Made by a program: the position numbers and the translations under genes
In this document: positions 1-64,000 of the stretch, piece after piece
Layout: every line of letters begins with the position of its first letter
How positions within the stretch are numbered: position 1 is the stretch's first letter
Notes under the pieces: model-generated
The model's input: the letters and a program-made list of their open reading frames with translations, nothing else
Told to the model about the DNA's origin: nothing
Databases searched by the model: none
Assembly: GCA_002887195.1 (NCBI GenBank)
Contig: PJAB01000015.1
Location: forward strand, 1-64,000
Reading direction: 5' to 3'
Length of the DNA stretch: 64,000 nucleotides
DNA from: Chrysochromulina parva
Lineage: Eukaryota > Haptophyta > Prymnesiales > Chrysochromulinaceae

Positions 1-502
1 CTGCGCGGCCCGCACGCGAGATCGCACGCGGTTCGCGTGCGAGTTCGCAGTGCGCCCCGCGGGGGATCCCCGCGCGACTCACTAACCCGCTGCGACTCAG
101 TTTCGTGTCACACCTTCCTAGGTTAGTTCGACGAAAGTTACCAGTTTTGCGAAAAACTTGTACGTAGGTTGGCCATGGGAGGCCAGCGCACAGGGACGTT
201 TACTTCCGCAGGAGGCCCACACGTTAATACAACAGTGGACCAGAATGTTAGCGGAGCGGTGCGTTGCGCCCTGCCAAGGGGGGTTCAATGCCGCCCGATG
301 TGGTCGCCCGCCTCGTTAGGTACGGTCTAGGTACGGTCCGGTGAGACAAAAGAAAACTTTTCTAGCGACGCGTTGCGTTTCGTCCAGAACCTTCCAAACA
401 CGGCGGGGCGAAACGGCGCATAGGGGCGGACTCTTTGTGCGCGATCCAAAGCGCGAAAACATTGCGTAGGCCTCTCAGTATTTGGGCTTCAAGCCTGCGG
501 TG
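1..502. other. Intergenic, GC-rich left edge
   Basis: No gene is supported here. The first 100 bases are a CpG-dense block like those found at convergent gene ends elsewhere in the window. The rest is 5' flank of the gene starting at 503. No TTCACA-type promoter element was found before that gene. Confidence 0.6.
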
Positions 503-1630
503 ATGATGAGCCTCAAGCCCGCGTCAATGCTGGAGCCATATCTATGCAACTTCATGCCACCTTCGAATACAAGCAAAACTCGGGAGTTGACACTTGAAGA
601 GGAGGCCTCCACGGACCACCTATCAGAGCGGTTGCAGGATCTGTGGCAAAAAGCAGATGCCAAGCGGCGCTACTGCCAGTTCCTCGCGCGTCGCCGGCGT
701 GAAGAGCAGGCGGACGAATTCCGGCTCATGATGCTTGGCATAAAACCCCCCTCACCAGCAACGTACGATGACATCGCGCGTAACGGCTGGAATCCCAGGG
801 AGGCGAGTCCGGACAAGAAGTCGCTGCTCGTCGAGACGCAACGCGCACGGCAAGCGCTCAAGGATGCGACCGCGCAGGCGAAGGCGCAAGAGAAGGAGCG
901 TATTCGCCGGGAGAACGCGGCGCTTCAGCATCGCATCAAGCACATGAAAGCAGCAACTGACAACGATGTGCGGGACGACGAGGCAGGCGCTGCTCGGCGC
1001 CGAGCAGCTGCAGAGTCGCGAGCGCGCAAGGCGCGAGAACGCGAAGATTTGGCGCGCCGGAACGCGGAGCATCGGCGGCGATTGGCAAACACGGATGCGC
1101 GAACGGACGATGACATCACCGACGACGTGGGTCCTGATGGCGTCATTGGCGCGGGCCGTGACGAAGCTGCCGCCGCTTCGAAGGCGCGCAAGGCAGCTGA
1201 GGCCAAACAGCTCGCCGAAGAAAACGCCGTGTTTTATCAACGAGTCAGGAGCACGGGGGCGCGAGTGGACGATGATATCACCGACGACGTGGGGCCTGAT
1301 GGAATTTTTGGTGCGGGGCGTGCCGAAGCTGCCGCTGCTTCGAGGGCACGCAAGGAAGCGGACTCCCAACGGCTCGCCGCGGAAAACGCCGCGTTCCGGC
1401 AACGGGTCAGTGCCACGGGCGCGGCAACGGACAATGACGTCACAGATGACGTCGGGCCCGATGGTGTGGTTGGCGCGGGACGCGCCGAGGCAGCGTCCGC
1501 CTCGAGGGCACGCAAGTCGGCAAGCGCCCGCATCCTCGCAGAGGAGAACTCGCAACACAAAGCTCGGATCAACCGGTTTGCGTCCAAGTCCGCACGAGGG
1601 TCGCCGCGCGGCCCACCCGTATCCATCTAA
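503..1630 (+). CDS. CFAP97-like repeat coiled-coil protein
   Basis: This is a 375-residue protein in one exon. The frame is open further upstream, but the first ATG is at 503 (a second follows at 506). After a 100-residue charged N-terminus, a unit of about 45 residues occurs four times. Each unit has a basic, Ala/Arg-rich helix, then a segment of the type xEN-AxxxxRV, then an acidic segment containing DDDITDDVGPDG and ending GAGRxEAA. The helix resembles the CFAP97/hemingway (KIAA1430) motif of ciliary proteins; that link is inference from the EN-xxLxxRI pattern. The unit copies are diverged, so the repeat is old. A general cytoskeletal coiled-coil protein is the alternative. Confidence 0.6.
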   Translation: MMSLKPASMLEPYLCNFMPPSNTSKTRELTLEEEASTDHLSERLQDLWQKADAKRRYCQFLARRRREEQADEFRLMMLGIKPPSPATYDDIARNGWNPREASPDKKSLLVETQRARQALKDATAQAKAQEKERIRRENAALQHRIKHMKAATDNDVRDDEAGAARRRAAAESRARKAREREDLARRNAEHRRRLANTDARTDDDITDDVGPDGVIGAGRDEAAAASKARKAAEAKQLAEENAVFYQRVRSTGARVDDDITDDVGPDGIFGAGRAEAAAASRARKEADSQRLAAENAAFRQRVSATGAATDNDVTDDVGPDGVVGAGRAEAASASRARKSASARILAEENSQHKARINRFASKSARGSPRGPPVSI

Positions 1631-1924
1631 GCGCCGGCCTTGCGCTGGCCTAGGTACCTGATCAGCACCGCTGGCCGTGGGACGAGCGACCAAGGTCTCT
1701 CACCCTTTCCGCACATGTACGAGACCTGAGGCATGGATAGGAGTCTAGGGGTGGGCGGCGCATCTCGCTCTCGCCTCGACGACTACTCGACGACGGCTGC
1801 AATCAATGCTGTTATATATTGATTTGATGGAAGATGAAGGGATGTGAACATGGTGTTTCGCTATTTCCTGATTTGGTAGCCCACCGTGTAGCGTCGGGCC
1901 GTGTTCCAACGTCCGCCTATCGCC

Positions 1925-2902
1925 ATGGCGCTGCTCACGGCAGCCAACCTGTCCAGGCTCGACAGATTGACAAAGAGTGATCGCGTGTCGCTGCTGATGG
2001 AGGAGTCGTCCAAGCTCATCGACAAGGGCGAGGACGCAAGCCATTTGCTTTCCCGCCTTCAGGCCGAAGTTGAGGCTTCATCTTCTGCACGCCCGCGAAC
2101 AGGCCAGTCGGCCATGGGCCCGCGACCTGTAACAGCTACCACTGAGTACTCGATTGCTGGCTCACTCGGCCAGCACATTAGCGAGTCACTTCTCAGCGCC
2201 AAGATGGAGCGTGAGCAGCGGCAGCAACAGCAGAGGCCTCCATCGACTGCCGCTTCAAAGCGGTCCACGAGGTCTGTGCGGCCGCCGACGGCCAAGGAGC
2301 TGATGGCATCGTCGGCCCCGCTTGCCGAAGAGCTCGAAGTTCAACTTCGAGAGCGGCTGAGCACCGCAAGCTCGCGTCGACCGGTGACTGGCCAATCGCA
2401 AGCGAGCCGCCCGGCGACTGGCATGGATGCCTCACGAGCGCATGCGGCTGCCAACATTTTGGAGTGCAAACCTGTGCTCGACCCGTACGAGCTAGTCTCC
2501 GATGAGATGAAGGAGAAGTTTCGCAAGGAGTATCGCGCAATGCAGGAGGAGCGGCGGCAGATGGCCGAGGCTGAGGCGAGGCAGCGCGCGCTCGAGGAGC
2601 AGGCGGCGGCCTCCGAGTCCGAGTCCGAGCGGCCCCCGCCGACCCCGCAGCCGAGAGCCGCGCCGCTCGCCGATGTGGGCAACGCTGACGCCCTGAAGCG
2701 GCAGCAGCAGCTCTTGCTGCTGCAGCTGGCCAAGCGCCAGACGAGCCGCTCGGGCGGTGCCAACGAGTCAGTCTCACTCAGCCTGCTGCAGACAGGTGGC
2801 TGCGGTGTTGTTACCGAGAGGTCAAAGCAGGGACGCAAGCACGTTGCTTCGCGCGCGGCCGCGAGCACGATCGGCTCTCTGTTGAGCGGCACTGACGAGT
2901 GA
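1925..2902 (+). CDS. Hypothetical low-complexity protein, possible flagellar protein
   Basis: This is a 325-residue, single-exon protein. The ATG at 1925 has a good context (GCCATGGCG). I do not recognise a domain. The N-terminus (about 1-50) is helical, the middle is Ser/Arg/Pro-rich with repeated SRPxTG-type motifs, and a Glu/Arg/Gln-rich coiled coil lies at roughly 195-240, followed by a Gln/Leu run near 265. SRPxTG motifs are common in flagellar-associated proteins of algae, which with the upstream CFAP97-like gene hints at an axonemal role; this is weak inference. TGTGAA lies at 1843-1848, about 80 bp before the ATG. Confidence 0.6.
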   Translation: MALLTAANLSRLDRLTKSDRVSLLMEESSKLIDKGEDASHLLSRLQAEVEASSSARPRTGQSAMGPRPVTATTEYSIAGSLGQHISESLLSAKMEREQRQQQQRPPSTAASKRSTRSVRPPTAKELMASSAPLAEELEVQLRERLSTASSRRPVTGQSQASRPATGMDASRAHAAANILECKPVLDPYELVSDEMKEKFRKEYRAMQEERRQMAEAEARQRALEEQAAASESESERPPPTPQPRAAPLADVGNADALKRQQQLLLLQLAKRQTSRSGGANESVSLSLLQTGGCGVVTERSKQGRKHVASRAAASTIGSLLSGTDE

Positions 2903-3467
2903 AAGGTGAGGCAGATGATGTGGGCATCACAGCTGGGCCGTGTGAGTGGGGAGGTGTGAGTTGATGCATCGGGGTTCGCGCGGCTTGGTTGCGGAACGCG
3001 GATGTCGTGTGCGCCGGGCGTGGGGTATTTTCGGTTCGCGAGGCGGCGGGCGAGCCGTTTGTTCGGTTTCAGTTCGGTTCGGCGCGGGGGCGCGGCGGCC
3101 CGGGCGGGAGTCCCGCGCGCTCCGGGGGACGTGGTCGCGTACACGTCGCGTACAGGTACACGCGGGGGCGGACGGTGCGACCGACCGCGCACGCGGACCG
3201 ATCGGCGAACAAAGGACATCCTGGAGTAACATAGGAGCAGATGGCTGCCTCAGCGGGCCCCCGCACCGAGGGCCCGGAGGCAGCGCGCGAATCGCACGGT
3301 TCGAAAGAGAAAGTTCCGGACGGAGTGCGTGCGCGGTGCGAACAGCACTAGTGTCGAATTCTAAACATTGGCTGTGAACACTCCGCACTGAGGTTACAGG
3401 TTACACGTACCTTATAGCGTTAAGCGTTAAGGGTTAGCTGAGTGCTGAGCCTGAGGCCTGAGGGGTT
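2903..3467. other. Convergent 3'-3' intergenic region with GC-rich block
   Basis: The region separates two convergent genes. About 2965-3330 is extremely CpG-rich with many short palindromes and repeated GCGTAC words. The flank at 3330-3467 is ordinary sequence with short GTTAAG/GGTTA repeats. No gene is supported. Confidence 0.6.
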
Positions 3468-5621
3468 CTAACACACTAGGGGTGATTCTGCCCGCTCCCT
3501 GCGCTGCCGCATATCGTTCGAGGTACTAGCAGGTGGCGCACCAGGTGAAGCACGACCGGAGTTGAACTCGCTCTTTTGAGTGCGAGTCCTGAGCGTCAGC
3601 TGCATCAGCAAGCGTAGCGGCCACGTGAGGGCCTGCCTCAATCTTCTTCGGCGCGATGGGAGACTGGTCTCAAGCTCTGCGACCCGGCGGCGCAGCATCG
3701 TAATCTCGGCCAATGCAATGGTTGGCGCGTGCGTCTTGCGCAGCGCGTGGCCTCGCGTGTGCGCCTGAATCTTCATGGCGGCGTCCGCGTGCGCATCGCT
3801 CAGGACGGGGTCGTTGACGCAGAAGAGCAGTGGCGGCCCATCGTCCATCCGGTAGGCAAACGCACCGTACTTCGCACCGTACTTCCTTCGGAAGGATTGG
3901 GTCTCAGGTTGGGTTTCGGGCGCGTAGTCCAACGCCTCCCCAGGCACGAGCCAGCAAAACTGCTCGGCTCCTGCACGCAGCAGCGACGGCAGCGTCACGT
4001 CCTGCATGCGGCTATGTAGCGGTTCGATGGTGTCGCGGCTGAGCTTCTCTGCCCGCCCGAAAGTCAGCGCACCGCCTGTGGGCGCACCGAGCGTTTGTAA
4101 TGCCACAGCTGCGCCCTGGTCATCTAAAAGCACGAATCCGCCGTACGCGGTGAAGCGGAGCGCGGGGTTCACTGTTAAGCCAAGGAAAGCGAGTGCCGTC
4201 TGCGGCTGCTCGCTCAGCTGGCGCATGCCCTCGAGCGGGTAGGCCCAGCACAAGGAGCACGCTTGCTTCGGTGCGGAAGGCCATCCCCTGGGCAGCGGCG
4301 TTACCGGGCTGCACCTGCCCGTGTTGGCGAAGCTGAACCCCGTGTGAGCAAGCATCTCGAGCGCGCCTGCGAGATCAAGCGTGTAGGCCTGCTCCTTCGT
4401 GTCGAGCTTCAGGCTCAGGTTGTGGCACAGCTCGAGGCCGAGCGGCCCGAGGCTCTCCGGGAAGGCGAGCCGAGATTCGAGCCGAGATTCGAGCCGAGAT
4501 TCGGACGACACCTGCGCACCCGTCGGCCCGCTGTTCCACAGGTCCGACTCAAGCAGCTTGTCGCCGCAGCACGTGTGACTGGTGACGAGGCGCACGCCGT
4601 GGCTCTGCAGCTTGTTGAGCACCTCTCTCGGCGCGGTGAGGAAGCCCGTGCCGTGCTGTCCGATGCCCGCGAGGTGTGCGGCCCGTGCGCAGTCGAGCAC
4701 CAAGTAAACCTCGGCGAACCCAGCGGCCACACCGTTGATGCATGTGTCGAGGACGCAGAAATCGAGAGCGAGGCCGCACACAAAGAGGCGCTTCTTGTCA
4801 GCGAGCGCCTCCCGCAAGGAGCGACGCGAGCGCTCCTTGCCGTCGTTGTTGGTCATCGCGAGCAGATCGGGCGGCGCGTTCATGTCAGGCGGCACGCCTC
4901 GTGCCTTGGCGGCGTGCAGGGCTGACTGCTTCAGCACGATGCAGCCTGTAAACGGGCACGCGTGGCAGCCACTGGGGCATGCTCGACGGCGCGCCTCGAC
5001 GCCCGGGTTGCGAATGAAGACCCGCCCGGGGCCGCCGGTCTCGTATGGGAACGCTCCGAAGCTGTCAACGTCCTCATGGAAGGCCTTGAAGGCGATCATC
5101 ACATCGTCGGGCCGTCGCCTCCACGCATCGCTGAGCGCGAGCGCGATTGGGGGCAGCAGCTCAGCGCCCGCGGTGCCTTGCACGCAGTGCGGGGGAAATG
5201 GGCCGCCCTCGGTGTTGAAGGAGGCGTGATCGTACGGATGGTAGTCCCGCGTGGCAACTATCGTGGCACCGCAGGCAGTTGCAGCAGCGATGAGAGAGCA
5301 TATGGTCGGCACGATCAGGTCGCCCTCTGGCACGCCGAAGCGCCCGCCGTGCGGATTGGTTGTCGGATCGCATGGCACGAAGTCGGCTTGCATGTCGATC
5401 ACCACCAGAGCGTCGTCTGGCCCAATGGACTCGCAAGAGCAGTCCACTACGGGAGGCTCATCGCCAAGCAATCGCAGCCACTCTTCGAAGAGCAAGTTCT
5501 CGCGTGTCGGCACGGTGCCGCGTGGCAGGCTGAGCGGGTTGCCGCCCCTTTTTGACTGCGTCCTCAAATCGTCACACGAGCCGCACACGGATGACTCCGG
5601 ACGTGCCAGTCGAGACGCCAT
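3468..5621 (-). CDS. Nicotinamidase/isochorismatase-fold protein with C-terminal IQ motif
   Basis: This is a 717-residue single-exon protein with its ATG at 5621. Residues about 60-360 form an isochorismatase-like hydrolase domain, the fold of nicotinamidases that convert nicotinamide to nicotinate in NAD salvage. The triad is visible: Asp76 (VVIDMQADF), Lys179 (IAFKAF) and Cys289 (ALDFCV). Metal ligands are Asp126 and His128 (TRDYH) plus a nearby His132. A Cys-rich insert (C215, C219, C222, C227) lies between the catalytic Lys and Cys and could bind a metal. The remaining 350 residues are not recognised; they contain a short SRLE tandem repeat (about 376-385) and an IQ calmodulin-binding motif (IQxxxRGxxxR, about 618-628). 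Typical nicotinamidases have 200-350 residues, so the tail is extra. The gene is divergent from eIF4A3. Confidence 0.85.
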   Translation of the reverse strand: MASRLARPESSVCGSCDDLRTQSKRGGNPLSLPRGTVPTRENLLFEEWLRLLGDEPPVVDCSCESIGPDDALVVIDMQADFVPCDPTTNPHGGRFGVPEGDLIVPTICSLIAAATACGATIVATRDYHPYDHASFNTEGGPFPPHCVQGTAGAELLPPIALALSDAWRRRPDDVMIAFKAFHEDVDSFGAFPYETGGPGRVFIRNPGVEARRRACPSGCHACPFTGCIVLKQSALHAAKARGVPPDMNAPPDLLAMTNNDGKERSRRSLREALADKKRLFVCGLALDFCVLDTCINGVAAGFAEVYLVLDCARAAHLAGIGQHGTGFLTAPREVLNKLQSHGVRLVTSHTCCGDKLLESDLWNSGPTGAQVSSESRLESRLESRLAFPESLGPLGLELCHNLSLKLDTKEQAYTLDLAGALEMLAHTGFSFANTGRCSPVTPLPRGWPSAPKQACSLCWAYPLEGMRQLSEQPQTALAFLGLTVNPALRFTAYGGFVLLDDQGAAVALQTLGAPTGGALTFGRAEKLSRDTIEPLHSRMQDVTLPSLLRAGAEQFCWLVPGEALDYAPETQPETQSFRRKYGAKYGAFAYRMDDGPPLLFCVNDPVLSDAHADAAMKIQAHTRGHALRKTHAPTIALAEITMLRRRVAELETSLPSRRRRLRQALTWPLRLLMQLTLRTRTQKSEFNSGRASPGAPPASTSNDMRQRRERAESPLVC

Positions 5622-5789
5622 GGCTGGTCCCCAAAAGAGAGTGCCGGTACGTTTCGTCAATCTAAGTCCATCGCAATGTTCTCTTCTCGAGCTGGAAACG
5701 GTTCACAGACCGTACTTCTGGAGTACATCTGGCGCTGGCCTTGGTGACGAGCCGCTGCTTGCTTGCGCGCGCTCGGGTCTCGAGAGAAC
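5622..5789. promoter_or_regulatory. Bidirectional promoter, nicotinamidase / eIF4A3
   Basis: Only 168 bp separate the two divergent start codons. A single TTCACA lies at 5702-5707, about 83 bp from each ATG, so it sits almost exactly midway. Confidence 0.6.
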
Positions 5790-6998
5790 ATGGCCGCCAC
5801 GTCTTCCTCCAGACCGGCGCTCGAAGCTGAGGCGCCGCTCTCATTTGACACGTCCGAGGACGTCGAGATTGTCCCCACATTCGACGCGATGGGCTTCAAA
5901 GAAGAGCTCCTCCGCGGTATCTACGCTTACGGCTTCGAGAAGCCCTCGGCCATTCAGCAGCGCGCAATCATGCCAATTCTAAAAGGACGCGATACGATCG
6001 CGCAGGCACAGTCAGGGACGGGCAAGACGACCATCTTCTGCGCCGGTATTTTGCAATGCCTCGACACCTCGTTGCGTGAGACGCAAGCGCTCGCGCTCGC
6101 ACCCACACGCGAGCTGGCGGAGCAGACGCAAAAGGTAATCCTGGCGCTCGGCGACTACATGAGCGTGCAGTGCCACGCCTGCATCGGCGGAAAGAACATA
6201 GGCGAGGACATGCGTCGGCTCGACGCGGGCGTGCACGCCATCTCGGGCACTCCTGGCCGCGTCTTCGACATGATCAAACGGGGCAACCTTCGCACGCGCG
6301 CAATCAAGATGCTCGTGCTCGACGAGGCTGACGAGATGCTCTCCCAGGGATTCAAGGAGCAGATCTACGATATCTACCGGTATCTTCCGCCCGCATGCCA
6401 GGTCGTCCTCATTTCGGCCACGCTTCCAACCGAGATCCTCGAGATGACGCGCAAGTTCATGACCGACCCTGTGCGCATCCTCGTCAAGCGCGACGAGCTG
6501 ACACTAGAGGGCATCAAGCAGTTCTTTGTCGCGGTTGAGCGCGAGGAGTGGAAGTTCGACACGCTGTGCGATCTGTACGATACGCTCACCATCACGCAGG
6601 CCGTCATTTTCTGCAATACGAAGAAGAAGGTCGACTGGCTCACGAATAAGATGCGTCAAGCCAACTTCACCGTCTCGGCCATGCACGGCGACATGCCACA
6701 GAAGGAGCGTGACGCAATCATGGCCGAATTTCGCGCGGGGGACTCACGCGTTCTCATCGCCACCGACATCTGGGGGCGCGGAATCGACGTGCAGCAGGTC
6801 TCGCTCGTCATCTGCTATGACCTGCCCAACAACCGTGAGCTCTACATCCACCGCATCGGCCGCTCGGGACGCTTTGGCCGCAAGGGTGTGGCGATCAACT
6901 TCGTCAAGTCGGACGACATCCGCATCCTGCGCGACATCGAGCAGTACTACTCCACGCAGATCGACGAGATGCCCATGAACGTCGCCGATCTGGTCTAG
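5790..6998 (+). CDS. EIF4A3: eIF4A-III (DDX48), DEAD-box RNA helicase of the exon junction complex
   Basis: This is a 402-residue, single-exon helicase. All DEAD-box motifs are present: Q motif (near 51-56), motif I AQSGTGKT (73-80), PTREL (105-109), TPGR (154-157), DEAD (178-181), SAT (209-211), and the C-terminal [10 protein letters not shown] and [10 protein letters not shown] motifs. The C-terminus ending [15 protein letters not shown] is the signature of the eIF4A3 subfamily rather than translation factor eIF4A1. In other eukaryotes eIF4A3 clamps spliced mRNA upstream of junctions, which fits a genome with many short introns. The ATG at 5790 follows GAGAAC. The next gene lies 298 bp downstream on the same strand. 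Confidence 0.97.
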
Positions 6999-7173
6999 TA
7001 TCCATAGAGACGAGTACGGAGCCTCCATATTAGAGACGGTAGAGATGAGAGCGCCCGAGGAATTGCGCTCCTCTGTCCCGCTCCCCAGCTTTCAGACACG
7101 TGACAGTGCGGTCTCACGGTCCGAGGCTCTGTGCCCGCCATGATGCAAGGTGAAGGTCGGGTTGTACATAAAA

Positions 7174-7188
7174 GTCAAGTGACTTGAC
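7174..7188. repeat. Perfect short inverted repeat upstream of the calmodulin-like gene
   Basis: GTCAAGT-G-ACTTGAC is a 7-bp inverted repeat around one G, about 110 bp before the calmodulin-like start codon and just after the eIF4A3 3' flank. It could be a dimeric transcription-factor site or part of the eIF4A3 3' end. Confidence 0.5.
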
Positions 7189-7218
7189 CTGATTTGACTA
7201 CATAAAATTTTCGTTTCA

Positions 7219-7224
7219 TTCACA
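7219..7224 (+). promoter_or_regulatory. TTCACA element of the calmodulin-like gene
   Basis: TTCACA lies 73-78 bp before the ATG at 7297 and matches the motif at most other promoters of the window. Confidence 0.5.
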
Positions 7225-7296
7225 GCCCAAATCGCAAAAGGGAGTAATGCGTGACGTCCAGGAGTGTGCTGCTGACGCAGAGACCTTCAACGCGCG

Positions 7297-8109
7297 ATGG
7301 GCAACAAAATTTCTTCGGCCGTGGGCATGAAGAGAAGGGAGGATGTTTCGGTGATCGACAAGCTCACGGAGGCGCAGCTGGACGAGTTCCGCGAGGCTTT
7401 CAACTCATTCGACAAGGTGTGTGCGGGGTGCGGGCTGCTGCTGTCGACGTCGCATTGGGAAGAGAGGACTCACTGTCCGCGCGGCCTGCGTCTAGCATGC
7501 ATCCGTGCTCTGGTCGTCATTTGGCCGCCTCGCTCACACGCCGCGCACGCTCGCTCAGGATGGAGGAGGATCCATCGATGCCAGAGAGCTGAAGGACCTG
7601 ATGGCGTCGGTTGGGCAGAACCCGACCGATGAGGAGCTCGAGGAGATGATCCGGATCGCGGATGCTGATGGCACAGGGGATATCGACTTTGCCGAGTTTG
7701 TCACGCTGATGGCGCACAAAATGGCCGACGAGAAGTCGGAGGAGACGCTCAGGGCGGCCTTCTCTGTCTTCGACACTTCCGGGGACGGCTTCATCAACGC
7801 CGAGGAGATGCGCCGCATCATGATTAACGTGGGTGAGCCGGTGACGCTCGAGGACGTTGAGCAGGTGATCAGGAAAGTGGATAAGAATGGTGACGGCGCG
7901 ATCGACTACGACGAATTCACAAAGGTGACGCCGCACCCCAAGCACAAGCCTCCTCCCGCCGCAGAGAGTCCTTGGAGCTCCTTCATGCGCCGGCGTTGCT
8001 CCTGTCCGCCGGGGCGACGTTGCCGACGCCGCCGACTCGTGCGGCTGTGCTCGCCTCACAGGTCATCATGGACGAGGCACCATCAAGTCTTGCAGCCAAA
8101 AACCCATAA
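7297..8109 (+). CDS. Calmodulin-like four-EF-hand protein with N-myristoylation motif
   Basis: The coding exons are 7297-7416, 7559-7924 and 8062-8109, joined in phase 0 by introns of 142 and 137 bp with GT-AG ends (GTGTGT, GTGACG; both acceptors CAG). The product has 177 residues. Four EF-hands are intact: loops DKDGGGSIDARE (split by intron 1 after residue 40), DADGTGDIDFAE, DTSGDGFINAEE and DKNGDGAIDYDE. The N-terminus MGNKISS has Gly2 and Ser6, the classic N-myristoylation context, so membrane attachment is likely. Calmodulin itself has 149 residues; the extra residues are the acylated leader and a short C-terminal tail. It could be called a calmodulin, calcineurin-B-like or centrin relative; the loop spacing is closest to calmodulin. 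Confidence 0.9.
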
Positions 8110-8425
8110 TTTGGATGGAGGCGCCGGCGCCTCGCGCACTCTCAGAACTCTCGTAGCGCTCAGCCTGCTCGAACAACTCGAAGGTTGTCAAAACCATTTC
8201 CAACAATTTATATACATTGTATCTAACCGCCGCATGAGGCATGCACCGCGCACCGGACACGGGACAGGAGGGAGTTACGGCCAGAGTTTGGAGGCCAGAG
8301 GCCGGTACCTAGTTTTGGGGCCTTTCTCTTCACAGTGACTCGACGACGGGCGCACGCTCGCTTCCTCGAAAGCGCGCGCGGCATCCGACAGAGCAGTATC
8401 CAGAACACGCCCTCCTCCTCGAATC
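8110..8425. other. Intergenic, calmodulin-like 3' flank and CDC48 promoter
   Basis: No gene is seen. There is an AT-rich patch near 8200-8222 (AATTTATATACATTG). TTCACA lies at 8329-8334, 92-97 bp before the CDC48 start codon. Confidence 0.5.
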
Positions 8426-11815
<3,390 letters not shown>

Positions 11816-12826
11816 TCACGGCGAGAGGTTGATCGTAGCACCGAATTTTGGCTCGCCCGAGACCGTATTCACCTCGGTCGTCAGCTGCACAGTCGATTTC
11901 TCGCCTGCGACCTCGAGCGCGAGCGCAAGCACGCCGGTCGTCGACCACTTGCCGCGCAGCCGCGTGTGGTCGGTCACCTGGCGCGTGCCACCGACCGTCA
12001 TCACGCCCTCCGTTTTAGGCTCCCACTCGAGGCTCGCCAAGAGCGAATGCTGCGAAGACATCTTGTGCGAAAACGTCAGGCTCGTGGTTTGCTGGGGCTC
12101 GTCGAGTGGTGAGCCGTCGGGATGCACAAAAGGCTTTGTGCACGCGAGCGTCACGGCGGACGCACTCACCAGCTGCTCACCGTCGAGCTCTTGATGGCCC
12201 CACTCGAGCGCAGCCTTAATGCCACCGCGCAGGCCGAGCATGGACCAGCTGTGTACGCCGAACATCAGCATGGACGTCGAGGTCTCCGTCTGGCCAAGTG
12301 GCATGCCGCTGATGAGCTCGATGCTGGATTGCAACCCGTTTGTGGACCCTACCAGAGCACCTAACGGCGTTCCCACGATGCCCTGGAGCTCGCCGCCGAC
12401 AGGCTGGCCGGCGGAGGAGAATAGAAACTTCGTGTTGAATTGAAGCATCCCGTAGAGCAGCGTGAAGTTCTCGAAGGATGCCTGCAGCATGCCGTTGGAC
12501 ATGAGCTCCGCCTTCAGGGCACCAAAAGGGGTGAAGTACTGCGTACCCACCTGCGCATGCGTATGGTCGCCGCTCATCATCCCCAGGCCCGACGTCACGA
12601 CGCCGTCGAGCGGCTGTGAAGTGATGGTGAAAAGCGAGTGCGGCCTCAGCGAGTGCATCAGTTCAGCAAAGTCGCCTCCAAACATTTGCAGCGCTGCGAA
12701 GCCCGTCTCGTTGGCGGGCGGCAGACCTGGAGGCAGTGGCGGCTCTGCAGCGGGTGTGGCCTCCGGCGGTGCGGCGGCCGCCGGCGCGGTCACCAATGCG
12801 GCCGCAGGCGCTGGTACATATGCCAT
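11816..12826 (-). CDS. Mitochondrial beta-barrel porin, Tom40-like
   Basis: This is a 336-residue single-exon protein; the ATG at 12826 sits in GACGCCATGG. An Ala/Pro-rich N-terminal segment (about 1-45) is followed by roughly 280 residues of alternating polar and hydrophobic strands typical of the VDAC/Tom40 eukaryotic porin family. It ends in a beta-signal-like strand (PKFGATINLSP). The pattern after residue 50 (FAELMHSLRP, then GMMSGDHTHAQVGTQY) resembles Tom40, the import channel of the outer membrane, more than VDAC. Tom40 versus a divergent VDAC is inference. The gene is divergent from the SLC19 carrier with 147 bp between start codons. Confidence 0.75.
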   Translation of the reverse strand: MAYVPAPAAALVTAPAAAAPPEATPAAEPPLPPGLPPANETGFAALQMFGGDFAELMHSLRPHSLFTITSQPLDGVVTSGLGMMSGDHTHAQVGTQYFTPFGALKAELMSNGMLQASFENFTLLYGMLQFNTKFLFSSAGQPVGGELQGIVGTPLGALVGSTNGLQSSIELISGMPLGQTETSTSMLMFGVHSWSMLGLRGGIKAALEWGHQELDGEQLVSASAVTLACTKPFVHPDGSPLDEPQQTTSLTFSHKMSSQHSLLASLEWEPKTEGVMTVGGTRQVTDHTRLRGKWSTTGVLALALEVAGEKSTVQLTTEVNTVSGEPKFGATINLSP

Positions 12827-12973
12827 GGCGTCGGCCAGAGACGCGTGCCCTTTTGTGGAGGGGCACCCAAACTTGTGCACCAAACATGCAAACCGTTAAC
12901 GCGATTCGCGCATTTCACATGGGTTTTTCGCACGAAGACTCGGGTTTCGTCACATTCGTCCCCTGGGCACGCG
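12827..12973. promoter_or_regulatory. Bidirectional promoter, Tom40-like / SLC19-like
   Basis: The 147-bp divergent spacer has TTCACA at 12914-12919, 55-60 bp from the SLC19-like ATG and 88-93 bp from the porin ATG. Confidence 0.6.
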
Positions 12974-14752
12974 ATGTTGCCGCAGAGCTCGTTGCTCGCC
13001 GTCGTCTGCTTGTACACGGCGCTAATCGCTTTCAAGCCGTCCGAGCCCTTCCTCTTTGTTTTCTTCGAGTGCATCAAGGGTATCCCTGCGGAAGCTATCA
13101 ACGCCAACATTTTCCCCGTGTGGAGTTACGCGTATCTCGCGCTGCTGCCGCCTCTGGCCGCGCTAGCAGAGCTCGTCGGTCATCGGCACGTCGTGCTGCT
13201 CGGAGCGATCGGACGGCTTCTGACGATCATCATCATGCTCGTGCCCTTTTCAACGTGCTCTGTCGAGTGGATGCAAGTCTCGCAGGTGTCCATTGCTGTA
13301 GGCTTTGCTGCGCACCCAGCCTTGAGTGCGATCATGTACAGGGGGTTGCCGCGCGTGTCGTACGTGCGAGCGGCCGGCCTGGTCGCATGCGTCGGCGTGG
13401 TTGCTGAGACAAGCGCGAGCTTGCTGGGGCAATTACTGATTTCACGGCAAGTGCCCCTCGATCTGCTCTTCCTTCTCTCTTTTGTGTTCACCGGCGCCGC
13501 TGTCCTTGCGGTCTTCCTGCTTCCCGCACGCCAAACAATGATCGCCAAGGACGCACTGCTCGCTCCATGCAGCGTGGCGGCAAGAGTCGACTGGAGCGTT
13601 GGGATCAACGTGTCGCGGTCCGCCGCGGGAGGGTGCTCAAGCAGCGACGACTCTGCTCCGGCTGCTGTGAATGGCCGCCCGATGGCCACCACACCCATCT
13701 CAGGGAGCATCCTAGGGAGCGCACGTGCCGATGTTGCGGCGGCGCAGCTCGCCGCTGAGCATCCTTCGCGCAGTGTGGGTGCCAACCCGAGCTCGGCCGC
13801 TGGGCTGGTAGCGTCTGACGGCGCTCTCGAGACTGGCGCCACCGCCTCGTCCCCGCTCCTAGCCACGAGCTCGCAGGCTCGGCTCGTGTGCACGGACACG
13901 GCGCACGTGCTGCGCCACTCAGGAGCCGTCTACTACTACGCCTGGATTGCAGTCGCGACGGCGGTGCACCACCTCGTGGTCACGTACTGGCAGTCGGGCA
14001 TCCCACTGCCGCCGCACCCGGTCGGCACCCCATCGCCGCCGCCGCATTCCCTGTCTTTTCCAAGGGCAAACGTGAACCACGTGAACGTGAACCACGTGAA
14101 CGTGAACGTGCCGACCTGTCCTCTGCCAGACGGCCCGTCCGCGCACTGCGACCATGTTGGCCGCGAGTCCATCAACGGTTACATCCAAGCGTTGGCGAGC
14201 CTGCTCGGTGGTTTGGCTGCCTTGCTGCCCCCACTCCTTGAGCGACTCAGCAGCGACTCAGTCTTCCACAGCACGCGCGAGAGCCTTATAGTCGGCAGCC
14301 CGCTGGTGCTCGCGGCACTGCTCTACACGATGACCATTGCCGAGACCGAGCAGCTGTACGCGCTCGGGTACGTCAGCTTCCACGTCGGCTTTGAAATGAT
14401 GCGCGTGCTTTGCGAAGCGGAGGGCGCGCGCTGCATCGCGGCTACAAGTTGCCAGGGTCAGCCGCGCTTCGCAGCTGTGAGTGGTCTGAACACGACCATT
14501 ACGCTCGTGCTCCAGGTGCTGCTCCAGATGTTCTTCACATTCCCTCGCGATTTTCAAGTGCTCGCATCTATCCTCTTCGGCCTGTTTGTCGCGTACGTAG
14601 CGGCAGCAGCGCTGCGCGTGCTGCTTGCGCACCGCAACTCCTCGGCGAGTGCAGGCGGCAGCTGTAGCAACGCCGTCCATGCATGCGATGTTCGTGGCGG
14701 CAGCGCAGCCGACGCGGACGATGGTCGGCCGTACATGCAGCATCGCGAGTGA
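12974..14752 (+). CDS. SLC19 family carrier (reduced folate / thiamine transporter-like)
   Basis: This is a 592-residue multipass membrane protein. The N-terminal block FKPSEPFL followed by FPVWSYAYLALL and a later LLGQLLIS segment are hallmark SLC19 motifs; the family imports folates or thiamine. Hydrophobic helices fill about 1-200 and 310-560. Residues about 200-310 are a long hydrophilic cytosolic loop. A second polar insertion (13990-14150) contains an Asn-Val-Asn-His repeat from a GTGAACGTGAACCAC-type tandem; it sits where the family has a short helix-helix link and may be a polymorphic loop or an unrecognised in-frame intron. Algae often need external thiamine, so a thiamine carrier is attractive, but the substrate cannot be read from sequence. 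Confidence 0.85.
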   Translation: MLPQSSLLAVVCLYTALIAFKPSEPFLFVFFECIKGIPAEAINANIFPVWSYAYLALLPPLAALAELVGHRHVVLLGAIGRLLTIIIMLVPFSTCSVEWMQVSQVSIAVGFAAHPALSAIMYRGLPRVSYVRAAGLVACVGVVAETSASLLGQLLISRQVPLDLLFLLSFVFTGAAVLAVFLLPARQTMIAKDALLAPCSVAARVDWSVGINVSRSAAGGCSSSDDSAPAAVNGRPMATTPISGSILGSARADVAAAQLAAEHPSRSVGANPSSAAGLVASDGALETGATASSPLLATSSQARLVCTDTAHVLRHSGAVYYYAWIAVATAVHHLVVTYWQSGIPLPPHPVGTPSPPPHSLSFPRANVNHVNVNHVNVNVPTCPLPDGPSAHCDHVGRESINGYIQALASLLGGLAALLPPLLERLSSDSVFHSTRESLIVGSPLVLAALLYTMTIAETEQLYALGYVSFHVGFEMMRVLCEAEGARCIAATSCQGQPRFAAVSGLNTTITLVLQVLLQMFFTFPRDFQVLASILFGLFVAYVAAAALRVLLAHRNSSASAGGSCSNAVHACDVRGGSAADADDGRPYMQHRE

Positions 14753-15189
14753 ACATCGTGTGTATTTTCAAATTTTGTCGCTCTGTCCCGCTCTACGCGT
14801 CAAATCTGTAATCTCGTCGCCAAATCTCGTCCAGTGGGTCGCCTAATCTCGTCGTATCTCGCCAATCGCCAATCGCCTCCAAGCATCGAGAAACCAAGCA
14901 TCGCCACAATCGCCGATGCAAGGAAGAAGGAACCAAGCATAAACCAAGCACAGCTCACGTCATAGCACATAGGGACATAGCCACGTCCCACGTCAAGGAC
15001 GTCCAACTCCAAGCAGCCACGCCCGTGGATGAACTCTCGATTATGCAAATCCCTGAAGCAAAGCTGCTTGCACTTCACGGATTAGCGACGCGCGCGGCGC
15101 GCGCCGAGCTCCGACGTCACGTACAGTACCCTCGTGCTCGAGGGGACCGAGCGCGTTGTGTTGAACAGCAGCCGCTTCGTAAATATTTA
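14753..15189. other. Intergenic, IFT144 promoter with short CCAAGCA repeats
   Basis: Between tandem (+) genes. About 14875-14960 holds four copies of a CCAAGCA word and, just before them, several TCTCGTCG/TCGCC words. No TTCACA is present; the nearest match is TTCACG near 15075. A possible AT-rich core (AAATATTTAATG) abuts the IFT144 ATG. Confidence 0.5.
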
Positions 15190-18100
15190 ATGGTGAGCCA
15201 ACGGGCCGATAGCGCCGAACTCGCGTCGCTGCCGGCACTCTCCGGGCTCACCAGCTTTGGACCGGCCTGCTCACCAATCGCCCGCTTCACTCGCTTGCTG
15301 TGCCTTGCAGAAGCGACTCTTCTCCCTTGAGGCGCAAACCCATGGCAAGGGGCAAGTCATCTGTGCATGGCACCCGCAGGGCATCTTCCTGGCTACTTGT
15401 GGTGCGAACAAGATTGTCAACGTCTTCAATCGGCAGGGCGGGCCGCACGCAGAAATCCCGCTTGAAGGCGCTGGCCAATGCCTTCAGCTGGAGTGGGACG
15501 TTGAGGGCGAGAAGCTTGCCATCCTGCAGCAGAACTCTGCGATAATTCGGCTGTGGGACGCCAACATGAACACCGAGTCGTCGGTCGATACGAATGCACG
15601 TATTGACAAAGGCGAGGTCTTGACATTTATCAAGTGGGCGGCGAATGCACCGCTGCTTGCCATCGGCAATCAGAAGGGCACTCTCTGCTTGTATGACAAG
15701 CGCACGTTGAAGAAGCAATCGCTGCTGGGCAAGCACACCAAGCGCATTACGTCCGGCGCTTGGAATGAGCGTGATGAGCTCATACTCGCATCGGAGGACA
15801 AGCAGCTCACGCTCTCCGACCAAGCCGGATTGACGCTCATGCAGCAGGCGGTGCGCGGGGATCCGTCGGAGCTGCGAATCGCCGGGTCGTTCATCTCGAC
15901 CATCATTAGCCGCGTGACGCTCGCCATCTTCGAGCTGAAGGACGGCGACCAGCTTCGCTCGGTGGCGGAGCTGAGCTTCCCCAAGCAGCACGGCGCCATT
16001 GTCGCGTACGAGTGGGTCGGCGCCGCCTTCGTGTCCATCGGCTTCGAGAGCGGCTGGATGGTCGTGTACGACGTGCGCCGCGGGTCCACTCCGTCAGAGG
16101 TCTTCTCACACAAACTCTTCTCGAGCAATGGCACGGCGCTCGCCGTCTCGGAGCGGCTGCGCCGTGCCGCTATGTGCGCCGGCAACGCGGTCAAGGTCGT
16201 TGCGCTCGGCGGCACCGACGCCTCCGCGTACGGCGAGCTGCCGGACGAGAGCGTCGTGCTCAAGACGGACGGCGGGCAGCTGCAGCACCTGCAGTGGACG
16301 CGCGACGGGCAGATCCTCACAGTCGCCTCGAGCACCGGGTGCGTTTACAATTTCCTCGCCTCGCTGCCCGTGCTCGCCTCGACACACGGCACGCGATACA
16401 TGTACCTGACCTCGCTGCTCGAGGTCTCCGTGGTGGACTCGGCCAAGCCGGAGGCCGAGCCGCTCGTCGTCACCGTGCAGATGGAGCCCGACTTTGCGGC
16501 ACTCGGGCCGACGCACGTGGCGCTCGGCATGAACAACCACGTGCTTTTCCACGACCTGCGCGACGCAGGCTGCCCACTCGCGCACGAGAAGGAGTACCTC
16601 GGCACTGTCGACGCCATCCATCTCAACGCCGACTACGTGGCAGTCCTCTCCTCGGGGCGCATCTCGCTCGAAGCGCTGCTCGGGCCCGATTCTGGCAACG
16701 GCATCGCGTCGCGCGACCTTCCCGACGACAAGCAGCAGCGCGACGTCTCGTGCCTGGCGCTCACGGCCGAATTCTTGATTTACGGCACGCGGCGCGGCAC
16801 CATCACGTACGTGTACCTGCCCGAGCTGGCGCAGGTCTCGGAGTTCCGTCACGACTCGCCAGTCACTGCGTGCTTCCCGAACGCTTCGGGCACGCGCGTC
16901 GCCTTCGTCGACGCTGCGGGCCTTGGCCACCTGCTCTCGCCCATCGACGAGTCGGTGCTGCCCATCCCCCAGTTGCCGATGGCGAATGCTGGCCACAAGA
17001 TCCTATGGGACCTCTCCGATCCCACCCTCTTCGTCGCGTTTGGCGTCGGCTTCTACTCGGTTTACCTGTACAAGCCTCACTCCGTCTACGGCGCGGCTGT
17101 CACGGCCATCGCAACCGACCAGCGGCTTGCTTCGCCGCATCTCTCCCCTATCATGCTCAAAGGCGGCACACTCACCTGCCAGGAGCCTAATGGAACGATC
17201 TCGGCCGTCGTGCTCTCCACACACGAGGCCATCGTGCAACTCGACCAGCGGGGCGGCGCCACCCCGGAAAAGCTCATGCTGTGCTTCAAGCAGTCTGTGG
17301 CGCTTGGCCGGCTGAGCCGCGCGTGGGACCTCGCCATGACCCTTAAGGAGGCGGCTCTCTTCGTGCAGCTCGGCCACGCCGCCATGACTTTAATCGACCT
17401 GCCGATGGCCACCCGCTGCTACCGCCACCTTGGCGATGCGGGCATGGTCATGGCCTTGCAGAAGCTCGAGGGCCTCGAAGACCAGCACCTTCTTTCGGGC
17501 CACCTCGCGATCATGTTCGACGACCATGCTGTCGCGCAGGACCACTTTCTGCAGTCGTCGCGCCCGCTTGCGGCGCTCGAGATGCGACGCGACCTGTTGC
17601 ACTGGGAGCAAGCGCTCAAGCTTGCCAAGACGCTCGCCCCCGACCAGGTGCCCATGATTGCACGGGAGTTCGCAAAGCAGCTCGAGTTTCGTGAGCAGTA
17701 CGAGCAGGCGCTCAACATGTACCAGCGCGGGCTTGGCGACGCCCCCGTCTCGACGGGACGCTCCTGGGCGCGCGATGGCACGCACGAGCGACTCTGCCGC
17801 GTCGGCATCGCCAAGATGTCGGTGCGTATTGGCGAGGCGTCACGCGGCGTGGCCCTCGCACTGGAAGGCGCGGACCGCGAGTGCTGTCGCGAATGTGCCG
17901 TGCTGCTCGAGGCGCTCAAGCAGTGGAACGATGCGGCACGTCTGTACGAGACGGGTGAGCAGCTCGACAAGGCCGCCGCGATCTACATCAAGACGAAGAA
18001 TTGGGGCGCCGTCGCACCACTGATGGCTAAGATCGCCTCGCCCAAGCTGCACTCCGAGTTTGCCAAGGCCAAGGAGGCGGAGGGATCCATGCAGGAGGCG

Positions 18101-19417
18101 GTGACCGCGTATGAGCGCGCCAACGACCTTGATTCGGTGGTGCGCCTATTGCTCCTCCCCGCGCTCGAGCAGCCGGACCGCGCCATGGCGATCGTTCGAG
18201 AGACCAAGTCGCCGCAGGGCGCGCTGCTCGTCGCGCAGCACTGCCAGGCGCGTGGCGACTTCCGTGGTGCCATCGAGTTCCTCGTGCTCGCCAAGCGGCC
18301 CACAGAGGCGTTCGAGCTCGCCGGCAAGCATGATCAAATGGAGGTGTACACGCAGTCGCTCGGTGGCGCTGGCACGCACGAGGAGAATCAAAAGGTGGCG
18401 CTGTACTACGAGGGCAAGGCGGACGCGCTGAAGGCGGGCGAGTTCTGGTTCGCGTGCAAGGAGTACGCGAAGGCGCTGCGCCTCTTTCTGCAGTGCTCTG
18501 AGCGTGCGGTCGACCAGGCCATCGAAGTGGTCGGGCGTGCGCGCTCAGACATGCTGACACATCAACTCATCGACTTTCTCATGGGCGAGACCGACGGCGT
18601 TCCCAAGGACCCCAACTACATCTTCAGACTCTACATGGCGCTCGGCAACTACCCGCAGGCAGCCAAGACGGCTATCATCATCGCGCGCCAGGAGCAGGAG
18701 CTAGGCAACTACCGCATCGCGCACGGAATTCTCTTCGACACGCACCGCGAGCTCACGGCCCAGCGCATCCGCGTGCCGCAGGAGCTCGCGCTCAACCTGA
18801 TGCTGCTGCACTCGTACGTCCTCGTCCGGCCTCTCACCAAGCTCGGCGATCATCTGAGTGGCGCGCGCATGCTCATCCGTGTGTGCAAGCACATCTCGCG
18901 CTTCCCGATGCATATCGTGCCCATCATGACGTCGACGGTCATCGAGTGCCACCGCTCCGGCTTGCGTGGCGCGTCCTTCGAGCACGCCACCACCCTCATG
19001 CGCCCTGAGTACCGCTCGCAGATTGGCGAGGCGTACAAGCGCAAGATCGAGGCGATCGTGCGTAAGCCTGGCGAGCGCGAGGATATCGAGGAGCCTGAGA
19101 CCCCCTCACCCTTTGACCCGAATGCGCGCGTGGCGGAGACTGTGCTCGAATGCCCATCCACGCGCAACACGATCCCGTACTGCATCGCCACCGGGCGCCA
19201 CATTGTACTGAGCGACCTGACCACGTGCCCGAGTTGCTCCTTCCCTGCGCTGTACTCGGGCTTCACGGCGCTCATCGAGGCGGAGCGCCAGTGCCCTATG
19301 TGCATGCAGGAGGTTTCGCCGCATTCGATCCGGCGGTTTGAGGAGGAGGAAGCCAAGGAGTGGCTCGCCAAATATACCAAGCAGGACTCCAAGCAATCAG
19401 GCCAAGCAGCCAAGTAA
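15190..19417 (+). CDS. IFT144: IFT144 / WDR19, intraflagellar transport complex A subunit
   Basis: The coding sequence is 15190-15192 plus 15311-19417, giving 1369 residues, the family's usual length. The first coding exon is only the ATG, followed by a consensus GTGAGC donor; after the 118-bp intron (acceptor TTGCAG) the protein continues KRLFSLEAQ, so it begins MKRLFSLE as in WDR19 orthologues. Residues about 1-640 are two WD40 propellers (for example GKHTKRITSGAWN and YLTSLLEV). Residues about 650-1250 are TPR-like helical repeats. The C-terminus has a treble-clef zinc site with CPSC and CPMC pairs. IFT-A drives retrograde transport in cilia and delivers membrane proteins, so the organism builds flagella. 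Confidence 0.96.
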
Positions 19418-20263
19418 GGGATTGGGTTTGAAGAGGTCGTGGCCATATGCGGGCAGCAGAAGGGGCGGGGGAGGGGGACAAGGGCAGAAACTAGGTGTCT
19501 AACTTTGCGGAGACATAGCCCAATCAAGGCCTCATCATCATCGTGGCGTGGTTGGAAAGGTCGAAGCTTAGAAGCGCCCCGCAGGGCTCCGAGTCCTACC
19601 TACGGAGCCGACGCCCGATATGTTGCTTTTAGATGCGGATCGGGCTAACGACTTTGTGTCGTTGGCGGTGCCCGTCAACGGTACGTGCCCGCGGACGAGA
19701 GTGTTGCCGGTACGTGGCCCTGCGGTGCGCAGTGCGGTGTGCAGTGCGGTCGGTGGGTAGACACCATATTTCAATGCGTTCAAACGTTAATCTAAATTGA
19801 AAATTCGCGAAATTCGCGGACCCGGGGCAGTCCGGGACGCGCCCCAGGGAAGGTCGGCCCGGCGTGCGGCTCCGCGCGCGGCGAGCGACCCGCGTGCGGC
19901 GCGGGCCCCGGGGGTTCGTGCGCCCCCGGCGGCCGCGGCGCCCCCGGGCGGCCAGCCACGGTGCTGTCTCCGGTCACGTCAGCTGGCGCCTGGCGGGGGC
20001 GTCTCGCCACTCGCGGTACGGGACGAACTGGAGCGGGGAGTAACTAGGGAGCAAACAACGTTCCGTTATAAACGACGCGAGCCGAATGGTCCGGTCAAGC
20101 ATCCCCAACGAGAAAGAACCTCTTCGAGTCAAACCTGCTCGCCCAGCACGGAGACAGCAGAGCAAGCATTCGTTGAGTTCTGACTCAGCAGTCAGCACTA
20201 AGTCAGCACAAGCCCCAATCACTTTTCCCATCTCCGTGCGGTGCCCGCCAGGCGGATGTATGC
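19418..20263. other. Convergent intergenic region with GC-rich block
   Basis: The region lies between IFT144 (+) and a glycosyltransferase gene (-). About 19800-20060 is a CpG-rich block with hairpins such as CCGGGGG pairing with CCCCCGG near 19905-19930, bordered sharply by an AT-rich strip (19780-19815). No gene is supported; 20060-20263 is unremarkable. Confidence 0.6.
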
Positions 20264-21931
20264 TCAGTGCGGTGCCGCGCCCTTGTGCCTTTGGACGCCC
20301 ACATCATTCCAGCGAGGCACGATTGTGTAAGAGCCACCGATCCTCTGCGCGGACGCGAGCAGCGGGATTGCTCGCCCCAGAAAGGCGTGTTCCCCTCCGA
20401 GAGACGCCGCAAGGCGCGTGCCTTGCCTCGCAAGCTCCGTCGAATCTTCGGCACGGGGTATTAGCATCGAGACTATTTCAGCCAGCGTGGCGCTGCGAGA
20501 CGTCTTCCAGGCTGGGTGGCGTCCACGTACTCGCGCGGGCCGGCCTCCGATGTTGATGGTGCTCTTGTTGTTTTGGGCGAGGCAGCCAAGGCCCGTTGCC
20601 AGAGAAGCAGCACAGATGTCCAGTTGAATCGCTGGCACCGACTTCGCTCCTGTACCTTTAAGGGCGTGCGGCTGCTCGGCTAGCCAGCGCTGAAGGTAGT
20701 CAACCTCAGCGACTGCCCGCCTCGCCCAAAGTAAGCTGCGTAAGAGCACCTCCGAGCCATCCGCAAAGTAATTGATCGATTCCACTCGCGCGCACACGCG
20801 CTGGGACTGGACCCAATGCCACCTTCGGAGCACACCGTCCGGCTTCTCGCCACCCATGGCGCCATAGTGGAACCAGAACGTCTCCGGGCTAGATGGCGGC
20901 GCGCGCTTTGGCCACGAGCGTTTAGCGCCAGGCTCGTCCTCTGCGCACTCGGTGAGCCTCAGGTCGCCTCCGAGCTTGTTTCGCACACGGAGCATGTGGA
21001 AGAAGAACCCCTGGTCCGTGTCTGCGTTCACAAAGTCCCAATTGTCCTTGTCGAGCAGATGCGTATGTCCACGCCGGCGCCTCCAGATGTGGTCATCATG
21101 GGAGACCACTTCGTGCGGCGGGCCGACCTGCATGTAATAGGGAGGCGATCAGTGGCAATCAATGGCACTCAATGATGGGCGAGTCAATGACGACCCACGC
21201 ACATGATCCCACCCTAGTGTGAGATTGAAGGGCCCGAAAGCTCCGGTTCGCCGAATGAGCGCGATGCCGTCCTTGAAGAGGGTCATGTTGGGCCTTGCGA
21301 TCAAGACTGCGCCATGGACGGGCGACGAGTGATCCGGGTATGAGAGCAGTGCGAACTGACGACTCCGGTCGAAACAGCTGACTAGTGCTGCCCAGTCGCG
21401 GCCAGTCGCTGTGACGAGGTCGTCGCTGTCACGAGTTGCTCCCGGCATCTCCGCGAGTAGCGCCGACAGGCGTGGCATGATCTCAACGTCGAGGTCGAGG
21501 TAGACGGCTACGCGTGCTTCGCGTTCCATGGCAAAAATCACCCAACGCAGCATCATATAAACCGCCTTTCCACGCCATTCATGGCAGCAGCGGGCCTTCT
21601 CTGCGTACTCGTGCAGAGATGAGATGGCTCGTTGCAGCCCCCCGTGGTAGTGGCGATGCACCACGACACGAACCGCAGCGTCATCGGCGCTCAGGGCCGC
21701 TCCGATGCTGGGGTGTAAGCACGGCGTGAACATATGCACACTCGCAGACTCACCTGAGAGCCTGCGCACCTGCGAGGCGATCGCATGGGCCTGCCGCGCC
21801 CACTGGATCAGTGCACATCCGTAGGAGGCGCACTTCGGCGGCGAACGCCAGGCGTCCTCCGACGCTAGTAGCGAACCTTTGTCAACCAAGAAATGCGAGG
21901 TCACGAATGCGACTAAGTCCGGCTTCGCCAT
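20264..21931 (-). CDS. Putative GT-A glycosyltransferase (GT8-like)
   Basis: The exons are 21931-21203 and 21127-20264 (minus strand), with a 75-bp intron (donor GTGCGT, acceptor ATGCAG) joining in phase 0 to read GWDHVGPPHEVVSHDDHIW. The product is about 530 residues. A DxD-type motif in VYLDLDVEIMPRL marks the nucleotide-sugar and metal site, and VTATGRDW plus HGAVLIARPNMTLF are typical of GT8-like or related GT-A enzymes that copy a retaining fold. The family is inferred from the DxD context; acceptor and sugar are unknown. No signal anchor is obvious at the ATG used (21931). Three TTCACA sites lie directly upstream. Confidence 0.7.
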
Positions 21932-21943
21932 TCTGACTCTATT

Positions 21944-21996
21944 TGTGAATTCACACCAACATAGATTCACACCTAAAAAAACGGTTCCGTTCACAC
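21944..21996 (-). promoter_or_regulatory. Triple TTCACA cluster with palindrome TGTGAATTCACA
   Basis: A perfect 12-bp palindrome TGTGAATTCACA occupies 21944-21955, 13-24 bp before the glycosyltransferase ATG. TTCACAC recurs at 21966-21972 and 21990-21996. This is the densest cluster of the motif in the window. Confidence 0.65.
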
Positions 21997-22020
21997 AAAA
22001 AGGCTACACTTCTAACACGG

Positions 22021-22920
22021 TCATTCAGGGACATCCTGGATGACAAAGTCGTCGTCTCGTTCCTCGCCAGCTGCATCTCCGCCGGCTGTCAAAGCGCCCG
22101 GTTTCGCCTTGCCTTTCGCCTTGCCTGCCTTGCGTCGTTTGCTCTTCGCCTTCGATCCGGGCTGCTGGCCTAGCAGCTTCGCGAGCTCTTCCAGCAGGCT
22201 GTTCGATCCCCATGTGCTCGTGCCACTGCGACTACTGCTGTCTTGCACCCGCTCGGCCTTATCCTCTTTTTCCCACTCTGCCTCCCAGTCCTCTTCCTTG
22301 ATCGGCTTGGGCTTCTTCCGCGACGCCACGGCAGGTGGCTTCTTGGCCAGTGGTTGGCTGGTCGAGCCATCTGGTACTAAGACCGGTGTGGTGGCAACGG
22401 CCGCGGCGATTTTGCCAGCAGAGGGTTGTTGCATCTTCGAGCTTTTGCCGTCGCTGCCATGATATGCACCGCTGGAGCTGGCCACGGCAGGGTCCTCGTC
22501 TGCAGCCGCCACAAATCTCACGGCGCTGGGTTTTGGATTTTGTTGCATGTCCTCGAGAAGACTCGTTAGCCAAGGGCTGGCTCCCGATGCGTGTGAACTT
22601 CGGGGCATGCGAGTGGGCACCACCGCTGGGATCTCAGCGTTCACCGGCTGCGCATTCACCATCGCTGCAGTTGCCGCGGAGCGTTGCACAAGTCCCCTGC
22701 GTAGCCGCCTATCCATGACGTCCAGCTGATCGTCCAAATGCTGCAAGCGCTCGTCAAGGCTGCCGATGAGGCGCTCTATGTGTGCTAGCCGCTCCACAGA
22801 CGCACTTAAGGACGACGGCGAACCAGCGGGCTGAACGCTTGGACGAATGAAGCGTATGACGCCCACAACGACAGCGTGAGTCAGAAGCAAGCATACGCCA
22901 AGGGAAAAGGCGTCGCGCAT
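22021..22920 (-). CDS. Hypothetical single-pass membrane protein with coiled coil and acidic tail
   Basis: This is a 299-residue single-exon protein with its ATG at 22920. One hydrophobic segment near the N-terminus (residues about 5-25, SLGVCLLLTHAVVVGVIRFI) is followed by a short Leu/Asp/Arg coiled coil (about 40-75), a Ser/Ala/Pro linker, a Trp-containing acidic patch (EEDWEAEWEKED), a Lys/Gly/Ala basic stretch and an acidic C-terminus. No family is recognised. It is divergent from the FtsJ methyltransferase gene and tandem with the glycosyltransferase gene only 89 bp away. Confidence 0.6.
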   Translation of the reverse strand: MRDAFSLGVCLLLTHAVVVGVIRFIRPSVQPAGSPSSLSASVERLAHIERLIGSLDERLQHLDDQLDVMDRRLRRGLVQRSAATAAMVNAQPVNAEIPAVVPTRMPRSSHASGASPWLTSLLEDMQQNPKPSAVRFVAAADEDPAVASSSGAYHGSDGKSSKMQQPSAGKIAAAVATTPVLVPDGSTSQPLAKKPPAVASRKKPKPIKEEDWEAEWEKEDKAERVQDSSSRSGTSTWGSNSLLEELAKLLGQQPGSKAKSKRRKAGKAKGKAKPGALTAGGDAAGEERDDDFVIQDVPE

Positions 22921-23078
22921 TACGGCCTCGTTCACGCGCCTGACACCGATAATTCGGCGGAGCGTTTTCCCAAAACGGGTAGCGAGAAGTTAGAATTAAC
23001 ATACAGTTTTCGGATTTCTTCACAGCCATCGGTTCTGTTCACGAACACGCGCGAAGACGTCGACGACATAAACGTCAT
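22921..23078. promoter_or_regulatory. Bidirectional promoter, membrane protein / FtsJ
   Basis: The 158-bp spacer has TTCACA at 23019-23024, 55-60 bp before the FtsJ start codon, plus two TTCACG variants (22931 and 23039). Confidence 0.55.
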
Positions 23079-23792
23079 ATGCGAGTTCCCTGCCTCGGCT
23101 CTGCTCGAAGTTTCGCGACGAAGAGCGGCTCGTCCAGTCGCTGGTGTGCGCGCCACCTTGCGGATGAGTATGTGCGCAAGGCGCTGAGGGACGGGTATCG
23201 CTCTCGTGCGGCATACAAGCTGCTTCAGATGGACGCCCGTTTTCGGCCGCCACTGCTTCGGAAGGACGGCGTTGCCGTGGAGCTGGGAGCGGCACCAGGC
23301 TCATGGTCGCAGGTTCTGGTCGCCAAAGGCATGCGCGTCATTGCGGTCGATATGCTGCCACTCGAGCCACTCGTGGGCGTGGACTTTGTCAAGGGTGACT
23401 TCACAGAGAAGACGGTGCAACAAGATGTGGTTGGACGGCTCAACGGCGAATTGTGCGACCTGTTGCTGAGTGACGTGAGTCCCAACCGGAGCGGGAATAA
23501 ATCACTCGACGAAGCGCGGCTCGTTGCCTTGCTTGAGCAAAGTTTCTCCTTTGCTCGGAAGGTGCTTCGCCCAGGGGGCTCGTTTGTGGGCAAGGTGCTG
23601 CAAGGGTCGGAGCTGCAGCCGTTGCTGCAGCTGTCGAGGCGCTTCTTCAGCTCGGGCGTGCTTGCCAAACCGCCCGCTTCCCGTCTTGCGAGCGCCGAAA
23701 TGTATTTGGTGGCGAGATGTTTTGACCCTGTGGCTTTCGATACGGTGTGGAAGTCTGGAAGACGAGACGATGAAAACCGCGGTATCCGGTAA
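23079..23792 (+). CDS. FtsJ/RrmJ-type rRNA 2'-O-methyltransferase, MRM2-like
   Basis: This is a 237-residue single-exon protein. The Rossmann SAM-binding loop is VELGAAPGSW. The K-D-K-E catalytic set is visible: Lys in SRAAYKLLQ, Asp in LLSDVSPN, Lys in FVGKVLQG and Glu in ASAEMYL. The family methylates the ribose of a conserved uridine in large-subunit rRNA (E. coli RlmE, mitochondrial MRM2). About 25 N-terminal residues rich in Arg, Ser and Ala with few acidic residues suggest a mitochondrial or plastid targeting leader, favouring the organellar MRM2 type over the cytosolic Trm7/Spb1 types. The ATG at 23079 is the first of the frame. Confidence 0.9.
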   Translation: MRVPCLGSARSFATKSGSSSRWCARHLADEYVRKALRDGYRSRAAYKLLQMDARFRPPLLRKDGVAVELGAAPGSWSQVLVAKGMRVIAVDMLPLEPLVGVDFVKGDFTEKTVQQDVVGRLNGELCDLLLSDVSPNRSGNKSLDEARLVALLEQSFSFARKVLRPGGSFVGKVLQGSELQPLLQLSRRFFSSGVLAKPPASRLASAEMYLVARCFDPVAFDTVWKSGRRDDENRGIR

Positions 23793-24277
23793 TGACCGGA
23801 CTAATGTGCGGCCTGTGTGACCAAAGTTTTTATATTTAAGGCTCTCACCCAACCCCAAAACATCGAAACATAGGAATATTCACAACCAATTTGGTTATTA
23901 TTCGACACCCATAGTCGGCCGCGGAGAGCAGCGGTCGGCTCCGGGGATGCGGCTGTGAGTTCAATGTCGACGTACGTCGCTCGTCGGACGGACGAGCGCC
24001 CCCCGGGGCCGGGCGCCGGCGCGCGGCGGATCGGGTAATTCTCGAAGTGACCTCACCCGGTCGCGAGTCGGATTCGGTCGTCGCGCGCAGACCTGGTCGC
24101 GCGCGGTCATGCGGTGCGGGTGCGTTGGTGGGTTGGGATGGTTGTGAGGTTCGTCTGTGTGATCCATGTGTGCCCGTGTCCCCGGGTGTGTCTCGTTAGT
24201 GTCTCGTGTGTTAGAAACCACGCGCATTCACACAAGTACACACATTCAAATTCACACTCTCACTTCACAAACACACC
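23793..24277. other. Intergenic region with GC-rich block and GT-to-CA strand switch
   Basis: Between tandem (+) genes. 23930-24110 is a CpG-rich block with the palindrome CGACGTACGTCG at 23968-23979. The + strand is then G/T-rich (about 24110-24210) and turns abruptly A/C-rich (about 24215-24277), where TTCACA copies lie at 24251-24256 and 24264-24269, 9-27 bp before the likely ATG at 24278. Confidence 0.6.
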
Positions 24278-27200
24278 ATGGAGGGTACCGCACAGGAGCT
24301 GTTTAGAAGGGAGACATGCCCATGGTGAGCTTGAAGCCCGTAGAGCCCGGCTCCCCAATACAAAACTTAGAGAAAACGGAAAAACTGCATCGACGTCGCC
24401 ACGCAAGCTGCATGAAGCGCCTTGGATCCCCCTCCACGCTGGCGCGGCTGCCGAACACGGTGGCGCGGAAAGCGGCTGCTGCCAACGATGCATCGTGCTG
24501 CGCGGGACGGGGATGCTACAAAGCGCATCACTTACGCTTGGTTGGGCGGGTACCAGCGGCGGAGGTCAATGGCATGGTCACCGAGCTGCGAGCGTGCGAG
24601 CAAGGTCTAACTCGTGAGGACCTTGTTCGCCTCGCGACCACGCTCGCAGATCGAGGCGCGGCCGAGCACGCCCGGGGCGTGCTGAAAGAGTTTGGGCGGC
24701 GCGGCATGCGCCCCTCGTTGGTGGCGCATAATGCGTTGCTGGAGGCATATGCACGGGATAAGCGCTGGGATCAAGGAATGAGGTGCCCAACTGGCCCACC
24801 GACGCTCGCCCGCGCGCGCATGCCGCACGTATCCAACTCGCACCACCACACCTGCGCGCTGCGCTGCAAGGTCCCCGCCTCCTCGCCTGCCGCCATCCTG
24901 ACTCACACCACTTGTTGCCCTTGGTCCGCCGCAGCTTGCTCCTGCGCATGCAGCAGTCTGGGCTGCAGCCCGACGAGCAGAGTTTCGCAGCCGTGATACG
25001 CGCCGGAGCGGGGACGCCCGGAAGCTCGCAGCTCGCGAAGGCGCTTCGGCCGCAGCTCGAGGCTGCCGTCAGCCGGAGAGGCACCCAGGAGGCTACCCGC
25101 GGCTTGTCGCCGCGCTCGACAGGGGCATTGGTGTGGGCGTCGAGCACGGACCGGGCGCTGTGCGACGCCGCCGGCACGCCCGGGCTGCGTTCGCTGCAGC
25201 AGCTGCTGGCGCAGGGTGCACAGCTGGATGCGCGCGCCTTCCTGAATGCGCTTTCCGGCTGTGCGAAGCAGTCTGGCCGCTCTGGGGAAGCACTGCAGCT
25301 CGTGGGCATGATGGAGGTATGGGTGCACCAGCAGCATTCGACGCGCGTCCGCCAACCGGAGATCGGCCAAGCCTACGCAGCCGCCATCGCTGCATGCGAC
25401 GAGAGCTGTGACAAAGAGGCCGCACTCGAGCTGCTGCCGCGGATGAAGACGCTCGGCGTGGGCGCCCCGGCGGAAGCGTACCACGCGGCCATCACCGCGT
25501 GTCGGCATGACGGAGCCGACGTGCGCACCGCGCGCGCTCTGGTTGCGCAGATGCGGCAAGAGAAGCTCTCGCTAACGACGAGGAGCTACAACTGCTTGCT
25601 GCAAGTGGTCAGCGCGGCTGGAGAGAGCGGCGACGAGGCGTTCGCGGTGCTCGACGAGCTGGAGCGCCAGGGCCTCGCGCCCGACGAGATCACGTACCTC
25701 CACCTGCTCACCGCGTGCCGCCCAACCGCCGCACAGGCAAAGAGCTTGAAAAGCCTTGCTTGGCACCAGCGGCGGCTGGCAGCTGCCAGCAGCCCCGGCC
25801 CGAGCACATTTGACGGCGCTCTGCTGGCGTCCTCGCACGCGAGCGAGCTCAAGCCCGCTGTGTCGCTCGGATCGGATCGGATCGGATCGGGCGGCAGCCG
25901 AGGCAGTAGTTCGGTGAGCAGTATGCGGCCGGGCAGCGCCCCCCCCTGGCAGCGCGCCCTTGCGTTAATGCCAGGGATGCTCAAGCGTGGCGTCGTGCCG
26001 ACAGAGCGCACGTATGCGGCCGCGATCGAGCTGTGCGCGCGCTCTTCAGAGGTCGCGGAGGCATTCCGGCTGCTTTACTCGATGCCAGCTGCAGGGCTGC
26101 GTCCTGATGGCTACTCGATTGTGAGTGCTGCGACTGCTGCGGCTGCTTTCGGCGAGTACCCAATCGTGCTGCAGCTACTGCATGAGGTCGAGCTCGAGGC
26201 GGCGCGCCGGCGCGTGATCGCACACGGCCGCGATGGGCTCACCACGGATGCGCCAGCGTGCCCACCGCCGTTGCGATCTGAGCTGCGCCTCGGCCTCTTT
26301 GACGGTGGTCGCGGTGACGGCATGGGAGCGCCGCTCGACATGAACGCGCGCACGCGGCTGCATCACGCGGCACTGTTGGCATGCTCCATCGCAAACGCAC
26401 CGCTGCCCCAAACGCTCGCGCTGATTGCGCTCATGCCCGAGCGCGGCCTGCTGCACAAGCCGCACGCGATCAACTTTGGTCTGCAAGCGTGCGTGGCGAA
26501 TCGAGCCTGGCGCGAGGCAGCGCATGTCCTCAGCGTAGCCAGGGAGGCGAATGTGCGAGTGCGGGGTGAGGACTACGGCAAGGCGTTGCATGCATATGGG
26601 GCGGCGAATCCACCGCCGCCGTGGAGCGCCACCGTCAGGCTGCTCGACGAGATTGCTGAGCAGGGGGTAGTGCTGCCGCGGCGGGCACTGCTGCACACGC
26701 TGAAGGCGGGCGTCGCGGCTGGCGTCGGGTGGCAGGCGGTGCGGCACTTAGAGAGCTTCGAATTTGAGGGCGGCGCGCATATAGCCAGCGACGGCGAACT
26801 AGTCGCGATGGAGGCGCAGGGCGACGTCACACCCTCGACTACAGACGGCTCGCTGGCGCGCGCTGCGCCATCATTAGCGGCGCTCGTCCAGGGTGAGATC
26901 CTCTGCCTGGCCGCGCAAGATGGCCTCGAGCAAGACCGCCTGCCTGTGCTGATCTGGCGGCTGCGCAAAGCTGACCAGGCGCCCACGGGCCGACTGCTCG
27001 AGCGCGCCCTCCACGCTTGCAGCCAGAGCCGCAAGGAGGGGTGGCGCAATGTGCCCGCGCTGCTCGAGCTTGCGAGGATCGAGCGGGTGCGACTCAGCGA
27101 GCGTGCTTTCGTCTCGGCCATAGAAGCGCACGCGCCTCTCGAGGTGTACCGCCACGCGCCACACAGCCAGCAACACAGCGAGCAACTGGATTTTTCGGCT

Positions 27201-27611
27201 CGGTTGCGCGAGCTAGCAGCGCTCCTAGGGGTGGACCAGCTCACGCCGCAAACGTTGCGCCGCGTCGAGACACTCTGCAGCTCGAGTCCTGATGCGTGTG
27301 CGCACGTGCTGAGACTGCTCACAACGCTGCGACCGCGCAACGCTATTCACGACGTGGTGCCTGCTGTGCAGCAAGCGGCTGCGGCGAGGCGCGCGGCTCA
27401 CTGCGGCCCCGTCCCCGGTGTTCCTACTGCCATCGTCGCCAGTGAAGGCGCCTCCCTCGGCGTCTCTGCCCGGGAGCTTCCTGCCGGCTCCAAGAAACCT
27501 TCCTCGTTGGAAATCGTCGAGTTGATTGCACTCCTCGCGAAGCAGTCGCACGAGCAGCACACGAGCCGCATACTCTCGCGGAGGCCGGGCAGCCCGCAGA
27601 CAGGCCTTTAA
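24278..27611 (+). CDS. Pentatricopeptide repeat (PPR) protein
   Basis: Main exons are up to 24782 and 24935-27611; the 152-bp intron (GTGCCC donor, GCAG acceptor) restores a PPR that reads RWDQGMSLLLRMQQSGLQPDE. The 5' end is less certain. The ATG at 24278 needs a further intron (a GTGAGC donor at 24325 and an acceptor near 24407 keep frame, giving about 1032 residues); alternatives are ATGs at 24316 or 24412. Helical 35-residue repeats ending xxGLxPDxxS/T are visible near 24690-24990, 25440-25700 and 25960-26120, separated by long Ala-rich, non-repeat segments. PPR proteins bind organellar RNA for editing, splicing or stability. Residues after about 600 have few clear repeats. A short GATCG tandem occurs at 25869-25890. 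Confidence 0.85.
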
Positions 27612-27669
27612 ATACGAAGGTGACACACTACCGCGGCGTATATAGATAAAGTCCCGTGACTGAGAAGAT

Positions 27670-27695
27670 TTCACAGACGGCTCTTCGTTTTCACA
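27670..27695 (+). promoter_or_regulatory. Two TTCACA elements upstream of the methyltransferase gene
   Basis: TTCACA occurs at 27670-27675 and 27690-27695, 93-118 bp before the ATG at 27788. Confidence 0.5.
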
Positions 27696-27787
27696 GCTGC
27701 GGGTCCTTTTCTCGGAGCCGCTGTGCCTGTGGCCGGTGTAATCGCGGCCGCGGCGGCCGACTAGGGGACGCCGGGTGCTCACGGGCC

Positions 27788-29023
27788 ATGCCGCGTGTCC
27801 TTTACATGTCGATAGTTCTTGCGTCGTTACCAATCGTGCTCCTCTGGACTGAGGAAGGCTTCCCTGACTGCTTCAAGACGCAAGGCGCAGCGTGTCTTCC
27901 AAATCGGAAGGCGCAGCACCACAACTCCATGCTCAACACGCTGTTCAACAAATACTGCTCCGACAAGGGCACATACTGGCTGTCGAAGCACAACTACGGC
28001 GCTGCTTATGACACGGTTCTGCGACCTATTCGTTGGCGCGTCCAAAACATCCTAGAGCTCGGTGTTGGTGACGAGACCGCAGCTAGTCTCAATGCATGGA
28101 GGGAGTACTTTCCGCGCGCGCACTTTTGGATCGTTGATGTGGACGTGACGCGATTTTCGGACAAGAAGCAGTTTGCGTGGGCCATTCGACAGAAGCGCCG
28201 CCATGGCTGCCTTGACGATGCGAATGTGTGGACGGCCCCGCGTGTGCACCCGCTTTTCGGCGTCGATTCGTCAAATCGCACGATGTTGCTTGAGCTGCCG
28301 CTGCCAGCGGGCGGTGTCGACGTGATCATCGATGATGCATCCCACGCGCTTGCTCACCAGCTCGTCGCTTTGGAAGCGTTGTGGCCACGTCTGCAAGACG
28401 GCGGCTTCTACATCATCGAAGACCTGACTATCGGCGCACTCCCATGGATGCGAGGCGCAGCTGGGGCGGATCAAGAGCGTCGAGCGCCGACCAACAACAC
28501 CAACTGTGGCCACGAGTGTCACTACGTGCAGAGACCGTCCGAACACCCCTTTATCAAGCGGCTGATCCCCACCATAGCAAATCAACAAGCCGCAAGGGAG
28601 GCGCTCTCCCTTGGTCCCGGCCTGCCGTTCGCCATCGAGCGCATCCTGGATAACAACGCATGGTTTTACACGATCACAGGCGCGCACGCGGGCGGCGGCC
28701 TCGACTCGACGATCATCATACAAAAGACGCAGTCCGAGTCTTCGGATCCGAGCTCTTCAGAGCGACCATCGGATCCTGAAGCGCCTGCTGGCGCCGAAGC
28801 TGCTGCTGTAACTGCTACAGTGCTCCCCGCGCCACCATCGGAGCTCACACCTTGGGCGAGCGGAATCAGTGTGTACACCCCTCTGCCCGCGGCGGGCATT
28901 CCAGTATTGCAGTTCGGAGCCCTTTTGCTGGTGCTTACAACGATCGCCGTATACCGCTCGCGCATGGTGGGCGCGTGGAGGAGAGCATCCACGATCGTCA
29001 GTGGCAGTGAACGCTTTCAGTGA
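27788..29023 (+). CDS. Membrane-anchored class I SAM-dependent methyltransferase-like protein
   Basis: This is a 411-residue single-exon protein. Residues 1-20 are a signal or anchor sequence (MPRVLYMSIVLASLPIVLLW). The catalytic region, about 45-310, has SDKGTYW followed by YDTVLRPIRW, SAM-loop-like ILELGVGDE, acidic WIVDVDV and DVIIDDASH. These are features of the TylF/macrocin-type and cephalosporin-hydroxylase-like O-methyltransferases. A second hydrophobic helix lies near the C-terminus (about 374-392), after a Ser/Glu/Pro-rich stretch. Two membrane segments and the lumenal-looking Cys pairs suggest secretory-pathway or surface location, perhaps modifying glycans. Substrate is unknown. 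Confidence 0.75.
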   Translation: MPRVLYMSIVLASLPIVLLWTEEGFPDCFKTQGAACLPNRKAQHHNSMLNTLFNKYCSDKGTYWLSKHNYGAAYDTVLRPIRWRVQNILELGVGDETAASLNAWREYFPRAHFWIVDVDVTRFSDKKQFAWAIRQKRRHGCLDDANVWTAPRVHPLFGVDSSNRTMLLELPLPAGGVDVIIDDASHALAHQLVALEALWPRLQDGGFYIIEDLTIGALPWMRGAAGADQERRAPTNNTNCGHECHYVQRPSEHPFIKRLIPTIANQQAAREALSLGPGLPFAIERILDNNAWFYTITGAHAGGGLDSTIIIQKTQSESSDPSSSERPSDPEAPAGAEAAAVTATVLPAPPSELTPWASGISVYTPLPAAGIPVLQFGALLLVLTTIAVYRSRMVGAWRRASTIVSGSERFQ

Positions 29024-29868
29024 ACGCGGCCTCTGCCTCTTTATGGTTTCGGCACGATGATGGCTCCAGGCTCTCGTTGGTAGCGCGACGACAGGTGTGC
29101 CGTTACTATACGACGGGTGTCGTGCCGAAGAGACGGCGATCGTGACTGATGACTTTCATCGGCGCACACACCAGTTTACGAGCTCCACGCGGGTACCCGT
29201 TGCCGTTCCCATACATGCGCGAAAGCGGCTTCTGGCGTTTATTTTCCGGTCGCGTCAGACACGCCACGGCGCACGCGGTGAAGGCAGTGGTGGTGCCTGC
29301 TGGTTCTCTTTGCGGGTCTCGGATCGGCACCCGGGACGCGCGGTCCGCCGCGCCGGGGAAAAGCGGCCCGCGCGGCCGCACGACCCGGGACGCGGTCGCA
29401 CCCGCGCCACCCGGGTCCCGGCGGACGTACGTCCGCGCTCATCCGCAGTCTTTTCGATGAGTCATTCCGAACATGAAAACTGGAAATTCATCTTATGATT
29501 GTATATAAGATTGTGCATTTCGCCAGGCGTCGAGAGGGGCTGTCCTCGTTCCGGACGTGCTAATGCTTTTGCTGGCTCCCCCCCACGCCCGTCGGCCTCC
29601 GCTCGCCGCGCTCTGCGCTCTGCGGCGTCTGTCTGGCCGCGGGCGACACCGTCACGACAGCCGAGCTCGCAGGACGACGAGTCTTACATTCCGGTCTGTT
29701 CACGGGCTACGCACGCGGCTTACACGCGGCTCGGCTCTGGAGTCCACGCGCCAATCCACTCGCCCGACGACCGCCGCGCGCTCCGGGTTGATGTTGCGAC
29801 ATGGTCGTCTTCGCACCCTCTGAAGCGCCCGCCGCGGCGACCATCGGCTCACGCGCCGCGATGCAGCA
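29024..29868. other. Convergent intergenic region with GC-rich block
   Basis: The region lies between the methyltransferase (+) and adenylate kinase (-). About 29310-29445 is CpG-rich, with direct repeats of CCCGGGACGCG and the 16-bp perfect palindrome GCGGACGTACGTCCGC at 29421-29436. It ends sharply in an AT-rich strip (29455-29515). No gene is supported in the remainder. Confidence 0.6.
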
Positions 29869-30822
29869 TTAGTAAACGGCCTCGGCTGCACTGTACTCAT
29901 ACGCGCCAGAGCGTGAGGGAAGAACCTTTTCGATGCTCGCCCAGACGTCTGATGGCGGGACGTTCGCATTCACGCGCGAGACCACTCCCGTGGGCGCGTA
30001 GTGGGCGAGAATAGGCACGGTCTGATCGCGGTAGCTCTGAAGCCGCTTGGTGAGAGCCTCTTCAGTGTCGTCGGCGCGCTGCATGAGTGGCTCGCCCGTC
30101 TCATCGTCGAGCATCGTCATCGCTGAGGGCGCGGCGCCCTCGGCGAGCGACTTGGGCTTGGCAAATTTGACGTGGTAGCTGCGGCCAGAGCTCTTATGCA
30201 CCCAGCGGCCACAGATCCGCTCTGTGAGCACCTCGTCGGGTACTTCCAACGCGAGCACCAGGTTCACCCTGTCACCGGACGCAGCGAGCATCTTGTCGAG
30301 CATTGTGGCTTGCGGGACTGTGCGTGGAAAGCCATCGAGGATGAAGCCGTTCTTGCAATCGGCCTGCTGGATGCGATCGCGGATAATTGAAACGACAAGT
30401 TCATCCGAGACCAGACCGCCTGACGCCATCACGTCCTTGGCCATCTTGCCCACCTCTGTGCCGGCTGCAACAGCGGCGCGGAGCATGTCGCCCGTGGATA
30501 ACTGCGGGATGCTGAGCGTCTCGACAATCTTCGGCGCTTGCGAGCCTTTCCCCGCACCAGGCGGTCCGAATAGAATCATCACGGTCTTCGAGTCCGCAGC
30601 CATCATGCTTGGATCCGTTGGAGTGCGTTGGCGCTGCGCCGCCTCGACAGCGCCACCGCACAGACGTGAAGCAGCTGCGAAGCTAAAAGCATGGCACGAC
30701 GAGGTGCGTAGGGCGCTGTGACCGCCCGTGGGCTGGGCCAGAGAGGGCTGCGCAGCCTGCGGTTGTCCTGGCAGGCGTGGAGAAGCCACGAAGCCCGCCA
30801 GCGCGAGGGCGACGAATACCAT
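29869..30822 (-). CDS. Adenylate kinase (long-LID type) with N-terminal targeting leader
   Basis: This is a 317-residue single-exon protein with its ATG at 30822. The kinase (about 78-305) has P-loop [25 protein letters not shown], the LID start [17 protein letters not shown] and a long LID with [14 protein letters not shown], then [11 protein letters not shown]. It interconverts AMP, ADP and ATP. The leader of about 75 residues begins [17 protein letters not shown], a signal-peptide-like segment, followed by a Ser/Arg/Ala-rich stretch with few acidic residues. That two-part layout fits plastid import through the secretory route in algae with complex plastids; a secretory destination is the alternative. 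TTCACAC copies lie upstream at 30882 and 30900. Confidence 0.93.
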
Positions 30823-30881
30823 TCAGCGATCTCCGACGATTTCAACTCTGCTCGCGAAAAGGCCTAGAAATGCGGAATATG

Positions 30882-30906
30882 TTCACACGGGACCTAGTGT
30901 TCACAC
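30882..30906 (-). promoter_or_regulatory. Two TTCACAC elements upstream of adenylate kinase
   Basis: TTCACAC occurs at 30882-30888 and 30900-30906, 60-84 bp before the adenylate kinase ATG; the adjacent HVA22-like gene ends at 30919. Confidence 0.55.
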
Positions 30907-30918
30907 CGTCGCCGCCCC

Positions 30919-32674
30919 TCACTCGGCCTTCACGCGCCCTGCCGTGATGACTGGAGCTGCGCTTCTGCTGCTTCCGCCGTCGGCATCGGTGGCGCCCGCC
31001 GCGTTGTCATCGGCACTGCTACCGTTGCCTCCGGATCCGGATCCACTTGAGGTTCCTCTTCGGGAAAGTTGCGAGCCGTACAGCGCGTTGGGACGCGGCT
31101 GACGAACGGCACCCGCCGCGGCGTCACCTGCTGGACGCACGCAAATGACACATGTGAACGTCAACGACAATGCAGAAGCTGTGAGGCGAGGAGAGCAAGT
31201 TAGGAGACAGGCTGCAGTGGCGCTTACCTTTGTCAGCGTCGTCGCCCTCGCCCGACGCGCGATCCCCTCGGCGGCGCGAACCGCGCACGACAGCCAGCAC
31301 GAGCGTCAGCGCACGCACGACCCATTGGAGTATGTTACATTGGAGCCAGAGCACGAAAAGCAGCTGCAGATGAGTCATGAACGGAATCCACACGAGCACC
31401 GGCTCGAGTTGGCGCACCGCAAACCACATGAGAGCATGGTAAAGCCAGTAGCGAAGCTGCTGAGTAGCTGCCGCCTGCGAGCTTGGCTCCGTGCCGCCGT
31501 TTGGCCGGGCTGAGATTGCGGCGGACGCGCCACTGTTGGCTGGGGCTGACGCGATTGCCTCGATGGAGCGCAGCATCGGCCCCCCGAGCGCGAGCAGCGG
31601 CAAGCCAAAGGCGGCGATCTGTGTGGGCATGAGGAGGAAGATGATGCCCACGAGCAACACTCTTCCCTCGTGCACTGCAGCGAACAGGTCGGCGCTCAGT
31701 TTCATGCCGATGAAGGCGGCGAGCACCATCTGGAGCCCGCCCTTGGCTGGCTCGGGCACAGAGGGCACCCACTCTCCCATGCGGGCCGCTCGGCGTTGAA
31801 CGTGCCATGCCACGAACTCGTACGCGAGGTGAAGCCCACGCCGGCCTGGCAACTGGAGCCAGAGGTATGCACAGAAAGGGATCTCGTATAGTATTGTGAG
31901 CGGCCACCACCGCTCGAGCAGCGGCAGTGCCGCGCGGCCCAGCCGCGGCACGAATGGCACTGCATGCAGCAGGCCCTTGCACAGCTCCACGCTCGCCCAC
32001 ACCACCCAGTATTGTAGGCACGGCCTTTGCTCAGCAGGGCTGGCTTTCAAAAGCCAGAGCGAGCGAAACATCGGTAAGCCCGTCGCGAGCGATGTCTCCC
32101 AATAAACCAAAAAAGCAAGCGCCTGAGCATGCAGTCCTATCCAGCTCATCAGGCGAGCACAGCATGCGCAGACCACGATGAAGCTTAGGTGAGGCAAAGC
32201 GGACGCCAGGAGGCGAGAACGGTGGCGAATGTATGCCTCAAGGCGCTCGCAACGGAGCGTCACCGCGGAGCGGGCGCGATAAATGTAGCGCCTCCGGCGG
32301 ACGAATACGATCACGCGCCAGAGCAGTAGCACAGCGACGATGACCGCAGCCTCGATGGCTATCACCGTGCGTGGCTGGGCAGCTACAAGGCGTGCTCCCG
32401 TGATGGCGCTGTCTCTCACAGACGGCCATGCAATGACAGCGAGGCGAACGAGCGGCTGCACTGTTAGATGAAGCACGTTCGTCCATGCAGCAAGTGCCAC
32501 CCATGACGCCTCCAGCGCCGTCCGCGTCGCTGAGGCGATGGCCTGCATCTCAGTCAGCGCTGTGGCCGTGACCTCTGTCAGCGCTGTGGCCGTGACCTCT
32601 GTCAGCGCTGTGGCCGTGACATCTGCCCTCACTTGCACCTGCATCAGGGCGGCGCTGGCAGCGGCATCACCCAT
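30919..32674 (-). CDS. HVA22/REEP (TB2/DP1) family membrane protein with two domains
   Basis: The exons are 32674-31228 and 31127-30919 (minus), with a 100-bp intron (donor GTAAGC, acceptor CAGCAG) joining G|GT; the product is about 551 residues. Two TB2/DP1-like modules are visible: about 165-275 (LPMFRSLWLLKA, then LQYWVVWASVE and LERWWPLTILYEIPFCAYLWLQLP) and about 340-455 (GPMLRSIEAI, then LRYWLYHALMWF and WIPFMTHLQLLFVLWLQ). The family shapes tubular ER and traffics membrane proteins; usually one module is present. A further helix lies at about 105-125. The N-terminus contains an eight-residue repeat TALTEVTA from a 24-bp tandem. The C-terminal exon is Ser/Gly/Ala-rich. The gene is divergent from the RING/ankyrin gene. 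Confidence 0.8.
32553..32624 (-). repeat. 24-bp tandem repeat, three copies, in frame
   Basis: Three nearly identical 24-bp units lie at 32553-32576, 32577-32600 and 32601-32624; the third differs near its end. They encode the TALTEVTA repeats near the N-terminus of the HVA22-like protein and keep the frame. Confidence 0.8.
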
Positions 32675-32859
32675 CGGTCCCTTATCTGAACTTCACGTTC
32701 ACGTTTACGTCAAAGACGTTCAAGTTCCACACCAAGCCGCCGAGATCAGATTCTGGGAAAGGCTGCGCAACGCAGAGGACGCTTGAAGTACGTCATCCGC
32801 CGCACCGCGAAGTGTGCTTACGACATGATATTTGGCGCGAAAAACTCACCAGCAGAAAA
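32675..32859. promoter_or_regulatory. Bidirectional promoter, HVA22-like / RING-ankyrin gene
   Basis: The 185-bp spacer carries a tandem TTCACGTTCACG at 32692-32703, a one-base variant of TTCACA doubled head to tail. Confidence 0.45.
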
Positions 32860-35800
32860 ATGACGATCCTTTTCACGTCTCTGCGAACTCTCATGACGGC
32901 GGCGCTCACGCTCACGCTGGCCTGGTACATCGCGTATTGGTACGTAAACAAGCGCGGTGTGATGGTCGGCGCGGGCGCTGCAGTCGCAAAGGCTGACAAG
33001 GATGACAAGGATGAGGCCATCCGTGATGAGTTTGAGGAGGCCGCCGCCACGCCAGTAGGCCTCGCGGGCACGATCTCAGAGCAGCGTATCGACCCCAATA
33101 CAAGGGCGGCGCTGCTACCCGACGCCAAACGAGCTGCTCCTGGCGCTCCAGTGCCCATGCTGCCCCGGAGAGCCGCCACCACCACCGTCCCCGCTCCTTG
33201 CGAAGCCACCATCAGGTCCCCACAGGTGCTCGCTCCGCGGCGGACGCGCTCCGACGGCGCATCCATCCTGGCGTACGTCCCCAGAGTCGAGTGGGGCTCC
33301 TCGCGCCTCAATCGTCTGCGAGCAAGTCCCGTGGCGAGCAAGTCCCGTGGCGAGTTGCTGAGGAGGCTCTGCGAGCATCGCCGTCCGGCGGTGTGCTGCA
33401 TCTTCCCAGCCTCCTCCACTATCCGAGCTCGGCGCCCCTGATGCCTATGGTGCTGAGCGAGCGCATCGACGACGTCTCCATCGACCGTCTGCACTCGCTT
33501 GGGTTGCTTCCGCACATGGCACGGCTCTGCGCGGTTGCCCGCCATCCGGTGGATCCCAAGAGCGCTTTGTTCTTCGGGTGGCCGGAACTTGGCACCTTGG
33601 CGGACGAAGACGCTACCGGGCCATGGTTCGCACGCCACCCCTGGCAGACGCTCCTCACCGTGCTCAACGGAGTCGCTGTGGGCCTGTGCGCTCTGCACGG
33701 GGCAGGAGAGGCGCACGGCGCGGTGACACCCGCAGCCGTTGGCGTCCGCCATGATGGGAGCGCGTGGCTGCTACCGTGTGGCAGCTTGCTCGTGCGGTCT
33801 GCGACGCTGGGCGAGAAAGCGCTCGCACGCGATGCCGACCTGCGCGGTGTCGGCCTTCTCCTCTACGATCTCGCCATCGCCGGAGCATTGGCCCCGCGTG
33901 CTGTGAGCATGGCGCTGCAGGAGCTGGCACACAAGTGCGAGGCACTCGAACTCACGATGCACGAGTTGGCCTCCAAGCTCGCAGACGTGCTCCGCATGAG
34001 CGTGCTGGACTCCTCCACACGCCTGCAGGAGACCTGCCGCATACGACAAAGCGCTGGTCCCGCCTTCGCGCGCTCATCACGGCTGCTTCGGCCTTTACTG
34101 AAGCGGCCGCCACGCGAGCACTGTGCCTCATCTGCCTCGAGGAGGTCAGCACACGCCGCGGGCTCGCCTGCCCCGTGGGCCACCTGATCTGTGCGCCATG
34201 CCTTCAAACGTACGTCAGCAGCCTCGCTGGCTCGGCAAAGTTGCGCAGCTCGAATGGCGCCCTCGACTGCCTCGGCGCCCACTATCAGCCATTCTCCTTT
34301 TGCCGCAGCATGGTCGAGCCCCTTCTCTTCGGAGATGCGCTGCGGCTCTACCTCGAGACAACGGAGACGACGGAATCGACGGAGACGGCGGAATCGACGG
34401 AGACGGCGAAGACGCCGGGCCAGGGAGAGATGCAGTGTACTCCCGAGTCGATACAGCCAGAGCTCCACGAGGCCTTAGCTGCCCATCTTGCGAGGTCTTC
34501 TGCGACCCGGATCCAGACGGTTGCATCGCAATGAAGTGCAGCAGCTGCAACGTGGCGTTCTGCTGGCTGTGCTTTATGCCCTGCGGATGCGACGCGCACC
34601 CTCACTGCCGCGAGGAACACGGCGGGTACTTTCCGTCGAGATCCGAGGTGGGTCAATGGCATCGGCGGCTCCGATGGCATGAGGTCGACGGGGTGTTGCA
34701 GCGCTCGTTTGGGGGCCGCCCGCCCGAGCGGAAGGAGGCCTTACGGCAGGAGGCCTTGCGCTTTTGTAAGCGGCGCCTCGCGGACGGCGAGATTCGGCTG
34801 TGGCCCTTCCCGGTCGTGGCGCCGTCAGTGGGAGGCATGCTCGGAGTCGTGCCGCACGTGCAGTTTGCGCAGTTTGGGCAGATCGACGAGCTTCGAGCGC
34901 TCCTCGACGAAACGCCGGAGCTGATCGACCAGGCCGACGGCCGCGGCATGACTGCGCTCAGGAGGTGGCCTTGGCTATCCTTGACCACGCGGGGGACGTC
35001 GTGAACGCGGTCGGCCCGCGCGGGACGACGGCGCTGCTGGTGGCTTGCGAGTATCGGCGTGAAGCGATTGCGCGGGCGCTCCTGGATCGTGGCGCTAAGA
35101 TCGATGCGCTCAAGACGAGGCTCAATTCTGAGTCGGCCACAACGCTCGCCAAGATCGGCACCGAGAAGGGCATCATGCTGTTCGGCATCAAGCGCGACCA
35201 GAAGGAGGCCGACTTTCGGAAACTACGCCTCGGCCCAGGGGACGCCATCCTCATTTCGTCGGACCTTGTCAAAGGCTCGCTGACGAGCGTCGACCTGTCC
35301 GCAAATCATCTCACTACCTACGGCATGGACATGACGGGCATCAAGGAGCTCGCCGCCGCTCTTGGCGTCAACAGCGCGCTGACGGTGGCCAACCTCCTGG
35401 GCAATCAGCTTGATGTGGAGTCCGCCAAGTTGCTCGCTGAGGTCGCGAAGCAGAAGGGCATCTCGCTCTGCGGCATCCGGCGCGACCAGTCCACCGCCGA
35501 CTTCGCGATCCAGGGCCTAGGCCCAGGGGACGCCATCCTCATTTCGTCGGACCTTGTCAGAGGCGCCTTGACACAGGTGTTCGCTTTCTGCCCCCCCCCC
35601 CAAAGAGATGCCTTTTCTGTTACTCTAAACCTTGCCTTTGCTTTGAATGGTTTTGCAGCTGGACCTCTCAGGTAACCAGCTGTGCGGCAAAGATCATTTG
35701 GGCTTTGGAACTCACACTGCAGAGGGCATCACAGCGATCGCCGACACCATGCGCATCAATGGCGGGCTGACGGCCCTGGATTTGTCCCATAACTGCCTCG

Positions 35801-36201
35801 AAGATGAGGGCGTAAGCGCAGTCTGCAAGGCCATCCAGAATAACAAGGACACCAAGCTCGCGTTGCGCGTTAATGGCTCCCTGACACGGGTGCCGCCACT
35901 AGAGATTACTGACACCCCCTGAGATGCATTATCTGTTCTAAACTGACCCTTACGTTTGCTGTGGATGGCATTGCAGCTGGACCTCTCACACAACGAGCTG
36001 GGTGCGCGGGGGAAAGCGGCGCTACTGCTAGGCGCGGTCAAGAAGGCTTTTTGGGCAAGATGGCTCTGGACCGGCAGTGCAATAGTACATTCGATGGTAC
36101 GTTGTTGCTTTGGCAACAAATGTGCTATTGCACTGCCGTTGTGTTGCTATAGCGCACTGAGCTTCTGCTTAATCTTTGTTTTTAGTCCTGTGAAGTTATA
36201 G
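32860..36201 (+). CDS. Pseudokinase - RING/IBR - ankyrin - LRR protein, frame interrupted
   Basis: Coding signal runs through several frames on one strand. In order: an N-terminal membrane helix (from ATG 32860); a protein-kinase-like region (about 33350-33980) with LHGAGEAHGAVTPAAVGV where an active kinase has HRDxxxxN, so a pseudokinase; a RING finger (CLICLEEV, then CPVGHLICAPC, near 34118-34225); an IBR-type Cys cluster (CPSCEVFC, MKCSSC, CWLCF, near 34480-34610); ankyrin repeats (about 34855-35100); and LRR repeats. Clear introns are 35577-35658 and 35890-35976, each before LDLSxN. Frame changes upstream can be bridged by short introns: 33226-33284, one ending about 34051, and 34435-34478. 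The change near 34961 cannot be bridged without losing ankyrin residues and may be a deletion. The last exon reads into a hairpin, so the stop at 36201 is uncertain. It may be an E3 ligase or a decaying gene. Confidence 0.55.
36072..36138. repeat. Long near-perfect hairpin (20-bp arms)
   Basis: Arms 36072-36091 and 36119-36138 pair over 20 positions, the single non-Watson-Crick pair being a G.U wobble in RNA. An inner stem (36102-36108 with 36113-36119, loop TTTG) continues the fold, with a bulge on the 5' side. It lies at the 3' end of the LRR gene. Confidence 0.75.
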
Positions 36202-36666
36202 TTCGGCCTAATATGTTAAAGGGAATTTTCGATACAGTTGCGAGAGACCGAGAGTAGTAGTTTCGATTACAGTTGTTTCGTTCATGGGGAGCTCCGAGGT
36301 CCGAGACCCGCTCAGAAGGATTATTGCGCCATCTGACCGCTGGAAAAAGGCTCACGACGTCGATTCCTTTTTCGCGCTTCCATACAAAAGACATTCCACG
36401 AACACAGTCTCTGCTCTCTCCGCAACCATTCTCTCGGCCACCTCAGACACGTCAAAACAAATCTCAGACACGGACGCACCCCAGGGGGGCGCCCTCTGAG
36501 CGACGGCCCGCTCGCAATCGACGTGCAAATTCGCACGTGTGTCAAATTGGATTCCATCTCTTGTTTTGATTCACCGCGTTAGATTCACACCCAGATCGTG
36601 TGAAGATTGCGTGAGCAGAGACCGCGGGGCCGACCGTCTCCCGCTTCACCGCCGTGCTAGTCAAAA
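36202..36666. other. Intergenic, katanin p80 promoter region
   Basis: No gene is supported. TTCACAC is at 36584-36590 and TGTGAA at 36599-36604, 63-83 bp before the katanin start codon. The rest is mixed sequence. Confidence 0.55.
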
Positions 36667-38994
36667 ATGGCCGCAAAGTTGCAGGAGTTCGTGGCTCATG
36701 GCTCAGCTGTCAACTGCCTCCAGTTTGGACGTAAGAGCGGGGCGGTGATGGTGACCGGCGGCGAGGACAAAAAGGTGAATGTGTGGGCGATTGGGAGGCC
36801 GAATGCGATCTTGAGTCTGACTGGGCACACAAGTTCAGTTGAATGCGTGACGTTCGATTCAAACGAATCGACAGTCATTGCCGGTTCGGCCGGCGGGACG
36901 CTCAAGCTGTGGGATCTCGAGCAAGCCAAGGTTGCACGAACGCTGACAGGCCACCGCTCCAACTGCATCAGCGTGCAGGTATATACTCTGACAGCGAGCA
37001 GTGCCTGCTGCTTGCGGTCGTTCAGAGAGCTTTTCATGTCTCTCAAGACCGCCTCATGACTGCCGATCGTGTTCGGATGTGCATTCCCCGCAGTGGCATC
37101 CCTACGGCGAATTCTTTGCCTCGGGCTCAGTCGACACGAATCTCAAGATTTGGGATATTCGGCGCAAGTCGTGCATTCAGACGTACAAGGGCCACACCCG
37201 AGGTGTGCGGCAGATCGCCTTCTCTCCCGATGGGCGCTGGGTCGTCTCGGGCGGCGACGATGGTGTGGTCAAGCTGTGGGATCTCACGGCGGGCAGGTGA
37301 GCGCGATGCCCACGCGGATGAGTGCCCCCGTTCTGCGCTCAACAATCTCGCCGACTTCTCGTATCTGCGCAGGCTCGTGCATGAGTTCGCCCCGCACTCT
37401 GCGCCCATATCGGGCCTTGCGATGCACCCGACGGAATTCCTCATGGCGAGCGCCTCGGTCGATCGCACGCTCCGGCTGTGGGACCTCGAGAGCTTCGAGC
37501 AAGTGTGCTGCATGCCGCCAGATAGCGGCCAAATCCGCCGTGTGATGTTCTCCGAGGATGGCTCTGCACTCCTCAGTGGCGCGGAGGAGTCGCTGCGCGT
37601 CTGGGGCTGGGAGCCGGTGCGCTGCTACGAGCAAACCGACGTGCGCTGGAGTCGCCTGGCCGACCTCTGCACCTCGCCAGGGCAACAGAAGTTACTCGCT
37701 GGCTCTGTTCGCGAAGCCATCGTTTCCGTTTGGAACATCGACCTGACGGCCATACAGCCTTTCGCAAGCGCAACCCACCCGGCTGAACAAAGGCAGCCGC
37801 CAGTGCGCAGCCCGCGGCCCGCGGCTGCATCGCCAATGGGCGGCCGACGAGTCCAGAGCGATGCGACCCCCCCTCCAGCCCAGCGCACGGCGCAGACGCA
37901 ACGCCTCGACGCCCCTGAGCCGGCGGCCACTCCAGCCCAGAAACGTGATGCCAGTCGGGGAATGGGCAACCCCGACGAAGCTGTTCGTCAACAAATCGCC
38001 CAGTGCCGAGCACAGCTTGCGCAGCGGCGCGCGTCGCAAGGGCAAGGCGCGACTGCACCTTCTCACCTTTCTCATTGTCCGACCTCGTGCGCATCAGCAT
38101 CGATTGCCGAAGCACCTCCACCGGAGGCATTCTCTGCTTCCGGCAACCATGCCTCTGTGGGCACTTCGATGACGGATACCCTGGATGGGAGAGCTCCTGC
38201 GGTCAACCCAGATGGCCTGCTGACTGCTCCGCCTCCGAGCAAGCCTCAGCACCGAGCTCCAGCCGAGGCAAAGCGCGGTGCGGATATGTGTGGCGACGAC
38301 CACGATATTCTAAGGCTGCTGACCCACGGCAATGAGAGGCAAGAAGCGTGCCTCCACTCACGCCTCGACGCGCTCAGGACACTCCACACCTTCTGGCAGG
38401 CAGGCCAAGTGAAACAGGTGCAAACCAGGGCCCCATCCCGCGTCTAATCCCACACCCACACCCGCCAACAACTCATCAGTTGCTTTGTTGTTGCATGTGA
38501 GCGCCATGAGCAGATGCTGCAGCGACTGCAACAACTTGAGGACCCGAGCGTGACTTACGACGTCGTGGCAGCGGGCATCATCAAAGGCGCGAGCATCGAC
38601 CTCGAATGCGTGCTCGTTCTCCTTCCGTTGCTCATGTCTTTGCTGGACTCAACGTATGAAGACGTCGTATTGACGGCGATGCGCGCGGTCTCGCATCTGA
38701 GCCTTTCTTTCGGGCCGCTGATCAAGAACACGCGGGGCGTTGCGCAAGACATGCTGGGAGGTGAGTACCGCTTGAGCGGCATGTCCGAGCCCGGTTGCTC
38801 AACCCTAACCAACATCTCTCCTAATTGTGGCAGTGGATCTGAATGCCGAAGCGCGGCGACAGCGTTGCCAGGCGGCCTACGAGCACTTCTCTGGTCTGAT
38901 TCCACGGCTGAAGCGGATTGCACCCGCGCGCGGGTCGTTGGGCAGCACTGCCAAAGATCTTCTCGCTACGCTGAGTGCGCAGCTTGATCTTTAG
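36667..38994 (+). CDS. KATNB1: Katanin p80 regulatory subunit (KATNB1)
   Basis: Five exons: 36667-36978, 37094-37296, 37373-38417, 38514-38760 and 38834-38994, giving 655 residues. Introns are 115, 76, 96 and 73 bp with donors GTATAT, GTGAGC, GTGCAA and GTGAGT. Residues about 1-300 are a WD40 propeller (for example [44 protein letters not shown] and [14 protein letters not shown]). A Pro/Gln/Ala-rich linker follows. The C-terminus (about 485-655) is the con80 domain that binds the p60 AAA severing subunit ([20 protein letters not shown] onwards, then [16 protein letters not shown]). Katanin severs microtubules in mitosis and at basal bodies. Confidence 0.95.
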
Positions 38995-39353
38995 AACTTA
39001 GAAGGAGCGAGAAAGGTCAAGCGATGCCGATCGGGTCAAGCTCAATCGTGATTCCTGACGTGATTCCGGGATCGAAAATCACAGGTATCGCTGAACAGAA
39101 ACTGCTAAGGGTTTTCCGGTCGTTAAACCGCTTGATCATGTTTCAGTTTCGGTAACTTATTCAATTAATGCTGTCCCTTCATATATTCTGAGCCGCGCGC
39201 GGCGCGGCCCCCGGGGCATGCGTCGGGCGGCGGGCGCTCCGACCCGCCGACCGGTCACCGCACGTGATTGCCCTCCCACGCGCTGGTACGAACGCCCGAG
39301 CTCGAGAGATGGCGAGGCTGGCCGGCACAGTGTTGAATGCGTCGCCGAGCGCG
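38995..39353. other. Convergent intergenic region with short GC-rich block
   Basis: Between katanin p80 (+) and Nup88-like (-). About 39188-39300 is CpG-rich with a GCGCGCGGCGCGGCC core, flanked by AT-rich sequence at 39145-39187. No gene is supported. Confidence 0.5.
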
Positions 39354-42300
39354 TCATTGGCGTTGTTCGTGCCCAGAAGCGACGACGAAGGCCCGCGTAG
39401 AAGATGACGCTGACGCGGTGCTGGGGGCGGGTGCCGCCGCCGCCCTCTGTATCTCCGCCGCCGCCGCCGCCGCCCCCCCCGCTCCCGCCGCTTCCGCGGG
39501 CCTCTGCATCGCCCTCTGTTGCCTTCGTGCCTCCTCAACCGTCTTAATCGCAGTCTGCGAGTTTGTCAGCGATTCCTCGAGCTGATCGCAAAGTTGTCGA
39601 AGTTGTCCTTTCTGGTGCATCAGTTCCGAATGCAAATCGGACACGGCAAAGGTTTCTTCCTCGAACCTCTCCAGAGGTAAATTCGAGCTTCTCAAGAGAT
39701 AAATTTGGGGAGACTCGAGGTGGCCTGGTGTGTTGAAGTCGTGTACGGAGGCTGCCTCGGGGAGAGCTCCTGCTTCATGCACGAGCTTGTGCAGTGCTCG
39801 CTGCCCTTCGACGACCCGATCACGGATGGCCGAGAGCTTGCGGTGTTGTGCTCGCTCCTCCTCGGATAATTCGACACGCGGGCAAAGCTGAGGCGTGCGA
39901 AGCACCCTGCGCAGGATGTCGCTGCGCATCTCCAGGTTTTGCTGAAGGGCGTCCGCCATGCATGCCTTGTGCCTTAACATGCGCAGTTGCTCTTTAAGTG
40001 TCTCGACTTCCTTTGCAACCTCCTTTTCTTTCTCGGGCTGCTGTTCCGCACGCTTCACCGTCGCGTCTGAGCGCGCCTTCGTCTCCTCGACCAGCGCACC
40101 CCAATTCCCCAAATCGCTCCCGGGGCCAACGAGTTCTTGGAGAGATCTGCTGAAGGCGTCTATGGTATCGCCGTGAGAGGAGGCAGACTTGAGGGTCTTT
40201 AGGTTCACACTATCCGAGGGCAACTTCTCCTTCTCCCCGATCACGTTTTCGGGTGCAGAGAGTGCAGACTGCTTGAGGGCGACATCGATGTGTGCCTTCA
40301 GTTTGCTATCGGCGGTGTGCGGCCCACCAGACTCGAATGCGGCCTCGCCAAGCGTCAGACGTTCAAGCTGGACTCGCGAACAAAAGCCATCGTTCTGCAT
40401 CACGAACACTGCGTCTCCAACCGACGGATCACGCACGGGTGCCACCCCAACCACTCTTGCGGAAGCGCGTTGTTTGGTTGGATCTGAAGTCGCAAGCAAC
40501 GCCAGCGCAGTACACCTCGCGGGAGGGGCATCCGGATGCCTTAAAGGGAGGGCCGGGTCGTCTTCTTCGAGGCCGTGAAGGTAGCGTGCCCAATCTTGCA
40601 GCCAAGGGTAATGTAAAGCATGAGAGACGCCTCCGGAAGCATGCACGAACGTTCTCTCCGGCGCGCTGCTATCGGCACTGAATACCATCCATTCCAACGG
40701 CTCTGAGGGACCAGATGGTGAATTCAGATCAGCAGTGGACAGCTGGAGTAGCTCAAGGGGATCAGACATCGGATCGACATCCTCGACGTCCACAGCCGGG
40801 GCACCTGGCGTCACCGAGCCCGCAGCGCGTGGACCTTCTGGCGTGGACTCGGGCCGTGCTCGGCGTGGAAGCAGCTGCTGGGATGCATATGGCCGCCGCG
40901 GAGAGGCGCGCCGAGCGTCGGGCGCGCCACCGACCGACGGCCGTTCTTTGAGCCGCAAGTCGGTGCTCGCATCGCCGACTGGCGGCGATGCGCTCCGAGG
41001 AGACGTGGCGATTGTGGCCGCCGAAAGTGGTGCCTCTTGGGCCCATCGCGGAAGAAGGTTCCCCGTGAGGATGCCGATGGAAACAGTCTTGTCTGTCCAG
41101 CCCAAGAAGACAGCAGTAAGCCCGCCGACCAGCGGTTGGCTAGAGACCGCGAGAGCGCGTCTCGAGGCCGCGCCACGCCTTGTTGAGCGCGCATCCGCGG
41201 GTGTGTCGTCAGGAAATGTGCCTGCGGGGCTGCTCACGCGCACCTCGACGTTCATAGACAGCGGGCCCTGCAGATACAGGTCGAGCTGAGGTGACACACT
41301 GCTCAAAGCCAGAACCCTCTGGCGGATCCACGAAAGAGCGTCGCGCGAGGCGCCAACGTCCAGGCTCGCCTCCAGTTGGGGCTGGATGGAGAGGAGATGC
41401 ATGCGCGACCGCTCACAATTGGGTAGCACGGGGCAAGCCACATAGATTGCGCCTCTCGCCGATGCAAAGTACACGCTGAGCGATGACCAGCCGCGATGGG
41501 TCGCCGCGCAGAACGAGAAGCCCGCAGGAGAAGCTTGCCGGTCCCTCACCTCGATGCCAACGTCGGGATCGGGCGGCACCCGGAGGGTCAGCTCAGGCCT
41601 CTGCAGGTCTTTGATAGTGTCATAGAGATGAAAGCTTCCATCCGAGAGCAGCACCCCCAGGTGGCATTCACCCAAAGGATGCCAATCCACTTGACGCACC
41701 TCGACAGAATCTCCGATGGCTGAGGACGTGGTGGCCAAGGGGCCACGGCATTGGCGGAACGCCGAGGGCTCACGCGCTGGGGTGGCCAGATTCAGTGGCA
41801 GCGCCCAACACAAGACGGGTTCGCTGCTGATGGCGTGGTCAGTGACGTCAGAGCATGCAACGGAAGGCAGCCTTCCATCGAGGTGCATCGAGAGAGTTTG
41901 CTCGTGCCCGGGCTTCATGCGAACGTTGGCCACCATCTCTTTTCTCTCGTCGGCATTCATGCGTCGGAGAGTGCGCATGTTGGTGTAGCCCTTTTCACGC
42001 ATGGCGCTCGCGTACTCACTGAGGCCGAGTTGTGCCAGCAAGCCGCCAAGCTCATCGATGGTCTCGACGAGTGCAGCGATGCGATCAGGCGACGGCGGCA
42101 CCATGATGGAGACACTTTTCTTGCCGACGAGTGCGAGGCGCCCCGACGCCTCGTCGAGTCTTATCTCGACGACCTCGTGTGGCATGCCACGGTATGCGTG
42201 TAGCACGGTACCCGTGCTTGACCGTGATGCACGGTATCCGTTTAGCACATTATCCGTGCCAAAGCACTCATCAACGAGCTTCTTCTGCACATGTTGCGGT

Positions 42301-42593
42301 TCCTGCCAAAAGTTTCTGTGCGATGTGCCGTGTGCCTCAAGCCGTTTCAGAAGCCACGGCCAGAAGCTGTGGTCGAGGAGCTGCGGGCGCATCAGCTGAA
42401 TGCAGCAGAGGGAACTTGCTTTGGGGTTAAAGACGCGCAGGCAATTATCGGCGCCGAAGACATGCAAGTCGCGTGTGACAGTGTTAGCTGCGAGGACGGC
42501 ACGGCGACTGACCCCGGAGCGCAACATGTCGCTCGGCTGCTCTTCGACGACATCGCGCGATGCGACCGCGGTCTTCGCGTACGTCGCTGACAT
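39354..42593 (-). CDS. Nup88-like nucleoporin with inserted SAM domain
   Basis: This is a 1079-residue single-exon protein with its ATG at 42593. The N-terminal half reads as a Nup88 propeller: EIRLDEASGRLALVGKKSVSIM, then QVDWHPLGECHLGVLLSDGSFHLYD. The C-terminal 300 residues are coiled coil (KEVETLKEQLRMLRHKACMA, then SELMHQKGQLRQLCDQLEES), the Nup62/Nup214-binding part. Between the first strands lies a SAM domain, about residues 180-245: LLAQLGLSEYASAMREKGY, a conserved SAM helix pattern, ending KPGHEQTL. I know no Nup88 with a SAM domain. The final 60 residues are Ala-rich. Nup88 sits on the cytoplasmic face of the nuclear pore and affects export. Confidence 0.8.
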   Translation of the reverse strand: MSATYAKTAVASRDVVEEQPSDMLRSGVSRRAVLAANTVTRDLHVFGADNCLRVFNPKASSLCCIQLMRPQLLDHSFWPWLLKRLEAHGTSHRNFWQEPQHVQKKLVDECFGTDNVLNGYRASRSSTGTVLHAYRGMPHEVVEIRLDEASGRLALVGKKSVSIMVPPSPDRIAALVETIDELGGLLAQLGLSEYASAMREKGYTNMRTLRRMNADERKEMVANVRMKPGHEQTLSMHLDGRLPSVACSDVTDHAISSEPVLCWALPLNLATPAREPSAFRQCRGPLATTSSAIGDSVEVRQVDWHPLGECHLGVLLSDGSFHLYDTIKDLQRPELTLRVPPDPDVGIEVRDRQASPAGFSFCAATHRGWSSLSVYFASARGAIYVACPVLPNCERSRMHLLSIQPQLEASLDVGASRDALSWIRQRVLALSSVSPQLDLYLQGPLSMNVEVRVSSPAGTFPDDTPADARSTRRGAASRRALAVSSQPLVGGLTAVFLGWTDKTVSIGILTGNLLPRWAQEAPLSAATIATSPRSASPPVGDASTDLRLKERPSVGGAPDARRASPRRPYASQQLLPRRARPESTPEGPRAAGSVTPGAPAVDVEDVDPMSDPLELLQLSTADLNSPSGPSEPLEWMVFSADSSAPERTFVHASGGVSHALHYPWLQDWARYLHGLEEDDPALPLRHPDAPPARCTALALLATSDPTKQRASARVVGVAPVRDPSVGDAVFVMQNDGFCSRVQLERLTLGEAAFESGGPHTADSKLKAHIDVALKQSALSAPENVIGEKEKLPSDSVNLKTLKSASSHGDTIDAFSRSLQELVGPGSDLGNWGALVEETKARSDATVKRAEQQPEKEKEVAKEVETLKEQLRMLRHKACMADALQQNLEMRSDILRRVLRTPQLCPRVELSEEERAQHRKLSAIRDRVVEGQRALHKLVHEAGALPEAASVHDFNTPGHLESPQIYLLRSSNLPLERFEEETFAVSDLHSELMHQKGQLRQLCDQLEESLTNSQTAIKTVEEARRQQRAMQRPAEAAGAGGAAAAAAEIQRAAAAPAPSTASASSSTRAFVVASGHEQRQ

Positions 42594-42812
42594 AGATGTC
42601 TCCCTACACTTCCGGTTGCGCTTCTCCTGTGAAGGATGGTGAGGAGTGCAGAAAGGAGAAGAGGGACGCAACGCACTTTGAAGTCTCTGGAACTTGTCAG
42701 CCGCGTGAAGGGTTTGTTGTTTTGTGCTCGCTTTCTGCGGACGACGATAGGGGAGTAGGCCTTCTTGCCGCTTAGGCAGCTAGCTGCTATCCGCCGCTTT
42801 CGAGAAGAGGAC
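42594..42812. promoter_or_regulatory. Bidirectional promoter, Nup88-like / Sfi1-like
   Basis: The 219-bp spacer has TGTGAA at 42628-42633, 35-40 bp before the Nup88-like ATG. No second copy lies close to the Sfi1-like ATG. Confidence 0.5.
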
Positions 42813-43970
42813 ATGTCCCCAAATCATCGGGGCGACGTCGTGAGGGCCGTCGATGCATCGCTCATTCGCGTGGCAACGCTCGCTCGATGCCTACAAGTAA
42901 CGCCAGTGAGCCATCAAGCTAGGAGCCCATTGTTGATGCGCACGCACTTGCTCGCGTCTGCAGCTAAGCGCGAGCACCGTCTGTGGCGAAGAGCTGAACC
43001 ATCAGCAGCGCAGTCGGTCTTTCTATGCTTTGATGCCTGGCGCCTTGCCACAACGCGTGCTCGGAACGCACACACCACGCCAGTGACTGACGCTAGGAGC
43101 CTGGCGTCCTGGGCGAATCGCAACCGCTTGCTGGCTACCGCGGCTAAGCGCGCGCACCGTCTGCGGCAAAGAGCCGAGCCACCGGCGCACTTGGCGCGAC
43201 CAGCTCTGGAAGAAGGCCACGCGTTCGTGCTCAACACGATGCGATGTGCTCGAACCGTGATCAATGCTTACGCGGCGAACAGAACGGACGCGCCATGCAT
43301 TCTGCGCAGCATGCCTCCACCCACGTACTCGCGGCCCTCAGAGCTGCTGTCATCCTTCGCTCACGCCAGTCCTGCGCGACCTTCGCAACTGCCTTCACTG
43401 CAGCTCGCTCATCATCCTATCTGCGTCGAATCGGGGTTCCCGCCGAATTTGGATCGTGTCGATTCCATGAATGATGATAGTGGCTGCTCCTGCAGCGGTG
43501 CTTCGACGACCAGTTTCGAAGCGAATCGGCCATCGGGCAGCACTGCGTCAGTGACGGCCGCCCTGGAGCGATGGCGACGCGCTACCTGGAGAGGGCTGCT
43601 TGAGGACATGCGGCGTGTGAGCGCTGAGGAACGACGAACCGCCAACGCGGTGCGTTCGTGCTTTGTCCTGTGGCGAATCACAAACTCCGTACGCGCGGAG
43701 ACTACGCGGCTGATCGCGTGCGCTCAACTGCGGAAGTTCCGGAGCCTGTTCGTATGTTGGCTGACGTCGTCGCGAGCTGCCTCACGAATTCGACGTGTCA
43801 CGGCTGACTGTGGCTGGCGAGTCCATGCACGTACGCTGACGAGAGCATTTGACATTTGGCGAAGCAGATGCTCAGTGAGTGTAGATGCGAATGGCGTACC
43901 TCCGTCACCTGAGCCTCGCGTACGCTTGCAGCAGATCAGGTCGGATATTCGCTTGTTGCTCGTGAAGTGA
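42813..43970 (+). CDS. Sfi1-like centrin-binding repeat protein
   Basis: This is a 385-residue single-exon protein with its ATG at 42813. It is Arg/Ala/Trp-rich with at least five short segments of the type AFxxWRxxxxxxRA (FLCFDAWRLATTRARN, LERWRRATW, CFVLWRITNSVRAE, LFVCWLTSSRAASRIRR, AFDIWRSRC). This matches Sfi1 repeats, which form a long helix that binds centrins at basal bodies and centrosomes. An internal duplication covers LLAxAAKRxHRLxxRAEP twice (near 42950 and 43130). The family call is inference from the Trp spacing. The gene is divergent from Nup88-like. Confidence 0.6.
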   Translation: MSPNHRGDVVRAVDASLIRVATLARCLQVTPVSHQARSPLLMRTHLLASAAKREHRLWRRAEPSAAQSVFLCFDAWRLATTRARNAHTTPVTDARSLASWANRNRLLATAAKRAHRLRQRAEPPAHLARPALEEGHAFVLNTMRCARTVINAYAANRTDAPCILRSMPPPTYSRPSELLSSFAHASPARPSQLPSLQLAHHPICVESGFPPNLDRVDSMNDDSGCSCSGASTTSFEANRPSGSTASVTAALERWRRATWRGLLEDMRRVSAEERRTANAVRSCFVLWRITNSVRAETTRLIACAQLRKFRSLFVCWLTSSRAASRIRRVTADCGWRVHARTLTRAFDIWRSRCSVSVDANGVPPSPEPRVRLQQIRSDIRLLLVK

Positions 43971-44437
43971 CGCGCCTGAGACCGGACTAAGACCGCGGAC
44001 CCGGACACGGCGGCCGGCGGCGGCGTCGGGGACACGCAGGTTTCAGCGGGAGTACGGGACCAGCCCGCTACGGCGCGGCGGGTCTATAACCGCGCCGACT
44101 ACGCGTCCCACACGCCATCGACGACCGGCCCGCGTGTAAATAAGTTATACTCTTCGAGTGACAATTATAAAATGGTTCGAACCGTCGAAACGCCGCCGGG
44201 ATCGCGGCGCAAGTGGCAAGCGTCAGCGTCACGACCCGGGGGGCGCGGGGGCGGCGCGCGGGCTCATCGTACCGTCACCCCCGCGGCAATGGCACACGGC
44301 TTCCGACGTACTTCCGACGGGGCGGGGCGTCCGCCACATATGCCTGCGTGTCCGGAAGACGCGTCCACCTGCACTCAAGGGCGTGTTCGCTAAGTGGCCG
44401 AGAGCACTCGGACTCCGCTCTTGCAACCATAAGCCAT
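43971..44437. other. Convergent intergenic region with GC-rich block
   Basis: Between Sfi1-like (+) and an uncharacterised gene (-). 43980-44130 and 44180-44340 are CpG-rich; an AT-rich strip (44136-44172) separates them. No gene is supported. Confidence 0.6.
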
Positions 44438-45952
44438 CTACCTGTTTTCGCTCTTGCCGGCGACCGCGGCAGAAGTGCGGCCCTTCAGGACCCGTGCACG
44501 TAGGGCTTCGAACTCAGCCGCACTGATCAAACTGTCGTCGCGTAGACTCGCTAGGCCAAACAGCTTTTCCCTGGTAGCCTTGGGCGGGCGCGAGCCAAGA
44601 TCGTCGCGCATAGCGCGTCTGCGCTCGCGCGTGGTGTTGCCAGACCTGACGACGCCCTCGCGACTTCCCCCCCCACGGGACGAGGGGGACATACCCGGCC
44701 TGCCCAGATGTTGCGCGATGGTGCTACCCGTCGCGTTGCCACTTTCGCACGAGCGCTGCACGTCGTATGGACCGCCAGGGCACATGCTGAAATAGCCAGG
44801 AATGGCCGAGGCGTTGCAGGTGTGGAGGGCCGGACGACCGAGGCTCCTCGAGGGACGCCAGTACGGACGCCAGCCGACATGGCGACACGAACTGGCTTGC
44901 CCTGCAAGAGATGGCTTCTCGAAGCGCCCGAGAGTGAAGTCGGTCCCACTTATTGTTGCATGCCCAAGCTGGCACCGGTCGCGAAGTTTGTGCGTGTGAA
45001 AGAAGTAGAGCCCCCAGTAGTGATGCGGTGCCGAGTTGTGGAACTTGAGGAGGTTTTGGACCTGCGCCAGCGAGGGAGACGAGCGTCAGCCGGTGCGCTC
45101 ACGCATCGCAATGTAGCAGTGGCATCGATTCGATCCCCCGGGCAGTGCCAGTCTCGAGTAGTGCGAGAACCGATCGAACGTGTCTCCAAAGCCATCGGCC
45201 AGGGCTGCATCACCAACCCACCACCAGTCGATGTTCACAGAGTTTGCGCAGAAGTCGCGCGAACGCGGGTCGCGAGCGTTGCAATTCACGCCGAGGACGC
45301 TTGACTTGGCGTGCAGCCTCCAGGCCTCATCCCTGAGCCCATCGGCGCACTTTGGGATTGGCGCTGCGCTCGTGGCGACACCTAAAGGGTTGGTGTACAA
45401 TTCGGCGGCACGAGCGCCATCGTCGCGGCAGCTAGAAGGCGCTCGGTGCCCCTTCTCGCAGTCAAACGGCAGCCACAGCCGCACATTGCCGTCCGCGCGC
45501 AATGCAGGCATCGCCGACTTCCACAATACGTCGTGGCGCATGACGAGCACTGCGGCGTGCTCGACCCTTTGATTGGTACCACTCGCCACCCACTGCGCAC
45601 GCAGGTCGAGAGCATTCTTCATGCCCAACAGTGCCCACATCGTGCGCTCGCAATACATCAGCCTCACCGGGCACTTAGGCATCGATCCATTCTGCGCTGC
45701 ATGTCTCGCAACACGTGGCTGCCAGAACGCGTCCATGCTGGCCGCCAACTCCAGATTCCAGCTCTGCACAAACACATCCACCGTGCCGACAGCGCGCCAG
45801 GGCTCCACAACGTGCGTCATGATTGACTCAGCGCACATACGCCACAGCACCTCGTCCCCGGGCACGCCCTTCTTCATGGTCGCAGTCCGCGTTTTGTACG
45901 TCCCGACGCGGCCATAGAGGACGATCGCCCGACCGACTTCGGTCACCGCCAT
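44438..45952 (-). pseudogene. Uncharacterised glycan-related-looking gene with one in-frame TGA
   Basis: The ATG is at 45952 and the frame stays open to 44438 (505 codons) except for a single TGA at 45086-45088. Upstream of TGA are 288 codons containing IVLYGRVGTYK, VDVFVQSWN, a W-rich segment NIDWWWVGDAALADGFGDTF and a CHCYIAMRE end. After TGA the same frame continues VQNLLKFHNSAPHHYWGLYFF, clearly coding, and ends in a SHOCT-like segment (ASLRDDSLISAAEFEALRARV). I do not recognise the family; the VDVFVQSWN type pattern occurs in uncharacterised plant and algal proteins near glycosyltransferases. A 41-nt candidate intron over the TGA would break frame. The options are a recent stop mutation, stop readthrough, an assembly error, or a real stop with the rest a decaying 3' end. 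The gene is divergent from phosphomannomutase. Confidence 0.5.
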
Positions 45953-46100
45953 AATTCCTAAACGCAATCAAGTCAAGACAAGAAGGAACGACGCTTCACA
46001 AAACTTTGTCATGAACCTACGAAAGGCGCATGAGACAAACACTCCAGCGAGTCCCGAGTTTTAACCGCTGGTTCACACTCACGCTTTTGCACCGTCCGCG
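45953..46100. promoter_or_regulatory. Bidirectional promoter, uncharacterised gene / phosphomannomutase
   Basis: The 148-bp spacer has TTCACA at 45995-46000 (43-48 bp from the minus ATG) and TTCACAC at 46072-46078 (23-29 bp from the phosphomannomutase ATG). Each gene has its own copy. Confidence 0.6.
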
Positions 46101-47014
46101 ATGCACGGCGGAAAAAACCCGCGAGTCCTGGCGCTCTTCGACGTCGACGGCACGCTCACAGAGCCCCGGAAGTTAGTATCGCCTGAGACGCTTGCGTTCC
46201 TCGCCGAGCTGCGCAGCAAGATTGCAATCGGAGTTGTTGGCGGCTCTGACCTGACGAAACAGAAGGAACAGCTCGGAGACTCGCCTGCGCTCTTTGACTG
46301 GTGTTTCGCTGAGAATGGCCTGCTGGCCCACAAAGATGGTTCAGTCATAGGGCAGATGTCACTAGTGAAGCATCTCGGTGAGGACAGTCTCAAGCGGCTC
46401 ATCAACTGGGTTCTCGCCTACCTGTCGACACTGGACATCCCCGTGAAGCGTGGGACCTTTATCGAGTTTCGGCAGGGCATGCTCAACATCTCCCCGATCG
46501 GACGCAACTGCAACCGGGAAGAACGAAACGACTTTGAGAAGTTCGACCTGGCGAACAAGATTCGTGAGACGATGGTGGCCAAGATGCGCACCGAGTTCAA
46601 AGACCTGAATCTGACTTACTCTATTGGAGGGCAGATCTCCTTCGATGTCTTTCCGCAAGGCTGGGACAAGACGGTACGCGCGTGTGTACGCGTTGGCTCG
46701 CTCAGCCTCGCCGAGAGCACGCACCTTCGCCTTGGTAGTCCCTCCCTCGTCATAGAGCTGAGCTGTGCGTCGCGCTTCTTTGCTCGTGCGAACTGCAGTT
46801 TTGCCTCAACTATCTGCCAGAGGCCGACTTCGACGAGATCCACTTCTTCGGTGACAAGACATTCGAGGGCGGCAACGACTTCGAGATTTTTAGCCACCCG
46901 CGAACCAAAGGTCATTCGATCGATGATGCCAACCCAATGACGACGCTCAAGAAGCTGTCCGAACTCTTCGGCGTCGCGTGTCCGGCCTCATTGACGCCAC
47001 CTGGCGCCCACTGA
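46101..47014 (+). CDS. PMM: Phosphomannomutase (PMM)
   Basis: Exons 46101-46673 and 46799-47014 with a 125-bp intron (GTACGC donor, TGCAG acceptor) give 262 residues, close to eukaryotic PMM2 (about 246). The HAD-type nucleophile motif is LFDVDGTLT (Asp14, Asp16 as general acid-base). Other hallmarks are [46 protein letters not shown], and the joined [18 protein letters not shown]g site that spans the last exon. PMM converts mannose-6-phosphate to mannose-1-phosphate for GDP-mannose, feeding N-glycan and mannan synthesis, in line with the glycosyltransferases nearby. The IHFFGDKT motif sits entirely in exon 2. Confidence 0.97.
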
Positions 47015-47375
47015 TCTCGCCGAAGCGCCCGGGGCCATGAAATGACCCTGCATGAGCGGCACAGAGATGACTCTCGATTGATTATGGCACACGGAACGTC
47101 CTTCTGAGTCACATCCGTAGGCGCGCTTTTTGCCAAATTGACATTTTTTAACGCAAGCAAGCAAGTAAGCTTAGTCGAAGCAACACAAGTACCTAAACAA
47201 GCGCAACCTTGCTTACTTGCTTCTTGCGAGCCGCGTTCCCCTAAAAGCGCCATGCTGGGCAAAGTTGTGTCGTAGTACCGGTAGCCGTTGGTTGAGCTCC
47301 CAGCACAGGCAGCATTCCCAGTCTGGTCCTCGCCCTTGCCGGAAGAAGCCGAGGGCGCGCGACCAGTGAAATTTC
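47015..47375. other. Intergenic with inverted repeat
   Basis: Between two tandem (+) genes. A perfect 12-bp inverted repeat AAGCAAGTAAGC / GCTTACTTGCTT lies at 47159-47170 and 47211-47222 with a 40-nt loop. No TTCACA was found before the Nudix gene. Confidence 0.55.
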
Positions 47376-48413
47376 ATGTCGTCGAAACAAGCAGTACTGG
47401 CAGTCGCTGCCACCGGCGCAGTGGCCGCGGTCCTCGTGCACAAATGGCTCAAATCAAGGATACCCTCGACTCTCGCAGAAAGCATAGCACAGTTGAAGTG
47501 CGAGGGAAATCCCTACGCGCCGGCCCTGCCCACGAGCGGTGAGCTCGACTCGGGTGCAACGGTCCAAGGTGCATTTCTGCGCGTGGGCCCCATCATCCTG
47601 CAGCGCGCCTCGTTCGGTGCTCTGTGGATTCGCATTGGCTTTCTGCACCAGCCAGCACCTGATGTCTCGCTGCTTCGCAAGGTTGTGAAGGTGGCGATCG
47701 AGGCCCAAACAGCCCCTCGCAAGGCGGCGCTGTACGTAAGCATCAGCGAGGCCTGCCTTTCGGCGGGCGGCGCCGTGGACCTTCAGGTGTTGCGCGATCT
47801 TGGCTTCGCGTACCACCATTACCGTCCGGGCAAGGCGGATGGCGAATGGGTCTACGTGAAAGATCTTGCCAGGATGGTCCCTGCCTATGCCACGAGCGTT
47901 GAGGGCGCCACGGGGGTCGTCTTTTCACCCGACCAGCGCAAAGTGCTTTGCGTTTGGGAGCGTGGCGGTTGGAACACACCTGGCGGTGCCGTCGACCCCG
48001 GTGAGATGAAGGTGGACGGCTTGAAGCGCGAGATTTACGAGGAGGTGGGAGTGACGATCGACGACACGTTTGAGCCCATCTACCTGGGTGGATATCAAAT
48101 GGCGCGCGCGCGTGATGACAGGATTAATGACAATTTCTCTGTGTTCGCAGTGAAGGCGTCCAGCGAGCACTTCGAGGTCGACCAGAAGGAGATTCACGCT
48201 GCAATGTGGGTGCCGTGGGCGGCGTTACTCGACGAATGGATCGATGCTGGCCGGCCGGGTGACAAGAAGAATATTACATTGAGCGACGCGATGCTTCCCG
48301 CGGACAAGACATGCGTCTCTAAGAATTTACTTCGCTGGCTAGAGACGTATCGCAGCAATAAGGGCATGAAGTGCAAGGTGACGCCTGGAAAGGAATGCAA
48401 GATTGGCGTCTGA
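47376..48413 (+). CDS. Nudix hydrolase, NUDT6-like, with N-terminal membrane segment
   Basis: This is a 345-residue single-exon protein. A perfect Nudix box starts at about Gly206 (GGAVDPGEMKVDGLKREIYE onward, EEVGV), with the three catalytic Glu in REIYEEVGV. The preceding domain (about 60-185: GALWIRIGF, later LGFAYHHYRPG) resembles the N-terminal part of NUDT6/plant cytosolic Nudix proteins. Residues 4-24 are hydrophobic (QAVLAVAATGAVAAVLVH), a signal anchor or membrane helix. The substrate (ADP-ribose, NADH, others) is not readable. Confidence 0.88.
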   Translation: MSSKQAVLAVAATGAVAAVLVHKWLKSRIPSTLAESIAQLKCEGNPYAPALPTSGELDSGATVQGAFLRVGPIILQRASFGALWIRIGFLHQPAPDVSLLRKVVKVAIEAQTAPRKAALYVSISEACLSAGGAVDLQVLRDLGFAYHHYRPGKADGEWVYVKDLARMVPAYATSVEGATGVVFSPDQRKVLCVWERGGWNTPGGAVDPGEMKVDGLKREIYEEVGVTIDDTFEPIYLGGYQMARARDDRINDNFSVFAVKASSEHFEVDQKEIHAAMWVPWAALLDEWIDAGRPGDKKNITLSDAMLPADKTCVSKNLLRWLETYRSNKGMKCKVTPGKECKIGV

Positions 48414-49466
48414 GACGCAGCTACTGTCGTTGGGCCGTTGCCCGAAAGGCTGACGCGTTGCACATCTTCGAAATTCGACGGGCGGCGGGGGCGATTGACG
48501 CTGGCACTTGTGCGGAGGTATCGGGCGTCGCAGCCACGACCGCTACGACCCGCAAGCGCAACGCCAGCGGGGCGCCGTGGCGTGCGCGGTGCCCACATTC
48601 AAATCGGTACGAAGTTAGGCGAGCACGGTGCACGACGAGACTTCAGCCCCAAACCGTCAGGAAAACTGAATGTCAACCGGACGCATGATACAATGTGGCA
48701 AGACGTGCGACTTGCCCCCACAGGTTTCGGTCTGAGTGACGCCATGGCAATCGGTACTGTCTACTGATGATTGCGCGCATCGCCTTGCGTTTCTTCGTCG
48801 CCCAGCCCCAGAGCAGCGACCGTGTGGAATTCCGGTGTACCGACATCGGTCGTTCGTCGTTCGATCGTACCGTTCGTAGCGAGCTGAGGTCGTCACGTGC
48901 CGCCAGCCGTGGGGGTGGTCTATATGTTTCTCTTTTTTCTTGATTCGGTATCGCCACCTCGCTGCGCGGAGTGGTGACTGTGTTTTGACTGTGAGTCTCA
49001 GTCTCTCCGAGACGCACCTCGGCACCTTCCTGTGCGCGTGTAGAGCGCGGCCGCCGTCCCGGCATCCGATCCCTCCATCCTGTCGGCATACTGACAGGAC
49101 GCACGTGTCAAGCCGCTGACACCGTGACACAATGACAGTGTCGCTCTGCAGTCGGCGCCAGCAGCGTGAAATGGTTTCTGTGGGCCGACATCGGGACGTG
49201 CGTGGCGCGACCCACGCGCGATCCGACGGTGCCGGGCTCTCGGTGTTCTCACCGCAGCTTCCAGCCGCTCGTGAAGGCCTTCCATTGTGTCGCCCTTGAG
49301 CAGCTCGCCCCCTCATTCACAGCAACCCCACAGTCGCCACTCCAGCAGCGGGCGCCGATACGCACGCCAGCATCGCAGGAAGCCGGGAAGAGCACCTCGC
49401 AGCGGATGCGCACAGCCGCACGACACCCAGCGAGATGAAAGCTCTCCATTACGATGAACTAGTGCC
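48414..49466. other. Long convergent intergenic region
   Basis: About 1 kb between Nudix (+) and GT31 (-). No conserved gene is seen. It is less GC-extreme than other convergent junctions. 49105-49140 has clustered GTGTCA/TGACAC words forming overlapping inverted repeats (GTGTCA-6 nt-TGACAC). 48460-48560 and 49020-49070 are moderately CpG-rich. Confidence 0.5.
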
Positions 49467-50705
49467 TTATGAAACCTGCGCTCGCGCCGCCTCCGCCATT
49501 GCCAACGCCTTCTTCGCACGCTTCCTCGCGCCGCGCCCCTTGCCCGCGAGTGCAGCTCCACCATGAGAGCGCGCAGCAACGTCTAGCTGCTCCTCGAGAG
49601 ATCGCTCCTCAGATGTCAAGAGCTCGTTGCACACTGATGGGCTATGCACAAAGCGTTCTGTCGGCCAGACCATACGCGCACAGCATTCGCGCGAATGCAG
49701 TGGTGCGCCGCGCGCCGCAGAACGCAGGACCGCAGCAACGTAACGCATCGCGCTGACTGTCTTCAAAAAGTGCACAGCAATCGATTGGTTCGAGGGGCGT
49801 CGGTACAAGCCATGCGGCGAGATGCACGCCATGTTATGCGCTTCACCCTCCCGCATCGCGCGCAGGGGCTCAACAGGTCCCTCCCCCGCCTCGCGAAGGC
49901 ATTTGTAGAGCCAAAAGCCGTTGAGCGGGTCGTCCTCCTTCCGCAAGAACGGCTCGTGCGTCGCGTGCAGCGCGCGTTCATGGAACCAGTTGGCGTACTT
50001 GCACTTGGCGAGCAGCACCGCGAGCCGACGCGGCATCGCAAAGAGCCAGCCGAGCGCGAGTTCGTAGGGTCCCTCGTAGGTCAAGCTGAGATTGGCTGCC
50101 TCGCCCGGCGCCTGCGACCGTGCGAATGCGGTGCGCCCACACGGCCACGTCTTGTACGACGGTTCCCACTTGTTCCTCTGGTCGGAGTAGCAGCCCCACT
50201 TGATCGTACCGAAGAGGGCGCGCGGGCTGGCGGAGTCCACTGACGGCAGCCGGCTGAGCAGTCTCGGCACATTGATGAGCGTGTCGTCATCACACTTTCC
50301 CACCCACTCCACATTCGGCAGCTTGGTGGCGACATGCTGCCACCAGGTGATCGTCTTGAGACCGCTCGTGCCTCCAGCGTGTATTTCAGCGCTGTTTGCA
50401 AGAACGAGCACGTCTCCGAAGCGTGAGTGCTCCTGAGCGAGCGCGACGGCGTGAGGATTCGGCAGGATCTCGCCCTTGGGTCCGCCGTCTGGCTCCGCGC
50501 GTTCTTCAGCGCGGCGTGGGTCCCAGGGTGAGCGCGGCGTGCGCTTGATGACTGCACCGACCAGAAAGCAGTGCAGTACCGTTGGCCCTGCCGTAGCCGC
50601 CCATGTATCGCGCACTGCTAACCGCTGCGGCGTGTTTGTCGGGCGCGACATGATGCCCACGGCGAGGCGCAACGCCGACGTCGTGCCGTCGCATCGAGGA
50701 TTCAT
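49467..50705 (-). CDS. GT31-type beta-1,3-galactosyltransferase-like protein
   Basis: The ATG at 50705 gives 412 residues in a single exon and lies 23 bp after a TGTGAA element. The sequence has RLAVRDTWA, the DxD motif in VGKCDDDTLINVPRLLSRL, and EDDPLNGFWLYKC, the signature order of GT31 family enzymes that add Gal/GalNAc/GlcNAc beta-1,3. The chosen ATG shows no N-terminal membrane anchor, unusual for a Golgi enzyme; an upstream exon or alternative start is possible. The C-terminus is basic and Ala/Lys-rich (GARKRAKKALA). Confidence 0.82.
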   Translation of the reverse strand: MNPRCDGTTSALRLAVGIMSRPTNTPQRLAVRDTWAATAGPTVLHCFLVGAVIKRTPRSPWDPRRAEERAEPDGGPKGEILPNPHAVALAQEHSRFGDVLVLANSAEIHAGGTSGLKTITWWQHVATKLPNVEWVGKCDDDTLINVPRLLSRLPSVDSASPRALFGTIKWGCYSDQRNKWEPSYKTWPCGRTAFARSQAPGEAANLSLTYEGPYELALGWLFAMPRRLAVLLAKCKYANWFHERALHATHEPFLRKEDDPLNGFWLYKCLREAGEGPVEPLRAMREGEAHNMACISPHGLYRRPSNQSIAVHFLKTVSAMRYVAAVLRSAARGAPLHSRECCARMVWPTERFVHSPSVCNELLTSEERSLEEQLDVAARSHGGAALAGKGRGARKRAKKALAMAEAARAQVS

Positions 50706-51011
50706 CTTCGGAAAGTTGTTTTGAGAGTGTGAACTGGCTGTTAAGAGGGCCGATCCCCCCAGCCGGGCATTGGCCGCGACGCCCTGCGCGAACAATGACG
50801 ATAGTTGGAAACGCGAAAAAGCCAACTGTCAGGCTTCTGTAAGTCTACACTGTAGCAAAAGGGGAACAGGTGGTCCACACTTCCTTGTGCTGATTGTGCA
50901 TCATGTTGTGCATGCTCTAGCATGTTCGTGCGTGCACGATTTATGCACGAACGCGGCCACACGCGGTGCACGGATCTAGTTGCGCTGGTCATCTTCATTG
51001 CATCTCCAACT
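50706..51011. other. Intergenic, GT31 promoter and GT61 3' flank
   Basis: TGTGAA lies at 50728-50733, 23-28 bp before the GT31 start. No other feature was seen. Confidence 0.5.
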
Positions 51012-52189
51012 TCATAACCAAAGCAAATCCACTGGCCTGCGAAAGGACCGATGGCTATGGTTGACGATGTCTCTCCAAGCTTCTCCTGACCACGATCGAC
51101 CAACGTGACCACCACTTGTAGATTGGAGGCCCCTTTGCGCAATGCCTCTGATCAGGTCAACAAGCACATCTGGTTTGATTTTCATGCTTGCCGTGTACTG
51201 ACCCTTGATCAGATGGCGTGTGCGATTGTTCCTTCGGACCTCGATGGGGTTGCTTGGAAACAAGCGTGCACCGCTCTGATCCAGCCAGACGGGCAGTGCC
51301 GCTATTCCCAAGGCGTGCGCCAGATGAAGATGAATGCCCCGGACCGCGAGACGAGCGTCGATCGGTCGATGGCCGGGTGCAGCTCAGCAAACGTCGCGCC
51401 TGTAGGAGTGAAGAAGACGTTAGACATGGCCGCTCCATGCACTCCGAGAAGACCGATTGTAGGCGACCCCACGACCGCTGCCTGCTGAGCGAGTGTGCTA
51501 TTCTTCGTGAAGCTCACGCACTCGACATTCACACGCAGCCTCTGCATCGCCCATACACGAAGAGGCTCGGTGCAGGCCTTGTCCAGCCCTACCACCGTTC
51601 GAGCGCTGGTGTTGCGGAGGATGACTACGATGCGCGGCATGGTCGTGGGCGGCAGCGTGGCCAAATATGAGGCCATCCCTCGTGACCGCGGGACCATTCC
51701 AAGATGAAGGCGATCAAGGACTCGTGCACGCACAGTGTGGGCATGCCGAAAGTATCCCGCGTCAAGTTGCATAGTCCCAAAGGGCACCGATACTCTCACC
51801 ACTTCGTCACACAGTGCACGCCCTGGATGAGCGTCTGCGTCGACGCCTGCGTTGCTCCGGAGCGGGGGCCATGATGCTGAGGTGAACTTTGCATTCTTCT
51901 CGCAGCGAGCATGAAATATCTCCTCGATCTTGTGATGGAAGGTGTGCATGTATCTGCTGCCCCATGAATGACCATGCGAGAGCAGGACATCGATCGGCTG
52001 CCCGCTAGCGAGAAGCTTCGATGTACCGTTAAAGAGAGGATACACGAAAGCCAGCAGCCAGTGCCCGTAGTTGTGGGGTCCCGCTACAAACTCAGGATTG
52101 TGGTTCGAGTCGATACAGAGCGTGCCAGCGATTCTCGCGCCGTCCATGCGCTCAATCGTCCGGCAGTTCATGACGGAGAAGCTCGTCAT
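51012..52189 (-). pseudogene. GT61-type glycosyltransferase, frame-shifted
   Basis: From ATG 52189 the first frame carries the GT61 (DUF563) features PHNYGHWLLAF and GLLGVHGAAMSNVFFTPTGAT-FAELHP, then stops at 51302. In the neighbouring frame the expected continuation, ALGIAALPVWLDQSGARL, runs on to 51012. The switch lies near 51330-51345 beside a run of four G on the minus strand; one extra base there would restore frame. A 77-nt intron (GTCTCG to ATCAG) would also connect frames but would delete the conserved ALG segment. No signal anchor is seen before the ATG, so the 5' end may be incomplete or in another exon. The family adds xylose, arabinose or GlcNAc to glycans. Confidence 0.6.
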
Positions 52190-52508
52190 TGTAGGTCCGA
52201 CTCGTCCGTCGGATTGGCCTCGTATCTATGTGCTGGTCTGCTAACTGGTCTGCTGGACCTCAAAACACCACAGTGACGGCGTGAAGCCCCCCTCTCTTCT
52301 CGAAAGAAAGAAATGCATGCAACCAAAGCTCATAGCAATTGCAGAGAGCTTTGCTGATGAGGCAAGCAGGAATGTAACACAACTCACGGCACTTCCATTG
52401 TAGGGAATTTTGTGCCAAATCAAGCAAGTTTCGACGGACCCAACGCGTTGACGAAGAACGCGTGCTCTGCGACGCCGGCCCGGCCTCCCAGCGTCTTCCT
52501 CACGCGGA
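52190..52508. other. Divergent intergenic region, GT61 / XPD
   Basis: 319 bp between divergent starts with no TTCACA element, unlike most divergent spacers here. A minus-strand open frame covers much of it but has no recognisable domain; it could be a missing 5' exon of the GT61 gene. Confidence 0.45.
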
Positions 52509-55046
52509 ATGCGCTTCAAGGTAGAGGATCTCGAGGTGCAGTTTCCTTACCCGAGAATCTACCCCGAGCAGTACCAGTACATGCTTGAGCTCAAGCGATC
52601 GCTGGATGCCAAGGGTCACTCGATGTTGGAGATGCCCACTGGCACAGGCAAAACGATCACTTTGCTCTCGCTCATCACTTCTTACCAGCGCGCGCACCCC
52701 GAGATGGGCAAGCTCATCTACTGCACGCGCACCATCCCAGAGATGGAGAAATGCCTCGAGGAGCTAAAGACTCTTGAGCGGCACCGTGACGAGTGCTTTG
52801 GTTCTGCACGTCCGCGGAGGCTGCTTGCAGTCGGGCTCAGCTCTCGGCGTAACCTTTGCGTGCACGAACGTGTGTCTCAGCATACCGAAAAGTCCCAGGT
52901 CGACCAGGAATGCCGCCAGCTCACTGCCCCATGGGTGCGAGAACGTGCAGGCGTCCGGTCCCTGGGTCCGGATGGCCGGTATTGCGCCTCAGGTGGCCGC
53001 CAACAGGGCGGCATCTCCAGCGCCGGCGAACATCCAGGTGCGGCGGGGTCGAGCGGTGGCGGCGAGGACGAAGGGACGAGTGGCCATGCGGGGCGATGCT
53101 CTGCTGCGGCCGCGTCGTCGTCGTCGCCCATCGGCGACTCGGGCATCGAACTCTGCGAGTACTTCGAGGCGCTCGAGCGACAGGGAACCGACGCGCTGCT
53201 CGCCGCGGGTGTATACACGCTCGAAGAGCTCAAGGAGTTTGGCAAGAGCAAGGGCTGGTGCCCCTACTTTCTCGCGCGCCACGTGATCGCATTTGCGGAC
53301 GTCGTCGTGTACAACTACCAGTACCTGTTGGATCCCAAGATCTCGCAGCTCGTCTCCAAGTCGATGCAACGTGAGTGCGTCGTCGTCTTCGATGAAGCGC
53401 ACAACATCGACAACATTTGCATTGAAGTGATGTCGATCAATTTTCGCTTGCCTACCCTCGAGGCAGCTTCGAAGAACATCACTCGAATCTCGTCGGAGAT
53501 CGAGCGCATGAAGCAGACGGACGCGTCGCGGCTGCGAGAGGAGTACGAACGGTTGGTGCACGGCCTCGCTCAGTCAGGCACGCTGCCTATCAACGCGGAG
53601 CTCGCGTCGAATCCGGTACTTCCGGATGAAATTCTGACACAGGCCGTGCCTGGTAACCTGCGCCGTGCGGACATGTTCGTCAAGTACTTGCGCAAGCTCG
53701 TGCACTACCTGACGCAGAGACTGCAGGTCAACGAGGTCGTGCAGGAGTCGCCGACAGCCTTCCTGCACAAGCTGGACAATGAGGAGGAGGACTTCTCGAA
53801 GTCCATGAAATTCGTCTCAGACCGGCTGCGCTCGCTGCTGCGCACGCTCGAAGTCACCGATGTGCAGGATTTCTCGCCGCTGGTGCTGATCGCCGACTTT
53901 GCCACCCTCGTGGCCACGTTCCAGAAGGGCTTTGGCATCATCATCGAGCCCTACGACGAGCGCACGCCGACTTTGCGCGATCCGCTCTTTCAGCTGTGCT
54001 GCAATGACGCCTCAATCGCAATCAAGCCCGTCTTCGAACGCTTCCAGAGCGTCGTGATCACGTCGGGCACTCTCTCACCCCTCGACATGTACAAGAAGAT
54101 TCTCTCCGTCCAGCCCGTGGTGGTCCAATCCTTCCAAATGTCCTTTGCGCGTGACATCATCCGACCGCTCGTCGTCACGCGCGGCGCAGACCAAGCGCTC
54201 CTCTCCTCCAAATTCGACACCCGGTCCGATAAGTCGACGATTCGCAACTACGGCGCGCTCCTGCTCGAGTGCGCGCGCGTCGTGCCCGACGGGATCGTCG
54301 CGTTCTTCACATCCTACTCCTACATGCAAGAAGTCGTGCGCGAGTGGCACTCCACGGGCCTGCTCAAGACCGTGCTTCAGCATAAGCTGGTCTTTATCGA
54401 GACGACCGACGTCCTTGAGACCACCCTGGCGCTCGAGAACTTCAAGAAGGCGTGCGATTGCGGTCGCGGGGCGGTGTTCCTTTCCGTGGCGCGCGGCAAA
54501 GTGGCCGAGGGCGTCGATTTTGACCGGCACTATGGACGAGCGGTGCTGCTTCTGGGCGTGCCGTTCCAGTACACGCTCGGACGTGTGCTGCGCGCACGAC
54601 TCGAGTATCTGCGCGACACATGCGGCATCAACGAGGCCGACTTTCTCACGTTCGATGCTATCCGTCAGGCAGCGCAGTGTGCAGGCCGGGTCATTCGCGG
54701 CAAGAGCGACTATGGCATAGTCGTCTTCGCCGACAGTCGCTACTCAAAGCACGACAAGCGCTCCAAGCTGCCCATGTGGATTCAGCAATTCATGACCGAT
54801 GCTCTCTCGAATCTTTCGACGGACGTCGCGATGGCGTCAGCACGCCAATTTCTCAGAGAAATGGCGCAACCCGCGCCAGCACACAAGAACGTCTCGCTGA
54901 GCGAGGCGGAGCTCTTCCGATCGAGTGTGTACGTCGAGCGTGTCTCGACTGCGGGGATCGATATGCGGCAGGATCCATCTTACTACGGCCTTACCGCCCC
55001 TGCGACAGCAACCCAGCCAGCCATTGTTCCCATGGATATCGGATGA
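52509..55046 (+). CDS. ERCC2: XPD / ERCC2 / Rad3 helicase of TFIIH
   Basis: This is an 845-residue, single-exon 5'-3' helicase. Motif I is PTGTGKT (43-49); DEAH lies in VVFDEAHNID (295-298); motif III is TSGTLSPLD; motifs V/VI include SVARGKVAEGVDF and QAAQCAGRVIRGK. The 4Fe-4S ligands are Cys117, Cys135, Cys216 and Cys251. Their spacing matches human XPD (116, 134, 155, 190) at both ends, but the middle gap is about 60 residues longer owing to a Gly/Ser/Ala/Glu-rich insert (about 146-211). The C-terminus is also longer than usual. XPD opens DNA in nucleotide excision repair and Pol II initiation as part of TFIIH. Confidence 0.96.
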   Translation: MRFKVEDLEVQFPYPRIYPEQYQYMLELKRSLDAKGHSMLEMPTGTGKTITLLSLITSYQRAHPEMGKLIYCTRTIPEMEKCLEELKTLERHRDECFGSARPRRLLAVGLSSRRNLCVHERVSQHTEKSQVDQECRQLTAPWVRERAGVRSLGPDGRYCASGGRQQGGISSAGEHPGAAGSSGGGEDEGTSGHAGRCSAAAASSSSPIGDSGIELCEYFEALERQGTDALLAAGVYTLEELKEFGKSKGWCPYFLARHVIAFADVVVYNYQYLLDPKISQLVSKSMQRECVVVFDEAHNIDNICIEVMSINFRLPTLEAASKNITRISSEIERMKQTDASRLREEYERLVHGLAQSGTLPINAELASNPVLPDEILTQAVPGNLRRADMFVKYLRKLVHYLTQRLQVNEVVQESPTAFLHKLDNEEEDFSKSMKFVSDRLRSLLRTLEVTDVQDFSPLVLIADFATLVATFQKGFGIIIEPYDERTPTLRDPLFQLCCNDASIAIKPVFERFQSVVITSGTLSPLDMYKKILSVQPVVVQSFQMSFARDIIRPLVVTRGADQALLSSKFDTRSDKSTIRNYGALLLECARVVPDGIVAFFTSYSYMQEVVREWHSTGLLKTVLQHKLVFIETTDVLETTLALENFKKACDCGRGAVFLSVARGKVAEGVDFDRHYGRAVLLLGVPFQYTLGRVLRARLEYLRDTCGINEADFLTFDAIRQAAQCAGRVIRGKSDYGIVVFADSRYSKHDKRSKLPMWIQQFMTDALSNLSTDVAMASARQFLREMAQPAPAHKNVSLSEAELFRSSVYVERVSTAGIDMRQDPSYYGLTAPATATQPAIVPMDIG

Positions 55047-56133
55047 GTTTGCCGGGCGACGTGTAACTTGGCAGAGGCGATAGTCATAGTGGTGGCCCCC
55101 GCATGTCCGCATGCGGCCCGCGGCCGACTCACGAGTCGCGAAGTCGCGTGGTTTCGCCGTGCAACACCTCGGGTGGACCGGAACACCTCGGTATCTTTGC
55201 ACTTTGGAAGATAGTGGAGTCGCGATAGTGGAGCATTTCTTTTTGTAGGCATAAAGCGCGAGGTGAACGGTCCGTGGAAGCGCGACCGGCGACGACGTCA
55301 TCGATGCTAGACTCTAGTGACAGCTACGATGGCGTGCCGGCGCGCGGCGGGGAACACCGGCAAGAACGTAACGCCTCAACGGTGACCGGTGCACGCCGGC
55401 CAATCCTCGACGAACAATAACCAAAGTTACGAATAAAACGAAACTGCAAACTCGAGAATGACTGGACTCTCCGACTGCGGACTGGCGACTCTCGACTCTC
55501 CGACACTCCACGACTCTCCGGACCCCGTCAGAGCGGCCCAGACTGAGCGCGTGACCGCCCCGTGCCCGTTACCCATTTGATTCGATTCGTTTGGACGAAC
55601 GGGAACGCAAACGAGACGATCCGGTTCCCAAAACGCGTCGGTTCGGAGCATGGTATTAAGCATTACTTACCGTTGTCGGTTCGACTACACGGGCCTTCAC
55701 CACGTGTATCCGGCGCCCGCGCGCGTCCCGTCGCGGACCCTCCCCGCGGATCCCGGCGGAGCGGTGTGCGGTTCCGGTAGCTACCGAGTAGCGATGTCTA
55801 GGCTCGACAGTCAGGCCCATCGCAGCTCCCCTTCGGGCCTTTTCCCTCATGCCTTTCCCGTCCGGCCTCAACCTCACCTGCCATGCGCGGCTATGCGGCA
55901 GCGAGGTTACACGCACTGCGCACGCGGTACGATCGTTCGTCAAGGCTGCAGGCTCGAAACGAACGTCGGCGGCAGTACAGAGGCGATCCCCAAGTGGATG
56001 AAGCTTGCGGTCCTTCTCGTTGCGGCGTCCAGGCTGGGCCTACATCTAGGTCGCCCAACCCTCACGATGCAGGTATACCACCCCAGCACCATGGGACCAT
56101 CCAGGTATACCAAGCCTGGCTGCCGTGTTCACA
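55047..56133. other. Long convergent intergenic region with GC-rich blocks
   Basis: 1.1 kb between XPD (+) and Mps1 (-). No conserved gene. 55100-55160 and 55700-55775 are CpG-rich. 55440-55530 holds repeated GACTCTCC words. AT/AC-rich stretches lie between. Confidence 0.55.
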
Positions 56134-59100
56134 TCAGATGCCAAATGTGTCGTCTTCTCTGCTGAGATCGACCGTGTCGTCGCTGCCGTACGCGCCGCGC
56201 AAGCTATGTGCTTTCTGGAGCATGAGCTCCGGTACCGACGCTCGCACCTCGCGAGGCGCCGCGTCCTTTCCCTCGCGAGGCGCTGCCTTTTTCAGATTCT
56301 TTTGTGCGCTTTGCAGGTCCATGGTGCTCCAAGCCGGATGTGACGGCTCAGCAGCCACCGCTTGTGCCCGTGCTGCTGGAGGCGGCGCTGCCGGCGCAGA
56401 TCGCGGCGCGGCCAAGGGTGCAAGAGGCGGCGCAGGTGGCGCAGCAACCACTGGGGGCGGCGCATGCGGCGGCGCATGCGGCGGCGCATGCGGCGGCGCA
56501 TGCGGCGGTGCAGAGAGCATGGTTGGCGGGGCTGGAAGGCGCAACTCCCGCCGTGGCAAAGGCGATGGCAATACTTTGGAATTGGAAGACGGTGCACGCG
56601 GCGTGCTCGGCGCAGCACGTGGCGTCGACGGCAAGGCCGCTGCAGCTTGTGAGCCGGGCTGATGCTGCGACGGCGGTCCAGGCAGCGGCGCGGGCGGCGG
56701 CGACGTTGCAGGCGACGGCCCAGCAGATACCGGGGCGGTAGCGGGCAGTGGGGCAGCCTGCGCCCGTGCACCCGGAGCCGCTGATGTGACGGGAGGCGCC
56801 GCAATCGCAGCTTTCAAGAGAGCCTCCGTAGAGATCTCTGTGGAGCCACTCGCTGCTGCTTGCCGAATCAGCGCCTCGAGTTGAGAGATGCTCAGGCCGC
56901 CGGCGGGCGCAGCCGATGGTGCGACGGGACCGCGCAGCAGCGGGTGCTGTAGCAGCTCCGAAAGCTTTGGACGGCACTCGGGCTTGCGCTGCAGGCACGC
57001 TTTCATGACTTCGAGCAGGTATGGAAACTTGGAGGTGCGTAGCGGTGGAAATTGGATCTCAACGCGCTCGTCGGTGATCGCTTGCATCTTGCGCAGGTAG
57101 TTTTTAACATGCGCAAAGGGCGGCGCGCCGTAGACCATCTGGTAGAGGATGCAGCCCAGCGACCACACGTCTGACGCCCGCCCCTGCGTGAAGACGCTCT
57201 TGCCGTGCTCATCCTGCGCGTCCTGACCGACGATCGTCTCGGGCGACATGTAATTGAGCGTGCCAACCGTGTTCTCTCGCTCGATTTTGGTCACGTCGGG
57301 ATTGTCGTTCGTCATCGACTTGGCGATGCCAAAGTCGATGAGCTTGAGCGCACCCTTGACGCACAGAAAGTTCATCGGTTTTAGGTCGCCGTGGATGACG
57401 CGCGCCTTGTGCATCACGTCCACGGCCGAGAGCATCTGTTCCCAGTACCCACAAACGAAGGTCTCGTTGAGCTCGAGGCCCTTGGCCTGCCGCTCCTCCT
57501 GGTCTCGCTGGAGAATGCCCTTGAAGTCGATTTCGCCACACTCCATCACCATGTACACGACGCGCTCAGCGAGGTTGACCTCGGCGTCGACGAGCTCGAT
57601 GATGCACCTAGTTGCTTCCGGGACGCTCTTGAAGCGCATCATCAGGTCGATCTCGTTCTGCACTGCCTCGGCGAGCCCATTGGCCTCCTCCGAATCGGCC
57701 TCTAGCGCCACCTTCTTGAGCGCGAGGACCTCATTGAGGGGCGAGAGAACCTTGAACACCTGCGACGTCCCGCCCTTGCCGAGCAGCTCGAGCACTTTGT
57801 ACGGCACGCCATTGACGCTCACCTCGGCGTGCCCCGTTAGCAGCGATTCGCGCGAAGCAACAGTCGAGAGCGGCACCGCCCGTCCGGCGGCTAAAGTCAC
57901 CGCGGTGGACGCTTGGCCTGGCGTCGACGCAAATCGCAGACCGTGCTGGCAAGTCGCGGTCGCCGAGGCCGGCGCTTCGGCAGCGGCTGCGGCCCCGGTC
58001 CGAGCCGGCGTCGCGGGCGCCACGCAATTTACCGCGGGTGTGCTCGGTGGATCGAGAGGGGCGGGCGTGGCGCTTGAGCCATATGATGACGCCATGGACG
58101 CGGGCCGTGGCGTCGATAGCGGCGCGGACGATCCTGTGAAGGTGAAGGGGGCTGGCAACTGCAGCGCTTGCACGCGGACGGTGTCGTGGCACAGGGTGTT
58201 CGTCACGCTCCCATGGGAAGACGCGTCGCTTGGGCTGCGCTCGGAGCCCTCGTGCGAGCCCTCTTCGATGGGCAGCAGGTAAGGGTACTGGAGCTCAGGC
58301 CTCCGGACCGTGTCGTCCACCTCGAGCAGCTCGGTCGTGGTGCGCGCGTTCGCAGCAGAGCTCGCGATAAGGTGCGCTTTGGGCGCATGTACCTCGAGCT
58401 GCGACGTGGCCGGCACCGCTGGTGTGGCCAGCATCGGCGCACGTGCGAGCAGCTGTGTGCCATTCTCTGTGCTCGCAGCGGCGACGGCTGGCGGCATCTG
58501 AATGCGTTCCATGATGACAGTGTCTGCGTTCGCATCGCACACATGGGGAGCTACCTTGGGCGCGGCGGGGGCGGCCGTTGCAGCACCCGCGGGCAGACTG
58601 GCATAGGCCAAGCCTTGGGCATCGTGCTCCGCGGCGTTACGCACGCGGACAAGCACGAGATCGCCACTGTCGCCACTGTCGTCACTGTTGGGAGTCACGC
58701 TCGAAGGCTTTGCCGGACTCTTTGGTGGCAGTGATGTTGGGCGAGCGGACAGCTTCAAAAGTGCATCCTGAATGACCGTGCGAGAATGGCGCACGTCAGG
58801 GTATGTCCCGGTTGAGTTGCATTGAAAGTTCGGCTGGTCGAGTGCCTTCTCGAGGATCTTACGAGCCTCGTCGACGTTGCCCTGGGATGCCTCGAACACG
58901 GACCAAGCCACCGGGAAGGCAGCGTCCTGAACGCCGATGCGCTGGTGCTTCATATGCCTGAAGATCTGGCGGGCGTCTTCCGTCGACGTCTCCGCCCGCA
59001 AAAGCGCGTACTCGAGCCAGATGCGCGCCCCTCCGCGCTCGTCGATCGGCTGGCCCACGTCCTGCGTCGCCTTGCGGTACAGTGGCCCGAGCACAGAAAG

Positions 59101-59598
59101 CCGGCGCTCGGCAGAATCCTGCGCGCAAGCCCGCTTGTGCTCGTCGAGCCGACGGCTCCACGTCTGCGCGTCTAGAGCTCCAGTTGGCCCACGCGCATAT
59201 TCGGCGCTGATGGAGCTAGGCGCCCCATCTTTCATCAACGCATGCTTTGGCACACTCGGTGGTGCATCCACAGCGTCCGGAGGCTGTTGCGCCAATGAGG
59301 CAGTAGGCGGCGGCTGTGCGGCAGCAGGTGGTGCGGGCAAGAGTGTTGGCCGCGAAGGGATCTCGTCTTCGTCCTCTTGTACAAAGTCAACTCGTCGCGC
59401 ACGTGCTGGCGCACCAAGCTTCAGGCCTAGACCCATCTTCTTCCTGGGCTTGCTGCCACCCGGAAGGAAGACATCGGTGGCATCGGAGTCACGCCCTGCA
59501 TGGTCACCGCCAGTATGCGGATGCGCTGCTCCCGACTTGCCCGAGAGTCGTGTCGGGTTCTCGTTCTCTTTGTCGACGGGAAGTAGGCTGTCGGCCAT
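56134..59598 (-). CDS. MPS1: Mps1/TTK dual-specificity kinase (spindle checkpoint)
   Basis: The ATG at 59598 gives 1154 residues in one exon. Residues about 165-265 are a TPR-like module as in Mps1/Bub1/Mad3 (IWLEYALLRAETSTEDARQI, then KILEKALDQPNF). A long Ser/Pro/Ala-rich linker (about 270-590) follows. The kinase (about 600-890) has GKGGTSQVFKV, the lysine in LALKKV, VIHGDLKPMNF (Gly replacing the usual Arg, as TTK-type kinases lack HRD), DFGIAK and SDVWSLGCILYQM. The activation loop GTLNYMSPE is Mps1-like. The C-terminal tail (about 900-1154) is a Pro/Ala/Ser linker with a 12-bp tandem repeat (HAPP). Mps1 controls kinetochore attachment and, in many species, centrosome/basal-body duplication. 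Confidence 0.92.
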   Translation of the reverse strand: MADSLLPVDKENENPTRLSGKSGAAHPHTGGDHAGRDSDATDVFLPGGSKPRKKMGLGLKLGAPARARRVDFVQEDEDEIPSRPTLLPAPPAAAQPPPTASLAQQPPDAVDAPPSVPKHALMKDGAPSSISAEYARGPTGALDAQTWSRRLDEHKRACAQDSAERRLSVLGPLYRKATQDVGQPIDERGGARIWLEYALLRAETSTEDARQIFRHMKHQRIGVQDAAFPVAWSVFEASQGNVDEARKILEKALDQPNFQCNSTGTYPDVRHSRTVIQDALLKLSARPTSLPPKSPAKPSSVTPNSDDSGDSGDLVLVRVRNAAEHDAQGLAYASLPAGAATAAPAAPKVAPHVCDANADTVIMERIQMPPAVAAASTENGTQLLARAPMLATPAVPATSQLEVHAPKAHLIASSAANARTTTELLEVDDTVRRPELQYPYLLPIEEGSHEGSERSPSDASSHGSVTNTLCHDTVRVQALQLPAPFTFTGSSAPLSTPRPASMASSYGSSATPAPLDPPSTPAVNCVAPATPARTGAAAAAEAPASATATCQHGLRFASTPGQASTAVTLAAGRAVPLSTVASRESLLTGHAEVSVNGVPYKVLELLGKGGTSQVFKVLSPLNEVLALKKVALEADSEEANGLAEAVQNEIDLMMRFKSVPEATRCIIELVDAEVNLAERVVYMVMECGEIDFKGILQRDQEERQAKGLELNETFVCGYWEQMLSAVDVMHKARVIHGDLKPMNFLCVKGALKLIDFGIAKSMTNDNPDVTKIERENTVGTLNYMSPETIVGQDAQDEHGKSVFTQGRASDVWSLGCILYQMVYGAPPFAHVKNYLRKMQAITDERVEIQFPPLRTSKFPYLLEVMKACLQRKPECRPKLSELLQHPLLRGPVAPSAAPAGGLSISQLEALIRQAAASGSTEISTEALLKAAIAAPPVTSAAPGARAQAAPLPATAPVSAGPSPATSPPPAPLPGPPSQHQPGSQAAAALPSTPRAAPSTPRAPSSNSKVLPSPLPRRELRLPAPPTMLSAPPHAPPHAPPHAPPHAPPPVVAAPPAPPLAPLAAPRSAPAAPPPAARAQAVAAEPSHPAWSTMDLQSAQKNLKKAAPREGKDAAPREVRASVPELMLQKAHSLRGAYGSDDTVDLSREDDTFGI
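56458..56510 (-). repeat. 12-bp in-frame tandem repeat (HAPP)
   Basis: A CATGCGGCGGCG-type unit repeats about four times, encoding HAPP repeats in the Mps1 C-terminal linker. It keeps frame and is probably length-variable. Confidence 0.75.
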
Positions 59599-60037
59599 AA
59601 TTTGCAACGCGATTTGAAACGCGTCTCGGCTGTGAATATTCACAGTGACGTTTTTGGAACGTGCGTGTGCCGACGTTGTGTACATGTAGGTGAATGAACA
59701 GTGTTCAATTATTTGCGTGCTGTTTCAAACACCGCGAAACGCGCCGGTAAAGATTTATTAAATCAGCTATTCCTATTGGGGTTGCGTCGCCGTCGGTAAA
59801 GATACATTTATCGTATATTATCGAAATCAGCTATTGCCTATTCAAATGCAAAATCGAAATGCAAAACACCAGGGTCAAATTTTCTCAGCGGGGCTCTGCC
59901 CCGCGCCTCGCTAGGGTGGCAGTCTTCAAGATTGTACGTGACGGCCACCACCGGGGTCCGAGCCCCTGACCTCAGCTGCGAGCTGGAGCCGGCGCGCGCG
60001 CTATTGGGGCTGTCTCTCGCGAGTCGGCTAACCTAGG
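59599..60037. other. Intergenic, Mps1 promoter and AT-rich duplicated strip
   Basis: The palindrome TGTGAATATTCACA lies at 59631-59644. From 59745 to 59880 is AT-rich DNA with an imperfect duplication of CGGTAAAGAT...AATCAGCTATT. 59880-60037 is mixed. No gene is seen. Confidence 0.6.
59631..59644 (-). promoter_or_regulatory. Palindromic TGTGAATATTCACA element of Mps1
   Basis: This is a perfect 14-bp palindrome made of TGTGAA and TTCACA, 33-46 bp before the Mps1 ATG. Confidence 0.65.
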
Positions 60038-61258
60038 CTAACCAATCTTTTGAGGCGGCGGTGTTGGGACGTGGAAGTCGATTTTGCGGCGGTGGGCATA
60101 GTAGTACGCTGATTTGCTCGCCACGCTGCGGCTGGCGGTGCAGCTGTCACATGCAGGCGCAGCCGCCTCCCGATTCACCTGAGATGGGTCAATCTTCTGC
60201 GGCATCGCTACAGGTAGGGTGTGCTGATCGGAGGTGACCGCGGCATAGTAGTAGCCCTCGCCAGATCCCGGCTTGGCACGCGACGAGAGCACCACGGAGC
60301 GATCCGTCAGCCTAAGGTGGGTCGTGCCCAGATTGGGCGTCCAGCTCGAATGCACCTGACCTTTGGCATCGTCTTGAAGCGAGCGTTTCGCGAGTGGCGC
60401 GCGCACGTCCCAATCCTTCTTCGCCTTCAAAAAGCGGTCAACGGTCAGATCGGTCGTCATCACTTCGTGGAACATGGACGCGTCGGTGGGCGAACCATCG
60501 AACCGATGCACCCTGTACATGCTCATCTTGATACCCACCACGACGCCCCACTGGCCTCGCGCGTTGCCGCACAGGATCTTGACTACTTGTCCCTTCTCTG
60601 CGTACTTGCCATCGCGCAGCGGTGGATCGAACGGGCCTGCCTGCAAGCGCAGCTTCTGCCGGCGCTCTTCGGAGAGTTTGCCAGGGGGTGCCAGGGTCCG
60701 GGCGGGTGCTTCAGCCAGAGCCGTCCCTGGCACTGCCTTCTCATCGTCCTCTGCGCCCACGTCTGCCTCGTCGCCGAGCCACGACAGGTTGCCGAGGTGC
60801 CTACGCGCGAGCTTGTTCTCCTTTGGAGAATGGCACTGAGCGTCTCGGCAGTAGCCCAATCCATTGGTGCCCATCTTGAGCACGTGGTCCTTGCGAGCAC
60901 CTTCGAAGCCAGCCGATGCCTCAAATGAACCATCTGCAGGGTGTGATGCTGGCGGTGGTGTGGGTCGCGGCAGCTTCGCCGTCGGGATTGCAGCCGCCGG
61001 CAACTGGGCCAGTACTGCCGGCTGTTCCGCTGGCGGCTCCGAAGACAGCTTCGCTGGCGGCTCAGCTGGCACTGCACTTGATCCGCTAGTCTTGAGATCC
61101 TTGAGCTTTGCCTCCAGAGACAGCCGATGGCCCATCTTGACAAAACCGGCGGCTTTGAGCTGCTCCGCAAAGGCCGATCGGTCGGTCGTCGCGAGCTCCT
61201 GGAGAACAGCGACATCGGTGCACGTGAGAGAAGCGAGGTACTCCTCGACGCTCGCCAT
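60038..61258 (-). CDS. Hypothetical protein with N-terminal helical and C-terminal Tyr-rich motifs
   Basis: This is a 406-residue single-exon protein with its ATG at 61258. The N-terminus (about 1-55) is a compact helical region (YLASLTCTDVAVLQELATTD, then AAGFVKMGHRLSLEAKLKDL), SAM-like in spacing. A Pro/Ala/Lys linker follows. About 130-300 include GLGYCRDAQCHSPKENKL, a Cys pair, and VKILCGNARGQWGVVVGIKM, a KOW-like strand pair. The C-terminus has GEGYYYAAV and a CDSCTASRSV Cys pair, then SAYYYAHRRKIDFHVPTPPP. That tyrosine/His/Arg ending looks conserved but I do not recognise its family. TGTGAA lies at 61262-61267, almost abutting the ATG. Confidence 0.7.
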   Translation of the reverse strand: MASVEEYLASLTCTDVAVLQELATTDRSAFAEQLKAAGFVKMGHRLSLEAKLKDLKTSGSSAVPAEPPAKLSSEPPAEQPAVLAQLPAAAIPTAKLPRPTPPPASHPADGSFEASAGFEGARKDHVLKMGTNGLGYCRDAQCHSPKENKLARRHLGNLSWLGDEADVGAEDDEKAVPGTALAEAPARTLAPPGKLSEERRQKLRLQAGPFDPPLRDGKYAEKGQVVKILCGNARGQWGVVVGIKMSMYRVHRFDGSPTDASMFHEVMTTDLTVDRFLKAKKDWDVRAPLAKRSLQDDAKGQVHSSWTPNLGTTHLRLTDRSVVLSSRAKPGSGEGYYYAAVTSDQHTLPVAMPQKIDPSQVNREAAAPACDSCTASRSVASKSAYYYAHRRKIDFHVPTPPPQKIG

Positions 61259-61628
61259 CTCTGTGAAGGGCAAAGCACCTGTGCGCGTTACATTTTTCTT
61301 GTTCACAGAGGGGCAAAACACATTGATGGGGAAGCAACAACTGGGATGGTGGACAAGACAAGCTGCAAAGATCTGGTTTTCTTGTCAACAGTGGGGCGAA
61401 AAAGAAACGTTCGCACAGTCTTTTAACAAGTTGTTCGCTGTGACACGGGCACACGCCGAATGTTTTTGTTGTTTAGGATAGTATTTGAGTGTGGTGTTGA
61501 AGGACTTGTAGAGAATTGCGTCGGGGGGGGCATGATCCGGGCGGACATGATTCCAGAGGCTTCTCTCTCGTCTCTCGGCACTCGGCCCCCGGCACGCAGC
61601 CACACGCACGGCACATCTCGTCTCAGAC
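61259..61628. other. Intergenic, unknown-gene promoter and EEP nuclease 3' flank
   Basis: TGTGAA is at 61262-61267 and TTCACA at 61302-61307. 61530-61536 is a G7 run. No gene is supported. Confidence 0.5.
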
Positions 61629-62480
61629 TCAGTGCCTCTTGCCGTGGAATCTGCGGTGCGACAATCGAGCCCAGACGAGATTATGGTCTGAGTCAGGCGT
61701 GTCGACCGTCCCGAATCCAATGCACCGCAGTGCTGCCACGATCACATCGTAGCGGCGCGGTGCGTCGATGCCGAAGCGACCGAGGGCCACGGCAATGCGC
61801 TGGCCAAGCTTCGGCTCATGCGCCCGGGCGAAGAAATGCGTGTCTCTCGGTGCAGCTGCGTGCACATCGCGCGCGCGGTGGCAGCGGGCCAGCGGCCCCA
61901 GCATGTTTTGCAGCAGCCCCTCAGCCTCCGTTCTCAGCAGCGAGAAGGCATTGGTGTCGCCGCACGCAACGAGTGGTCCGTCTGCATAGGTAGGCCAGAG
62001 TGCCGTGGCCAACGCGCGAATCTGACCAGCTCGGTGCCGATTGTCGCCGGCGGCATCTAGGTGAAAATTGGCCAACACAAGCCGGCGCGGACGCTTGCGG
62101 AAACCGCCACGAACTGCAAAGCACCCGATGAGAGCATGCTTTGGCTCGGGAACGGCGCTCGTGTATACGCGCTGCCACCACGGCACGGCAGCAAGTCGCG
62201 GCAGATCAACAATACCGATCCGTCGCAAGCGCAACCGCGCGCGATCGTACACAATTGCAAGCCGTGGCGCGCCGCTGTGCTCGCCAACGCCATAGCGACG
62301 TCCGAGTGTGGCTGCAACTCGGCGTGCCGCATGCGGCACGGCCTCCTGGATGCAGAGCGCATGAAGGCGCTCGGCGGCGCGCAGCTCGGTGTACACGCGG
62401 AGTAGCCGGCGCAGGTTTTGCCCATTGAGGATGTTGTGCGACGCGACGACCAGCGCTGCCATGTTGCAGCTGCATGCCAT
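61629..62480 (-). CDS. Endonuclease/exonuclease/phosphatase (EEP) family protein
   Basis: The ATG at 62480 gives 283 residues in one exon (ATG 62462 is an alternative). The EEP fold motifs are present in order: ASHNILNG near the start, HALCIQEAV with the metal Glu, LANFHLDAAGDNRHRAGQI, ACGDTNAFS (Asn and Asp), and the final SDHNLVWARL with catalytic Asp-His. The family hydrolyses phosphodiesters in DNA, RNA caps, phosphoinositides or sphingomyelin; this small version without extra domains cannot be assigned. TGTGAA lies 25-30 bp before the ATG at 62505-62510. Confidence 0.85.
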   Translation of the reverse strand: MACSCNMAALVVASHNILNGQNLRRLLRVYTELRAAERLHALCIQEAVPHAARRVAATLGRRYGVGEHSGAPRLAIVYDRARLRLRRIGIVDLPRLAAVPWWQRVYTSAVPEPKHALIGCFAVRGGFRKRPRRLVLANFHLDAAGDNRHRAGQIRALATALWPTYADGPLVACGDTNAFSLLRTEAEGLLQNMLGPLARCHRARDVHAAAPRDTHFFARAHEPKLGQRIAVALGRFGIDAPRRYDVIVAALRCIGFGTVDTPDSDHNLVWARLSHRRFHGKRH

Positions 62481-62504
62481 GTTAGGGGAGAGTTGACCAT
62501 TGGC

Positions 62505-62510
62505 TGTGAA
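62505..62510 (-). promoter_or_regulatory. TGTGAA element of EEP gene
   Basis: TGTGAA lies 25-30 bp before the ATG at 62480, the spacing also seen at phosphomannomutase (23-29) and GT31 (23-28). Confidence 0.6.
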
Positions 62511-63177
62511 TTTTCTGTGTTTAGTCTGTTGACAATCGCCACTACTCGAACGTATGTTAGGATGAGGTCGGTTAGTATGGAGGCTGCTGTGTGTTAGAGG
62601 AAGTTGGAACGGGGGGGGGCTGTCGCAGTTCCTCACTTCCTCTTACTTCCCTGTATGTGCGAATGTGGCAGGTGTGCTTTGCAGCTGTGCCGTGCGACGC
62701 TGCTGTTCAGCTGCTGGCGCCGCAGCTGCCGCCATTCCCAGTGACTGTCAACGTCACCCATCCGTTTGGTGATCGGACTGGGCGACTTCCTGTCGGCACC
62801 CCAGGTTGATCCTCGGCCGATGGCATGCCATCTCTGCTCGCCTGCTCTCTCACGTCAATGCCGACCACAACCACAAGGCGATTCGCCGGGAGTGCCGCCA
62901 CGAGTGCCTCAAGTGGTGCCACGCTGCGCACGCCATGCAAACCTAGCCAGGCAAAGGTACGCTGAGTGCCCGACAGCGCATGCACAGCTGCCTGAACGGC
63001 AGCCTCGTCGTCAGCGATCACCATTTGGTTGACCTCGACCGAAGAGGCAGGCGAGAACGGCATGGCAAGAATCGCCTCTGCTGTATCAATGGTCAGGGAG
63101 TGCCACCCTGTCCGCGCAAGAACCTGGACGACAGCAGGAGAAATGGGTGCGAATCGGCCTTGGAGAATGCGAGCCTG

Positions 63178-63199
63178 TGCGAGATCAGTGCGAGATCAG
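63178..63199. repeat. Perfect 11-bp tandem duplication
   Basis: TGCGAGATCAG occurs at 63178-63188 and again at 63189-63199. As 11 is not a multiple of three it breaks the exonuclease reading frame. Confidence 0.9.
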
Positions 63200-63837
63200 T
63201 GCTCTCGTGCGGCAGGCGCACCATGTCCATTCTCTCGAAGCCGATGCCCCAGGAGGCATCGGGTGTGGCGTAGCTGTGGCCATTCGCCAGCTTGAGAACC
63301 GCGAGGTCCATGGCAGCCTGAGCATCTTCGGCCGGAGAGTGCCCCATTCCTACATTCATGACGCCTGGCTCCATCCGAGGCTGCTGGATCTCGCGCTTGA
63401 GATGCTGAACCGTGAGGTTGCGAAGTGCCGCCTTTGCTGGAGGTCCGTGCAGGTTGCAGCGCAGCGGGTAGAGGAGTGCCGTGTCCAGGACGCAGGCACC
63501 GTCAGGAAGGCTCAGCCGCATGGCATGCAAGTCGCTTTCGAGAGAATGGCCGACCATCACGGTGTCACCACCTGCCATCAGCTGGCGGATCGCCGCGCGC
63601 ACTTCCTCGAGCGTCTTTGTTGCAGTGGCAAGGATAGCTGGTGTGACTGTGCACGAATTGATTCGAGGCATGTGGCAAGTCAAATGTATAGACTGGGGTA
63701 GGCTTGCAGCTCGCCAGCGACATGCAGCTAGTCCGCAGCAGAACGGTATCAGTGGGCAGCGTGATACCATCGGAATACCAGCGGGCTGTGCGGGCTGCAG
63801 TGTATAGCAACAGCGTGGCCAGAAGCAGGCAGTGGCC

Positions 63838-63916
63838 ATGGATTCGTCCCGGGATTCGTCAGGGATGCGCGGGGGATTCGTCAGGCAGGGGCCATGGATT
63901 CGTCTCGGAGGCGCGC
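63838..63916. repeat. Clustered GATTCGTC repeats in REXO intron
   Basis: GGATTCGTC recurs four times with GGGCCATG or GGGATGCG spacers inside the 272-bp intron; another copy ends the window. It is probably a small unstable tandem array. Confidence 0.6.
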
Positions 63917-64000
63917 ACTGCCAGAGTATTGAGTCTTGTAGTCGACCACCGGCCGCTCGGGGATCACAAGCTCGTCCAGCAATGTTCGACCCGATTCGTC

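Follow-up and report, generated by a model that had tools for sequence, protein, structure and literature searches.

TTCACA sites in front of genes in the window

The window (the whole stretch of DNA analysed, 64,000 nt) carries the hexamer TTCACA, on either strand, close to the start of many of its genes. The sites on which a sequence-only reading had based the idea of a shared promoter element are present, and all 17 start codons used are ATG at the distance given, within one base, these starts being its own or derived from open reading frames and not all of them independently confirmed. Both of its palindromes (21944-21955 and 59631-59644) are borne out. Three more ATG-started ORFs, at 1925 (+), 45952 (-), and 61258 (-), have TTCACA within 160 nt. 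The sites are as follows.

3362..3378, minus strand: long form TTCACAGCCAATGTTTA, with no confirmed gene start adjoining
5702..5707, plus strand: TTCACA(G), divergent promoter of a nicotinamidase-like gene (start 5621, minus) and a DEAD-box gene (start 5790, plus), named eIF4A3 in the sequence-only reading; Pfam Isochorismatase and DEAD/Helicase_C
7219..7224, plus strand: TTCACA(G)CC, sense, 73 nt before ATG 7297 of a calmodulin-like gene; EF-hands in ORF 7601-8338
8329..8334, plus strand: TTCACA(G), sense, 92 nt before ATG 8426 of CDC48
12914..12919, plus strand: TTCACA(T), divergent promoter of porin (12826, minus) and folate-carrier/SLC19 (12974, plus)
21944..21955, unstranded: abutting palindrome TGTGAATTCACA, 13 nt before ATG 21931 (minus)
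21966..21971, plus strand: TTCACA(C), in the cluster of palindrome 21944-21955
21990..21995, plus strand: TTCACA(C), in the same cluster
23019..23024, plus strand: TTCACA(G)CC, sense, 55 nt before ATG 23079 of an FtsJ methyltransferase
24227..24269, plus strand: three direct TTCACA (24227, 24251, 24264), sense, 46, 22, and 9 nt before ATG 24278, an unconfirmed start of what the sequence-only reading called a PPR gene
27670..27695, plus strand: direct pair of TTCACA(G), spacing 20, sense, before ATG 27788 of a methyltransferase-like gene
30882..30905, plus strand: direct pair of TTCACA(C), spacing 18, antisense to adenylate kinase (start 30822, minus)
36584..36604, unstranded: TTCACA ... TGTGAA pair before ATG 36667 of a gene first described as katanin-like; WD40 in ORF 36843-38447
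42628..42633, minus strand: TTCACA(G), sense, 35 nt before ATG 42593 (minus) of a Nup88-like gene (weak match below the Pfam cut-off)
45995..46000, plus strand: TTCACA(A), between start 45952 (minus) and the phosphomannomutase start 46101 (plus)
46072..46077, plus strand: TTCACA(C), sense, 24 nt before ATG 46101 of phosphomannomutase
50728..50733, minus strand: TTCACA(C), sense, 23 nt before ATG 50705 (minus), galactosyltransferase family
59631..59644, unstranded: palindrome TGTGAATATTCACA, 33 nt before ATG 59598 (minus) of a protein kinase, first described as Mps1
61262..61267, minus strand: TTCACA(G), sense, 4 nt before ATG 61258 (minus); antisense site at 61302-61307
62499..62510, minus strand: long form TTCACAGCCAAT, sense, its TTCACA 25 nt before ATG 62480 (minus); Exo_endo_phos family, weak match

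TTCACA is abundant and strict in sequence

In the window, TTCACA/TGTGAA occurs 49 times against 23.2 +/- 4.7 expected, a count reached in none of 100 shuffles. A larger sample, 306.8 kb of the same assembly, which is haptophyte-like, was annotated with 136 ab initio, intron-blind gene models, which missed at least one gene preceded by TTCACA sites (21149-21931). This sample holds 166 copies, against 95.9 expected from dinucleotides or 115.8 from an order-4 Markov model, and 112 words were counted in 240 kb outside the window's contig. By the order-4 measure, TTCACA is the second most over-represented of the complementary hexamer pairs; by the dinucleotide measure, it is only about 181st of all words, the top places being taken by GC-rich repeats. 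Scaling the sample density to the whole assembly gives some 21,000 to 24,000 TTCACA words. The signal is strict: in noncoding DNA, the observed/expected ratio is 2.25 for TTCACA versus 0.73 to 1.45 for its 18 single-base neighbours. In short upstream windows, the neighbours TTAACA (6 vs 1.9) and TTCATA (5 vs 2.1) are raised too. Flanks of 119 noncoding TTCACA sites have no common sequence beyond weak preferences.

TTCACA lies on the promoter side of genes

Among hexamer classes with at least five upstream copies, TTCACA ranks first upstream of predicted genes, with 37 copies versus 7.7 expected from the remaining sample. In coding DNA, it stays at background (44 vs 40.0 in the 306.8 kb), and the composition-corrected ratio is 3.6 upstream and 1.1 in coding sequence. 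CAATCA and ATCAGA, also high in the upstream list, were set aside as they overlap a dispersed word, GGCAATCAG.

Gaps of up to 800 bp between genes were compared by type. There are 3 sites in the 8.8 kb of convergent gaps (4.1 expected), 35 in the 16.7 kb of tandem gaps, and 12 in the 4.5 kb of divergent gaps, a contrast (binomial P 7e-5) that ranks first among 442 hexamers. The TTCACAC form gives 0, 14, and 4 sites, respectively. The scarcity in convergent gaps and the density in tandem and divergent ones therefore mark TTCACA as a promoter-side signal. Together with the first rank upstream and the background level in coding DNA, this supports the proposal of a shared promoter element. Its extent had been overstated, however: rather than preceding most genes, TTCACA lies within 160 nt upstream of 34 of the 126 predicted genes that have 60 nt or more of DNA in front of them (13/27 in the window, 21/99 elsewhere). 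As a control, 89 anagram hexamers mark 4.0 genes on average and 11 at most. TTCACA is thus probably a real gene-control signal, concentrated just before genes and marking about a quarter of those examined.

Equal frequency in 3' flanks had been put forward as an argument against a promoter role, and here the outcome was mixed. TTCACA is found in the 150 nt before the start of 33/126 genes and in the 150 nt after the stop of 22/130, and 3' flanks are enriched even where no predicted start lies within 200 nt (21 vs 7.5), which speaks against such a role; the lack of enrichment in convergent gaps speaks for it. Because those gaps, expected to be promoter-free, are not enriched, we infer that the 3'-flank signal may stem from promoters of neighbouring or unpredicted genes.

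Two forms of TTCACA, orientation and clustering

TTCACA comes in two forms: TTCACAG, which mostly faces the gene and often runs on into TTCACAGCCAAT(GTTTA), and TTCACAC, which has no clear orientation. Sense-to-antisense counts for TTCACAG are 14:1 upstream of coding ORFs (controls 65 to 57) and 11:3 in tandem gaps; for TTCACAC, they are 7:3 and 5:9. All forms taken together give 23:8 upstream of coding ORFs, but 17:18 in tandem gaps. Genome-wide, TTCACA showed no orientation bias before GCCATGG (98 vs 92), a weak start marker here, present at 5 of 93 starts. Distances to the ATG extend over the whole searched range, 9 to 163 nt, with no fixed offset, and so do not sustain the suggestion of a core-promoter element with an initiator-like spacing near 25 bp. 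When 137 sites were searched for a partner element at a fixed distance, none upstream was among the best 14 matches per list; all lay downstream, where the long form dominates by construction since 20 of the 137 sites had been picked for it.

The long form TTCACAGCCAAT has 333 copies in the assembly versus 1 for its control, and the palindromic 12-mer TGTGAATTCACA has 84, its reversed control having 0. TTCACA sites are also clustered. Within 36 nt of each other, 18 direct and 9 inverted pairs were counted in the 306.8 kb sample, where independent placement would give an estimated 0.7 or so of each. Genome-wide counts were 3674 direct and 394 and 320 inverted pairs, as compared with 179, 30, and 36 for reversed-word controls, the direct counts being inflated by tandem repeats (of 100 listed pairs, 8 are a simple 6-nt repeat and several others belong to minisatellites). 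Ranked by how far direct pairs outnumber inverted ones, TTCACA comes only 243rd among the sample's 1484 hexamers.

Part of the TTCACAG long-form copies begin a dispersed repeat of ~70 bp: at least 50 nt are held in common with one copy, L041, by 8 of 24 long-form sites, L041 itself counted. The long form was also met in viral contigs, with a raw count of 18 stretches. A search of viral contigs for relatives of eIF4A3, which might have revealed stray haptophyte DNA, gave three pattern matches and no relative.

What TTCACA may be

The data show that the enrichment of TTCACA is real and strict, that its location is promoter-side, and that its sites are clustered. We lean toward reading it as a site for a transcription factor, close to where transcription starts, to which a protein would bind and thereby may raise or position transcription. 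With so strict and abundant a promoter word, gene finders would gain a signal on the start side and reporter designs in haptophytes a first testable element, and it would make transcription initiation outside well-studied eukaryotes directly testable.

A tentative and rather less likely reading is that TTCACAG(C) would itself be an initiator, with transcription starting at the A of TTCA and the tail CCAATGTTTA acting as a flanking core element, like the oomycete INR plus FPR. The sense bias of TTCACAG points that way, and the wide range of distances would suit leaders of variable length. ATGs are fewer between motif and start codon (6 in 1344 nt) than upstream of the motif (14 in 1183 nt) in 20 genes, but against distance-matched genes without the motif, the depletion only reaches P = 0.09. 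The initiator reading is also at odds with the lack of orientation in tandem gaps, for TTCACAC and for the whole word, and with the null result before GCCATGG. Nor are palindromes and clusters usual in an initiator. As to sequence, TTCACACC matches the mammalian consensus YYANWYY, as given in PMC3599244, but TTCACAGC violates it at the sixth base.

Could the word instead have been carried to promoters by a dispersed mobile or repeated element with TTCACAGCCAAT at its left edge? Two copies of the ~70-bp repeat, L041 and L046, agree at 98.6% over 69 nt from TTCACAGCCAATGTTTATAA, and no additional match was reported. Allowing at most two mismatches, a 23-mer inside the repeat occurs 112 times (control 0), and 12 of its 29 copies, among the matches listed on contigs C1-C357, have an exact TTCACAGCCAAT 28-32 nt before it. 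We nevertheless find seeding by a repeat improbable: only 143 copies continue to TTCACAGCCAATGTTTA while 333 have the 12-mer TTCACAGCCAAT, numbers too small beside the thousands of TTCACA words to explain the excess of the hexamer, and TTCACAC falls outside the repeat. Still more doubtful is that TTCACAG would mark the end of introns in 5' leaders, as a 3' splice acceptor. It is true that the sense bias is clear in TTCACAG only, that pyrimidines precede some sites (TTTCTCTTCACAG before CDC48), and that the CDC48 coding intron apparently ends in TTGCACAG. Yet the phosphomannomutase intron, the other of the two looked at, ends in CTGCAG, and in the strongest form the base before the word is A (ATTCACAG, 15 vs 2.4; CTTCACAG, 10 vs 4.6). 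TTCACAC, which is promoter-side too, cannot be an acceptor. Finally, chance or a composition artefact is hardly credible. Upstream DNA is indeed richer in A+T (GC 0.589 vs 0.647 in coding DNA), but the upstream excess persists after correction, single-base neighbours are hardly enriched, and both the window shuffles and the anagrams contradict it.

Comparison with known promoter elements

No haptophyte promoter element was among the literature matches listed, in a search covering mostly journals outside subscription. Where the CCAAT box lies in oomycetes is described in PMC3599244. This box is the site of NF-Y, and the long form has CCAAT directly after TTCACAG; unlike that box, CCAAT is here joined to TTCACAG at a fixed place. 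On its own, CCAAT had no promoter bias (1.48 per kb in convergent, 1.62 in tandem, and 0.67 in divergent gaps).

The mammalian initiator YYANWYY (PMC3599244) resembles our word in that TTCACACC fits it with the A of TTCA as +1; by eye, TTCACAC followed by C or T matches and TTCACAG does not. It differs in that TTCACAGC does not fit and in that one strict hexamer is enriched here, versus a degenerate initiator.

In Phytophthora infestans, the INR+FPR supramotif is described in that paper as present in about 13% of genes, with no TATA box detected, and as unique to oomycetes among the species searched there. The likeness lies in a short TCA-type word with a CAWTTT-like tail immediately behind it, which stands a short way upstream of the start codon in a minority of genes and is biased toward the forward orientation, here in its TTCACAG form (PMC3599244). 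The sequences are different, TCACAGC-CAATGTTTA here versus YCAYTYY-MWTTTNC there. By eye, the oomycete pattern (YCAYTYY, 2 nt, MWTTTNC) is not found in TTCACAGCCAATGTTTA, which has A for T at INR position 5 and an extra G in its FPR-like part (PMC3599244). The TTCACAC form, clustered and without clear orientation, also sets our word apart. It is unlikely, if conceivable, that TTCACAG-CCAATGTTTA would be a directional core-promoter supramotif specific to haptophytes, a counterpart of the oomycete INR+FPR that is independent of it and whose copies spread with a short dispersed repeat.

Abundance and strictness of TTCACA

TTCACA is in excess above chance. Together with its complement TGTGAA it occurs 49 times in the window, where 23.2 ± 4.7 sites were expected; the site coordinates and ATG distances of the sequence-only reading, which had proposed a core-promoter element, were reproduced within one base. 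The window, C15:1-64000, comes from an assembly of 45.07 Mb (2199 contigs), and statistics were computed on a 306.8-kb sample made of the window, the next 2.8 kb and 24 stretches of 10 kb taken from 19 of contigs C1-C20. This sample held 166 sites, as compared with 95.9 expected from dinucleotides and 115.8 from an order-4 model, a measure by which TTCACA came second among all complementary hexamer pairs.

The word was strict. In noncoding DNA, its observed/expected ratio was 2.25, against 0.73 to 1.45 for its 18 one-base neighbours. In the 120 nt before starts, the neighbours TTAACA (6 vs 1.9 expected) and TTCATA (5 vs 2.1) were raised too. Noncoding ratios varied with the preceding base (ATTCACA 4.4, GTTCACA 2.6, TTTCACA 2.0, CTTCACA 1.1) and the following one (TTCACAG 3.3, TTCACAC 2.4, TTCACAT 1.5, TTCACAA 1.4).

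Position relative to genes

Genes were predicted by an intron-blind coding model on open reading frames (ORFs), which yielded 136 genes covering 60% of the sample. Expected counts were computed from each location class's own trinucleotides. In the 150 nt upstream of starts we observed 30 sites against 8.3 expected, and coding DNA was near expectation (44 vs 40.0). TTCACA also had the highest upstream excess of all hexamer classes that occurred upstream 5 times or more. Other noncoding DNA held 59 sites (31.5 expected), 3'-flank stretches lying near a start 7 (1.3 expected), and 3' flanks without a predicted start within 200 nt 21 (7.5 expected). Counted by gene, 33 of 126 had a site within 150 nt upstream of the start and 22 of 130 within 150 nt downstream of the stop.

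Since the raised 3' flanks threatened the promoter reading, gaps between neighbouring predicted genes were split by orientation, convergent gaps being those between two 3' ends. At the main limit of 800 bp, the 18 convergent gaps (8.8 kb) held 3 sites where 4.1 were expected, the 48 tandem gaps (16.7 kb) held 35 against 10.1, and the 15 divergent gaps (4.5 kb) held 12 against 2.9. Pooled, this contrast gave P = 7e-5, and among the 442 hexamer classes represented there 20 times or more, TTCACA came first. Convergent gaps gave 0 sites (1.1 expected) at a limit of 400 bp and 5 (6.3 expected) at 1500 bp. The contrast favours promoters, on small numbers and imperfect gene models. A promoter-side location was upheld by the gaps and the coding counts, with the raised 3' flanks speaking against it. 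The proposal that the element precedes most genes did not hold: TTCACA was found within 160 nt at 34 of 126 genes (27%), the window contig being richer (13 of 27) than the rest of the sample (21 of 99). The 89 anagrams of TTCACA averaged 4.0 genes of 126, with a maximum of 11.

Gene models in the window

The CDC48 gene extends upstream of its 796-aa ORF (window 8426-8910). The relative P0121 aligns with 8464-8829 and 8910-11138, and therefore at least one intron lies within the N-terminal part. The best CDC48 matches overall were unlabelled environmental records; among those with a label are Phaeocystis (91%) and Diacronema lutheri (88%), and one record bears the name of the plant Nelumbo (83%). 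For roughly two-thirds of its length, the window's phosphomannomutase matches a record of Emiliania huxleyi at 86% identity and Prymnesium parvum at 82%. The organism is treated here as haptophyte-like. The exon 1 frame of phosphomannomutase reads without a stop through a 125-nt GT-AG intron (46674-46798), and the 279-aa ORF therefore finishes with non-phosphomannomutase residues; P0001, from a public contig, shows this read-through too. The kinase ORF (56134-59685) has a Mad3/BUB1 region match before the kinase domain (E 1e-6, below the Pfam cut-off).

Two forms, clusters and a possible mechanism

Orientation was scored at noncoding sites that had a coding-like ORF start within 160 nt on just one side. 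TTCACAG faced the ORF in 14 cases and faced away in one (29 of 44 sites without ORF), TTCACAC in 7 and 3 (29 of 41 without, 2 with ORFs on both sides), all TTCACA in 23 and 8 (83 of 119 without, 5 both sides), and 12 control words in 65 and 57. Under laxer and stricter score limits, respectively, the ratios were 14:2 and 7:1 for TTCACAG, 9:5 and 2:3 for TTCACAC, and 24:11 and 10:5 for all TTCACA. Sense:antisense counts in tandem gaps were 11:3, 5:9 and, for all forms, 17:18. Because of these ORF-side and tandem-gap counts by form, directionality appears to be a property of TTCACAG. A genome-wide comparison of orientations before GCCATGG found them equally common (98 vs 92).

The sample held 18 direct and 9 inverted TTCACA pairs within 36 nt, independent placement giving an estimated ~0.7 of each. 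By direct-over-inverted excess TTCACA was only 243rd of 1484 hexamers in the sample; directed pairing is therefore common in this DNA, mainly for low-complexity words. Genome-wide, at gaps of 0-30 nt and with the reversed word as control, we counted 3674 direct pairs (control 179) and, among inverted ones, 394 TGTGAA..TTCACA (control 30) and 320 TTCACA..TGTGAA (control 36). Among 100 listed of the 3674, 77 were spaced 10-24 nt apart and 8 were a simple 6-nt repeat. The abutting palindrome TGTGAATTCACA had 84 copies in the assembly (control 0).

The strict word, its promoter side, the clusters and palindromes, and TTCACAC without clear orientation point to a putative sequence-specific DNA-binding factor at TTCACA, which would act near the transcription start. 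Alternatively, the directional TTCACAG could be a candidate initiator: 20 genes had 6 ATGs in the 1344 nt after TTCACA as against 14 in the 1183 nt before, yet ATG depletion relative to distance-matched genes reached only P = 0.09.

Long form and other noncoding words

Extended TTCACAG recurs as TTCACAGCC (1461 copies, control 165), TTCACAGCCAAT (333, control 1) and TTCACAGCCAATGTTTA (143, control 0). Of the 24 long-form sites inspected, 20 had been retrieved specially and 4 belonged to the sample. In five of the stretches around them (L029, L032, L034, L035, L047), a predicted ORF of at least 178 codons begins at an ATG 42-64 nt beyond the motif start; it runs to a stop or the stretch end and is counted by length alone. 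Four of the five have another open ATG within CCAATG; in L029 the gene model's start is 343 nt away instead. Eight of the 24 sites (L041 counted) had at least 50 nt in common from the motif onward, the shared stretch having a sharp left edge. Over a length of 69 nt L041 matches L046 at 98.6%, and nothing further on matches. Judged by this likeness, some long forms belong to a dispersed ~70-bp repeat, which opens with TTCACAGCCAATGTTTATAA, contains CAAGACACCGGACCGGCGTACAT and has a core of at least 112 copies in the assembly (up to 2 mismatches). It is too rare to account for the hexamer.

Repeat and noncoding words located:
L041 201-269 and L046 201-269, also L040, L043, L049, L051, L053 and L037: dispersed ~70-bp repeat
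Window 15665 and 35400: GGCAATCAG, over-represented in noncoding DNA
Window 7172: AAGTCAAGT

The over-represented noncoding GGCAATCAG, AGAGGTCATC and tandem AAGTCAAGTCA are probably further dispersed repeats. The palindrome TACCGGTA lies at window 6375 and 47276, with 15 sites in the sample. Its both-strand count in noncoding DNA was 30 against 1.1 expected, and CCGGTA/TACCGG peaked in frequency 150-200 nt before predicted starts; TACCGGTA/CCGGTA is possibly a second promoter element. TACATGTA, over-represented in noncoding DNA as well, overlaps TGTACA at window 59679-59688, which is ~35 nt away from the TTCACA palindrome of 59631-59644.

Comparison with described elements

Judged by titles and abstract starts, none of the papers listed for haptophyte core promoters describes a TTCACA element. 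The two papers listed for TTCACA as a promoter motif are both bacterial, and none was listed for TTCACAG as a promoter word. The nearest described arrangement found is the oomycete INR (YCAYTYY) plus FPR (MWTTTNC, earlier CAWTTTNYY), separated by 2 nt, which is reported as forward-biased and present in ~13% of genes (PMC3599244). TTCACAGCCAATGTTTA departs from the oomycete consensus but is similar to INR plus FPR in layout.
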